This document shows positions 1-64,000 of a stretch of DNA of 64,000 bases, in pieces. A program made the position numbers and the translations under genes. Origin of the DNA: Cladopsammia gracilis (taxonomy: Eukaryota; Cnidaria; Anthozoa; Scleractinia; Dendrophylliidae); contig JAJGOT010000310.1 in NCBI GenBank assembly GCA_022457155.1, positions 982,834-1,046,833 on the forward strand, read 5' to 3'. The stretch's first letter is position 1; the number at the start of each line of letters is the position of its first letter. The notes under the pieces were generated by a model, which saw only the letters and a program-made list of their open reading frames with translations, was not told where the DNA came from and did not search any database.

Positions 1-1520
1 TCAATAACACGGCCGTCAACCTCAAGCTTCTTGATTGCATCAGTATTCCTATTAGCCCCGGTCAGAGTTTTTATCGATTTCCAAATAGCTCTTGGATTGT
101 TCTTATTGTCCTGAAACGATGTCGCATAAAAGTTACGCTTAGCCGATCTAATCATAGAGACAGCATTATTCCTGGCAGCTCGGTATTTGGACCAGTCGTC
201 CGTGGTGTCTGAAAGCCTTGCCACCTCGAGTAAGTGATCTCTAGTGTAAAGTTGTTTCAACACTTTCTTTGTCATCCAAGGTGCCTGAGTATCCTGCTTG
301 ACACGCTTTATCCGCCATGGACAATGAGAATCAAGTATGCTGTTGAAGATGTCTTCCCAAGAGTGCACAATATCATCGAAGTCATCAAAGACAAAGGCTG
401 TATCCCACGGGGCTTCCCGGAGTGATTGTTTGAACGCCTCTTCATCAAACCGCTTCATATCGCGGTATGTAATCCGAGTTGAATTGTGAGCTTTGTGATT
501 TTCACGTGCATATTTCCTTACAACAAAGACCGGGAGATGATCCGCTAAGCCGATGTTATGACTAGAAACGGAGCTGATTCGCTGTGGTTGATTACTGTAG
601 ACGTGATCTAAACACGTCTTGCTGACTGGGCGTGTAATGAAATCAACAAGCTGCTTAAAATGCATAATCCGTAAACCTTTTGCTAACCGATGTTTGTCGT
701 ATTTGGGTCTATTTTTGTAATCGATGTTGATATCAGCTAGAAATATTGTCTCCTTATTAAGTAAATGAACTCGCTCAATATGTTACTCGATGTCAATGTC
801 TAACTGTTTCTTTTGATTGGGAGGCCGATAAACGCTTCCGATAATCAACGATCGATTAGATTTGAAGGGCGAAGCCTCCAACCAAATAGATTTAATCCCT
901 TGTAGTTCGAGATCAGTCCTGCGCTTGAACTCTAGTTCATTGTTAACAAAAGCGAGAATGTCGCCCCCATTAGGCATCCGATCCCGTCGAAGTGTATTAA
1001 ATCCAGTAACATTGTAGAGCGTATCCGGGTCGCTGGCTTTTAGAAACGTTTCACTCAGGAATAAAATATCAAGCTGTGCTTTACCATCCGCGTTCAGTAA
1101 ACAGAGTTTTATCTCTTCAAATTTAGTCATAGTTAGATAGTCAACACTCCAGTGTCCCAGCCTGAGTCCTCGATCACCGAGTCCAAGATCATAGTATGTA
1201 GACAGAACACTGTCCTCGTTGTCGGACGCCGCCGAGAGATCGGACAAGAAAGACTCGTTTGAAAAGCAGGATGAAAAACTTGAGTCGCATGACGAGTAAA
1301 GAGGAGAAGTTTGTGTAGGCCTCGGGTTTGTTGCAACATCATTCGCCAACAGTAGAAAATTTGCTATAAGTGTCATATTCAATAGTCGTACGCCCAAAGC
1401 TAACTTTCGGCTTAAAGGAATGCCAATGGCGACCGTCTTGCCGCTCCGTCGAAGTACTTGCTTATGAAAACGAGTCGGAGGAGTCGCTGCATGAAACTGC
1501 CATAAACTCGCTAAAACCAA
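1..1520 (-). pseudogene. Non-LTR (LINE) retrotransposon fragment: 2A-like leader plus APE-type endonuclease
   Basis: Read on the minus strand from 1520 to the window edge, one frame stays open except for a single TAA at 781-783. The protein has a leader with a hydrophobic stretch and a degenerate 2A-like motif (DVATNPRP, residues 61-68). An AP-endonuclease-like domain follows: FLSETFL, VYRPPN, LADINIDY (usual GDxN position), CLDHVY and GLADHLP (usual SDHxP position). These are the order and spacing of the endonuclease of APE-type LINEs such as CR1/L2-like elements. The reverse transcriptase would lie beyond base 1. The internal stop, the changed 2A residue and a Gly-to-Ala change in GDxN suggest a dead copy. 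The family is uncertain, but the class is secure. Confidence 0.85.
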
Positions 1521-2058
1521 CTCCTAAACGGTTTGATTCCAATTTGAGCGGGTCTTGAATGATGTAGTTAAAAAACAATGAGGGGACAAGTAAAATTGTG
1601 AGGAGTCGGCAGAGAGCCGCCAACCACGTCGCCAAGTTGGACCAAGTTGGTGCATAGCAAGTGAAAAACTAATAAGGAAGCCTTTTTAAAAGTATGCCGG
1701 AAGTTCTAAATCGAACGAATGATTAAAGCAGGTGACGAAGACACAAAACTTGCCTACGCAGATCGGTCGGAAAAAAGCTTTTGTGCTCAATTTATATGGT
1801 CTAATATGTTAACGCATCCCGATGCTGGACATTGTAATACAACATTTGAAATCATTCTATTTTTCTATTCTTATTATTAAACCGATTCTGATTCTATTTT
1901 TCTATTCTTATTATTAAACCGATTCTGATTCTGGAAAGAAACAAAAAAATTCATTACCTAATGTTCTAAGTTGTTCTACATGTGCTAATTTTTTCCACAT
2001 TTTGTTCTTTCATTTTCCATTTTTATTCACATCACTAGCCGTTGGGCAGGCCTTATGG
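1521..2058. other. Gene-free stretch with a 37-bp tandem duplication
   Basis: No coding signal is seen. A perfect two-copy direct repeat of 37 bp lies at 1854-1890 and 1891-1927 (unit starts attctatttttctattctt). It lies upstream of the LINE fragment in that element's orientation. I see nothing else in it. Confidence 0.5.
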
Positions 2059-2631
2059 TTGGGAATAGGGCGAAAAGAAAGTCCGGGAAAAGAAAGGAAA
2101 ACACGCGAGCAAAGGGAGTTGAGGGAAAACTGGGAGAGGAACTGAGTTTCCCGTCGGCTTGGGCGAAAGAGAGGCCGGGAGTGAAGCCAGCCGAGAGGAA
2201 ACTGGGGAGAAGGAATAGCGGGAAGTCCCAGTTTTCCCTCGTCTCGCTTCACTTCGCGATATTATGGTTGTTTACCATTTAATCGGAAAAACCGGTTGGT
2301 CGAACATTGCAGTAAAAGGGACGCATCAAAGCCCCGAATGAACATTTCCATGAGATATATGTGCGTGTACCATTTCCACGGACATTTCTACAGGTACGGA
2401 TAAAAGCCAAAAGGCCTGGAAATAGTAGCAAGGAGCAAATGGAACGTACATTTTCCGTTTCGGAATTCTGGATTATCTTTCAAGAAATTCCGTTTTCTAC
2501 GGAAATTTTCCGTTTGGGAAGACCAAAGCCTACCATTTACATTCCAACCGAAATTTCTGAATTTTTGGGTAAATGGTAAACAACCTGTATTTCTTCTATT
2601 TTCACGGCCTTTCGTTTCGCCCTATTCCCAA
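2059..2631. mobile_element. Nested pair of MITEs (17-bp outer TIR, 16-bp inner TIR)
   Basis: The outer inverted repeat ttgggaatagggcgaaa lies at 2059-2075, and its complement at 2615-2631. An inner inverted repeat, ggttgtttaccattta at 2266-2281 with its complement at 2570-2585, delimits a second element of 320 bp. The short open frames here show no domain. No convincing target-site duplication was seen for either element, so the superfamily is not assigned. Confidence 0.7.
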
Positions 2632-3199
2632 ACAGAAGGTGTGTTCACAGGTTAAAACATCACACAAGATTCAATGAAGTTATCAATCGGCCATTTTGAA
2701 AATGGGAGAAAACTTGAGGTCACGACGTGTTTGTATTCTAAAAAAATACACCTTCCGAAGTCAAATAATTTCCCTCAAATTTAATATCTGAAAAATTGAT
2801 GAATAGTAAAATTTAGGTAAAACATTTTTCTTGTTTTATTTGAGTGATGTATCTAGGCTACAAAGCGTACAATCTCGTTTTCATATTCTGCCACATTTGT
2901 CTGTCAAACTTGTCAATGTCCGCAATTGTGCGCGGATTTTTTTATAGACAAATGTTTCGGAAAATTTAATTACGATTACACACTTTGTAACCCAGGTACA
3001 TTGCTTAAAATTTAACACAATAATATTTTCGCTAGTAACGTAAGTATACCATTCATAACTTTTTCAGATGTCTAATTCGGTGTAAATTATTTGACATCAA
3101 ATATTAAACACTATATTTCTTGACTTGTACTCACTTTCGTGTTTAATACTAGCGTGCTATTATCGTTTGCGGTCCTTTGCAGATTTTAGTTCTATTTTC
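2632..3199. other. Gene-free AT-rich stretch
   Basis: No open frame, repeat pair or domain could be supported here. Confidence 0.4.
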
Positions 3200-3360
3200 A
3201 ATACAAGAATGCCGGTGTCGCGGTTTCTCGGTCCTCACATTTTTTCGGGTGCGCCCTGAGGAAGAAACATGGTTCTATTGAAGTGTGTTGTATATCGTTG
3301 TGGCAACACGCACCAAAAAACGGAGGAACTGAGAAACCGCGACACTAGCATTATTGTATT
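3200..3360. mobile_element. Fold-back element, about 160 bp
   Basis: The arms are imperfect inverted repeats of about 37 bp, with the core gtgtcgcggtttctc at 3215-3229 and its complement at 3331-3345. The similarity continues outward through aatacaa on both sides. The loop of about 85 bp has no coding capacity. Confidence 0.75.
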
Positions 3361-3879
3361 GACGTCACAGCGGACTATTTCCAGTCTTTCTTCTTGCGCG
3401 GTTTTGTAACCCACCGGAAGTGAAATTTCACGTTTTTAGACGGCTAAATCACGGACAAGAAAAATCGATATCGAAAAACTTTTTTCGACTTCCTCATTAA
3501 AACGCCATGTAGATTGCATCAAGCAAATACAAAAATATCTGTCATATACACTTTAAAAAGTAGTCAGAAAATGAAGAGCTTTAAGCGATGAAATCTTGCT
3601 TCGAGGAACTTTATAGAATTTACAAGCAGAATACAACTTTATAGAATTTACAAGCAGCCGAGGGACATAACGGTAAAAAAATTACATTTTTCTATGGGAA
3701 TATATGTTGATATCAATTTGTGATTGACTTTTTCTTTGTGTTCTCGTTAGTTTTGGAGAAATGTTTATAAAACGTGCTCAAATTCGGTCGGATTGACATC
3801 TTGAATTTCGCCATGAGCTCAGCCAGACAGCTTCTCTATGTGCTACTGGTACGCTTTTTGCTTTGAAACATAAACTAAA

Positions 3880-4250
3880 CTGTAAAAAAAACACGAAATC
3901 TTTATTTAAACACGGTTAAATCATAAGGAACCTAACCTAGCTAGCCTAACTAGCCTAAACAAATTACAAAGTTAACTACAATTAATCTAAAAAACCTGTT
4001 TTTCATGAATGCCGTGTGTAGTTTGAATTAAAAATTCAAATAAGCTGATCGTTTAAATTGACTTAGAGATTTCATTTCTCTCATATCACAGGGTAGGCTG
4101 TTCCAGAGAACTGATTCGCTATAACTAAAGCTGTTTTTCATGTGATTAGTTGTTATCAGAGTCCCTCAGGGAATAGCGCATTTCATTTCGTTTAACAAAT
4201 TTAGAGGACAGGTATTCAGGAACAACGTAAACGTAACTAAATTTCAATAA
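3880..4250 (-). mobile_element. 5'-truncated LINE 3' end, inserted in repeat A
   Basis: On the minus strand, two adjoining frames give peptides typical of LINE ORF2 C-termini: LSSKFVKRNEMRYSLRDS, then, after a frameshift, FSYSESVLWNSLPCDM and SLSQFKRSAYLNF (compare the common LWNSLP...FKxxLK ending). A T-run on the plus strand near 3885 is the poly(A) end. The fragment splits the flanking dispersed repeat, so it inserted later. Confidence 0.75.
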
Positions 4251-4730
4251 AATGTTTCAAAAGAAATTTTTTTTGTCCATTTTTGTGTGTTTGTTCATTC
4301 ATTACATAGGTTGAAAAGCGATTTTATGTAAACAAAACAAGACTTGTATTTTATAGTTCTAACTTCACTCGCGTCACCTTGTGCAAAGATGTCTGTAATT
4401 TCAACTCCACTACACAACAGACATTATACGCTCCAATAGGTTTATTTTGATGCATTTCGGCCGGACACCAACGGCACTTCCAAACATATTTACAATAATG
4501 TGAGTACAACAATACAATATAACGGTGTACTCAAATCCATAAATTGAAAATAATACAATGCTAAGGACGAACCAGAGCTGAGCAACCACTCACATACAAA
4601 GAAAAACTGTGGTTAAACGGAGGCCAGCAAAAACCTGTCACCCAAAAAACCCCTTTGGGGAAAAATATGTGGCAGGGAATCTGGGTAGGATCCATGGCTC
4701 AAACTCTATAACCCATCCTACGAGGCCCTA

Positions 4731-4911
4731 TAGACCACTTTCATAATGGCGGCCGATTTATTTATTCTTTTATATGTATGTTAGCCTCACTGGCCTCGGT
4801 AACATGTGCAAAATTCAAAAGAATTTTTACTCTAAAATGAGGCCAGTGAGGCTAATTAACATACATATGAAAGAATAAATAAATCGGCCGCCATTATGAA
4901 AGTGGTCTATA
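4731..4911. mobile_element. Fold-back MITE with arms of about 67 bp
   Basis: The left arm, starting tagaccactttcataatggc at 4731, is the near-perfect reverse complement of the right arm ending at 4911. The loop is about 45 bp. TA-rich flanks suggest a TA target. The arms contain an ATGGCGGCC motif. Confidence 0.85.
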
Positions 4912-4961
4912 TAGTACTACACAATATATACAATATGCGCTGAAGTTCTTACACAGTAAGA

Positions 4962-4990
4962 TAAATAAATAAATAAATAAATAAATAATT
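4962..4990. repeat. (AAAT)n microsatellite
   Basis: An uninterrupted run of aaat units lies just after the fold-back element. Confidence 0.9.
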
Positions 4991-5156
4991 AAATATACAA
5001 ATTTTGAAAACTACTGAAGCCGAATGGTGCAGGCCTAGAATGACTAACCACGTGCGATACTTCGTTTATAACGAAGTTATACTACCCACAATGCACTACA
5101 ACAATAGTGCCCAGCCCCTGCTGTTCCCGTGCCGTAGAAATATCAATTTCTGTCTA

Positions 5157-5322
5157 ATAGACCATTTTCGATATATTAAAATTCATACTTGGCTCCGAGG
5201 CTTGGGGGAGTAAAACAAAAGAAATCACATTGAGGTTCAGCGTTGAATTATTCATTTCTTTTGTTTTATTCCCCCAAGCCTCGGAGCCAAGTATGAATTT
5301 TAATATATCGAAAATGGTCTAT
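5157..5322. mobile_element. Fold-back family B, copy 1
   Basis: The arms begin atagaccattttcgatata and end with the complement at 5322. The arms are about 65 bp and include cttggctccgaggcttgg. The same element lies at 51406-51572, with a degraded partial copy at about 39112-39213. Confidence 0.85.
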
Positions 5323-5762
5323 TCGTTGACTTCGTTACTCAAACGCCAGAAATTACATTATGTGGTAATTTTGACTTCCAAATCAGGTTCTCGTGAAATT
5401 TTCGATACGCAACAGGTGTATTTTATTTGGAAACTAGTCACACTAGTTATTCTTGGACAGGCAGACTAGAGAAAAAGTTGTTTTTGTAAGCTTTTGTACA
5501 GTCTAAATGTACTGTGCAGACGGTCGCGTAATACAGTTTTTGAGAATTCCTAAAATTGTTAAATATCCCGGTCGTCAATCTTAATTCTAATTTTTCTTGT
5601 GCTTCCGACCTTTCTCCTAAGTTAAGTTTATTATCACCGTTTCTGTTCAGAGAGCTCCGCTGTTAGGCTAAGCCTATCTTTATATATTAAAAAATGATAT
5701 TAAAGCTTTTCCGTTCGTAAATTTTGTAGAACAGCTATAATATCAGGCCTCATTGAACAAGC

Positions 5763-5828
<66 letters not shown>
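5763..5828. repeat. (ATT)n microsatellite
   Basis: About 21 tandem tta/att triplets. The Asn run in the minus-strand reading is an artefact of this repeat. Confidence 0.95.
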
Positions 5829-5829
<1 letters not shown>

Positions 5830-6407
5830 TTTTCTTGTGAGGGGTGGAGAACTTTCTTTTTCTAAACTTTACACTGATCGAGCCTAAAGTTGTTTGGCAA
5901 TAAGACATGAAAGGCTGGTTATAAATTTGTTTTATGTGAATATGGACATCTGTGTATTGTATCTGAATATACTGTTGCACTGGTTGAACATTTCTTGAAA
6001 TGTGAAGATATCTTCCAAGAATCTAAGGACGGTTTGTATAGGAGAAATTATGAAAATAACCACAAAATTTTTGGGTCACCTAATGAAAAGTGTATTTGCG
6101 TTGTAGTGGTTGCATATTTTGTCAGCGCCCAGTCCCAAGATGTTCTTCCTTTGACAGGCAGCGCGAATAATGAATTGGAGCCAAAAACGGAGAGAGTGAG
6201 AAGAAAAGGCCTAGGTGCTAGCTAGTACGCTGGCTCCCCCCTAACCCAGACACCTTCCGGAGCAACCTTAGCTGTCTGTCTTACATTGAATGAAGCAGTG
6301 CGACACGAACAACCCCTTCAACCATTTCGCGTCCCCTCCTTTCTCCCCGTTTGCGCCACCCACGCAGGCTACGAAGTAACCATGAGCACCCAACCAACTT
6401 TTTAAAC

Positions 6408-6562
6408 GTTAGCCAATCAGAGAGCGCGAATCCAATTGACGGGCACGCCTCCTTGCAAAGTTAGCCAATCGAGAGCGCGAATCCAATTGACGTGCACGCC
6501 TCCTTGCAAAGTTAGCCAATCAGAGAGCGCGAATCCAATTGACGTGCACGCCTCCTTGCAAA
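6408..6562. repeat. Three tandem units of about 52 bp, each with a CCAAT box
   Basis: Three near-identical units start at 6408, 6460 and 6511. Each contains gttagccaatcagagagcgc (one base shorter in the middle unit) and attgacgtgcacgcctcc. Each carries a CCAATC core on the plus strand. No gene start could be tied to them. The rest of 5690-7060 shows nothing supportable. Confidence 0.8.
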
Positions 6563-7059
6563 GTTGAGCACGATGGAATGTAATCTTGTCTCTTCGTGTT
6601 TATCACAGTAGTGTGAAGTTAGTTACAAAATACGAAGATTTCCTTTACTTTATTGCTTCGTACGTATTCACAGTTACGACAATAATTAGAAATAGCTGGC
6701 GGATATCGTGGAAACTTGCTTAGGGTTAGGCGCGTCACACTGTAAATGGGCTGCGAGGACTTAAGTTTTGTTCTTGTTTGTCCGGAAAGTTAAAACGTCT
6801 TCTATTCATGATCAACAATGATCACTTCGTTATTCTATATTCCTTATTCGTTATTCGCTAAGGTCGTCAAACGATATCTGTGGCAATTTTTGTCCTATAC
6901 GTCCACAACTTTTCATGAGAGGAGCCTCAGGACCAATGTTTGATGGTTGGTTTTCTATTTTGTCGCAACGCGGGATTAGAGATTTGACCAGAAACGTTTA
7001 CAGCTAGTCTATATATGGCGGTCCTCCGGGGGTCTCCCATATAAAGATACCGGGGGTGT

Positions 7060-7356
7060 CCCTCCCTCTCAGTGTGAGCTTAGTTGAACATTCTCATTGT
7101 AGGATTGCACTTTAAGAACTGTTACGTACAAATATTCTTTACAACAGTAATTGCTAACACAAATTTTATTTTTTTCACCTAACTGACTTAACATTCGTTA
7201 TAACACAAGTTGACTATATCTAGCGATTTTTACGCTATTAAAAATATCTGGGATTCATAACTTAATACCACTTCAGTTAAAACAGATCAGTTAATAAACT
7301 TTTTTATTTTAGCCCTATATGTGAGTCACGTTTGTAGATTTACTGTTTTGGCCGCC
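7060..7356. other. 3' flank of CTL1, start of the duplicated unit
   Basis: From about 7060 the sequence aligns with about 52390 onward (ttaagaactgt, acaaatattctttac, caacttaata-type blocks), so the unit duplication extends past the lectin 3' end. A minus-strand AATAAA-type signal lies about 50 nt beyond the stop (tttatt on plus near 7305). Confidence 0.6.
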
Positions 7357-10300
7357 TCAAAAGCGCTTTTGACAAAGAACATTTGGGCAGTCGTAGACAT
7401 GGTCGGTTGTACAATCGCAGGCGATGTCATTCCACTTTCCTGGCGTTCCGTGAGGATTCGAGATCACATACATGTTTCCACAATGTTCAGGTCGTCCCGG
7501 TCCCATGCTCGGTTGGCCGTATGACCAGTTCAAATACGCTTGCTTCTCCAGTGGAGAGCCATCGATCCAATAGAGGTCTCGCTTTGATGTCTTATCCTTT
7601 CGTTGCATCCCAAGCCACACACCATCACGACTTACTTTGTCTTGTTTCTTCATCAGGTCAAAAATGAACGTGTTCTCAGCGGATGATTTTATTATGGGGA
7701 GATCTGCCCCCTTATTCTGGCATTTTGCTCTAGCATCTGCCCATGTTTTTGGTCGTGGTGTATCGTCGAAATAATAACATGCATTTCCATGTCTAACCCA
7801 ACCAGTTGGACAACCTGAAAATGAAAAATACAAATATGAGAAAAATAACTATATCAAATAAATAAAACAAAACCTGTTTTGTTTCAATTTGATTGAGCCT
7901 CACGAGGCGCTCAGAATTGTGTTATTTGCGAATTGCTTAATTTAGTTGCGTATATATTTATATGAGTTTCGATATGAGATTGTTTTCCTCAGCTGATCTG
8001 ATTATGAGGAGGTCTCCCGCCATATTCTAGCATGTTGGTCCAGGGTCTGCCTGTTTTCCGTGTTAGAGTCTCAACTATGTAATAACATACAAGGAATCAG
8101 AGAATTAACTCTGTGTGTAAATTATAGTGCTAAGGTAAACCCATAAATTTCCCTGTACTGAGCGTTAGCCCTAGTAAGGAAAATGAGGGACCACACGAGG
8201 GAAAGAAAAAAATCTTTGACCTCGGTGGGATTCGAACCCACGACCTCCGGATTAGATCTTCCGTCGCTCTACCGCTTGAGCCACGAGGCCGTACGGGAGC
8301 AGATCGTGAGTAATAAGGTGGGTAATTCGTGGCAATGAGAATGTGAAGGGTACAAATAAATGTTGAGCCACGTAGCACTGGTGATACAAACAAGGAATCA
8401 TTACAGTGTGTAAATTATATGTAATAACATAATTCTCCATGTCTGACCCAATCTGCCGGACAAGCATAACAAGAAATCCAAGAAAAAATGAATCACAAGA
8501 AGGATTAGACGAGAAAGGAACATCAATTATATTTTTTTTTACATATAGCTATATATGTCACATATATGATAGCAAATATGAAGTTATGCGATGAGTTTTC
8601 TTTCTCGGCTATTCTTCTATTTTTCCTTCTCAGTATCGTGAAAAGACTGTGAGTAGGCTCCACTGCCGGTTTAACCTTAAATGCCAACTGACAAATTCTC
8701 CTTTTCTGGTCTACTCACATTTCTTATAGTATGGTTGGGAGAAGTTGTTTAAAATCAAGGCAGTTCATCTTTGGTGATCATTTCCTTAATTCTCATAATC
8801 TGTTTGTATGACTATTCATTAATATCACAAGGAGAATTTTGATACTGAACGCTATTGGGACTTAAAGGGTTAAGTCTCCCCCGAGTCGAATCAGTCTTAT
8901 GCGGCCAAGCAATAGAGCTATACCAGAACATTACTTTTTAACATCGCCATTTTTCTTCCTTCAACATAATATTTGTTTATTACCGTGTTTTTTTTACCAC
9001 CCTTATTAAATTGGAAAGATATAGAAAGAAATGTGTATTGCTTAGTATTGATTGAATTAACGAATGTGTTGCCTTAGAGCTACTGCCTCAGACACCTAGA
9101 CCTCCTAAGCGGTAAACGTTTTTCTACTTACCTAGCCCGCAACTGATTTCAATCTCTTGGACCACTTCATCAATTAATTTCTTGACCCTTTCCTGTTCTT
9201 TTTTTACCTCGTCTTTATGTTTGTTTATTGCGTCAGTGACAGGGCAAGCTGCAAACGATATTAAGCGAAACATTGAGATGTGCAATTAGGATTATTACTT
9301 TTATCACCACCAACCCAAGACATTTGTTCACGAGCTATTCAATATCAACATATTTCACTTTTCACAAAAAAATGACATCATATTTCCTAAAGAAAACATC
9401 AAAGGTTTTTGTTCATCTGTAAAAAACGTGTAGTCATAGAGCATTAATTAACAAGCAAATATAATGGCGGTGTGTCCGCGATGTGAGACAAAATCTTTCA
9501 GACATTTTTGAAAATCGGCTTCACTTTTTCTGTCATTATAAACAAAATTGCTTTTTCAACCTCGTCTCGCTATATACAATAGAAAGCTGGACGCTTGATG
9601 AAACAAAGACATTTGAAATAAAGAACAGATGGACGGTCGCGCGAGATTTAGCATTAATTTCACTACTGACGAAAAGAAACTTTGATATACAAGTCAGTTA
9701 ATTTAATTGGAGAAACAAGAAAATAGAAATCCCACAGCTATCATTTTAAGGAACTCAAATTGGCCTCCAGCACCAACATACATTTTCTTCAACAAATAAG
9801 ACAAGATCCCTCCAATGTCATAAAATACCAAAACGAGGGTAAAAAATCCATCGAGACTATCCCAATGCGATCGACTCGACTATTTCGTGATGTGTTACTC
9901 CAAATCAATTCGAATTAGCCCATCCTTTCAGGTTGTTAAGTAACACTCCACATAAGAACTACAGTAAACTTCATTGTTCTGCGGCATTCTTTGGCTCTTT
10001 CCCACATAGAATGCCTGATTTCAAGAATAGGGGAGGAGCTAATGGTTTATAATTATATTTCAGTATAAAAATAAAGAATATCCATTTGCGTCAGATAATT
10101 TCTAGGAATTAATGTTCGTGCTTAACCAATCATAATAGCAGAAGGCAATAGTAAATAATTTTGCTTCTTTGATAAAGTTCCTCATATACAATTTCTTTAA
10201 AAATTTGCATGTTTTGCGATTGGGTTGAGTCTAGGCCAATGGGATCACTAGTTGTAACAATGCAAAAAGTTGGCATTCCATCGTGCATTGCCGTTAGCAC

Positions 10301-10454
10301 TTTCCTTCTTATGCGGATCATTGCTTAATTAACAAAAAGATAAATGTTTGATTACTTTGATCGTTTTACCTTCAGGTTTTAAACGCTGCTTTGCCATCCT
10401 CGCCAATGGGAACATGATGAAGAGGGCAATGATGATTGTGTTCCTGTTAGCCAT
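7357..10454 (-). CDS. Secreted C-type lectin CTL1 (coiled-coil plus CTLD), 3 coding exons
   Basis: Coding exons run on the minus strand: 10454-10370, 9248-9132 and 7814-7357 (stop at 7357). All introns are GT-AG and phase 1, giving 660 bp and 219 aa. Exon 1 encodes a signal peptide (MANRNTIIIALFIMFPLARM). Exon 2 encodes a charged amphipathic helix with Ile/Val every seven residues, bracketed by two Cys. Exon 3 encodes a full CTLD: CPTGWVRHGNACYYF, WADARAKC, GVWLGM, WIDGS, a QPS tripeptide where Ca2+-binding CTLDs have EPN or QPD, and WND. A tttatttcggcag acceptor just before the start codon implies an upstream noncoding exon. It is the close paralogue of the lectin at 52693-58100 and lies head to head with the receptor kinase starting at 22317. 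Likely role: a secreted oligomeric glycan or pattern-recognition lectin. Ca2+ site 2 is altered, so its sugar specificity is uncertain. Confidence 0.9.
7965..8466 (-). pseudogene. Ghost CTLD exon in CTL1 intron 2, split by a SINE
   Basis: On the minus strand, 8466-8418 reads cag acceptor then ACPADWVRHGELCYYI followed by a stop. After the insertion, 8089-7969 continues the N-terminal half of a CTLD in degraded form (alignable to the PIIKSSAENTF region of exon 3). The same relic lies at about 53385-53540 in the paralogous unit without the insertion. It is a partial CTLD exon copy that predates the unit duplication and is no longer open. Confidence 0.75.
8076..8431 (-). mobile_element. tRNA-derived SINE with 14-bp target-site duplication
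   Basis: A tRNA-like body lies at 8290-8218 on the minus strand, with an A box TGGCTCAAGCGG and a B box GGTTCGAATCC (8238-8228). The anticodon arm is poor, so it is not a working tRNA. Flanking copies of tatgtaataacata at 8076-8089 and 8418-8431 are the duplicated target; unit 2 retains the empty site near 53490. Confidence 0.88.
9132..9248 (-). CDS. CTL1 coding exon 2 (Cys-bracketed helix)
   Basis: 117 bp, phase 1 at both ends. It encodes a helix of about 33 residues between two Cys, with I-x6-V-x6-V-x6-V spacing and many Lys/Glu. This predicts a coiled coil that could be locked by interchain disulfides, as in collectin-like lectins. Confidence 0.88.
10370..10454 (-). CDS. CTL1 coding exon 1 (signal peptide)
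   Basis: 85 bp ending in phase 1. It encodes a hydrophobic III-ALFIMF core typical of a signal peptide, then a basic KQRLKPEG segment. The donor is CCTGAAG|gtaaaac. The start is the only ATG before the hydrophobic core, and the same ATG is conserved in the paralogue. Confidence 0.88.
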
Positions 10455-10633
10455 CGTCGATTCTGCCGAAATAAAATAAATTCGTGCACGGTTTGGTCTC
10501 AAAATGTCACTGATTAGTAGAGGGTAGTCTCCATAAAGGCCCATCGTCACTTACCGTGATTCATTGCGGGCTTTTTAGAATTTCTGGGGCCACGAAAATC
10601 AGTTTTGTGTCTGGGAAGTTTGATTCCTTGATT
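10455..10633. promoter_or_regulatory. Proximal 5' region of CTL1
   Basis: About 60 bases upstream of the ATG align with the same position of CTL2 (ttctgccgaaataaaataa...cgtgc.cggtttg). The block includes a splice acceptor in the gene's sense, so the true transcription start is further upstream. The conserved block ends shortly before a MITE at 10634. Confidence 0.45.
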
Positions 10634-11238
10634 AACCCTCGGACGTACCCCAACCGTGGTACAAGGGGGGTTGATAACCCCCCTACCCCCTTGGGTTTTT
10701 GCGATGTTGCAATATTTCGGAAATATTTTACATCTAATCGATAGCCCGCGATGTGCCCTACAAGATAAGGTAAATATTATGGGTTGTAACGCTGCTGGGG
10801 GTCCGTGACGTCATCCAAAATGGCTGCCAAGACGGCCGCCATCTTGGATTTCACTAAAATTCAAATTTATCGGGAAAATGCGGAAATTGCAAATATTGTT
10901 TGTTAAAGTTGTAAAATAACATACAATTAAACATTTTGATGCTTTTTGGCAGCATTTTATATGTTTTTTCGCTGAAAAAAGGTGAAAAACATGCATTTTT
11001 CTTCAAAAATGGCTTGACCACATGTTACTTATGACGTCATAGCTCGTTACCATAACAACCGGTTGTCGCCTAACTTTACCAAAATGTGTCTCAAGGATAA
11101 ATGAACAGCTACTGAGAACGGCATGTGCTAATCTTAAATGGTCTTGAAAATATCGGAGAAAAAACCTTAAGGGGGAGGGGGGGTGGCATACAACCCCCCC
11201 TTACCCCCCCCCCCCCCCCCCAAGTACGTCCGAGGGTC
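10634..11238 (+). mobile_element. MITE family C, copy 1 (TIR accctcggacgtac)
   Basis: Ends are taaccctcggacgtac and gtacgtccgagggt. The body carries poly-G/C runs at both ends, a gccgccatcttgg motif and tgacgtcat blocks. Two more copies lie at about 21115-21640 (inverted) and 21643-22205. Confidence 0.85.
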
Positions 11239-13546
11239 ATCATCATCATCTTATTTAAAAAACACGGTGAATACATCAGGCATCAGGGTTAACTTCAAGA
11301 TCGGCATATGCATCTTGTATTTGTATGTTTTCTTTTATTTTTCATCGTTACTGATACGTTTTCTAAGCAACGCCGCCGAAGGCTAGAGGCCGGCTGTCAA
11401 GCTAGAAACGAGAACCTTCAGAAGGTTTGGCTCAGAAATTTGGTTATTCGTGGACCGGAAAGGAAATAGGTATATTAGATTGCCTACTAGTTAACATTTA
11501 TCTTCGAATCTTTTCATTGTAATTTTTTAGTACATTCGTTTTCCAGATACTGTGAGTTGACATTTAATCTTACCATCGATAACCGTGACTGTATAATAAT
11601 GCTCCCTGGAGATGTAAACAACAGAAAAAAGCTCAAACTTCTCTGCTCGCCGGCGGAGTCGTTTTTGCCAGGAACTATGTCAAATATTCCATGGTAGTTG
11701 AAGGAGGATTTCCCCGTCCCTAGACGTCGAATTTTTTTCGATGCAAACTTCTGATGCAAACGTCCTCCGCCAGCGGAGCTCACTAATTATGCCCGATGCA
11801 AATCAGATACGCCGACAGAGCAGCCCACAAAATACAAACACTTCTCGGCTCGCTGGAGGTTTCGTTTTAAGCGGTATCGACCTTAATAAACGTTCGGTAA
11901 AAATAGCAGGAGGTTTACCGCCTCCCACGATGTGAAAATGTTTTCGATGCGAACTTTCGAAGCGGAGGAAACTGCCTCGGCGACTGGAGTTGCCTGGAAC
12001 TACACTAAGGCGGGTTGAGCGGCCCCAGAAAAAAAATGCGAGACATGTTAAACGGGCTTTTGATATCTAACAGGACCGCTTCTTGGGACTAATAAATTTT
12101 AAAATTAATGTCGAACGAAATTTCAAACTCAGTGAGACGAGAGGCAGTTTGGGAATGGTTATTTAGTGGCTACCTTGAGGTCGGTATATATTCCGACCCT
12201 AAGGTAGCCATTAATTCATTGGGTTAGTGGCTACCTTGAGGTCGGTATATATTCCGACTAAGTCATTGGGTTAGTGGCTACCTTGAGGTCGGTAATAATG
12301 TAATATACTCTGACGAACTATTTGGCTTCATGAAAAGCTCGTATATAGTGACCAACGAAAGTACGAAAAAGGCCTTTATCTAAGTGCCGGCAAAAATTCA
12401 CTTCGAGAGAGATCGCATTTGTCTGGGTCGAAATCAAAATAAACAATGTGCGATGCATCAGGGTAATTATAAGTGACGATGGGTCTTCAACATAGCCGTT
12501 GTTTTTGTCGTCACGTAACGCTACTCCCCACTAAATTGAGAGGAGCGTTGCGTGACGACACAAATAACGGCTGCGTGGGAGACTAGGGAGAGGGGAGCTT
12601 TCATAATTCGTATGGTGAGAGGAATCTCTTGTCTTTCTTAAATGATCAAGTCATGCAAATATGTTCAGTATGCTACTTAAAATTGTCCAATGACTGATTT
12701 TTAGAAACGCGACTCAAGGCCGCAGGATTGTTCCAACTTAGCGCATAAAAGAAAAACAATCATTGTCAACCCGTGAATACACGTATGCGTAATGAACGGG
12801 TTATCGGTAACGGAGACAGATATGCAAATGGCCACTCACTCACTCGCCCACTTACTCCTTCCATCGCGATCTTGGATGGAAGTATGAGACAACAGAAAAC
12901 GCGATTTCATGCTTTCTGGTCTAGCTACATCACTTAGAATTCAAAAACAGTACGAAAACGAGAACCAGTCTCTTCTAAATCAGATTTTAAACTTTGCGAA
13001 AAAATTGTTTGACATCAAAACGGGTTTCCCTTTGGTGCATAGAAGTCACACTCGCGAAATGAATGGAAGCTTTTTGAAAACGTTCCTGATCGCACCAACT
13101 TAGCTAGGCTTTTAAGTTGACCGAGCGGTTTCGTAAATTTTTGAGCAATCAGTATTCGAGCTTTTAAGCGGCAAGAAATTTTATTAGCAGTGTTTGCATG
13201 GTATAGTGAAGTGTATAGATCCCTGTACATGTGTATATATCTTTTTTATTGTTATTTTTGGCCATTATTTCGAACGTTTCATAAATTAGTTTCTTCCACT
13301 TTTTAAGTCGCCATTGTTCTGCAGCACTACGCTACCGGATTCGGTTCCATTGCGTTCGATTTTGTTTGAATGAGTTTGATTTTGTTCAAATGCCCTCGGT
13401 TTTGTTCGATTGGTTCGATTTGTTCGATAATCGAAATCATACAAAATTAGATGTTCGATTGTGTTCAATTAGACACTCGGGATTAAAGATCACCGCTAAG
13501 AAGTGTTTCACAGCAAGTCCAGCAAAACTCCCGGAACTGAAAGGCG
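11239..13546. other. Intergenic stretch with short repeats
   Basis: No gene is supported. A gtggctaccttgaggtcggt motif recurs at about 12170, 12228 and 12272, the first paired with an inverted copy (ctaaggtagcca). A small fold-back lies at about 12495-12570 (gtcgtcacgtaacgct against agcgttgcgtgacgac). The stretch at 11700-12040 contains related g-c-rich blocks (cgatgcaaact) of unknown nature. Confidence 0.5.
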
Positions 13547-15190
13547 TTTTAACCCTATTCAGACTGGGCGGGGGGGGGGGGGGGGGCTTTTCGAACCCCC
13601 CTCCAGTAAAATTGTGATAACTCTTACACCGAAATAGCTATGATGCTGAAATTTTCTGACTTTTCCTAGAATTTATCTAGAAACATTTTGGTATCCATAA
13701 CATGTCAGTGTGATTAACCATGTTGCCATGGCAACCGGTTTTTGACACATAGGTTTTCAAAATATTAAAATATGGTGAATTTTTTATTTTAAGATCTTGT
13801 TCTCGGGTGAATTACGGAATGGGTCTCATTCGATATAAAGGGGGGTGGTCTGTTTTAAAACTTATCTGACTTATTGACTTTAAACTTTCTAATAGGCTTT
13901 TAATTGTGGAAAACAATTTTTTATCGCTTACATGAATGGACTTGCTACGTCAGGTGACTTGCCACGCCCAATTTGTAGCAATTATTTTCGATCCAAATTT
14001 ACGAGATATTGGAAAAATATTTTATTTATACTTAATTTGTTTTCTATCAATGTCCATCAGCACAAGGTTTATGGAACTAATCGGGGTTTTCTAAAGTTAT
14101 TTGTTTTCTGTAAACTATAACGTTTTTATTTTAGAGTGGGACTGGGACTAGAGGAAAGCAATGAATAATTATGCAGCAATAACAGCTTTCGAAATTCCCC
14201 GTTTAATTTGACGTATTACTCTGTAAATTGAAGACTGAGGAAGGAAAAACGCGAGCTTTTAATTGAATTTTCATGCTGTAATCTGAAAAATCCAAATTTT
14301 GCATAATTTAGGGCGTGGCTGGTCATGTGACCCCAACAGACACAGACACAGACACAGGGTACCATCCAAAAATGGTTTTGATTCTTAGTGCATGGTTATA
14401 AGAAAAAATATTAGGGGACGCTGAAGAAAGCTAGAAAAAATGATTAAAACCCAATATTACACGAGGAGCCATGCCTTAATTCACGCGAGTTCTTTGACTT
14501 ATAGTGCATTTTCTTGTTAGAATAGTTTTTTCTTGTGACTAGTTCTTGAAAGACATCAAAAATTTTTAACATCAAATATTTGGGGGGGAGGGGTAGGCAA
14601 ATGTTTGGTCTCTTTTACTTATAGAGAAAAATGTTGTACTATTTATTAAATAACGCTTCTAAGTTCATTGTTTGGATAATAGACATTAGTTTGATACGTG
14701 TTTTATACATTCTGATCCTTTTCTCTTTTAGATATTTTTTAAATTTTAATTTAAACGAAAAAAAAAGGAAATCCAAGATGGCGGATCCAAGATGGTGGAT
14801 CCAAAATGGCGGACAATAATTTCAAAATTATAGTTTTATCGCCTTTTTTTGCTTTTTCTCGCGTTACAAGTGTGTCCTTGTTTGTATTTATTATGTTTTA
14901 ATATTAAAGAGATGATTTTACAGTTATATTTGATATTTTAAGTATCTGGATGGAAAACTATCAAAGAAACGGCGGAAAAACAAAAATGACGTCGTTGTGA
15001 CGTCATACTTGGGTGTGGCAGGTCAAAACTGGGTGTGAGGTTTCCTTGTATGGAGATGAACATTGTGTGAAAAGTTCATGGTCCTAGCCTTACTGGTTCC
15101 AGAGATATGAAGGGGGGGTCCGAGGAGCCCCCCCCCCCCCCCCCCCAGTCACAGATTGCCTAAAAAAACCCAGTCTGAATAGGGTTAAAA
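13547..15190. mobile_element. TIR element of 1.64 kb (22-bp TIR, poly-G/C subtermini)
   Basis: ttttaaccctattcagactg begins the left end at 13547, and its exact complement ends at 15190. The inner edges are long G and C runs. The interior (an ACAGAC run at about 14336 and a triple aagatggcgg-like cluster at 14776-14815) has no credible transposase, so this is a non-autonomous DNA transposon. Confidence 0.85.
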
Positions 15191-15439
15191 GAACTGATAG
15201 AAGTTTGATTTGTGAAAGTAAGGAAAATTCAGCGTGAAATAGGTTTGTTTTTGGAATCATCGAACTGAAGTGCAGTAAAATTCGACTTGTACCAGATTTG
15301 TACAATTATTTTTAATTTAACGTGGATCGTGCTTTGTCAATGATGACAGAATGTAATTAAAAGTCTCTGTTGACAGCTACAATGCACGTTTATGCCTTAA
15401 TGCGAGTTTCCTGGCGAGTTTTAAACAAAGGGCTCCTGC

Positions 15440-16905
15440 CAAAGCCGGGATTTTAATCCACCACAAATATGCGAAGCACGCGTCTTTGAAAGTCGCCTAG
15501 TACTTAAAATCGGGGCTCTGGCTTGTTATGCATGGAAAAAATTATAGGTCATCATGTTGGTTAAGGAGAAACAACCACTTATTTCCTAAGGGAACTGAAT
15601 CCTCAAAGGAAGCCCCCTTGCTTCGGAATGCGCGCACGCTCGTGCACGCGCAAACGACGCAAGATATTAGCGGAGCCCGCGGGCCGAAGGCCCGGCGGAG
15701 CACCATACTCATAGAACCTATGCCTGTCATTTTTCATGGTCATGGCTAGCGGAATGTTTCGCGGGCGCGCGCGTGCCAGCCGGCCTCCGACATCCAGGCT
15801 CCGCCGTCGCGCAGGGCTAGCTCTCGGGCGCGTATGACGTCGCAAAACATGCGCGTACACGACGTCGTGTTGAAACCAAAGCGAGGCTTTGTTTTTCGCG
15901 CGGTTACACGGCCGAATGTCACGTCAGCTGGGAAAACACTTTGATGTTTTGCTGTGTTTACTGAGCGGAGAAAACGGTTTAAATTAAAGTCGTTATTTTC
16001 CAGCATTTTTTCGTGGTTTGCTACTCAAGACAGGGATACTAATTAAGAGATACTCAGAAGCCGCTTTAGTGGAAAAAGAAGAGCTTTCAGGAATAAAATC
16101 TTGCTTCGAGGAACTATATACGTTTTTAGCAATGCGAGAGATGGGTTCGTTTTACGGATTTCAGCACCAAAGCGGAGATTTAAAGAATTTCCAAGCACAG
16201 TAGTCGCCGGAGGGACTTTAATAAAGGTAAAACAAATTACATTTTTCGATGGGAATTTATCTTGATATCAATCTGTGATTGACTTTTTGTTTGTGGTCTC
16301 GTTAGTTTTGGAGAATTGTTTTTAAACGTGTAGCTTAAATTCAGTTGTATTAACTTCTTGAATTTCATCGAAGACACGGCTCGGCCTCGATGCGCGTTTT
16401 GCGTTTTGCTTTTAAACATAAACTAATGGAGGTTTGAATAAAATTTTTCGAAAGAAGATTGTGTTGTCCATTTTTATGTGTTTGTTCATTTCATTACATA
16501 GATTGAAAAGCGATTTTATGTAAACAAAACAAGACTTAGATTTTATACTCGCGTCGCCTTATGCAAATATGTTTGTGTATTTTTGCAATTTTGATTTCCA
16601 AATCAGTTTCTCGGGCATTTTTTGACAAGCAACAAGTGTATTTTATTCGGAAAATAGTCGTAATAGGTATTCTAGACGGAGAAAAAGTTGTTTTTGTGAA
16701 CTTTTGTACGGTCTAAATGTACTGTGCAGACGGTCGGGTAATAAGCTTAAGCTTACTGTTTTTGAGAATTGCTAAAATTGAAAAATAGCCCGGTCGTCAA
16801 TCTTAATTCCGACCTTTCACCTAAGTTAAGTTTCATCTTAGTTAAGCTTGTTCAGAGGGTCTTCAGAGGGCAACGCTGTTAGGCTAAGCCTAACTATATA
16901 TATTA
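15440..16905 (+). repeat. Dispersed repeat family A, copy 2, with a GC-rich leader
   Basis: Bases 16060-16905 are collinear with family A at 3560-5690 and 43455-44155. The GC-rich stretch at 15650-15910 is repeated in inverted orientation at about 63120-63390 (caaagcgaggctttgttttt, catggctagcggaatgtttc). Short frames here show no recognisable domain. Confidence 0.65.
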
Positions 16906-18720
16906 TGCACAGTTGTGATACGCAATGCAATACTAGGTAATCACCGTAAAGACAACATTAACCGTGCTGTAGCGTTTGATCTAAGTCTGGAAAAACCCAT
17001 TAAAAGTCCGCAGATCGGTTTAATTTTTCATACTGAGTTCGAAGTCAAATAATTAATGAGTAAACAGATCTGTGTTTGTGTCACGTTAAGAAAAAACCAC
17101 GAAGAGTTTTTAGCCGAAAAATGGAAGGATTGACGGATTGAATGACGGACAGACGGAAGAAGTGAACATTTGCATATTTCCCCGTTCAACGCTGCTTCAC
17201 GACGTTTTCACGAGTTACAAACACCGTTTGAACGGAAGAAGTGAACATTTGCAAAGTTTTCCTCGTCAGCTATAACAGCTTAAAAAATCCGTTTGAAACA
17301 AGAACAAAAAAGATATTTGTAACAATGAGATGTCCAAAAACCCGGCACAAGAATAGTGAGCAACGCCACGCATGGTAACTCGTGACCGTGTTTTTTTTAA
17401 AATACTTGTTTATGTAGTATTTAGTGTCATGTGTGTCTATGTTTTCTTCACGTTTGGTACAAGTTTTACAACATACCTCAAAGTTTTTAAAGCGTTATGA
17501 TCGTCTGTGTCTTCCAAATAATTGTAGTTTCGGCTTCTTCATTCGCTTGTTGTCTGTCTATGAGGAAGTTCTGTTCGAATTATTAACTTGTAGCTAAAAT
17601 GTTCAATGTTTTATTTACGCAATAGAAACTGACACACTCACAAAAAAGAACAAAGGTTTGATGGACAAGTTGCACCAGTTATGAAGATACAGTATAACGT
17701 CGCTGATTTTTAAAATAGCTCGAGTTATCGGGATAAATTTAAGCCAAGGAAAAGTAAAATTAGTTCGAGTTAGCGGGGAGTTGGGAGTTAACAGAGTTCG
17801 AGTAAGCTGGTTTCTACTGTCTTAAAACAAATGCTTGACCGGAAATATTTCGCATTATTTATGTATTTCTTACGTTGGCTGGCCGTTTAACATGTTATTA
17901 AACATGTCAGCAGTCATAGCTCCATAAATCAATTGTCTTTATGTCTGCTCGATCGATGCAAATTGGTCTACTTATATAGCCATTTGCGCCAAAACTGACA
18001 AACACAGTCCCCTCCAATCAAATTTCGCCGATTGATATGTTTTTTAACTTAGCCGTAACGGTGATACGAAACACACATTTCTTGCTGTCGTTTCACTTGT
18101 TTTGACCACGACAAGGTTTATATAAACTGCAGGTAAGTAACCAATTGGTACTATGAAATGAGGTAAAATAATATTCATGAAAACTTCATCGGCTAAGGTT
18201 GATCACAGTACAAGTCTTAAGCAAATTACACACGGAACATCTGCATGCAGTCTATCAGATAACTTTTAAAGTTATCTGATGAACGGTGAGTCTGTGAGGT
18301 GGGCGCGAAAAAAAATGTTAGATAGAGAATTCCAGCGTGAAGCAAGAAAAGAAAGAACAAACGTTTCTTTCCCTTTCTGTGCCTGCCTTGCAGGCACATG
18401 GCCACGGAAAGAGTAAGGAGCACGAGGGAAATAGAAAGCCACCTTCCCTCTACTTTCGAACTCCGCGCTCTCTGCAGGTGCTTCGTGCGCTTTAAATGAG
18501 TCTCCTTTCTAGCGTGTAGCACGCAAGATAAAAATTAATTCTCATGTTCAGAGGTTGACATCCGGTTTTTCCGGATTTACGCTGCCAAAAGCCGAAAAAG
18601 GCCATCTTGCTATAAACTGAAACTCCATAAATGCCCTTACATTGATTTCGTACGGTGTTCCGTAAGGGTCATGACCTGATGCATGTGTTTCTTTCATTCG
18701 TTAAGTGGAGATTTTTTCTA
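16906..18720. other. Intergenic stretch without supported gene
   Basis: A 22-bp direct repeat (acggaagaagtgaacatttgc) occurs at about 17152 and 17232. A tcgagttancgggg-type repeat lies at about 17715-17810. A block at 16980-17045 resembles 63020-63075. Nothing coding is seen. Confidence 0.4.
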
Positions 18721-18975
18721 ACTTGTCTTATAACACGAGATTTCGACTTATAAAGCGAGATCTCGACTTATAACACCAGATCTCGACTTATGAGGCAAGA
18801 TCTTTACTGTAAATCGATATCTCACGAGATTTTTTCTATCTTGTCTTATAACACGAGATCTCGACCTATAACTCGAGATCTCGACATATAACACCAGATC
18901 TCGACATATACTGATATAACTCAATATCTCGTCTTAAAAGGAAATCTCTACTTATAAGGTGAGATCTCGATTAGG
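18721..18975. repeat. Minisatellite, about 18 bp (cgagatctcgacttataa)
   Basis: A run of degenerate units around cgagatctcgacttataaca, each with a palindromic gagatctc core, in two blocks separated by a diverged stretch near 18800-18835. Confidence 0.75.
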
Positions 18976-19579
18976 ATAACTTTAAGGAGACTAAACATAG
19001 ATTTGTGAACTCAAAGCATCTGAATGTTCAAAAGTTTTCTCTTTATTATCTAAACTATTTAAATAACATCATGATGTTGACATGCAGGTGCACTGTGGCC
19101 ACCAATTCAGTAATAAAATTTCAATAATCTAAAATCAAAGAAGATATCTTCTTTTTTATTCTTGTTTTCAAAGCAACATCTTTGTATAAATAATTTGTCC
19201 AATTTTGCCTGTTTATAAGCTAAGCAGTCGTAGCAACAAGGAGTTTTCGCATCTCATACCACGCGAAAGGAATTGTCGCTGCAACCTGTCTCCGCATCAC
19301 GTCCTTGCGGCCTGTCGCCTAGTGTGTCCCGACCTTTAATCAGTGTCGTAATTAGCTTATCCCCTCCACTAGACAAATAGGGACTGAAGCATCACATTCG
19401 GATTTTCTTCGTTAAAATTAAAAATGGAAAAAAAAAATTGTTGGAGAATCTTGTAATCAGAAATGTATGTAGCCATACATTAATGAAATTGAAGACCAGC
19501 TGAAACTGGACAAGTATTGCAGTTCGGTATTAAATGGCGATTGGACGTGGCACGAAGGAATGAAATAGCATGCCCTTAA

Positions 19580-20297
19580 GGTTACAGTGTACCTTCGGGG
19601 GTGTCTCCAGTATAACAGCTCTAGCGTCTTAAGATTACACTTAATATACCTAAACCCAGATATAAAATTAAAGCTTATAGAGCTGGCTATCTAAATATGG
19701 AAACCATTTGGTAATAAAATGAATTGTCGATTTTTTACGACATCTAAATTCGAACGTCCGAATCAGCTTTAAAACGCTATAACTCAAAGCGATTATTATA
19801 TTTTGCTAATTTGATTTGTTCTCGGGTTTCCGGACACGAAGCGCTAAAAAACGTGTCGGCGATTTTCCATATTCAATTGCAGTGAACAGTTACAGAATAT
19901 TTTCGAAAAGGGGAGAAAAAAAATTGGAATGATCGCACGGAAATGCCTCTTGACGAAAACGTTTTCGGAATTAAGAAATTCGCCGACACGTTTTGTTTGA
20001 TTATATGTTAGCCTAGCTTCTGTCCAAATTTGAGGAAAATCGAACAAATTTCCTTTGAGTTGTAGCTCTTTAAAGTGTCCCCAACAAGCGAAAAATTAAC
20101 TTTGAGAAAACGGCGCTTAAAAAAACATATCGCTTAATAAACAAACTCCGCCCACAAAAGTTATACCGTCATTACTCCGTCAATTTTCACTATTTTTCGA
20201 TACTTTTTTTTTTGGATGAAAGTTCATTCTGTAAACTTTATTTTAACGCCAAAAAAAAATTTTCAATAAATTTTCGATCTGAAGGTACACTGTAACC
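19580..20297 (+). mobile_element. TTAA-flanked MITE family D, copy 1 (piggyBac-like target)
   Basis: The 17-bp TIR ggttacagtgtaccttc starts at 19580 and its complement ends at 20297. TTAA flanks both sides (19576-19579 and 20298-20301). An inverted copy lies at 40021-40741. There is no transposase. TTAA target choice is typical of piggyBac, but other superfamilies are possible. Confidence 0.82.
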
Positions 20298-20301
20298 TTA
20301 A

Positions 20302-21114
20302 AAGCTCACATGCATGTACGCAAATTTCAATATACTGCAGCGAAATCTACAATGGTGGGTATTGAATGAAAACTTCAACCCAGAAACAGTCAAATGTTCT
20401 CTCACCCGCTCTCTCACGCCTACAACCCTCCATCAGCACTTGCAATATTTCCCTTTGCACTCCATCTACCCCTCGCTCTATTGTAGCTGAACGCCTTGAA
20501 CAGGCTAAGAATTGGTTTGCAGTAGGTGATGCAAGTTGTTCGTTCCTCAAAACCAGCTTCCATCTTGATTTTAGAGCCCACACAAGTCCTCGTTAACCAT
20601 GCGCACAAAATATCGAAACAAGTGATTTGTTGAAGCTATCTATGAGTTATAGTTTTCTTGTATTTAGTCAAGAAAAGCTGCTTTATAGCAAAGTTGATAT
20701 TCATATTTTATTTGGCGGGAATCCGGCCAGTACTTTGCCAAGATCAAAATGAATGGCAAAACTGCCGAAACAGCAATTCGTAAACATAAAGATTTCCTGA
20801 TCATGGGCAGTGGATGTTTAAGTACAATTATCAACTGATGTGTTCAGTAATAACAACGTAGAAAAATAAACAGCCAAGTTAGTGCTTGAAAAAAGCCAAC
20901 AGATGCTTACAAAGAGAAGTTTGAGATATTCGCTCTTGTCAGTTACCCAAAGTGACAAAAGGTTTGGTTGTAGTGGAAGACCCATTGCGTTTTAAACCTA
21001 AGATGGATATTTAACATTTTTACCATTCTTTTTAAATAATATATATTTATATCAAATGGATAATGAGTTTAATTATTAGATGGATAAGTTGGCTTAGACA
21101 AACTATTCATGCTT
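20302..21114. other. Intergenic stretch without supported gene
   Basis: An open frame of 76 codons at 20366 has no recognisable domain and may be chance. No repeats were recognised. Confidence 0.35.
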
Positions 21115-21640
21115 AACCCCTCGGATGAACAATGAGAGGGGAGTGGATGTCCCCCTCTTAAGTTTTTCTCCGATTTTTTTTAAAGCATTTGTTGTTAGCT
21201 TATGCCGTCTTCAGAAGCTTTTCGGTTATTCTTGAGACATATGTTGGTAAAGTTTTGCGACAATCAGTTGCTATGGTAACAAGATATGATGTCATAAGTA
21301 GCATGAGTCAAGGCCATTTTTGAATAAAATTATTTTTTTACCTTTGTTGAATTACAGTATATCATGTTTTACAACAATAGCAAAAAATATTTGCAATTGC
21401 TGCATTTTTCCAATAAATTTGAATTTTTAGTAGAATCCAAGAGTCACGGATCCCCAGCAGCGCCATAACCCATAATAGTTACCTTATCTTGTAGAGCAAA
21501 TCACGTGCTATCCATTGGAGGTAAAATAGTTCCGAAATATTGTAACAAAGGTAGGAGCTGCAACCATACCCCCCCCCCCCCCCCCGCCCACCGACCCCTT
21601 GTACTACCGGAGGGGTGTAAGCTTGCGTGTGCATCCGAGG
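21115..21640 (-). mobile_element. MITE family C, copy 2 (inverted)
   Basis: Diverged minus-strand copy of the 10634-11238 element, sharing the tatgacatcat and ctacaagataaggtaa.tattatggg blocks. It ends directly against copy 3, forming a head-to-head pair. Confidence 0.75.
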
Positions 21641-21642
21641 AG

Positions 21643-22205
21643 TAACCCTCGGACCTACACGCAAACGTATACACCAACCGTGGTGGTTGGGTTTTTGCGA
21701 TGTTGCAATATTTCGGAAATATTTTACATCTAATAGATAGCCCGCGATGTGCTCTACAAGATAAGGTAAATATTATGGGTTGGGGCGCTGCTGGGGCCCG
21801 TGATGTCATCCAAAATGGCCGCCAAGGTGGCCGCCATCTTGGATTTTACTAAAAATTCAAATTTATCAGAAAAAATGCGGAAATTGCAAATATTGTCTGC
21901 TAGAGTTGCAAAATAACATACAATCAAACATTTTGATGCTTTTGGTAGCATTTTATATGTTTTTTCGCTGAAAAAGGTGAAAAACACACTTTTTTCTTTA
22001 AAAATGGGTTGACCACATGTTACTTATGACGTCATATCGCGTTACCATAGTAACCGATTGTCGCCAAGCTTTACCAAAATGTGTCTCAATGAAAAGTAAA
22101 CAGCTACTGAAAACGGCATGTGCTAATCTTAAATGGTCTTGAAAATATCGGAGAAAAACCTTAAGAAGGGGGTGGCAACCACCCCCCTCCCTTGTCCGAG
22201 GGTTA
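21643..22205 (+). mobile_element. MITE family C, copy 3
   Basis: Plus-strand copy with ends taaccctcggac and gtccgagggtta. The body matches the 10634 copy closely. It lies 93 bp upstream of the first recognised RTK1 exon. Confidence 0.83.
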
Positions 22206-22297
22206 ATAGAAAGCGTAGAAAGCGTTTTGCCTCATCATCACTTTTGTTGTATATCTTTTTCAACTACGTTATAATTATCTTTTTTTCGTTTTTATAG

Positions 22298-22374
22298 CGT
22301 TGGATCTGACTGCATAATGACCAAGATTATTTTATTCGTTTCACTTCTTGTGGTAACAACAATGTCTAAAACTC
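22298..22374 (+). CDS. RTK1 first coding exon (signal peptide)
   Basis: An acceptor (tttttatag) precedes 22298, so a 5' leader exon is spliced on. Translation starts at 22317 and gives [19 protein letters not shown], a classic signal peptide. The donor ACTC|gtaagt leaves phase 1, matching the CTLD exon. The homologous exon of RTK2 is at 61489-61565. Confidence 0.85.
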
Positions 22375-25300
22375 GTAAGTTGTCTTAGTACAGTAAAGAT
22401 AAAAGAAACTAGCTGTCATGCATGTTTAAGGTGGCTCCTAATAGTTTAAATATTCCCATCATGATACATCTATGATATTCAATCACAGCTACACCAGTAA
22501 AGTTAAGAGAAAACGTTTAGTACAGGTTTGTAAACACTTAATCAATGAACAAATTTAGGTGGCTACGACATCAAAATTTGTTACCGTAGCAACGTCAAAA
22601 GAGGCCAAAAAGACCCCATTTTCAACCTTTTAAGGCTAATACCTTCAAAACTGCTCGGTGAATTTTTTTGATTTTTATACATTTTCGTTTTATAAACATA
22701 GCAAACATTTGTGCCAATTTTGAAAAAAAATTTATACATAGGATTCAGAGATATGTCATTTTTACATAAATTTAAGGTAGCTCTGAACTCTATGTACAGT
22801 ATATTTTAAAAAATTGTTAAAATGTTTCTCTTGCCAATTAAACAAAACTGTATCGAAAACAAAAACTTTCAACGTGTAGTTTATAAGTTATTAGCCTCAA
22901 AATGGTCCAAAATAGCGTATTTTTTACCTCTTTTCTATGGTTGCCGAAATGTAGCAAAATTCGAAAAAAATATATTTTCATTCGATAAAATATATTTTCA
23001 TTCGATAAAATATATTTTCATTCGATAAAATATATTTTCATTCGTTAAAATATATTTTCATTCGATAAAATATATTTTCATTCGATAAAATATATTTTCA
23101 TTCGTTAAAATATATTTTCATTCGATAAAATATATTTTCATTTGATAAAATATATTTTCATTCGATAATATATTTTCATCAGATAAAATATATTTTCATT
23201 CGATAATATATTTTCATTCGATAAATAATACATTTTCATTTCGATAAAATATTTTCATTCGATAAAAAAATTCGTTCGATAAAAAAAAATATTTTCATTG
23301 GATAAAATCACGTGGTATCATAAGGCCTGGTCACTTGGCTTAAACATGGCGACGGACGAAGATGATTCCCTCAGCGAATCCCTGTGGGAAGACTTTTTTT
23401 CAGGGCTTGTCCCCCTACTCAACATCTGCGAGTGCAATAGTTCGAATGTTAACTTGGACTTTCCCTCAGCAGCAGTGTTATTCAATCAGTTGGACATGAC
23501 GTTATCAGTTCTTAGAAGTGTTTCAGACGCTGTTGTAAATATGGCGAATTTCGACCAGTTCCAAGAACTTTGTTCATGCTTTTCTGAAATTCACTTGTAT
23601 TGGTGGAATAGGATGGCTGAAATTGGAAGGAGAACCACAAGCATGGCCGATATGGGTCCGCGTTCTGTCGTCGTCAGTGGAGCAGGAAGACCACGATTTG
23701 TGATTGCACAGGAACTTTTGGAAAACTTGAGAAGCCTAGGTTGCACTTGGATACAAATAGCTCGCATGCTGCACGTTTCCCGATGGACCATTCAACGGAG
23801 AGTGGTGGAGTACGGATTAAACTGTGGAAGGTAGTCTGATATAAATGACGATCAACTAGACACTATCATAAGAGGATACATATCACGCCATGGGGTAACT
23901 ACTGGGCAGACATATGAAATGAAAATATTTTTTTATCGAACGAATTTTTTTATCGAATGAAAATAGTCAGTATCGAAATGAAAATGTATTATTTATCAAA
24001 TGAAAATATATTATCGAATGAAAATATATTTTATCCAATGAAAATATATTATCGAATGAAAATATATTTTATCAAATGAAAATATATTTTATCGAATGAA
24101 AATATATTTTAACGAATGAAAATATATTTTATCGAATGAAAATATATTTTATCGAATGAAAATATATTTTATCGAATGAAAATATATATTTTTCGAATTT
24201 TGCTACATTTCGGCAACCATACTTTTCGCGTTGCCATGGCAACGAACGATGACGATATTTGGATACCACGTTGTTGACTGATAAAAGATTTACTGGTTCC
24301 AACTAAAAGATTTTTAGCCACACCATCGGGCTAGCTGTAATGGAATGCAAAAGACGAGAGGGCTGAACAATATGGAGCCACCTTAAGTTCCCATTTGTTC
24401 TCTATTTGGTTTCTGTCACTTGTTAGTAGTGTTTAACACACGAGCTTTCTTGTTCTATTAGATCTACAATCACGAGCCGAAAACTACTTATGAAATGAAA
24501 ATGAAATGCTAGTATTATTACTTACAACCACAGTATTTTCTCTGGGGAGCTCGCACACATTGTCCCCATAATCCTAATTAGATATATTTGCAGTGCAGTA
24601 TGTGGTCCAAGGGGACATATTACGTATAGCCATATACTTTGTGTTCAGTATAAAAGTGCCCGGCTTACGTACGCCAAAAAATCCCTCAGTCTTTTCGAAA
24701 TGGACGACCGGCCGTCACACAGCTTTCGAGGTAAACATCAATCGCATAATAATCACCACGTAATCATGCCACCTTTTGTCACGGTCTGATCACGTGCGCT
24801 AGCGGGCAACAGTGCAATGTTAACCTCTGACGTCAAAATTGGTGCCCGCTTTCGCAAACGTTGCCAGCTTAGGACAATTGGCGGGAATTCAAACAGTTTG
24901 TTTGTTAGATGTCATGTGACCATGAATCAACCAATCAATGCGCGTGTTGTATTGAGAAAAACTCCAGCCATATAACAATGTATCATACTGATGTTTTGAT
25001 GCAAGGGACAAAATTTCAGTTTTCGTGGACTTGTACTGTAACACATCAGTCAATTTGCCTGTCTGAAGTGAGATCGACATATATGGACGAGTTGTCGCTT
25101 ACCAGAGATTAAAAACAATGGAAAAGTTCAAATCGCCAGCGTTGAAGGTGGTCGCGGTCGCTTACGAGATGTTGTCATTATGAGAGGTTTCGACTAAAGA
25201 GTTCAGACTGGAAAAGAATTGGTATTTGGAGGAGTGATCGCTTTATAGTCTAGAAGAGGTGGTCGCTTATGGAGGTTCGACTGTATATGCAAGTTGTAAT

Positions 25301-28300
25301 TGCCTACGGGTTAAGAATATTTCTCGGCTAAAACAGCTTCGTTCAACAAACTATTTCTCTTTGTTTGCTGAATTATCTTTTGCCCACTTTTTGTTTGCTT
25401 TAGATTGCCCTGATGGCTGGGAGGAGTTTGGCAGCTTTTGCTACAAGGTGATGGATAAGTTTGGATACTCACGGAAATTTACCTGGTCAAAAGCTCTACG
25501 TGTGTGTCTTGGGTTTGGAGGAAATCTCCTAAGCATAGTGAATGAAAAGGAAATGGAATTTGTTAATAACCTGTCTTTAAAGCTTATTGAGAACAATCGC
25601 GCTTGGATTGGGCTGGTTCACCAGTTCCAGAAAGGTGGAGATGTATGGATCGATGGTAGAAAATTTAACAGTTCTGTCTTCGTCAACTGGCGTGATAGCA
25701 AACCAAGTAACACAAGTGAAATTAAATGTGTTGAACTCTTGAAAAATGGTTGGAATCTTACTGAATGCTGCAAGGAAAATCAACATTACATCTGTAAACG
25801 AGCAAAAGGTGAGTTGCTGTAGTACGAAATAGAAATACTGCTAGTTATTGGATCTAAAAAGTGCGGTAGCTGCGTGCAACTTGGTCGGACACATGAAAAT
25901 ATACAATATAAAAATATATAAAAAGAAATTTTAATATAGAGCGATTTTCTTACATGTATTACCTTGAAACGATCACACGCAAACCCCAAATCAACAACCA
26001 AAAGAGCAGACAAACTGGAAGGAAGCGATTTGATTGGTTTCGCGAACGGCGGCAGATGTGCGCAGCGTTTGCTTTAGCGAACGCGCAAAGCAAAGCTAAC
26101 GGATTGTCGTTACTCGCTTATGAGCATACTAAAACGAGCAAAACTTGTTTTGATCCTTTTAACTTCTGGGGGATACTAGGGGATATTGCAAATCGCGTAA
26201 ACTAAAGGAAATTGTTTTTCAACGTCATAAAGAAATGGTTCTAAAATAAAAATATCCTGGATTGTTTGCGATTATATCTATCATATAAGCTTATTTCTAG
26301 GAGGGAATGATTTACCAGCAAAATGCATTTTAACAAAGTTTAAAAACAATGCCTATCGAAAGCATACAGAAGATCATTTCGGTTTAAACATGGCATCACT
26401 AAAATTTAAACAGCGCTATTAATTGTCAGAAGTTACTTAATATATTATAATTCCCTAGGACCACTGGCCTGTCCTGCTAATTGGTTTCTCAATGGCTTGT
26501 CGTGCTACGATTACAAACCACCAGATACATGGAATATTGCACGACAAGACTGCATTAAATCTGGAGGCGATTTGGTGAAGATAAATGATGATGATGAACA
26601 CCAATTTTTGATTCGCTTCATGGAAATTACTGGTCTGAAGAAAGTTTCAGTCCCTGTAAGTACGAGTTATGTAGATTTATCAGTAAAAATTGCAAAGATG
26701 CAGCAAGTACATTAAGACCAAAAAATACAATTGCCTTTGTATACTTGTTACTTTGTATACGTGCTAGCACAATTTTTTTTTCGAACTGAATATTACTGGT
26801 TTTTTTTTGTTTGTTTGCGTTTGTTGTAAAAAAAACTCGCAATATTACGTTACCGCTCACTCGTTTCATCACTAAGCTGTAAACTTAGTTAGTACGTTCA
26901 ATTTAAAGAAAAATATTGAGCCATGTCAGTGTGAAAACATAAGCTTACCGCAATATTGCGTTACGCGTTAACATTTCTTATTCACGGGTTGGCTCTCAGG
27001 AGCCTTTGATTTCAACAACTTCTCTTTGTTTCGATATCCCGATGAAACACTCTTCCTCGTGGAAGAGATTAGAAAGAGACAGTAAGGATACAGCTGTTTC
27101 CAATGAGATGTCTTATTGACTGATTGTTACTCATGTTTGGCCAGTTATATCTGAGTAATTATTCGCCGTTAGGAAAAATAACCGCAGTTTCAGTGTTCCG
27201 TTGTTAAAAAGTAGCGGTGTATGCGGAGGCCATCGCGAGCACAGAAGTATTTACACAATTTTGTGGGTGGGTCCAGAGGTATTGAAGCTGGCAGAGTCTC
27301 TATCGATCTTGCAGACAACTTGTTCTTCCTGTTACTTGGTAATTTTTTGGTTTCACGTTGAATGGGATTCAGATTCAGATTTAGACCTGGTGTAGAGGTC
27401 TTCTGAGATATTACAATAGTTCAGTGGGTCCTTTTTAATAGTGCTTCTGCAGTCTTTTACTGAGCGCTGGTCCTCACATGCAGAGCGTACCAGTGAATGA
27501 CTGTTTTGGAAAACAGTCCGCGGATAATTAATTATATATTTGTAAGTGATAAGTCTTATTTAGCAGCGTGTGGATGCTTGGGATGTTGGCATGCTACTTT
27601 CTCTCATTAATCTGTGAAGATAGCTGGTGCCAAGTGATTGAGGTGTCTACTGTATCACAGAAAGGCGGTCGACACCAAACGGCGATAACCTGTATTCGTA
27701 GTAATGCGGCAGACTCCCATCTGTCCTTTTTTCATGATGTGGAGAGCTGAGCTGGCTTCAGTTACCCTTTACGTTGTTAACTTGCTGACTGTGCATAGGC
27801 GGCGGAGCAGGGGGGCTGGGGGGGCTGTAGCCCCCCAAACGAAAATTTGGGGGGGGGGGGGGCACAGCCACCCACGTTTTGGTGCCTAAAATATCGCTAC
27901 CTCAGTACCTCAGGTTACAAATAAAAGAACCGTGTGCAAAGCTTTCAACAAAAATGCTGTCACCAAAACGCTACTAGGAGAGGTCCACAAACTGCTGAGG
28001 CTGTATTTGACATTACTTGTGGTATCAGCGACTTCAGACTTCAGAACGTACATTTTCTGCCCTCCGACAACTAAAGAACTATCTAAGATGCTCCATGAAG
28101 CAGGATCGTCTGAACAACTGCCTGCTAATGCATTGTCACAAATCGACTACGGACACACTGGACACTGTCAAGATTGCAAAGAGGTTTGCTTCTGCCAACG
28201 AACTACGAAAAGGACATTTTGGAAAATTTGAGTAGGGGTATGTTCTTGGCCCCCCCCCCCCCCCCCTCCCCCACCCCTTCCACGTTTAAAAACGCTCCGC

Positions 28301-31300
28301 CGCTCATATCAGGACCACCTATTTCTGTACAATATTTTTTTCTGGTTGCTGTTTTCTATTTATTTTTAGCATGTGTGGATCGGCGAAAAAAGAAACACAA
28401 AATGTATAAAAATGAGCACTGTTGATGGAAAGAAGGATGAAGAGAATTGCGATATTCTGAAGAATTATATTTGCGAGAAGCCAGCCCCAGGTATCAGTAT
28501 GACTCGCTTATGTTTAGCGTTGGAACGCTAAGATTCCAAGATTCCAAGTAAAAGAAATTAAAATGTTTCAAGCTTACTCCACAGGGTCTGAAGTGTTGCG
28601 TATTTTTACTTTAGTCTGTGAGTAACAAAAGGCTTTTCGTGTCTACACCGAATTGCAAATTAAAGATTGTGCCCTACACTCATTTTCAGTCAGCTCGAAA
28701 ACATGTTTGTACTGTCCTGTCTCAATACCTGTAAGTAAATAAAATGAATTTAATACTGTCTCTCCTTTTTTTAGGTAACGTTTGTTATCAGTGCTCAAAC
28801 AACATATCATCTGCTACCATGGCAGTCAACTGTACATTTCCGGAAAACCTTTGTTTTAAACTTACCAATAAAACGGCGAATGACGAAAAAGTCACCGTTC
28901 AAGGGTGTATGTCAGCTGAGCAATGCTCACGAAATGAGAACAAACATTTGGAATGTTGCGATGGTTATCTTTGTAATAAAGGTAAGCTTAACAATGGGCA
29001 GTAGTTTTACCATCAATTTGGATACAGGAACTTAAGTCTCAGCTCCTCTTTTTTTCATGCTTACCATGGTAACTTCGAGAATTTGTGATATCTCGACGCC
29101 ACGTCAGCACATTCCTGTGCTTATATCCGTGAGCATTTGTGTGGTCTCTTAAATGTTCGGCCACAAATCCTTGTTATTCGCAGGAGAGAAAACTCGTAGT
29201 ATCATTATTGTTTCAGTTCAATAGTTTATCTCAGTCAGTTTTCAAAAGAATGGTTCATTTCCTCTTTTCAGAAATCTCCTGTTATCAATGTTCAAGCAAC
29301 ACATCATTTGATGAATGCATTCGAAAACAAGCAATAGTTGATTGCCCGATACCTGTGCACCATTGCATCAAAATAGAAAATAAAACAACAATAAAGGATG
29401 GCAAAGTACAGACGACTTATCGCAAGGGATGTGCTACCAGAGACCAGTGTAAACAAACTAGCACAGGGACGTTGGAGCTGGAGTGCTGCAGTGATGACAA
29501 GTGTAATACAGGTAATGCAAAATGTATTTGTTGTTATCAAGGTACAAATATTCGTTCATTCAAACAATAATTAAATTATGGTGTGTATGATCAAGCCAAA
29601 TGAGTAAATAACTGGCATGGGGACGAAGGTGCTGCCTTTGCTATGATATCTCAAATGGTTAGACTTTCACGTGGCTCGGATGACCACGGCGCTCCCGTCT
29701 CCGATGGGGACGTAAAAGAACCACTGAGGACGTAACAAAACCCTGGCTGTGACCACCCTCAGTGACATGTATTCTTCATGGGTGGGGTGGGGGGAAATGA
29801 GATCAACAATGGACCGATAGCGGTTGCCTGAAGCGCTTGCATGGGCTGACGTCCGATCTCATTTTCATGAGCGTATGTAAAGCGCCATGAGACATGTAAC
29901 ACGTTCCAAACCGTTGGGGGATATTCCAAAGTTCACAATTCGGCTGAAATAGCTTCTTTTTGCCCCTTTTCATCAGACTTTGGCGACAAATTCAGCGAAA
30001 ATTACAGTCCTTAATCCCTTTTCTGCTGAATTTTAAATTGTTCGCTTAAATTAAGCTCTCAAAAGTCAAAAGTAGCCTAATTTTTGATCGGCTAATTTTA
30101 TCACTTTCGTAGCGTTTTCAAGACGAATTGCGAAATTCGGCAAGAATTCCAGTTTTAAACCCAATTTTACGCCACTGCCTTCGGCCAATATAAGGCTAGC
30201 AAACATATATTTCTGACAGAAGGCATTTTCTCCGTCTTAAAATATACCGATTGGTTTCGGAAATTGCTGAAGCCAATTTTTGGTCTTGGAAATTTCTGAA
30301 ACCACTCAAAAGTAAAAAGGCTTCGGAAATTTCTGAAACCAACGGTGCTTAAAAATGGTTTTGGAATTTTTTAAATTAATCGTGAATAAAAATGGTTTAG
30401 GAAATTTCTAAAACCAACCAGGCTTAACAAAATGGTTTCGGAAAATTCTGAAACCAAACGTGAATAAACATTATTTCGGAAATTTCTGAAACCAATCGTG
30501 AATGAAAATGGTTTCGGAAATTTCTGAAACCAATTGGAATGTAAATGGTTCCGGAAATTTCTGAAACCAATCGAATATCAAAAAGGTTACAAAAAAACAT
30601 TAGCATGAGAAATATAATTACACAAACAAAATTTCTGATAACGTTGAGCATACAATATTTCTCTAATTCTGGGCAGGGCCGACTTTGACTTTAAATTACA
30701 TACAGCTCCTGTATTCGTCAATAGTTCAGTTCAGGTAAAAGGAACCATTTCTAAAAAGCGTATAGCATTTTGTGGCGTCGACTTTCCTCTGTAAGAGCCA
30801 TTTCCAATAATGTATCGTGATGTTATTTTCTGTAACTGTCACCACTTTTCCAATAACTGGATTTTTTTCCCAGTCGAGCAGATGAACCGCGACAAACGCG
30901 CCGACACGTCCAAACAATTCTTCACAGTTTGGACGGGATTTTCTCTTTGTTGTGGATGTCTTTACCTTCCAGTTTAGACCTGAAACAATAGAGTTCTGTG
31001 ACTTGTTATGTTCTAAACAACTGTTTTCAAGAATAACCAGATGTGATACAAGTTCATTATTCAGTGAAGTTCTAAACGTTACCCTTATGAAAGTCACGCT
31101 TAACAAAAGGCTCTATCAGATATCGCGTGACACCCGCTGTGACCTGACTGACTCAAGAATCTGCGAGTTTTACTGTGAGAAGATTTTGCTCTCTTTTTTT
31201 CTTTTGAAGAGCGTAATCGTTCTGTTACCTCCAGATTATGAAAGTACAATCTTTAAGCTTTACGTAGAAGTGTAAATCATCCCGGTAAACAATAATCGTA

Positions 31301-34300
31301 TACTGGCAAATAAATATTTTGTGTTGCCGACTCGCGATATTTTGTAAGGTTTTATCTCATTTTCCGAGACAGGGGATGGAATCTGGGCCGAGGTTTCTAC
31401 AACGCATGCTCCAAGTTGTGTGTTCCCGCCACTGAATGCGAAAAGAATAATAAATTACGTAACATGTTCCAGGCGTTCAGATAGTGGGGAAGCGCGAATA
31501 GTTGGGGAAGGCGCGAAGAAAAGCGAGTGAAAAAAGTGCTTGGAAAAAAAGTGCGGTTCTCTCGCTTCCTCTCCCCATTTTAACCGCATTTTTTCGCTCG
31601 CTTTTCTTCGCGCCTTCCCCAACTATTCGCGCTTTCCCCACTATCTGAACGCCTGGAACAGGCTATAAATTACGCGCATTTTGATGTATAATTCATTAGG
31701 TTACGGTTAAGTTTCGGCCTGGCAAATGGGGCTTGAAGTCAACGCTTTGGTTCTATTTCTGCTACTAACCTTTGCAAAAAGGCGTGAGTGTGACAAAAGA
31801 GGAATTCGAGCGTGCAGAACCCGTATTAAATAAACAAGTAAGTATCCATCCAAGCTTCGATAATTTATTCGAAGATTCATTTGTGTTAAAGAGCCTTTTC
31901 GCCTTTTTTTGTAGCTACCTCATCTATACAGTCTGTAAAGAATAAGAAGGGAAAATCAACGACCTCAGTACCGTGTCGGCTTGGTCGGCGAGAATAAAAA
32001 TAATTTTCGAAGAGTCTGCGCTAGGAGGTGTGATCATAAATAATCGTATTATTAAAGTCTTCAAGAAGAAAATTTCGCTTCTTCTCTCGGCATTAAAGGA
32101 ACCTGCTCAAAAAGGCGGTCGCTATGTCAAGAAGCTCAAAGAAAAATGGCAGAAATAAACGTACTCATTCAAGGTATTTTATATTGAAATGATTTCTGGA
32201 TCGTCCTTCCTTCTAGATTACAGTTTAAGCTTCACTTCTATTCCCGATACAAGCGGTCTTGGAAAAGATGCAAACGATCATCGATCATCGATCCCATGCA
32301 TGGTTTAAATTAATGTTCCAATTGCACAATAGGAAAGTTATTAACATCATATGGCCTCCATTCGTCGAATTCATCACTAAATCCCTTAAAATGTATTTTT
32401 ACTCGCTTTCCTTCTTTGTCGGCCTCTTTCAACTCAATTCCAAAAGGCGATTGTCCATCGCCAAAGCCGAACTTTGGCGGCATTTTGTTCAGAAAAATAG
32501 TAAGATTTTTTTAAGCAAACAAACATTTTTGGGGTTATAGGCACTTTAAGAGTTCGTTAGGAATCGACGTTCACGATTATAATCCGCCAAAAATTTCTAT
32601 TCATAGCCGGCGTTGACCCTGGATCACCTTAATTAATCTTTGAACAAACGGAACCAGAATTTAAAAGTGCTTATCTCCAAATGGCAAAGTAAGATCTAGA
32701 AAGTTTGAACTCTCGCTCCCGGTGACTCGCGTGTGCCCTTGGAGAGTTTGTGCTTAAAATGGAAATCGCTCTCAGAGAATTAATAGTTTAAAAGCAGGAC
32801 AATTATTTAACACTGAAATATTGTTCTTATTTTATCCGGGCTTTATAAAACGCTAAAGCGGAATTCACATGGCACAACTGCAAACTGACTTATATTTCAA
32901 CGTTTCCTTCCCTCCAGTCCAACCCAAGACAAATACTTGTGTCAGTTATATTATAAAACAGTATATACATACCAGCGGCTGTTCGATAACTCTGGAACCC
33001 GCTTCAGTTGTTCAGCTTGTACGTGACTGTTTCCACAACTGATCGTTGTAAGTTGTTAGCTCATGATATAGATAAATGGCGGGCAAACCAGTAACGATCT
33101 GTTTTCAAAACGTGCACGGTGAATAGCCTTTGTAATCAGAGACAAACATTTCAACTATTTGACCACAAACGAATGAAGTGTCACTTTAAGTGTGTCACAC
33201 AAGTTCTGTGACAGATTTTTTTCTCCTTAAAACTAAACTAAAATACGATATTACAGTTTCGAGCAGTAGATTTTAAATAATTCAAACAGCTAGAATAGTA
33301 AATAAACCAGTTCTTGGGTTTTTAACATTTTTTTGGAAGATACGTGACCTTTTATCTTATCGCTCACGTGGCGAGGGTATGCTTTGCTCACTCGTGACCA
33401 AAAACTGCTCCAGTTGGGCAGTGCGGTTCGAATAATTCTCTATCTAAAAGCTGTTGTTTAAACTAGCGGCTTGGAAATATGATGGACCACTCCGTTCGAT
33501 AAGTTCTGTGAAAAACCTGTTTAGTTCAATTTGCGACTATAATATGGAAGTAAAAGGCGAAAATGGTTGGATATTCTGCTGTTTATCACAAGTGTGAAAA
33601 TATGCCGCGTATGTCCTTCATACAGCTCCAGGTAAGCTTCATAACGTGCTGTATTCAATTTAACACTACATACAAGGCTCGAGAAATGTTTGCTTCGGTA
33701 ATTAGCAATCGATCGTGTGTAGTATCTGATTCTACAAATAATACTACAAATTGTGCGCCACTTTATTTCCCACCATAAAGGTAATTCTTCAGGTCTCTTC
33801 ATGGCGGTTATTTTCCTGAAGCTGGCTAATTTTAAACATGCTGAACCAAAAATTGATTACATACAGTAAAATAACGACTTCCGTAGATGATAAGCCTTGT
33901 TTTCATGCAACTGATGAGTTACGAATTACAAACCGACAGATTTTAATTTGTTCGCCTGTTTGCTCACTAAAAAATGTTCAATGTACAATGCATTTATAAG
34001 GGGCCGTCGACATATTCCCTTGATCCCCGCTTAAGTCCACCGGACGTTTAGTCGGGGAGGGGGGAGGGGGGAGGGGGTAAGAAGAAGTCTTTGGACGTAG
34101 TGTGGGTTATTTGGGCCAAAACTCACACAATGATGCCTTTTTTTCAGAGAAAAAATAGTTTCAATACTTTATGTTTTAATTCAGTACATAAAGAGAACAT
34201 ATTAAAACAGTTCAAAAGAAAAAAAATTCCATACAGTCTCTTACAAAGTTAATACAAAACCAGATGGCCTCTCTCAATCGTGTTCATGAGCTTCAACAGA

Positions 34301-37300
34301 ACAGGAACAGAACGTTACAGGTTCTCAACTTTAAACTATTTTGCGTTCGTGGCAGTTACATTTTACATCTGTGCGTACATCCCAGGACACATCGCCTTGC
34401 CTGGCAGCTTGTGAATCGTGATTTTTTTTTCAAATTTCAACACCAAATTGACCTAATTGACAACTGATACTGTATCTTGAGACAATTAAGCTATTCAGTT
34501 TCAACACAAGAAAAACCTAAGCGAAGATATTGTAGCTTCAACTGAACTTGATAAAAACTCGTTTTAGTCATTATCAATGCGTAGATGGCAAACCCAGCTA
34601 AATTCCTCTATGAATTCGTCCTTACTTGGCAAGTTGTGTGTATTTGGTACGCAATTACAGTCATGGTACTATGCCTCACAATTGACACATGAAATCCACG
34701 AAACAATTTCTTCGTCATCTTCTTCCGTTCCACTGAAGACAAAGCTTCAGTTGATTTAATATATGATCTTTTCAATATCTTTATTATAAAGGCGCATACA
34801 ATATAAATAACGCACACGGTATAAAAACTCGGTGGCTCAATGTAAACAATACTAGACAGTAATTATAAGTGGACGTTAAGAAGGGGGGGGGGGGGGGGGG
34901 GGGTTATGAGCTTAACGTCCGATGGAAGTTAAGCGGGGAACAGGGGAATATGTCGACGGGCCCTAAGCTTAACGTTAAAAAAAACCCAAGTGAGCTTAGT
35001 TCTCCCAGCTACACTAACATAAAAAAAAACATTGCCTGACTTCGCATTTTTATTTTAAGTTCCAGGTCCACCATTCGCCCATGCATATATGCTGGGATAT
35101 GCCATGTCTTTGAAGTCGGAAAGTATAAAGATTTATTGAGTTATTTATTCCCTGTCATAAATGTAGGCAGAATTTTCTCTTCTACCATTACTAGTTATTT
35201 AATGTTAGAGTTTGCACTGCACCTTTCATTATGTAAAAACTGTGTAGCCATTTAATGTACTATGATTTCTTTACATGTATGTAGCTGGATGCAGAATTTT
35301 TGTGTTTTGTGCCTTTATTCATTTTCCTTATTATACAGCGTGATTTTGCTCTGAATTTATTTGGTGCAAAATGCATAATTTTCCCTTCATTGGTCTGAAA
35401 GTTTAATATAGAGTAATCTGCACTTTGTTCATTCATGGAAGAAAATGCAATTTTTTTTTTCTAAGTGTTATTTGCACCTAAAAATATTAATGGGGCAAAG
35501 CACAGAATTTTTGCACCCTCATTAGTTTCCAATATAATTATTAATAGTGTGATTTGCACTAAATGTGATTTGTACTAAATTTATTCATGGAGCAGTGCGC
35601 AGAATGTTTGCGCTCCCACTAGTTTTCTTAACTATACAGAGTAATTGGCATTGATTTCTTTTATGGAGCAGACACAGAAATTTTGCGCCCTCATTAGTTT
35701 TCGTAATTATACAGTGTGTTTGAACTAAATTTATTCATGGAGTAGTCTGTAGAGCGCAGAATTTTTGCGCTCTCATGAGCTTTTGTAATTATGCAGGGCC
35801 GGGTTGTTCAAAGCGCGGTTAAGTTAACCCAGGGTTAGCATCAATTTTGATTCCAGTTAAATAATTAATCGATGGAGTTTATTCCAAAGTATTTTTGCCC
35901 TTTAGTTTCGTCTCTGACTTGTCTTCGCGTGTAACTTATAATTAGCTTTTGAAAACAATTCTAACACGAAATCTTATATCCTCGGTTAAGTTTTAATCCT
36001 GGGTTAGCGTTAACCAGCTTTCGAACAACCGTGCCCAGGGGAATTTGCACTACATTTATTCATGGGAAGAACGCAGAATTTTTGCTCAAAGAGTAAAAAA
36101 AGAACTTGGCCAATTTTTTTCCCATCTTGACCTCACGTTTGGCCAATACAAACATTTGGCTCTCGGTTCGTACAACTCTCTGTTTTGCCGGATTTTATAG
36201 TTAGATAGCATTAGAACGCTTTCACCTTTTTGCTTTAGCTATTTTGTTTGATGAATTTATGTTTACGTATTAATAAAGCTATCTAACTGTATAACAATTT
36301 TCTTTTCACCAGTTTTCACTTAGTAAATTAACGACGGAGTTATTACATGAAATCCTATTTTGCAATCTTTGTACTAAATATTTTATTTTAATCATAAAAG
36401 TCAGTCAAAGCATTTCTATAATGTAATTAAAACACTTTCAAACGTATTTTTATTTGCTTATTTTGTGTGAAGGTTCAAACGTGAACACAACTGGTTTCGG
36501 AAATTTCTGAAACCAATCGGGTTTGAAAAGGGTTTCAGAAATTTCTGAAACCATTACGCCGAGAAATTAAAATGGTTTCGGAATTTTCTGAAACCATCGG
36601 ATTCAAGAAGGGTTTCAGAAATTTCTGAAACCAGTTTTTAGTGAAAATGGTTTCGGAAATTTCTGAAACCAAGCGAGAATGAAAACGGTTTTGGAAATTT
36701 CTCAAACCAATCGTGGATGAAAATATTTTTTAAAGTCCATCTGAAAAAAAGGGATAATGATGTGTTCTAGCTGAAACGGCATTTTGTCCGGCAGAAAAAT
36801 AGTAGTGTTTGTAACATTTTAGCCGAATATTACGATTCCGTCAAAGAATGACAGTTTAAAGTCATTTTCAGCTGAAAATTTTCGACTTTGGAATATCCCC
36901 CAACTGTTTGGAACGTGTTATGTGATGTGCGTGCTATACTGACGCTTACGTTTGCTCTCAATTTCAATTAGATTCAGGACCTAGATGCTATGAATGTACC
37001 AGTGCTTTGTCTTATGAAGAGTGCTCAGCCCGCCAGTGTATTTTTAACGACGGCCAATGCTATTATGCCTGGAATCAACAAGGTTCCAATATTGAAAATC
37101 GGTATAAGTATGGATGCACAAAACGACATCGATGTAATAAAACCGTGGACGGTTACTTTACACAGTGCTGCGAAGGAAATCAATGCAACGAGGGTAAGAA
37201 AAAGGAAGCAATTATATATTATTTTTCCTTATCAGGCCTGTTGCATGCATACGTCTTCACCTATAATAAATCCTTTAGTTATTTTACTTCCCGATAATTT

Positions 37301-40300
37301 GTTTGTAGCGGATTTGATGCCGAATTTTTCACATTTTATAAACGGTAGAATGGACCTTTAGGATGTATGAACATCGTAGTAACCGGCAAAACTTTGGGCG
37401 GTTGGGGTGTGCTGTCAACGCCCCTAAAATTAATCTTTACCCTTTTTTTTAATACGTGGAAAGGTATGCAAATTTTCACACGGTCGATCAGCTGTAAACA
37501 TTGAAGTGCGATATGCACTGGTCACCTGCCTTACCATGGACACGGCGTTGGATGGAGGGGAGGGAGGGTGGAGAATCTGATGCCATGGGTGGGGGCAGGT
37601 AAAACAAATCGTCTAGGATATGGGAGGGTCCGACGCTTTCGTATTTTCGAGTTGACTTATAGCAGCCTTTCAGATTGCTAACATAGACACCTATATTATA
37701 CCTGTATATTTAATATGTTCCCTTCTGGTGTGGGAAGAGTAGTATAAATCGAAACAGAGTAGTTCGACTTTCAGTTTAATCTGTTAAATTATTATTGTCA
37801 GTTACTCTTCCTTTGTTTTCTTTATTTAACATTGCAGTGAATAAACCTACGGAATCAACGGAGAAGAGCGATAAATCTACACCAGGAAACTCGACCTCCA
37901 CTAACATGGTTATTTACATATCATTTGGTGTCGCCTTCGTTCTGTTGCTGTTGTTGTTGTCTTTTGGCATTGGCTTACGGTACTACAGGAAGTTACATCG
38001 CAAGAAAATTGAGAGGTTTGTGCAGTTTTGCTAACTACGTACTTAACTCACTTCATCTCCAGTGTAGTGGAAGGCTTCCCATAAATATAGACCAATTATT
38101 GGCTTATATTCGAGAAATTTCAATGATGAAAGAATCATCATTATTGATTTGTATCGTTGAGAAGGCCAGTTAATCAGTTATATAAGAAAATTGTAAAACC
38201 GTAGCCATGGTTAATCATAACGAATAAATATAACAACGTTCTCTGGATTAAATGTTTTACTGGAAAACTAAACATCTCCTATTGCTGTATTATAAGCATG
38301 TTTTTCCAGATTAATACTGCAAGTGTGTATGAACAAGCAATTCTCAGAAACTATTCTTTTTGTTCTTATTCCGGCCGGAATATGGTCAATCGAACGCGCC
38401 CTTAAATAATTATAGCTTTTTGCGTTCATTCAGGCTGATTTATATTCATCAAATTTCTTCCCTTTTTAGATCAGCTCGTTCACGACGCGAAATTATCCAC
38501 CTCAACAAGTGGGAAATTCTTCCGGAGCAAATAGAATACGAGGAAGAGCTGGGGCGAGGAGCGTTTGGTGTGGTTCACAAAGCAATTTTTACGAAGCGAG
38601 TTGGGATAGAAGTGTTTTACAATCGTAAACAGAAATTACAGGATCCAAAGAAGGCACTTCAGGTGGTTGCTGTTAAAGTTTTGCAAGGTGAAATATAAGC
38701 TAGATTAAAAATAAACAAAAAGTAGAATTAGGCTAAAGCGGTATGAGCATACCGAACAGCCCGATTTGGCGAAACAATTTGTTGAGTGCCTCTGAACCTT
38801 GAAGACACGTGTGAACAAAGAGAAAAAGAAGCGGAGTAATTTTATTCAGGAAGCTAAGGCGGACGACAAGGCCACATTTTCAAAAGAGTACACATCTACA
38901 ATTTGCATAATGCAAGTCAGTCTTGTTTATATGTGAACTTCCAAACAAAGGTACTGAAATGAACGCAGAACTCTTTCTGACAAACAGTTTATTCACATAG
39001 ACATAACTTTGCTTCCAAAAGCAAAACGTTTAAACCTTTTTCCGCTCGGAATCAAGCTTTCAAGCTCAACATGTGACCGTATTATTTTGTACAAAAATAT
39101 TGTCATTTCGAAGAAACAAAGAAATTAATTATTCATCGTTGAATCTCAACATGACTTCTTTTTTTTATTCCCCTCAGCCTCGAAACCAGGCAAAAATTTT
39201 AATATGCCGAACAAGAAGCTGTACACAGCTTGAACTCGTGGCGTCTTTAACCCATTGCAGTATTGATTCCAAAGTGCTTTTATGGAGAAACATAAAATTA
39301 TGTCTAAAAAAAACTACATTTACTACATTCAGTAGACGATACTTGAAACCTCGATCGCTAAGCAAATGACAAGTTATATAAAACAAAAAAAAAATTGCCG
39401 TTAAGACTAACAATCGATAACTCCATTACATTTACTTGTGTTTAGATGATCCAACTGAAGCGCAGAAAGAAGAATTTATGTCTGAAATTGAGCAGATGAA
39501 GCTGTTGGGTTCACACCCGAATATCGTATCCATGGTTGGATGCTGCACACTTCAGGAGCAAACGTTTCTGGTGATAGAATACGTTCCGTTTGGTGACCTG
39601 CTAAAGTGGTTACGTCGCAGGAGAAAAATGGTAGGGAAAATGAAGAAAATTCTTTATAATAATTCATTTGTAAAATATAAAGAAAGAAACGAAATAATCT
39701 ATTAAGGTTTAATCCATTTCAACCCATTTAATCAAGACTTGAGACTTGAACACAGTGAAATAGGTGATTATCACTAATGAGGCAATTTATGTCTAGTCCC
39801 TAGGGACTCGAGAACTTCTATGTTTCCCGAGACGAATATAAACTATATACATAGCAGAACAAACGTATTTAAAATTAAAAGATCAAACGTTTAAAAGAAA
39901 CTTGCAGTTCCATTAAAATGTCTAATTCAATATCAAAACAACATTTCGACATATGTGTTACAAATTTTAATTATTTACACGTACGTTAAAATAGTTTCAT
40001 TTAAAAAAAAAGTTTAACTAAGGTTACAGTGTACCTTCAGATCAAAAATTTATCGAAAATTTTTTTTTGGCGTCAAAATAAAGTTTACAGAATGAACTTT
40101 CATTCAAAACAAAAATTATCGAAAAATAGTGAAAATTGACGGAGAAATGACGGTATAACTTTTGTGGGCGGAGTTTGTTTATGAAGCGATATGTTTTTTT
40201 AAGCGCTGTTTTCTCAAAGTTAATTTTTCGCTTGTTGGGGACACTTTAAAAAGCTACAACTCAAAGGAAATTTGTTCGATTTTCCTCAAATTTGGACAGA

Positions 40301-43300
40301 AGCTAGGCTAACATATAATCAACAAAAACGTGTCGGCGAATTTCTTAATTCCGAAAACTTTTTCGTCAAGAGCCATTTCCGTGCGATCATTCCAATTTTT
40401 TTTCTCCCTTTTGCGAAAATATTCTGTAACTTTTCACTGCAATTGAATATGGGAAATCGCCGACACGTTTTTTTAGCGCTTCGTGTCCGGAAACCCGAGA
40501 ACAAATCAAATTAGCAAAATACAATAATCGCTTTGAGTTATAGCGTTTTAAAGCTGATTCGGACGTTCGAATTTAGACGTCGTAAAAAATTCGACAATTC
40601 ATTTTATTACCAAATGGTTTCCATATTTAGACAGCCAGCTCTATAAGCTTTAATTTGATATCTGGGTTTAGGTATATTAAGTTTAATCTTAAGACGCTAG
40701 AGCTGTTATACTGGAGACACCCCCGAAGGTACACTGTAACCTTAAGAGAACAACACTTCTGCACGCGCGTACATTTGTTTTTCAAAACGGTAAAAATCAA
40801 CATGGTTATGCACCAGTCATTTGAAACTCATGGTACCTCCTCTGGGAATGAGCGGTACAGCGGGAAAAGCGCCTCATTTTCACTGGTTTGGCGTACTCTG
40901 GAAGTGGGGGGACACCTGCTGTCACTTAATTTAAAAATGCGCTGATCATGCCACCACAACTTCACGCACTGTTCACTTGCAAGTTCGGGCAACATTCGCG
41001 GTTAACAATGAACTGACTCTCTTCGCGATGTTGCCCGCCACTAGACTTTTGGCGGGAAACAGTTCTCTTGTTGGATGTGATGTGACCATGAATAAGCCAA
41101 TGAATGCGCGCGTCGTGTCCGGAAAAACTTCAGCTATAAATAAAATGAATGCGAGTAAAGCCAGAGGCACATGATGTTGTGATCCAGTCCCCGCTCACTC
41201 TAGTATGTGCGTGATATCTTTGTGTTAAGACTAAACCTTCTCTCAATTAAAAGTTAATGTATTAATTGCTCGTACATTTTCATATTTGTCATGACAAAAC
41301 TGTGCTAACGAGTACGCTTGCTGAATTTCTAGATCAACAAACATGAAGCCTCTGAGAAATGTTATGCTGACAAAGAGGTTTTAAACAATCAAGAGGAGAC
41401 CAGAGATCAAGTAGGTCCTTCCTTTAGAAGCTTCTACTTATATTTCTCCAGGGCCGGATTGTTCAAATCAATTTTGATTCCAGTTAAATAATTAATCAAT
41501 GGAGATTTCTCCAAAGTATTTTTGCCCTTTAGTTTCGTCTCTGACTTGTGTCCGCATGTAACTCAGTATAATTAGCTTTTGAAAACAATTCTAACAAGAG
41601 AACTTAAATCATCTCGGTAAAGTTTTAATCCTGTGTTAGCGTTAACCGGCTTTCGAACAACTGGGCCCTGATCTATTAACTATTTACTATTGTTCTGTTA
41701 CATTTTTGAATTAAAATGAAATTGGTTTCTCTATTGTACATCAATTACGAACTGTTTGGTTCTTTATCTACCTAGTACCGCATTCATGATATTTTTCTAG
41801 ACAGGAAAACGCCGGCGACTGATAGAATGACAACAAATTCGTTTTTTCCTTTTTTACATAGGAGATCAAAGTTGCTGAGGAGCAGGTCAAGAAAGAACAG
41901 ACCCAAGCAAACGTGGAATTGGAGCCATTGCAAGATAACAGTGACGTCAGGCAGGACGTGACATTGACTTGTGAGAATCTCACTGAGGTAAGAAGGAAGT
42001 GTATTGGGTGCATTACTAAATTCGTCTATTTCAGTTTACTTTTTAACGGTTTTGGTTTTTTTGCGAATGACTTCTTGTTAACATTTATTGTTAATATTTC
42101 CATTTTTGTATAATATGGAAATGAAAACAAAACCATTTTGCTCCCGTTGTGTAACATGTATAAATGTCGTTTAATCATTTAGGAAAGCGGCGCTGCTAAC
42201 AAAGAAGTTGAAAGAGATGAACTTACTGCAGGTCAAACTTCAGTGAATATTGTGTTGTCGCCGCCACAAGACAACAAAGATGTCTTTCTTGAAATGACTT
42301 CGTCGACTGGTAAAGTAAGAATAGAATTCAAAAACGTATAATTTTAAATTAACATTTAATACCTGGTTACAAGTTTACCTTATAACTGAACCATACAGGC
42401 CATAACATTTATTTCCATATTTCTCAACCATATTTCGGTAGTTAGTTTGTAACTGTAGTTATAACTTAGTTAGCTATATAGAGTGTTTTCACATGACGTC
42501 ATAAAAATTAAAAAATCTAAAGTATACATCCTACAAAGCTGTTTCTAACATGGTATGTAGATACCAGTGTTATAATCTTTCACAAAAAGTTTCAGGTTTT
42601 AACGATGTTTTGTTTTCGATTTATAAAGGTTGTAAATGTGTCACGCAATTCGTCACGCTACTTCAGATAAACCGTTAAAATAAACAAAATTGAACTAGTT
42701 GAAAGTTATTAATGAATTATAGATGCTTATAAGCCGATTTCATTCCTCTTATAGTGAATTCAATATTTTGTGATGAGATTTTTGGTGTTATTAAGACTTT
42801 AAAGTCTTTAAATTTTTGGCCGCCATGTTGCTGTCCCTAAGTGGGACACCAAGATGGCCGCTCCATACATTTCTTACTAAAAAATGTCTATACTCGTTCG
42901 CCTATAACTCTTGAATGAAATGTTGTTGCGCTTCAAAATTTGGCCCAGATGTGTAGTTTTAAATTCTCTACAATTCCATAAACATTTTAGAATCGAAAAC
43001 TGCTTCTGAATTTTGATATGACGTCAGTGAAAACACTCTATAGTTTTGTGTAAGTGTTTCAGTTATTAATAGTATGTTTATTATTAATATAGCTTCTGTA
43101 GCTCATGTTTTGAGCAATATTTCTTGAATGTTAAATGCAACCTTTATATTTACTTTCTTTTTTGTTTATGTCTATTTTTAGGATGAGGAGTTCAAAAACA
43201 CCTTTGACAAAGAATTGTTAACCGTCCCATCGACATCACAGGGAAACAGTCGAACTGCCGCCATGTTGCTTTCAACCGAAAGTCTTGATGAGTATGATAC

Positions 43301-46300
43301 TGAAGAGGAGGAGGACTTTTCCACTAAACAGCTTTTCCAATTTGCTTGGCAAATAGCAAAAGGAATGGTAATTATAATTATTTTCTGGATTACATATAAC
43401 AATGATCCTTATTTTTGCGTAGCACTAGGGGCGCTAAATTAACATAACAATGTGTTAAAGAATTTCCAAGCAAGCGAGGGACTTAAAGGTAAAACAGATT
43501 ACATTTTTCGATGGGAATTTATGTTGATATCAATCTTTGATTGACTTTTTCTTTGTGCTCTCGTTAATTTTGGAGAATTGTTTATAAAACGTGCTTAAAT
43601 TCAGTTGCTTTGATTTGTTGAATTTCATCGAAGACAGCTTGGCCTCGATGCGCTATAAATGGTACGCGTTTTGCTTTTAAACATAAACTTATTGAGATTT
43701 GAATAAAATTTTTCGAAAGAAGATTGTGTTGTGCAATTTTATGTGTTCGTTCATTCATTACATAGGTTTAAAAGCGATTTTATGTAAACAAAAGAAGACT
43801 TGGATTTTATAGTAACTGTTCTAACTTCACTCGCGTCACCTTATGCAAATATGTTTGTGTATCTTTTGCAATTTTGATTTCCAAATCAGTTTCTCGGGCA
43901 ATTTTTGATAGGTGACAGGTATATTTTATTCGGAAATTAGTCATACTAGTTATTCTAGACCCAGAAAAAGTTGTTTTTTGTGAACTTTTGTACGGTCTTA
44001 ATGTACTGTGCAGACGGTCGCGTAATTCTGTTTTTGAGAAGAGCCGGGTCGTCAATCTTAATTCTTGTGCTTCCGACCTTTCACCTTAGTTAAGCTTATC
44101 ATCGGCTTTCTGTTCAGGGAGCGACGCTGTTAGGCTCAGCCTATCTATGTATATTATTCCTTTAGAATCATCTCGCCGAAAACGATTTTGTTCATCGAGA
44201 CCTCGCAGCTCGTAATATCCTGGTTGGCCGTGATAATCGAGTAAAGGTGTCAGACTTTGGGTTGATGCGTCAAATCTATGAAGATGTGTACAGATCAGAG
44301 AAGACGAAAAAGCTTCCTGTGAAATGGATGTCCCCAGAATCACTTTATCAAGGCGTTTTTACCATCAAGAGTGATGTGTGAGTAGAAATCGTCTCTGTTG
44401 ATCATGCCACATTATATAATCTTTGAACAAATGACAAACATGACAAAGACTCAAACAGAATTTCGGTTAAAATGGTGCCATTTGTGTCAAGATAAAGGTT
44501 CCCTCCAACCTCCAGACGGACACTCGATTAACTGCCTCCACCCCAGTAGCCGTTTTGATGACAAAGAGTGGGAAAACAGGGAGCGAGGAGCACGATTGGA
44601 AGAAAGGATCAATCCCATAATTCTACCAGCACCGCCCTTGACCAGGAAGCGAGGCCCTGGGTCTAGGTTTCACTCGAGGAATTCTGGTCATTAACTGGCT
44701 TTGTATTTCTTTCACAGCTGGGCGTATGGTGTTCTTCTCTGGGAAATGGCTACCTTAGGTACGTAAACCAGTTGCGTTTATTATAACTATCGCTCTGTAC
44801 ATTTGTTTATTGTCTTTTTGTCTTTTCTAACATGATTATGGTGGTTCAGTTAATAATTAAAAAACCCTCACAAAAATAGTATTGCATCGGCTTTGATACA
44901 TTATTGCCTTGAAAGCAATGATTTGTGTAAAGAACCCCTTTTGTACTAAAGTTCCCTCTATAAACTTTTTTACAACCTTTATTGATGAGTTCATTTTATC
45001 AATGTCCCTGTCTGGAGGGCTGGTTAGAGGGGAGAGGGGAGTGGGGAAGAAGTGGGAGTGGGGTGGGGTGGGGTGGTCGAAGGCTGTTGCAGCGGCGAAA
45101 ACACATTTTCAGATATTGCAACTCTGACGGGAATGATTTGAAAACTACCAGAGAATAAAATTGAAGTTGGTCTTTGATCATTTTTGCTCTGAGTCGGGTA
45201 TTATTTTTTAAGGGAGTTATGACGTTTATATGCAATTAAAACTACATTGGAGAAAGGTTTCACGCGCCTATTAATCTGAAAATTGGAGGAGGTGGTCAGA
45301 TATGGTAATATAATTTTTGTTTTTAAAATTATTACTACCCCTGGACCCAAAATACTCCAAGGTGCCGTACCACACCCCACTGCCACCTTTTATCCAAGGT
45401 GCCTCACCACACCCCACTGCCACCCTTTATCCAAGGTGCCTCACCACACCCCACTGCCACCCTTTATCCAAGGTGCCTCACCACACCCCACTGCCACCCT
45501 TTATCCAAGGTGCCTCACCACACCCCACTGCCACCTTTTATCCAAGGTGCCTCACCACACCCCACTGCCACCTTTTATCGTTTCATTCCTACTCGTCACC
45601 GTTTAATTCAATTACTATTGCAGTTAAAAATCGAAGAAGGGAAGCCTGTTAAAGATAAGTTATTATCTGGTATGTTGTTTTTATCGCCTCAGTATCGCCT
45701 TATTTTTTGCTCAGGAGGTGTGCCATACCCCTTGCTGACCAATACAGAGCTGTATCAACTGATCAACACTGGTTATCGCATGGAAAGGCCTGACATGTGC
45801 TGCGATGACGCGTAAGTTCTTTATTTAGCAATGTAAGCAAAATTAGCTAAAATCGCTTTATCCAGCGTTGTATTGACGATTAAGGGGGCAGTGTCCCGTC
45901 TTATATATCGTATGTGATATATCGTCTGATATATCGTGTGTGATATATCGTCTGATATATCGTATGTGATATATCGTCTGATATATCGTATGTGATATAT
46001 CGTCTGATATATCGTGTGTGATATATCGTCTGATATATCGTGTGTGATATATCGTCTGATATATCGTGTGTGATATATCGTCTGATATATCGTGTGTGAT
46101 ATATCGTCTGATATATCGTGTTTCATGATTTAAGTTTGCTTTATTATCTTGAAATAGGAAAAAAAAACATCACCAAAAGTGATGAAAGCAAAAAAAAATA
46201 TAAATAAAACTAAAGAGACAAAGTAACGACTAAAAAAGTCAAAATTCCACAAGAATGGCAATTTTGATTTCTTGACCGCCTGTCACGAAGTCAAAATTGA

Positions 46301-46868
46301 TGAACTGTAATCCACTTCCATCCTTGCAATCCTGCTTTTTATCTCCAAACTACAGCGTCTGTTTTTCTCTACAGAACATTTGTATCCAATTTAGTTGTAT
46401 ATTTGGTGGCATTTGGCGTTACACCATGGAAAAATGATAGTGAATTTTGTTAATTGAGGCCACGAAACCAAAGAAAATGAAAAGTTTGCAAAGGAACACG
46501 GTTGCTGATATATGAAAACGTTCCGTTAAATTTTCAATGGAATGTTCTCGCTGTAGAATTCATCTGAACAGTTTTCATTTGTTTTCATTTCTTTATCCAT
46601 TGTAGACATGAGCTGATAAGGGAATAAAGAGCTTATTGGACCGGTTGTTATTTTTATTTTAAACTTTTTAATCAATAACAGACATGAACTGATGACTGAA
46701 TGCTGGAGGGAGGACCCATGTACTCGCCCCAGTTTCCTGCAACTGGTTGAAAAACTGGAGGTGATATTGCAGAAGGATGCACCGTACCTTGACCTGGGAA
46801 AGCATGATGAATCCCGTCCGTACTACAACGTGCCTCCTGGAACTAGCACTGCTGACGAAAGCAAATAG
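22317..46868 (+). CDS. Receptor tyrosine kinase RTK1: 2 CTLD, 3 LU, TM, split kinase
   Basis: 18 coding exons: 22317-22374, 25404-25808, 26459-26655, 28370-28490, 28775-28981, 29272-29511, 36972-37193, 37838-38015, 38470-38687, 39446-39630, 41333-41410, 41862-41987, 42183-42314, 43182-43367, 44166-44377, 44719-44759, 45715-45811, 46682-46868. All junctions are GT-AG with matching phase; the total is 3090 bp, 1029 aa plus stop. Domains: signal peptide, CTLD1, short CTLD2, three Ly6/uPAR domains, one transmembrane helix with a basic stop-transfer, and a tyrosine kinase ([36 protein letters not shown]) with an acidic insert of about 160 residues. All catalytic residues are present, so it should be active. 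The kinase resembles the FGFR/VEGFR/Ret group. CTLD-RTKs are known from Hydra (Sweet Tooth); CTLD plus LU in one RTK is not familiar to me. Noncoding 5' exon(s) are likely further upstream. The exon model is inferred without transcripts. Confidence 0.85.
22936..24221 (+). mobile_element. TIR element with minisatellite arms carrying an HTH ORF, in RTK1 intron 1
   Basis: TIRs begin tggttgccgaaatgtagc (left, from 22938) and end with the complement at 24219. TA lies directly outside both ends. Each TIR continues into an array of about 20-bp units (aaaatatattttcattcgat): about 22965-23295 on the left and, inverted, 23920-24190 on the right. The arrays face each other and could form a hairpin of several hundred bases. 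The interior carries the open frame at 23298-23834. TA flanks resemble Tc1/mariner-type targets, but no DDE domain is present. It is probably non-autonomous. Confidence 0.85.
23298..23834 (+). pseudogene. HTH-domain fragment of an integrase/transposase-like protein
   Basis: 178 codons. The C-terminal 50 residues form a GRPRF...[22 protein letters not shown] helix-turn-helix. This resembles the N-terminal region of animal genome-encoded proteins that continue into an rve-type integrase core. After the stop the same frame continues ([14 protein letters not shown]) for about 20 codons before the inverted minisatellite, so the catalytic core is absent. It might be a captured or truncated transposase, or the element's own DNA-binding protein. 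The assignment is by motif memory only. Confidence 0.5.
24222..25403. other. RTK1 intron 1, distal part
   Basis: Contains a TATA box (tataaaag, 24649-24656) followed by an ATG-initiated 31-bp open stretch ending in a GT donor (24700-24730). A block at about 24762-24985 recurs at about 40946-41150 in a later intron of the same gene (gatgt.atgtgaccatgaat). No other feature is seen. Confidence 0.45.
25404..25808 (+). CDS. RTK1 CTLD1 exon
   Basis: A single 405-bp exon, phase 1 at both ends, holds one whole [55 protein letters not shown] and YIC. The EPN/QPD and WND Ca2+ ligands are replaced by KPS and WNL, so classical Ca2+-dependent sugar binding is unlikely. Seven Cys are present, one more than the canonical six (ECC near the end). 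Confidence 0.9.
26459..26655 (+). CDS. RTK1 CTLD2, N-terminal half
   Basis: 197 bp, phase 1 to 0. It encodes [15 protein letters not shown], an alpha-1 segment [15 protein letters not shown] and [10 protein letters not shown]: the two N-terminal Cys, helix 1 and helix 2 of a CTLD. It joins in phase 0 to 28370. Confidence 0.83.
27795..28308 (+). mobile_element. hAT-derived fragment in the RTK1 CTLD2 intron
   Basis: Ends are cataggcggcggagc and gctccgccgctcatat with adjacent G and C runs. The interior carries a hAT C-terminal dimerisation signature in two frames: [11 protein letters not shown], then [15 protein letters not shown] and [13 protein letters not shown] (28020-28235), ending GHFGKFE and a stop. 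A frameshift near 28030 separates the parts, and the catalytic region is missing. It ends 62 bp before the CTLD2 second exon. Confidence 0.75.
28370..28490 (+). CDS. RTK1 CTLD2, C-terminal half (compact)
   Basis: 121 bp, phase 0 to 1. It reads HVWIG, then directly [27 protein letters not shown] sits at the expected beta-2 position, but the 40 or so residues usual before the next Cys (WxDG, NW, EPN) are absent. All six canonical Cys of the two exons are kept. This fits a compact CTLD lacking the long loop. A missed exon in 26656-28369 is the alternative; I did not find one. Confidence 0.75.
28775..28981 (+). CDS. RTK1 LU1 (Ly6/uPAR) exon
   Basis: 207 bp, phase 1-1. It starts CYQC and ends ECCDGYLCN, the CC..xCN hallmark of three-finger LU domains. 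It has nine Cys; the partner of the second Cys seen in LU2 and LU3 is missing. Asn-glycosylation sequons occur (NNIS, NCT, NKT). Confidence 0.88.
29272..29511 (+). CDS. RTK1 LU2 exon
   Basis: 240 bp, phase 1-1, preceded by tcttttcag. It contains CYQC at the start, ECCSDDKCN at the end and the full ten Cys of an LU domain. Confidence 0.9.
30726..31106 (-). pseudogene. Unrecognised ORF in the 7-kb element
   Basis: 126 codons on the minus strand. The middle part ([26 protein letters not shown], written here only in pieces: [23 protein letters not shown]) looks like a small beta-barrel of chromo/Tudor style. After HYW the adjacent frame gives [11 protein letters not shown], which continues the pattern better, so a frameshift is likely. 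Function unknown; probably an element protein. Confidence 0.35.
31465..31660. mobile_element. Fold-back element, 196 bp
   Basis: Arms of about 63 bp start tgttccaggcgttcagatag at 31465 with the exact complement at 31660. Long arms with a short loop; nested in the 7-kb element. Confidence 0.88.
34000..34964. mobile_element. 965-bp TIR element nested in the 7-kb element
   Basis: Ends ggggccgtcgacatattccc (34000) and its near-complement ending at 34964 (gggaatatgtcgacgggccc), followed inward by ccgctta and G-rich runs. No transposase is seen. Confidence 0.8.
35280..36090. repeat. Degenerate minisatellite of about 100 bp, interrupted by a MITE
   Basis: Recurrent blocks gcagaatttttgcgc, tcattagtttt and cactaaatttattcatgg repeat with loose spacing. 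The array is broken at 35798-36039 by a MITE (gggccgggttgttcaaagc ... gctttcgaacaaccgtgccc) whose second copy lies at about 41449-41670. Confidence 0.7.
36972..37193 (+). CDS. RTK1 LU3 exon
   Basis: 222 bp, phase 1-1. RCYEC at the start, QCCEGNQCN at the end, ten Cys. It begins 51 bp after the end of the 7-kb element. Confidence 0.9.
37838..38015 (+). CDS. RTK1 juxtamembrane and transmembrane exon
   Basis: 178 bp, phase 1 to 2. A Ser/Thr/Lys stalk precedes a helix of about 22 hydrophobic residues ([20 protein letters not shown]), then [10 protein letters not shown] as stop-transfer. Confidence 0.9.
38470..38687 (+). CDS. RTK1 kinase exon 1 (Gly loop, catalytic Lys)
   Basis: 218 bp, phase 2 to 1. 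[20 protein letters not shown] start, glycine loop GRGAFGVV and VAVKVLQ with the beta-3 Lys. About 20 extra residues between beta-2 and beta-3 ([16 protein letters not shown]) form a longer loop than in FGFR. Confidence 0.93.
39446..39630 (+). CDS. RTK1 kinase exon 2 (alpha-C to hinge)
   Basis: 185 bp, phase 1 to 0. [12 protein letters not shown] supplies the alpha-C Glu. [12 protein letters not shown] and [20 protein letters not shown] are typical of the FGFR/Ret-like group. It ends at the start of the kinase insert. Confidence 0.92.
40021..40741 (-). mobile_element. TTAA-type MITE family D, copy 2 (inverted)
   Basis: Inverted near-full copy of the 19580-20297 element with the same TIR. The left flank is CTAA and the right is TTAA. 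It lies in the intron between kinase exon 2 and the kinase insert. Confidence 0.82.
41333..42314 (+). CDS. RTK1 kinase-insert exons a-c (41333-41410, 41862-41987, 42183-42314)
   Basis: Three exons of 78, 126 and 132 bp, each phase 0 at both ends. They encode 112 hydrophilic, Glu/Lys-rich residues with no known domain ([36 protein letters not shown]). Any of them could be skipped without a frameshift. Acceptors and donors are standard (ttctag, acatag, catttag; gtaggt, gtaaga, gtaaga). Confidence 0.82.
42477..43042. mobile_element. MITE with tatagagtgttttcac TIR in a kinase-insert intron
   Basis: Ends tatagagtgttttcac-atgacgtca and tgacgtca-gtgaaaacactctata. The centre holds a near-palindrome pairing ggccgccatgttg with caagatggccgc (about 42828-42870). 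No ORF. Confidence 0.85.
43182..43367 (+). CDS. RTK1 kinase-insert end and alpha-E exon
   Basis: 186 bp, phase 0-0. An acidic segment [13 protein letters not shown] is followed by [12 protein letters not shown], the alpha-E helix that returns to the kinase fold. Confidence 0.9.
43455..44155 (+). repeat. Dispersed repeat family A, copy 3, abutting a kinase exon
   Basis: Collinear with the other family A copies. Its recognisable end (gctcagcctatctatgtata) lies about ten bases before the acceptor of the catalytic exon at 44166. Confidence 0.78.
44166..44377 (+). CDS. RTK1 catalytic-loop exon
   Basis: 212 bp, phase 0 to 2. [30 protein letters not shown] and [17 protein letters not shown] and the tyrosine-kinase-specific AARN are intact. 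Activation-loop Tyr residues are in IYEDVY. Confidence 0.95.
44719..45811 (+). CDS. RTK1 C-lobe exons (44719-44759 and 45715-45811)
   Basis: A 41-bp exon encodes [14 protein letters not shown], and a 97-bp exon encodes [16 protein letters not shown] and [11 protein letters not shown]. Phases run 2, 1, 2. The intron between them holds a 37-bp tandem repeat. Confidence 0.92.
45355..45585. repeat. 37-bp tandem repeat, about 6 copies
   Basis: Units contain ccaaggtgcctcaccacacc and ccactgccac, almost identical to each other. Period 37 was measured between ggtgcc positions 45361 and 45398. Intronic. Confidence 0.92.
45899..46122. repeat. 26-bp tandem repeat (tgatatatcgtctgatatat)
   Basis: About nine near-identical units with an internal half-period of about 13 bp. 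In the last intron of RTK1. Confidence 0.92.
46682..46868 (+). CDS. RTK1 last exon (C-lobe end and Tyr tail)
   Basis: [18 protein letters not shown] and [11 protein letters not shown] close the kinase domain. The tail has APYLDL and RPYYNVPP, then TAG at 46866. A candidate poly(A) signal ATTAAA lies at 46919 and AATAAA at 47404. Confidence 0.93.
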
Positions 46869-46924
46869 AACGGACACTCGGTGACGACTGAATGCCAAAA
46901 CAGATAATTGTAATGCGAATTAAA

Positions 46925-47858
46925 CAGAGCATGAAAAATTACTTAAAGTATCGATAAAGTAATCATGATAACGCGACCTCGTTTGTAGGAACATTTAATA
47001 CATAAGAGTGATTAAGTTGTTTATTAAAAATGCAAGTCAAAGTAATAAGACAACAAAATTGAAAACCTAAATATATTGCTGGCAAGAGTAATGGATGAAA
47101 CGTGCTTGCGGCTTCAATAGAAAATTTAGCAGTTTATCGTTCCTGTTAAACTATTCGCCACTTGCAAACAAGGGCTGAAACAATGCAGTGGGAATTTACC
47201 AGATAAACAAGATAAGCAGTTATAGGACCTAAATAGTCATAGGTCCTAATGTAAAACTACTTTTTGTGCTAGGCTTGAGTAAACTAGCATGCATACCGGT
47301 TTTTAAATGATTCAACCAAAGTTATAGCGTTTGTTGATCCCATATGGTGGTAATGACAGAAATTTTTACAAATTTTATTAACATTAATGCACGAGATGAT
47401 CATAATAAATAGATCGCTTACTACAGTAGTACGAAATATAACGAGAAGCCGCGGTATTTATTATGTTGTGTAAAAAATGTTGGTAAATATAACAATCAAA
47501 ATAAAGACAATTTAAAAGAAAGAAAACTTGCTTGGCAGAGATTTGAGCCCACAAACCCCCGACGTGTTAGCTAAAGTAGTGAAATTACAATGGAATCTCA
47601 ATGACTATAACTCCGTATAACTCGAACCTGTACAGTTATGAGAGTTACCCCATTTTCATACCAGAGTCGCTTGGCCCTCAAGCCTGAGCAAAACAATTTT
47701 GTTCACTTGATGCATGCAAATTAAATGGACACTGTCGCGGTTGATACATGTATATGGTGTTTTCATGATTATGGTCAGGAGCTTGCTTTAAGCTTGCTTT
47801 TTTTATCTTGAAATTGGAAGCCATCACAGCCGAAGGGGTGAATGCAAAGAAATATTAG
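46925..47858. other. Gene-free stretch downstream of RTK1
   Basis: A weak SINE-like B box in minus orientation (gatttgagcccac, about 47541) is seen. No ORF of note. Confidence 0.35.
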
Positions 47859-49553
47859 AGGGTCTGAATGGGGGTATCTCGATAGCACTTAACACTTAAT
47901 TTTTGGGCTCTATAACATGAAACAGTTAAATTTTAGGCATTTTAACACTTACAGTAAAAAATTCACCGTAACAGTAAATTTCATCCAGATAGAAACAAAA
48001 ACGGCTCCAAAATTGTCGGAAAGTTGCCCGAAGGTCATTTGAACGTTGCCGATCATTTCCGAAGACTACCGAAGACTTCCGAGGAGAAATCGGAGGAGAA
48101 TTCCGAAAATGTTTCGACTATATAACAAGGACGGAATAAAGTGTTGAAAGGCCAAACACGACTCATAAGCTCGTGATAATGTAAATCGTGACCTCATAGT
48201 TGTGATGTAACGAGTATTACCCTAGGGATCCCCCCCCCCCCCCCCCCCACTCTTAGCAGTTGTTGACTTTGAATAAAGTGTTATTTGCTCATGAGGATAT
48301 TCTAAAGAATAGGCACAGCCGGGAAGTACATTGTAACGAAAGGCAGGATTTTTTCCACTTTAACTCTTTGTTTTAGGGTTGACTTCTTTTCACTAAATTT
48401 GACTTCAGATGTAATTCTTTCAACGGCATTGTAAGGGTAGCCTATAGCTCTAAGACCTAATGATATATTTGAATTTGTTGTTATTCTTCTTGAACGATTT
48501 TGCTGAAGAGTTAGTTCTTAGAAGTCTTAGTGCTTCACCTTTTATGAATTCTTTTCTGACCCCCGGTGAGTGAAAGGAAGAGAATTCGATATTCTGGAAA
48601 GTCTGTCGGTTTAAAGTGTGTGCGGATATCGAGGATTGCTTCTTTGAAGACAGTTGTATCCAGCAAATTTATTTATTTGTCTGAGATGTCAGCCCGGTGA
48701 ATTTTATTGTATGGTGGTGTCTGTTTGCTAGGAAAATGAACTCTTCTATAATCTTCTTTTTATCGACAATCCACAACGAGAATATGTCGTCCATGTATAT
48801 TTTCCACTCAAGTGGTTTGCGTAGTCCAATTATTTCAGTTTCAACCGCCGACAGAAAGATGTTTGCAAAGGCAGCAGCCATCTTTGTGCCCATCGCAGTT
48901 CCGTGAGTTTGGAGAGTATGGATTATAGTGTTGCCAGGCCAAACACGAGTCATAAGCTCGTAATAATGTGGATCGTGATCTCATAGTTTTGCTCTAACGA
49001 GTATATCCCCTTTTGTAAGAGATTACGGAAGGATCTTTGTAAATTTCTCTTAGTAGTAGTTGACTTTGAATTAAATGCTATTTGCTCATCGTTACAAAAG
49101 GTGATAGGCCTAACACAAATGCTGCTTGTGGCTCGTCATCAAAAGCACTCTAGTCCAGCTTTAGGATAGGGTTACCCCAAGCACGCGCCTTAGATATAAC
49201 AGATCCGTTGTTCTCAAATGTTGTCGATTCTTTGATCGATCTTAGGAATAAATCTCTAACTGTCTCACTGACAGGAGAAATTTACGAGATTGCTCCCCAG
49301 GTTTCCCAGAATACTGTTAAAGTGCAGGCATGGCGATTGAATGATTTCATTAGCGATTTCCGCAGAGCAGATAAGTGTTTACAATGCTAAAAGACTATGT
49401 TTTAGACTATGTTTTTTTTTACAAAACACATCAAACACTTTTAAAAACAGTATTTTCGCCGGCAACAGTAAACATTAAAATATTGACCAATTCAACAGCA
49501 AACACCAAGAATTATGGGTAAATAACACTTAACACTAAACCCTATTCAGACTC
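47859..49553. mobile_element. Degenerate TIR element carrying a Penelope-like insertion
   Basis: Weak inverted similarity between gggtctgaatggggg...cacttaacactta at 47864 and ...aacacttaacactaaaccctattcagac ending near 49553 suggests an old element around the Penelope-like remnant. The ends are diverged, so the boundaries are tentative. Confidence 0.4.
48147..49090 (-). mobile_element. Penelope-like retroelement remnant with direct repeats
   Basis: Minus-strand peptides QTHGTAMGTKMAAAFANIFL and WKIYMDDIFSLW match the reverse-transcriptase YxDD region typical of Penelope-like elements. Further 3', in shifted frames, DTTVFKEAILDIRTHFKPTD and RKEFIKGEALRLLRTNS follow the family order. Direct repeats of about 145 bp (ccaaacacgactcataagct) flank it at 48150-48298 and 48942-49090, resembling pseudo-LTRs. 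Stops and frameshifts make it inactive. Confidence 0.82.
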
Positions 49554-50499
49554 TCATATTGAGATGTGTATGATACCTTAGAAATCGAAATTTCTTTGCA
49601 CTGCTTCAAACATTTTCATTGGTGCCTCTAGTGATAACACTCCTTGAGAGAAATTGTTTGGCAGTGTAATTGACATTCTTTGTTGCCATAGCAACAGGGC
49701 CCGCCCCAAGAGCCCGAATTTTATAGCTGTCACGCCAACAGCAATAACTCTGTAATGAAAGACAATATGGTTCAAAACTTTTCAGGACGTATTCTCAATA
49801 GATAGATCTCTGCAATGAACCTAAAAGATGCCAACTAATGTGACTTTGACCTTGCCGAATAATAACTAACTTTTGGATGAACAAATTAAAGGGCAATGTT
49901 TTAACAAAAACGTGCATGCCTAGGATTGGTCAGCTTTGCTTTGTATTTTCTTTTAGATTCGTTGCACAGACGCATTATTCAACATTTTGTGCAGAAAATT
50001 TCAGGAAATTATCTCAAACACTTTTTGAACTAGACATGTTGAGCGACTCGCATTTTTGTCAAAATACATTTTGCGAGAAAAAGGCATTCTAAAACTATAG
50101 ATTGGAACTCAGACTTTTCTGTTCGACCTCTGAACGAACGAAGTTTGTGAAAATGCACCAGAAGCATAAGTAACACCCTCTGCTTGCTGGTTCTTGTCTT
50201 CCTTTTTCTTACTTAATCCCCTTAGGATCTTTCTCCTCTTCTTCCTCTCATCGATTTCTTTGTACTCAGCACCACGAATGCGATCTAAGTCAAGGCGCCT
50301 GCACCCATCTTCAGTGTATTTTCCAGGGGTTATTTTTAAAGCTGTAAGTAAGAGCAAAGCAGTTCTAGCTCCAATGTTGAAATGGCTGATGACATCAAAC
50401 AACCCAAATTCCAAAAGCTCCATTCCAACAAACACTTCCTTGGGTATCCGCTCCCATACCATTCCATTGACCGCTTCATTTTGGTTTTGCGTTTTCCCA

Positions 50500-50866
50500 T
50501 GACGACATTTATTCTCTTATTTATGAGATACTATATCTACACCAGTAAACTCAACTCTAAAGCTATAACTGATCAAGAATTCAAAAATAAAGTATTGATA
50601 AAGTATCGAACCGAGAATTTATCCTAGATGCAGATTACTTAGAAATCTTAAATTCAACATTAGTTAATGTCCAAATACCTTCCTGGAAGACTGTCCTTAA
50701 TTTCACGCTCAAATGTTTGCATGATATTTATAAATTAGTATATATGTATTTACAGAAATTATATAATAATGACAGTGTATCTTATATGTAAATGTTTGTT
50801 GTTATGTTTTGTAAATGACTTGTAACTTAAGGTGAAATAAAGTTTTGCAAAATGAAAAAAAAAAAT
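50500..50866 (+). mobile_element. 5'-truncated retro-insertion with poly(A) inside the MULE
   Basis: It separates two parts of the transposase frame and ends in a signal and tail (gtgaaataaag...aatgaaaaaaaaaaa). Coding content is negligible; it is probably a LINE 3' UTR. Confidence 0.65.
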
Positions 50867-51405
50867 CTGAAGGGAATCCTCACTTAATCTTTGATAGACA
50901 GGTTTCACCTTGGCAATGACAGCATCAGGGAATCATGCTTGAAGGTATTCCTGTTGTGCTGAAAGCCACACCAGCTAGCCAGAGGGTCCAGCGGGACAGT
51001 GGTTGTGAAGGTTACGCCTTTCACTTGAGGCACAGTGGAAAAAACTTGCATGTACTGGTTTTTTTTTATACCATTCAAGTCTCCAATGTTAGAGCGAATG
51101 GCAATGCCATAATAATTCTGGAGTTTGTCAATCATGGCATCAGTGAGTTTGCCCTTCCCACTAAGGCCAGGGTTTTCTTTTTTTGAGTTTCCTTACTGCT
51201 GTTCCAACCCGTTTCTGGACGTGTCCTACAGATTCTCTCTTGATGACCTGGACTCCATCTGCTGAGTAGACATCCTTGTCTTGATTGTAACTTTTGCTGT
51301 CACCATCAGAATAAAGTTCAGTATGGGTAACAACAGACCGTCTAAAAATACGATCAGCACCCTCCACTTCCATGGTAGGTGCAGACCTCTTATAATTAGA
51401 TTTGC

Positions 51406-51572
51406 AATAGACCAATTCCGATATATTAAAATTCATACTTGGCTCCGAAGCTTAGAGGAATAAAACAAACAAATTAATTATTCATCCCTGAACCTCGATG
51501 TGATTTCTTTTGTTTTATTCCCCTAAGCCTCGGAGCCAAGTATGAATTTTAATTTATCGAAATTGGTCTATT
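51406..51572. mobile_element. Fold-back family B, copy 2, inside the MULE
   Basis: Same arms as 5157-5322 (cttggctccgaagctta / taagcctcggagccaag). It lies exactly between WRVDHN and the CKSNYKRSAP part of the transposase. Confidence 0.85.
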
Positions 51573-52692
51573 GTTGTGGTCTACCCTCCAACGACGGTAC
51601 TCCTCACTGTCTTTATCCAAATGTGAATGCCTTTGACACCGTTTACAAACTTTAGAGAGTGGCTCTGCATCTAAGACTCTAGCAGAGTCGATTGAAATAA
51701 CAATTAAGCAACCATTCTTGGAAGAGTAACCCCTTATCTTCCAGGTACCGTCACAGAAAACACCACAGTTGACTACATCATTTTCACTAGCTTGTGCTGG
51801 GCATGCCTGATCTGTTTTGCTGCCATTGACATACTGTCCTTGGCAATTGCTTTAATCTCGATATTGCTGTTGTTTCGCTAGGATCTTTGTGTTTTTCGCT
51901 GTGATATTTTAGTCAGCCAAACAGCTTTTGTTTTCAAGCTACAGGTAAAACAGACTGCTCGCCGAGTGGACGAGCGGACGGACACCATCTTGTTTGTTGC
52001 TATTGCTGTCCTTGTATCTTTTATCGTGGGTTCCGCGCGTGTTTAGAACCCAGTTGGCGCGCGCCAAAAAAAAAGGGTACCAGCCACCTTAAAGGGAGAC
52101 CTCTATTAAGGCGCGGGAATACCTTTGAGCGTCGCGAATACTATTTCAGCATCCACTAAGGAGACAGCTACATGCTTGGGTGTAAACTGTAGACTTGTCT
52201 GCGCTTAGTTCAATTCCCACTCATACACTGTGATGTTTCATTTCCAGTTATTGTTCTGTCCTGTGAAGGTCTGTGCAATGAAGGTAACGCTTAGGGTCGA
52301 GATTAGAGGAACAAAATGGAGTAAAACCACCAAAGATTACACTCCGCTCCCATCATGCAAGGATAATAGATCTTCCCCCTCCCCCTCAGTGTGAACTTTT
52401 CGCAGCCTATAGAGTTGAACATTCTTATTATAGGATTGCATTTTAAGAACTGTACAAATATTCTTTACGACAGTAATTGCCAGCACCATTTTTATTTTTT
52501 TCATCTTAGCATTCGTTATAACAAAAGTTGACTTTATATCGAAGGAATTTTACGCTATTATTACTGAATATCTGGGATTGATTTGTTACTACATCTTCAG
52601 TTAAAAGGGATCAGTTGATTAGAATAGCCACTTTTAAACGTATTTTGTTTTAGCCCAATTATAGCTTTACTATTTTGAAAGATCTGGCGACC

Positions 52693-55600
52693 TTAAAGGG
52701 GTTTCTGACAAAGAACAACTGGGCTCTGGGGCTCCCCGCCAGGATAATTGGTACAATCGCAGTCGATGTCATTCCACTCCCCGAATTCATTTCTGTATAC
52801 ATTTGAGATCACATACATTGCTGCACAATGTTCACCTGTCTGGTCCATGTTCGGCTCAGGTTTTGCCCAGTTTTGATACGCTTGCTGCTCCAGTGAAGAT
52901 CCATCAATCCAATAGAAGTCTAGCCTTGAGGTCTTATCCTTTCGCTGCATACCAAGCCACATCCCCCAACGAGTTATTATATCTTGCTTTTTCGCCAGGT
53001 CGAGGATGAAAGTGTTCTCAGCGGCCGATTTGATTATGGGGAGATCTGCCCCCATATTCTGGCATTTTGCTCTAGCATCTGCCCATTTCGTAGTTGGCGT
53101 ATCGTCGACATAATAACACGCATTTCCATGTCTAACCCAACCAGCTGGACAACCTGAAAGTGAAAAAGACAAATACAAGAAAAATGATTCTAGCATCATA
53201 CAATGAAACTAAAGCTGTTTTGTTTCAATTCACTCAGTAGCATCGTGAGACGCTCAGATTTTGATAGCATTATCAAGGGAGAACACATGTCTTCTTTTTT
53301 AGATTTAGGTTCCTCATTTGCGAATTGCTTCCGTAAAATTAAACAAACCCATATATTTAGTTGCGTATATTTTTATTAGTTGCAAAATGAAATTGTTTTC
53401 CTTAGCTGACTCTGATTATGAGGAGGTCTCCCTCCATATTCTGCCATGTTGGTCCAGCGTTTGCCTGATTCCGGGTTAGAGTATCATCTATGTAATAACA
53501 TAATTCTCCATGTCAGACCCAACCAGGTGGACAAGCTGAACAAGAGTTATATATTTTTACATATAGCTATATATGTCACATATCTGATAGCAAATACGGA
53601 GTTGTGCAATGAGTGTTCTTTCTCGGCTATTCTTCTATTTTTCCTTCTCAGTATCGTGAAAAGACTGTGAGTAGGCTCCACTGTTTAACCTAAAATGTCC
53701 ACTGACAAATTCTCCTTTCTGGTCTCCTTACATTTCTTATAGTACTAGAGTTGGGAGAAGTTGTTTAAAATCAAGGCAGTTCATCTTTAGTGATTATTTC
53801 CTCAATTCTCATGACCTGTTTGCTTGATATTCATTGATATCACAAGGAGAATTTTGATACTGAACACCATTGGTAGTTAAAGGGTTAAGTTTCATTTAAG
53901 TCAGTCTTATGTAGCCAAGCCAGAAAACTTGCTTGTCTGTAACGTGCTTTATTGACCATATAAATGAGCCAATCAGCGCGCGGGAATTCACACAGTTACT
54001 GTAAAATTGTAAATAACCACATTACAAGTTTGGTTATTTATAATTAACCAAATTAACATGGTTATTTATTAAATATCCCAAACATGTACACGTAATTGCA
54101 GAAACCTTGTCATAGAAAATACAAAATACCAAATAAGAATTACAGTGCGGACACTCGAACCGGGCCACCTGGAAGAAAATTCGCCAATCAGAACGTGTTT
54201 TAAGAACAAAGGATGCTAAAGTTTTTGGTAAACAGACCAATACTGTTGCAGCATTTAAACAATACATCTGAAAATAAATTTGAAACTACTTGAACTTGAG
54301 GACCTCTCAGAAAACTGTCTGATTTTTCGATCCAAAATATTTGCATAGATGTTTGATGTTACTCACCGTTTTTCTTTTTTTAGTTTGCATACTGTTTCAA
54401 CATAATGGCTCTTTTGCAAAATATTCAACTTAGAGTGAACCGAAACAGTTGTATTTACGACAATGGTCGCCGACACTCCCAACTTTTGCGAGAACGTGTG
54501 TTAGATTTACAACACATTGGACTGAGTCCGCAACTGATCGCTACTGAAGTTAAAACTAGTTGGCACTTCGTGCGAAACGTTTTGGCGGATTATGATCTCA
54601 ATAACTCCTCCATCCCAAGAACGAGAGTAGCGCCGCCACGAACAAGATTGTGGTAGATGTAATTGAATTTCTAGAAATGGAAAAAACTATGCGAACTCAG
54701 TGTCACCTGTTACACGTATAAACAGAAGGTTGGAAATATAATTCATATTTATTCATGTTTATATTCAGTTGAAACAGTTGTGTTACGGCTGCTAGTTTGG
54801 ATCCTCCGAACACTCCACGGCCAAAGTTCTACAGATTTCTGGCACTATAAATGTAAAGAAGAGGTTAATAAAATTGTTTTTTGTTTTCTTTAACTTGAAA
54901 TTGTGTAGTTGTAACTTCCCTATACTACAGATTCCATGTCATCCTCGTCTATGCAAATATTTTGGATCGAAAAATCAGATAGTTTTCTGAGAGGTCCGCA
55001 AGTTCAAGTAGTTTCAAATTTATTTTCAGATGTATTGTCTAAATGCTGCAACGGTATTGGTCTGTTTACCAAAAACTTTAGCATCCTTTGTTCTCAAAAC
55101 ACGTTCTGATTGGCGAATTTTCTACCAGGTGGCCCGGTTCGAGTGTCCGCACTGTAATTACCTTAATGATATTCGCAAAGGTATTTTTTTGCATATATGA
55201 CCTATCATCAGATATGTCTTTCAAAAGTAATTTTTATTAAATAAATGAATTAATCTTTATCTTAGGAATGAAGATGTTTTTTCATTTCTTAATTTCTGAT
55301 CTCTTGTTTTTTTTTTCGTTTGTGAATATCATTAAGGTAATTAATTCCTAGTTGGTATTTGGTATTTTCTATGACCACGTTTCTGCACTTAGGTGTATAT
55401 GGTTATTTATAAATAACCAGAATCGAAAAGTGGTTGTTTATTAAATAACCAAAATATAAATGTCGCACATATCAAACTTGAGTGGGATTTTGGGTTCACA
55501 AAAGAAGAACTTTTCACTCCTTTTGTGGTATTTTTTATTGTTTAAGTTTTTAGGCTCTATTGTTCGTAAAACAATGGTTAGAAAGAACCGACGCGCAAGC

Positions 55601-58100
55601 CGACTACCGAAGCGCCAAATTCAAACATCTTCTTTAGTTATTAGTGGAAAAAATCCAACCTATCGGGGTGGGGGTGAAGTATAAATTGTAAAGCTAGGAA
55701 CTATACGGGTGATGGGTGAGAAATATATGCCATGCATTAGGGAATCTTGTCAGCACACTCATGCGGTTGCATTGAAACTTGTTGCCTTTCGCGTAGGGTC
55801 CTAAATGAATTCAAAACTGCGACTATCTTTGCAATAACACCGGCCATTTAATACGACACCGTCGATTATCACAAGAAACTGACCATTTGATTTGGTGAAA
55901 AATACCCTTACAAAGGCATATTTGCAAAGCGCAGGGGGTTTTTTTATTAAATACTATACTAAATACTAGAGCGGTCTTCAATTGAGTGTCGTTAAAATCA
56001 AAACCAAAGTAATTACTCTGACCAATCACAGAACTCGCATACAATCCGATAAACCAATCAGAACTCGAAGCAAATACATGTAGCCGGCGCCAAGCGCGGG
56101 AAAACGCGTGCGAGCAAGTCACCATTGGTTTTGGTGTTACTTCTGATTGGTCGAGAAAGTGGCGCGAGATGTTTCAGCCAATCACAAAGCGTACCAATAC
56201 AAAACCAAAGCAATTGTGTAATTACTTTCGACACTTGATTGAAAAGCGCTCTATGATAAAATGTAATACAAAGCACCTATGAGGGCAAAGTAACAGTATC
56301 TTATTGAAGTTTTCATGTAAGGGACAAATTATCTATAACTTCACAGGCGCACGACAAAATGGAATATATACTATAACAGGGAAGAAAGACTAGCCTCGTA
56401 GCACTCGACCGTTGATCAAACATGAAAACATCACATGTTGAAAATGTTTATTCAAAATCGAACAGTTCAATTTGTTTGAAATTTCTCCATTTAGTGTGCT
56501 ACATTGTGTAGATTGTAGCGCATTTATTCGCTTGTCGCGGGTAGCCCCAAAATCGAAAGATATTTAGGATAAACTGTTTTTCGCCATATTTGTTTACCGT
56601 TGCTATGGAAACACTGATTAGTATAAAAAGAGCACCTTCCAAAACTTTCATCCAAGCCTAACATCTGGTATTAAATTAAGATTCATTGAGCTAAAGTAAG
56701 ATTATGTAGAAGCGCATTCAAAAAGAGAAGTGTGACGCAAAAAAAAAAAATACTTGGAACCATCTTAAATGTCAACTGACAAATTCTCCTTTCTGGTCTC
56801 CTTACATTTCTTACAGTACTAGAGATGGGAGAAGTTGTTTAAAATCAAGGCAGTTCATCTTTGGTGTCATTTCCTTGATTCTCATTACCTGTTTGCTTGA
56901 CTATTGATTGATATCACAAGGAGAATTTTGATACTGAACACCATTGGGACTAAAAGGATTAAGCTTCCCTGAGTAAGCCTTATGCGGCCAAGCCATTTTT
57001 CTTCTTTCAACCATAATTGTTTTTTATTACCATGTATTTTTGACCACCCTTACTGTATTAGAAAGACATGGAAAGAAAAGTGTATTGCTTAGTATTGGTT
57101 GAATTAACGAATGTGTTGCTTTAGCGCTAAAGCCTCAGACACCTAGACCTCCTAAAGTAAACGTTTTTCTACTTACTTGGCCCGCAACTTTGTTCAATCT
57201 CTTGGACCACTTCATCGATTAATTTCTTGACCATTTCCTGTTCTTTTTTTACCTCGTCTTTATGTTTGTTTATTGCGTCAGTGACAGGGCAAGCTGCAAA
57301 CGATGTTGAGCAATACATTGAGATGTGCGACAAGGATTATTACTTTTATCACCACCAACCAAAGACATTTGTTCACGAGCTATCCAATGTAAACATATTT
57401 CACTTTTCACCAAAAATGTAATCAAATTTCCTAAAGAAAACATGCTGTTAGGAAAATATATTTTCAAAGGTTTTTGTTCATCCTTAAAAAACGTGTAGAC
57501 ATAGAGCATTAATTAACAAGAAAATATAATGGCGGTGTGTCCGGGATGTGAGACCGGCAAAATCTATTATGAATGGACGCATACGTGTATATGAAGACCT
57601 GAAAATCAGCTGTCGCAGTCGCTTTTTCTGTTATTTTAAACAAAATTGCTTTTTCAACTTCATCTAGCTATATGCAATGGAGAGCTGGACGCTTGATGAA
57701 ACAAAGACGTTCAAAGAACAGATGGACGGTCGCGCGGGATTAAGCACCAATTTCACTAACACGAAAACAAACTGAAATCTACAGGTCAGTAACTGGAGAA
57801 ACAAGAAAAAGAAAATCCCACAGCTGTCATTTTAAGAAACTCAAATTGGCCTCCAACACCAACATACATTGTCTTCAACAAATAAGACAAGATCCCTCCA
57901 ATGTCATAAAATACCGAAACGGGGGCAAAAATCCATCGAGAGTATTAACTTGATTTGGCCCATCCCATCCTTTCAGTTTGTTAAGCTAAACTTTTAATTA
58001 CTTTGATCATTTTACCTTCAGGTTTTAAACGCTGCTTTGCCATCCTCGCCACTGGGAACATGACAAAGAAGACAATGATGATTGTTGTTTTGTTAGCCAT
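52693..58100 (-). CDS. Secreted C-type lectin CTL2 (paralogue of CTL1), 3 coding exons
   Basis: Minus-strand exons 58100-58016, 57293-57177 and 53153-52693, all introns phase 1 and GT-AG; 663 bp, 220 aa. Exons 1 and 2 have exactly the same lengths as in CTL1. The signal peptide (MANKTTIIIVFFVMFPVARM) is followed by the Cys-bracketed heptad helix and a CTLD with CPAGWVRHGNACYYV, WADARAKC, MWLGM, WIDGS, EPN, GEHC and WND. EPN plus WND is the complete Ca2+/mannose-type set, unlike QPS in CTL1. It is head to head with RTK2 3.4 kb away. Intron 2 has grown to 4.0 kb through insertions. Likely a secreted oligomeric mannose-type lectin. Specificity is inferred from the motif only. Confidence 0.9.
53385..53540 (-). 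pseudogene. Ghost CTLD exon in CTL2 intron 2
   Basis: Minus-strand cag acceptor, then ACPPGWV, a stop, HGELCYYIDDTLTRN and, after a one-base shift, SAKENNF: the first half of a CTLD, decayed. It is orthologous to the relic at 7965-8466 but without the SINE. Confidence 0.75.
54405..54656 (+). CDS. Small HTH protein of the TIR element
   Basis: 83 residues. Middle part RRHSQLLRERVLDLQHIGLS and PQLIATEVKTSWHFVRNVL fits a helix-turn-helix of paired/transposase N-terminal style. No catalytic domain follows, since the ORF ends at 54656 well before the right arm. Probably an element-encoded DNA-binding fragment; the family is uncertain. Confidence 0.45.
   Translation: MALLQNIQLRVNRNSCIYDNGRRHSQLLRERVLDLQHIGLSPQLIATEVKTSWHFVRNVLADYDLNNSSIPRTRVAPPRTRLW
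55155..55343. mobile_element. 189-bp MITE inserted in the right arm of the TIR element
   Basis: TIR taattaccttaatgatattc at 55155 with its near-complement ending at 55343. It splits a sequence that is continuous in the left arm of the host element. Confidence 0.82.
55967..56253. mobile_element. MITE with tagagcg...gagtgtcg ends
   Basis: Ends tagagcggtcttcaattgag and the diverged complement cacttgattgaaaagcgctcta. The body has ccaatca repeats and gccggcgccaagcgcggg. In CTL2 intron 2. Confidence 0.82.
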
Positions 58101-58345
58101 CGTCGATTCTGCCGAAATAAAATAATTTCGTGCGCGGTTTGTTTTTAAAATGTCAAATTTTTGGGTTTGTTTTCTGTTACTTGGCCCGATGGCCCAGGGG
58201 TTCGGGGATCTGAGGGTCCGAGGGTCCGCGGGTCGGGGGGTCCGGGGATCCGGGGGTCCGGGGTAATACGATTCTGAGTTTCGGGGATCCGAAGGTCTCG
58301 GAGTCTGGGGGTCTAGAGGTCCGGAGTTCCGGGGATCCGGAAATC
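58101..58345. promoter_or_regulatory. Proximal 5' region of CTL2 with a GC-rich minisatellite
   Basis: From 58101 to about 58150 the sequence matches the CTL1 5' region. Then, at 58190-58340, an array of about 8-9-bp units (ggtccgggg / ggatccgg) follows. It is far more GC-rich than the surroundings and absent upstream of CTL1. Confidence 0.65.
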
Positions 58346-59829
58346 CGAACGTCCCGCTATCAGACCTGAAATCTTACCATCTTAAGAATCGGATAGGTCT
58401 ATTTACTGTTTGTTTAAAAATCAAATTTGTGCTTCACTTCGCCACTCAGCTGAATATCTCATTTATTGCCCAGTCTGAAAATGATTCCATGTGCACTGCA
58501 CGTACAATGACTGTAATTGTTTACGTGTACACATTGAAGTTAGATTTTAAAAAAGTACTGTGGAACCGCATGGGAGGAAGAAAATATTAGCTGTGAAAAC
58601 GTTTCAGTAGAGTTTGCTGTGTACAACTTTAAATTGGACACCCTCGCTACTATCAAAACATTCCTGGATCCGTCCTTGAAAATAAATGCTACTACATTGA
58701 ATACTTCATGAGAATGCATAAAAGCCCTTTTCAAAGGAGGCCGACTGTTCAACAACTGTTGCAACTTATTGGGAAGCAATCGTTGTTAAATGTTGTTTCA
58801 AGCTGTTGATAATTTTTTCCAAGAAAATTTCTCATTTAGGTAGCAGATTTCTAGTAACAATTAGCCAGTAAATTGATATTTAATTTAAAGCAATTGCATA
58901 GGAATATTTGGTCATTTGCCCAGCTCAAACCGAATGTTTCAAAAGCGAACTTAAAAATACGCTACCCACAACAGTACCCGATGGACATATTGGTAGAGAA
59001 CATTAAAAAAAAACAAATATTTAATGGCACATAAATGTATATTGTTTCATTTTATAGAAATACTTTTTAATGGTGTGACTGGGAAAAGACAGAAATTAAT
59101 ACTATTTTCAGTGAACAAAGAGCAAGCACTGTTAATGCTATAAACTTAATTAAATATGCTTTAAAAAACACATTGTGATATGAACGTCAAACAACCAAAC
59201 CAAAATGCTATAAACTAATATTGTTGGCCTGGTATAGATTAGTTTGTTTCATAGTTTGGTATAAATTTCAGTACATACCACTGAGTGTTTGTCGAGCAAA
59301 GTGTCTAACAGCTTCTTGTTAAGGGAAGTCTCACCTAGTTATGAGGAAATTTATTGAATTATTAATAAGTGGCGTAATATTTTGAATGGTAATTGAAAAA
59401 TGACTAAAATTCCGAAGAAGGCAGCGAAACTTATTTTAGCGGGGGACGTTTTATATGTGCTAAACAAACACCCAAATTTCTAACCACAACAACAACAACA
59501 AAAACGATACAAATCAAAATTTGTTCATAAATATGGAGATTACTGAAAGAAATACAAATTTGACGAATACTGGGCTTGAATCGTGGAATAAATATTCAAC
59601 ACAGTTGGTCAGTCAGGTACGGCATTAAATGGAGAGTAATTTTTTTTTTTTCGTTTGATTTTTTGTTTCCTTTTTTCAAAATATCATGACCTTTACTTGT
59701 CCTTAGGCAACATCGTATTATTCTTTTTTTCGACAATTTTAACAAGTTACCGCGTGGCGTTCTCAATTGACATTTACACCTTCGAAATTTCAGCCCTGCA
59801 CAAACTGTCGTCAAATCATAAACGCAGAC
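58346..59829. other. Shared CTL2/RTK2 upstream region, part 1
   Basis: AT-rich, no gene or repeat pair recognised. Confidence 0.35.
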
Positions 59830-60180
59830 CATCTTGAAAGGCAATAAATTCCCTTCAATGATAACGAACAACAACAAACCTAATCTGATTATGGAATACA
59901 CTCGAATAATGTCTTACACCTCCGTCCAACCAGGCTCTTTATACGAAAGGCGACAGAGCTTTAGTTTTACAGCTGCCGCGCCAAAGCACTGGAATAGTCT
60001 TTCTTCACACCCCTGCAGATGCTTTTTTTCTATCGATTCTTTTAAACGAAAACTTAGAACACTACTTTTTATGAGAGCTTTCTTTAGTTATATTACTATT
60101 GTACTTTCTATTGACTTGTAACAAGCACTTTTTAAAACACCTTAGGTCTCCTTAGTATGGAAAGTAAGTCCGTTGTATTT
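59830..60180 (+). mobile_element. 5'-truncated LINE 3' end
   Basis: An open frame from 59834 ends RRQSFSFTAAAPKHWNSL and DSFKRKLRTLLF, the usual C-terminus of LINE ORF2 (APxxWNSLP...FKxxLKTxLF). The upstream part is not recognisable. Confidence 0.72.
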
Positions 60181-60992
60181 TGTTTTTTGTTTTTTTAGGA
60201 GAAAAGTCAACTCAGACTCGTTAGGTTGTTATTGTGAAATAAATATTTTTAGTTATCAAAACGGTATGCTCAGACACAACAACACAAAAATGTAGTGTGG
60301 TAGCCGCTTTTACAATAAGCGGTTGTACATGTACACCCTTTAAAACCTCTATGGATAAAAGGTATCTTTTGACAATTTCACAAACATAAACTTTAAGATA
60401 GGAAATTTCCGTCACATGAATTAATGTCGCGTGTTGAAAACTAATTATCATGCAAAAAATTGGAACTGTTAGTTTCACAAGCTGGTCTGACTCTCAGTTA
60501 ATGAAAGTGAATCGTGGCTTTAATAAGCTCATTGCATAAACGTGTAAAATCCTAATTTTCATACTTTATACTACAAAGCTTTATTCAGGCCTTTGTGCGC
60601 AATTCGCCAAGCATGTTATTTAATCGAAGTTATCAAATATTTCGAGTGTATAACAGCTGAAGTTGAGCATGCGCATGTGTCTTCCACCTAACTCGCGTGA
60701 GTAAGGTGGTTGGCATTGATAATTATAAGCGGGATTAACATGCTGATAACTTTTCTTTGCTTAAAGATCAGCTGGCGTGCAAGTAAAAAGCGAACAGCTG
60801 ATCGATATCGATAAGTAAAAGTAATAAAATAATAACCAATAAAATTATTGAGAAGCGCCGTTTTTTAAATTTAAAATAAAAAGAATTTGACGTGAAGTTA
60901 TTTTGTAAGCACAAATTAAAATGATTTTGCTGCGTGGCACTCACGGTTAATGATAATATTGAAATTTAGTTAAGACTGAGTGCCGAAAAAGA

Positions 60993-61103
60993 ACTGACAA
61001 AGACAGTCAGACGTTTCGGGGATAACCCCTTCATCAGTGTTTGTGTTAATTTTTTTTAAAAAAAAGTAAGTATCCCCGAAATGTCTGACTGTCTTTGTCA
61101 GTT
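60993..61103 (-). ncRNA. Hammerhead-ribozyme-like core within an inverted repeat
   Basis: On the minus strand 61037-61013 reads CTGATGA, a four-G/four-C stem II with a short loop, then GAAAC: the hammerhead catalytic core, as found in Penelope-like element termini. The arms actgacaaagacagtcagac (60993) and its complement (to 61102) form an inverted repeat; the right arm has a partial core (ccccgaaat). A clean stem III and cleavage triplet could not be settled by eye. Confidence 0.5.
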
Positions 61104-61507
61104 ATTTTGTAAGACCAAGGGTATTTAACACAAACTGATAAACCGTGAGATAAATTAAACAGAATGGCTTGTACTATATTGACAAATTACTCAATACTAA
61201 CAGATGCTTGACAGAAAAGAATTTGGCGTAATTACACATTTCGTACGTGCTGCCGGCTGTCTTATTTTTTAAAATTACCATGTTTTTGTGTTCATAGCTC
61301 CAACAACTTCCTGGCCTTTTTTGCATGTGCAATAAAGATGTCGTGTTAACACGGCTATAAAGAAGCAACTGCGGATACGGGCAAGTACGTTGATAAGGTG
61401 TATAAATTATCCATATGCTAAACAGGAAACGTTTATCTCATTGCCTTTCTTATGTTGTTTTAACACAATATTCTTTTCATATTAACAGCTTCAGTTCTGA
61501 CGGTATA

Positions 61508-64000
61508 ATGACGAGGATTCTTTTCCTCGTTTCATTTCTTGTGGTAACAACAATGTTTAACGCTGGTAAGTCACTTTTGATCCAATAAAATTGTCACGTT
61601 AAATAGTTATAATGTTTTCGTTTGGGTTGCCAGCTCTCCTGCACATGTGCTTAATTTCACTGGTATCTTGTAGAAGCCGACATAAAATACGGCCAAACCA
61701 AGAAATGCTCTACTGTATAAGGCTGACCGTTCGAACCTTTTTCAGCTACACATGTACAGGAAACTTTTTTGAGACTTCAAAGTATATTTTTAACTAAGAA
61801 ACCTGGACCCAGACTTGCTATGTTTATATTATTTTTATCAAAAGAGGAAAACTTCTGGAGAGAACACAAGCTCCATAACAAAAGATAGAAAATTTATCTT
61901 ACAAGTCCTGTTTGAAATATCTCAATTGGCCAAGTGCATCGGCGCAAGGCCTTCTCGGCGAATCACGTCACATTATTTTCATTACGCTTACAGAGGGACT
62001 TCAAACGAGGCCGAAACCATCTAGCTAAACTACAACATAGGGTTAAATTCAAAGTAACTACCAGAGTAGTTTGTGTTCTCATCAGCTTAAGAACAATGGT
62101 AAGTCGAAAAACTTATAAACTTTGCACGTGAGACAGAAAAGTCGAAAAACTTATAAACTTTGCACGCCAGACAGAAAAGCTTGTCTTGTCACTTATGGTC
62201 GTACTTTTTTCATATTTTTCGTTTGTCGATCGCTTGTGCTTGTTTACAAATGAGAACGTTTTAGCGAAGCCAGGCCTTATCACCGCCCCTCTAATGTGTC
62301 CACTGTTTTATCGCAGCCACTGTTTTGATGCCCGAATCCGATCATCCTGATAATCCCCATCCAGATGAACAAATTTTTATCTTAATATGTACGATTTTTA
62401 TACCCCTAAGTGCCATTTTTTTACCCATAAATTGTGTGCATGTTTAATCAAAGAGCTCTTGACTAATAGCCATCTCGTGAATACGAAACAACTTACGGTT
62501 AATTTTAGTTGTTCTTGATGCTTTGTAATTAAATTTCAAGCTTTTGATAATCCTTAACTTGACTTTTAGCGGCGTCACTGCAGTAAATAACTTTAAACGA
62601 TACGAAGTGGCTATATGCCCGGCAGCGGTGCAAGGTCTACAATAGACCTAATGCCCGACATTCAGAAATTCTTACAGAATTTTCACGGAAAGCTTCTCTT
62701 AAACCTCCTAAGAGTATTTGTAGTTGACGAATTCTCCGAGCGTGTGAATACCAGTCAGAAATTCTCACAGAATTTTCACGAAGAGCTTCGTTTAAACCTT
62801 CTAAGAGTATTTGATCTTTGTTCGGAAATGCCAAGTGATTTCAAATATTATTAGAACCGATAGAAACATCTTAGCGTGACATAAATATGCATTGTGGAAA
62901 GCGAGACAACCGGATGACAATTATGGCTCCTGGTAATACACTGGAGAATTACAAACAAAGATTTACAGCCGAGTGAGCTAGCGATGACAGTGATCGAGCA
63001 ACATTTTCCCCTAAAAGCTACAAAATCCATTCGAAGTCCACAGATCGGTTTTAATTTTCCATACTGAGTTTTCTCGATCCGCTAAACACTACAGAAGTGT
63101 TAACTAGCTGACACAACATCATGGGCCGTGTAACAGCGCGAAAAACAAAGCCTCGCTTTGGTTTCAAAATTGCCAAGATCCCGGATATTATGTGGCGTCA
63201 TACGAGCATGTTTTGCGATGTCATACGCGCCCGCGAGCTAGCCTTGCGTGACGCGCGCTCGGACACACATGTAACAGACGCGCGCCCGCGAAACATTCCG
63301 CTAGCCATGACCATAAAAAATGGCAGGCATAGGTTCTATGAGTATGGGGCTCCGCAGCAGGCCTTCGGCCCGCGAGAGCTCCGCTATTGTTTGCAAGTTC
63401 TAAATTTCTCATCAGAACAAACTTCGCCGCGCTAAAATATGTTGGCTTCACAAAAGATTCTCTTTCCTGGCCCTTTTTTATATAGTTTTTTCCCTTTAGT
63501 TTTAGATTGCCCTGAAGACTGGGTCGAGTTTAATTGCTCTTGCTATAAGGTGATGGATACGTTTGAATACTCATGGAAATTTACCTGGTTAAAAGCTGTA
63601 CGTGTGTGTCTTGGGCTTGGAGGAAGTCTCGTAGCCATAGCGAATGATAGGGAAATGGAATTTGTTAAAACCCTGTCTTCAAACCTTAAGAATAACAGCG
63701 CTTGGATTGGGCTGCTTCACCAGTTCCAGAAAGGTGTGTATGTATGGATGGATGGGAGACCTTTTAACAATTCTGTCTTCTTCAACTGGCTCAATAACAA
63801 ACCAAGTAACGCAAGTAACATTACATGTGTTGAACTCTTGAGAAATGGTTGGAAACTTAGTGACTGTTGCATGGAAAACCAATATACATTTGTGAAAGAG
63901 CGAAAGGTGAGTGGCACGAAATAAATTAACGATAGTTTAAACTGTTTGAAAGCTAAATCGAATAAATTTTTACCAGGGATATGTTTGACAGTAAATGAAT
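61508..64000 (+). CDS. RTK2, 5' part: signal peptide and CTLD1 exons (partial, frameshifted)
   Basis: Exon 61489-61565 (ATG 61508) encodes MTRILFLVSFLVVTTMFNA, and donor gtaagt leaves phase 1. Exon 63506-63906 encodes a CTLD homologous to RTK1 CTLD1: CPEDWVEFNCSCYKV, FTWLKAVRVC, AWIGL, VWMDG, FFNW, KPSN. It is 401 bp instead of 405: one codon is absent (near NLKNN) and one T is missing near 63884 (caatatacat where RTK1 has caacattacat). That puts the last Cys out of frame and breaks the exon phase. The rest of the gene lies beyond the window. Either a pseudogene, an assembly error or a rescued splice variant. Confidence 0.78.
62100..62180. repeat. 38-bp tandem duplication in RTK2 intron 1
   Basis: gtcgaaaaacttataaactt recurs at 62103 and 62141. 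Confidence 0.85.
62655..62825. repeat. 92-bp tandem duplication in RTK2 intron 1
   Basis: Two diverged units starting cagaaattct at about 62663 and 62755, each with agaattttcacg and ctaagagtatttg. Confidence 0.8.
63020..63400 (-). repeat. GC-rich dispersed repeat, inverted relative to 15650-15910
   Basis: aaaacaaagcctcgctttgg and gaaacattccgctagccatg are complements of the 15.7-15.9 kb block. It lies just before the RTK2 CTLD exon. Confidence 0.72.

Follow-up and report, generated by a model that had tools for sequence, protein, structure and literature searches.

A gene of 18 exons lies on the forward (+) strand at positions 22317–46868 of the window, the 64,000-nucleotide stretch of Cladopsammia gracilis DNA analysed here, and encodes a predicted product of 1029 aa. 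The 18 phase-consistent exons claimed in the original prediction were borne out: all 17 introns are GT-AG, the phases agree and the frame contains no internal stop. From its N-terminus the product comprises a signal peptide, one CTLD followed by a second, shortened one, three LU domains, a transmembrane (TM) helix and a tyrosine kinase that carries a long insert. Near the end of the window begins a second tandem copy, also on the + strand, with exon 1 at 61508–61565 and a CTLD1 exon at 63501–63915 (84% identical in nucleotides, with one nucleotide deleted close to its end), and this copy runs off the contig end.

Gene model and ectodomain

Exon 1 (22317–22374) encodes the signal peptide and exon 2 (25404–25808) CTLD1, while CTLD2 is divided between exon 3 (26459–26655, first half) and exon 4 (28370–28490, second half). 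LU domains 1, 2 and 3 occupy exon 5 (28775–28981), exon 6 (29272–29511) and exon 7 (36972–37193), followed by the stalk and TM helix in exon 8 (37838–38015). Exon 9 (38470–38687; GRGAFG, VAVK) carries the juxtamembrane region and kinase N-lobe, and exon 10 (39446–39630) the kinase from N-lobe to alpha-D. The insert spans exons 11 (41333–41410), 12 (41862–41987) and 13 (42183–42314), and its end lies with alpha-E in exon 14 (43182–43367). Exon 15 (44166–44377) carries the activation loop (IYEDVY), the 41-nt exon 16 (44718–44758) and exon 17 (45715–45811) complete more of the C-lobe, and exon 18 (46682–46868) holds the C-lobe end and a tail with conserved Y1003 and YYNVP.

In tblastn at 1e-3, homologues matched 15 of 18 exons, with P0006 as the sole match for exons 12 and 13; nothing matched exons 1, 4 and 16 at this threshold, exon 16 being too short. 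Exon 4 nevertheless aligns with Porites P0002, which likewise lacks the long loop, and is kept in U1, U2 and C280, copies in the same genome. Exon 16 is kept in U1, C280 and a further, damaged copy, H, and exon 1 is kept in U1 and, with its ATG and donor, in the second copy. Further support comes from Pfam for exons 2, 3, 6, 10, 14, 15 and 18, from alignment for exons 2, 3 and 8, from the C280 copy for exons 11–13, and from cysteines and an LU profile for exons 5–7.

The complete protein has the features of a receptor tyrosine kinase. Pfam gives PK_Tyr_Ser-Thr at 1.1e-87 and Lectin_C at 2.6e-17, the latter split over two stretches. An N-terminal signal peptide and a single TM, both assigned by eye, accompany a cytoplasmic PF07714 kinase with HRDLAARN and DFG, which we take to be kinase motifs. 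The predicted signal peptide, three LU domains, TM helix and complete tyrosine kinase held up, and the window gene, as predicted from sequence, is a real, intact receptor tyrosine kinase gene.

The two predicted CTLDs fared differently. CTLD1 stands as a Lectin_C domain; CTLD2 is a partial CTLD of ~100 aa without the long loop, and tblastn with homologues at 1e-3 found no loop exon in the interval 26655–28370. In alignment, CTLD1 has KPS/WNL at the positions of EPN/WND in Oculina P0001, whose two CTLDs read EPN/WND and QPN/WND. The canonical Ca2+/sugar motifs (EPN/QPD, and WND in the long loop) are absent from both window-gene CTLDs in the alignment. Because CTLD1 reads KPS/WNL and CTLD2 lacks the loop, the label "lectin-type" given to the putative sensor in the original prediction is doubtful for this gene.

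We assign the LU domains provisionally from their cysteine pattern and homologues. LU domains are marked by 8–10 cysteines and a CCxxDxCN-type end, as described in passages of PMC2728513. The window-gene domains have this pattern: LU2 has ten cysteines and ends CCSDDKCN, and LU1 and LU3 end CCxxxxCN, without the D. On the complete protein the Pfam signal is weak (Toxin_TOLIP, 17.2 bits, under the cut-off of 21.2); the LU2 exon alone exceeds its cut-off at 22 bits, and the LU1 and LU3 exons fall below. Orthologues P0001, P0005 and P0008 carry Pfam U-PAR/LY6 (PF00021), and LU and CTLD cysteines are mostly retained across alignments. An AlphaFold model of LU2, made with the three-finger fold in view, was of low confidence (pLDDT 43). 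A half-LU-like piece seen by eye at 28690–28730 does not fit in phase and was left out of the model.

Coral orthologues and tandem arrays

The same architecture recurs in other stony corals. CTLD, LU and kinase occur together in one chain in six predicted proteins from five named stony corals (P0001–P0005 and P0008; P0004 stops inside the kinase). The combination is common to the Oculina/Pocillopora/Stylophora group and the Porites/window group. P0006 joins LU2, LU3, TM and kinase in a single 673-aa frame, without interruption, on a contig of 2,696 bases, and has the look of a relative's spliced transcript. Other clade members have LU without CTLD (P0006, P0007, P0057) or neither (P0017, P0019), perhaps as partial predictions. 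Y889, Y1003 and Y1016 are present in 22 of 22 sequences. Among the best 120 of 746 matches to Oculina P0001, no further kinase appeared outside stony corals, and mannose receptors were found instead. The passages of PMC8260672, PMC5094078, PMC8662651, PMC2728513, PMC3703292, PMC9897584, PMC10236652 and PMC12250223 mention no CTLD+LU+kinase protein.

Copies of the gene form arrays in the same genome. Among the matches listed, 43 of 47 LU matches lie within 40 kb upstream of a kinase exon on the same strand, a count that covers 47 of 56 matches and leaves aside nine short half-LU repeats on C803. At least 18 kinase loci have same-strand LU exons upstream (kinase-exon matches being 45 hand-picked from 144 listed, with 143 of 2220 candidates scored). 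At least 12 loci follow the order CTLD1, LU1, kinase, a count over 21 of the 45 matches, namely those on contigs with CTLD or LU matches, plus one. C280, on another contig, has exons 2–18 in the order of the window gene. In U1, the 16 exons give a single open frame of 878 aa, with GT at 14 of 15 donors and the exon 13 donor placed only provisionally. Exon identities between copies are mosaic. Decay may be under way in parts of the array, because U2 (1-nt deletion in exon 2), the second copy (1-nt deletion in its CTLD1 exon) and H (exon 10 matching over only 140 of 185 bases) are broken.

Kinase relationships and rival origins

We placed the window kinase among known receptor kinases by phylogeny. 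The kinase set comprised the 112 of 124 sequences with both lobes (122 proteins plus FGFR3 and EGFR segments), reduced to 105 rows by removing 7 annotated as non-receptor kinases. The careful tree used 58 of these 105 rows, picked by hand; in a 17-row tree, P0006 and P0007 were coded CTLD+LU although only LU is visible in them. The trees hold a single FGFR row. The coral clade (100/100) includes ectodomains with CTLD+LU, CTLD, CUB and Ig. Its members P0010–P0016 and P0020–P0023 share the kinase clade, insert and tail of the window gene but have CUB, Ig or CTLD-only ectodomains by Pfam. P0014 resembles P0015, although Pfam finds no Ig in it.

Parts of this architecture are known from other receptors. 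Hydra Sweet Tooth is a receptor tyrosine kinase with CTLDs. TGF-beta-type receptors, like the window gene, link an LU-fold module through a TM to a kinase, but theirs is a Ser/Thr kinase and they have no CTLD. FGFR ectodomains consist of Ig domains, without CTLD or LU. Sweet Tooth is cited in passages of PMC3703292. In Pocillopora damicornis, PdC-Lectin, a mannose-type CTLD protein, and Pdcyst-rich, a uPAR/Ly6 protein, are both down-regulated ahead of bleaching, but are two separate small proteins, with no kinase mentioned in the passages of PMC2728513.

Against a single receptor of this kind, the locus could be read as a CTLD/LU surface-protein gene adjoining, and unspliced to, a TM-kinase gene. 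A 7.5 kb intron does separate LU2 from LU3 and the named orthologues are gene predictions, but the exon joins are phase-consistent, the same modules are joined in the six coral proteins and the intron-free P0006 contig, and they recur in order at the array loci, making two genes extremely unlikely. The claim of one anthozoan gene uniting CTLD, LU and kinase exons is upheld by corals and same-genome arrays alike. Its proposed origin, from Hydra CTLD receptor kinases through a branch in which LU modules were added, was not. Six Hydra receptor kinases with one to four CTLDs, standing in for Sweet Tooth (P0091, P0109, P0111 and P0119–P0121), resemble the window gene in having CTLDs N-terminal to one TM and a receptor-type tyrosine kinase. 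However, they fall in a separate Hydra clade (100/96), no LU was found in them by LU profile, and a joint clade with the corals, its groups named only after the first tree was seen, was rejected (delta lnL 132, AU p 1.4e-41). Porites P0078, a further CTLD receptor kinase, is placed outside both clades, and we regard a Hydra-type branch as very improbable. An FGF-receptor-type growth factor receptor that acquired odd outer domains seems improbable too: FGFR1–3 are the nearest solved kinases, but Pfam at E 0.1 found no Ig family in the window protein, and, with EGFR as the root, the one human FGFR3 row branches outside every coral and Hydra row. The better reading places the window gene in a stony-coral family of receptor kinases set in tandem arrays, where its close kinase relatives bear CTLD+LU, CTLD, CUB or Ig ectodomains.

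Ectodomain change and candidate function

The ectodomain changes faster than the kinase, which is under constraint. Between copies, ectodomain w is 0.50–1.21 and kinase-core w 0.24–0.52. Against U1, the values are 1.21 and 0.41 (N-deficit p 0.0037), and against U2, 0.83 and 0.30 (N-deficit p 0.0017), with N/S contrasts between ectodomain and kinase of p 0.011 and 0.025, respectively. Against C280 they are 0.50 and 0.24, a contrast that is not significant (p 0.17), and against the damaged H, 0.80 and 0.52. Positive selection on CTLD1 of the window copies was considered and rejected: w is 2.7 over the first 60 codons and 1.17–1.43 over 124 codons (Fisher p 0.20–0.42), or 1.29–1.56 with gap-flanking codons removed (p 0.15–0.32).

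Relaxed constraint fits these rates as well as diversifying selection does, because no comparison of copies puts ectodomain w significantly above 1. Ectodomains would then be drifting and many copies dying, as the broken U2, H and second copy suggest, with a few intact copies serving an ordinary developmental or growth-factor-like role. Yet every exon read in the window gene, in U1 and in the retrieved portion of C280 has an open frame, most cysteines of the LU and CTLD domains persist, the architecture is shared by both coral groups, and the kinase is constrained; we hold this account to be quite possible without favoring it. We think it likely that the product of the window gene is a receptor tyrosine kinase that crosses the membrane once and belongs to a stony-coral family combining a constant signaling half with a changing ectodomain, here CTLD-LU.

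Such a receptor would signal by clustering. The CTLD-LU ectodomain would bind a putative ligand, protein or glycan, that clusters receptors, and the predicted kinases would trans-phosphorylate tyrosines first in the activation loop and next in the insert and the tail (Y1003, YYNVP), where candidate SH2 adaptors would dock. Across the family, the signaling half would be held constant as duplication, recombination and fast substitution alter the ectodomain (CTLD2+LU1-3, CTLD only, CUB, Ig), an arrangement that would suit recognition of variable partners. We hypothesize that the window gene could be a recognition receptor for self, symbiont or microbe. More tentatively, and with some doubt, stony corals may possess a recognition system of tandem receptor tyrosine kinase arrays, in which a conserved kinase with direct tyrosine-kinase output is recombined with exchangeable, fast-changing ectodomains (CTLD, one to three LU, CUB, Ig), and in which receptor sets differ among individuals or species for self/non-self, symbiont and microbe.

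Passages of PMC8662651 infer ectodomain shuffling across holozoan kinase evolution, and the coral family offers a recent example of it inside one genome. The trees indicate that CTLD-bearing receptor kinases arose, or swapped partners, more than once in cnidarians. To our knowledge, little has been established about which receptors serve allorecognition and symbiont recognition in stony corals. With fast lectin/Ly6 ectodomains, a constrained kinase and mosaic tandem copies, the coral CTLD-LU receptor kinases provide a concrete, testable candidate set for them.

A receptor kinase with C-type lectin and LU domains

The receptor tyrosine kinase gene in the window is real and intact. We derived its exon model from the window sequence, the original prediction having given a span and an exon count. 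The predicted 18 phase-consistent exons are borne out: they lie at 22317-46868 (+), all 17 introns are GT-AG, phases match at every join, and the open frame runs to 1029 residues. Four ectodomain exons (2, 5, 6 and 7) each form a phase 1-1 module. Against Pfam, the whole protein matched PK_Tyr_Ser-Thr (1.1e-87) and, in two stretches, Lectin_C (2.6e-17), the signature of its C-type lectin domains (CTLDs); matches to Ly6/uPAR (LU)-type families were weak. Taken alone, the LU2 exon passed the Toxin_TOLIP cut-off (22 bits; cut-off 21.2), and the LU1 and LU3 exons passed no Pfam cut-off. The LU exons begin with CxxC and end with CC....CN, LU2 has ten cysteines, and a profile iterated from all three found LU domains in 10 of 121 homologues (25 domains in 11 proteins, window model included). 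Homologues matched 15 of 18 exons (tblastn, 1e-3); exons 1, 4 and 16, without a match at that threshold, are supported by paralogues, and exon 4 additionally by a Porites alignment.

Searching other proteins for the same architecture, as originally proposed, yielded six coral proteins, all gene predictions of their sources, that join CTLD, LU and kinase in a single chain: P0001 and P0003 (Oculina patagonica), P0002 (Porites lobata), P0004 (Porites evermanni; its sequence stops within the kinase), P0005 (Pocillopora verrucosa) and P0008 (Stylophora pistillata). The iterated profile recognized LU in all six, and Pfam in P0001, P0005 and P0008. Together they align over the whole length of the window protein, whose loop-less CTLD2 aligns with its Porites counterpart. 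P0006 comes from a 2,696-base contig, on which a frame of 673 aa spans LU2, LU3, TM and kinase without interruption; since this stretch corresponds to ~17 kb in the window, P0006 looks like a relative's spliced transcript. Among the matches listed (best 120 per search), the architecture is met in corals only, and all named family members there are stony corals. The portions consulted of two surveys, supplements aside, consider U-PAR/Ly6 among domains together with CTLDs in cnidarian proteins (PMC8260672) and describe tandem duplication as pervasive in corals (PMC10236652); neither names the CTLD+LU+kinase architecture.

Linked exons and mosaic copies in the genome

We searched the coral's own assembly (877.8 Mb, 1469 contigs), in which the window is C952:982834-1046833 and reaches the contig end. 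A copy on contig C280 carries exons 2-18 in window-gene order; exons 3-18 match the window gene in length, are correctly bounded by splice sites and contain no internal stop, and exon 2, partly fetched, matched over its full CTLD length in the genome search. Of 47 LU matches counted, 43 are followed on their strand, at a distance of no more than 40 kb, by one of 45 kinase-exon matches (18 kinase loci), against a chance expectation of about 0.1% per match; the four without kinase linkage are the weakest counted (E >1e-4). A kinase exon lies no more than 40 kb downstream of 13 of the 18 CTLD1 exons with E <1e-22. LU1 lies between the two for 12 of the 18, one locus, on C30, resting on a weak partial match; one of the five CTLD1 exons without a downstream kinase exon is truncated by a contig end. 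For 27 of the 45 hand-picked kinase-exon matches no upstream LU exon was found, the ectodomain having been looked at for the C247 copy alone. The assembly appears to hold both haplotypes in part, so locus counts are not haploid gene counts.

Further copies, in tandem arrays, lie on C952 and on other contigs. A second copy of the gene starts within the window: its exon 1 spans 61508-61565, and its CTLD1, which occupies 63501-63915 and carries a 1-nt deletion, shows 84% identity. Upstream on C952, U1 follows the window-gene plan with a single LU; its 16 exons form one open frame of 878 aa, with AG at 15/15 acceptors and GT at 14/15 donors, the end of exon 13 being tentative. U2, also upstream, has one LU and a 1-nt deletion in exon 2, in sequence covered to 0.6 kb past exon 15. 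Sampled loci on C803 and C30 both contain LU1-3, TM and kinase, with both CTLDs at the former and CTLD1 farther upstream at the latter. H (C247:722001-752000) is a chimeric-looking copy in which the TM and insert exons are doubled, exon 10 is matched over 140 of 185 bases, the 3' half of the kinase is near-identical to that of the window gene, and the CTLDs are divergent; neither exon 1 nor LU was found in this fetched stretch.

Exon identities among these copies are mosaic. In exons 1-4 the window gene is closest to U1 (92.6-98.2%; H 73-89% in exons 2-4), and in each of exons 12-18 it is nearer H (95.1-98.9%) than U1 (80.6-95.7%). The C280 copy differs from it by 5-9% in exons 2-5 and by <3% from exon 6 onward. 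Exchange between copies would give such a pattern.

In one C803 paralogue the LU exon appears to have grown by internal expansion: C803:1083088-1084119, within a single 361-aa open frame, repeatedly matches LU2's C-terminal half (some 33 aa), and similar short matches occur at C803:1168174 and C803:1665205. Two more CTLD exons lie on the window's minus strand, at 7357-7848 (Lectin_C 1.6e-17) and 52693-53208 (2.6e-18), within 75% identical stretches (7060-7918 and 52377-53261) that apparently share a segmental duplication with the two receptor copies; weak matches at C952:853359 and C247:721496 are possibly related. Intron 1 contains an insertion at 22936-24220 that looks like a DNA transposon, flanked by inverted repeats (22936-23242 vs 24221-23916 inverted, 90%) and consisting of ATTCGATAAAATATATTTTC-type repeat around a 183-aa open frame (23283-23834) without a Pfam match. 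Short-repeat arrays around GGTTTCGGAAATTTCTGAAACCA lie between the LU2 and LU3 exons (30250-30590 and 36476-36730), and the last introns hold tandem repeats at 45356-45579 and 45880-46120 (37-bp unit; TATATCGTCTGATATATCGTGTGTGA type).

Kinase phylogeny and ectodomain variety

The window kinase falls within a coral clade in both kinase trees, a quick one of 105 rows (clade of 22 rows, support 100) and a careful one of 58 (19 rows, 100/100). Hydra CTLD-bearing RTKs are part of a Hydra clade (100/96, careful tree). The original reading of the gene as a cnidarian CTLD-RTK branch that added LU modules is not supported as regards these Hydra receptors: forcing the 19 coral rows together with six Hydra CTLD-RTKs cost 132 log units and was rejected (AU p 1.4e-41), and uniting all 15 CTLD-bearing RTKs of the tree cost 986 (p 1.1e-41), for groups named after the quick tree had been seen. 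Rejection of both groupings argues that CTLD-bearing receptor kinases arose, or went on changing partners, more than once.

Ectodomains also vary within the coral kinase clade, as read from Pfam and the iterated LU profile. CTLD2+LU is found in the window protein, Oculina P0001 and P0003, Porites P0002 and Pocillopora P0005; CTLD+LU with one CTLD seen in Stylophora P0008; LU alone, as far as predicted, in P0006, P0007 and P0057; and CTLD only in P0010 and P0022. Others carry CUB (P0012, P0013, P0016, P0020, P0021, P0023), CUB+LamG (P0011) or Ig (P0015; P0014 through its likeness to P0015). No domain was recognized in the ectodomains of P0017 and P0019. This implies at least three architecture changes (17 rows; P0006 and P0007 coded CTLD+LU), three being the minimum possible with four ectodomain states. 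Since CTLD+LU occurs in 3/4 subclades of the careful tree, whose branching order lacks resolution, it may be the clade's ancestral state.

Constrained kinase, changing ectodomain

The nearest solved structures to the kinase are FGFR1-3; one EGFR entry outscores them in sum because it contains two kinase copies. Its catalytic motifs are intact, and a long insert (exons 11-14) splits the lobes at a place where the portion consulted of PMC8662651 associates such inserts with receptor kinases. Activation-loop Y889 and tail tyrosines Y1003 and Y1016 are each present in 22/22 aligned family members, window protein included.

CTLD motifs vary among family members. EPN/QPD- and WND-type motifs bear on calcium and sugar binding. 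Oculina P0001 has EPN/WND and QPN/WND, P0003 has QPD/WND and EPN/WQD, and Pocillopora P0005 is intermediate. The window's CTLD1 reads KPS/WNL and its CTLD2 is without any long loop; Porites P0002 is without both too. Of the lectin-type sensor originally proposed, the calcium-dependent kind is thus not predicted for the window gene.

Between the window gene and U1, the ectodomain shows 42 N and 11 S changes (w, a dN/dS-type ratio, 1.21) and the kinase core 25 N and 20 S (w 0.41, N-deficit p 0.0037). Ectodomain and kinase-core w are 0.83 and 0.30 (p 0.0017) against U2, 0.80 and 0.52 (p 0.0038) against the damaged H, and 0.50 and 0.24 against C280. Ectodomain and kinase differ significantly in N/S against U1 (p 0.011) and U2 (p 0.025), two comparisons that are not independent, and not significantly against C280 (p 0.17). 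The main rival to a role in recognition, relaxed constraint on redundant copies, is plausible; w significantly exceeds 1 in none of the comparisons with U1, U2, H and C280. Across species, the ectodomain is 41-54% and the kinase 67-74% identical (P0001, P0002, P0003, P0005, P0007, P0008), and P0006 shares 67% and 83% with the window protein.

This is an arrayed receptor-kinase family in which the kinase is constrained and the ectodomain changes faster. Ligand would drive receptor dimerization, and SH2 docking would follow on the receptor. We hypothesize that these coral receptor kinases recognize self, symbiont or microbe.
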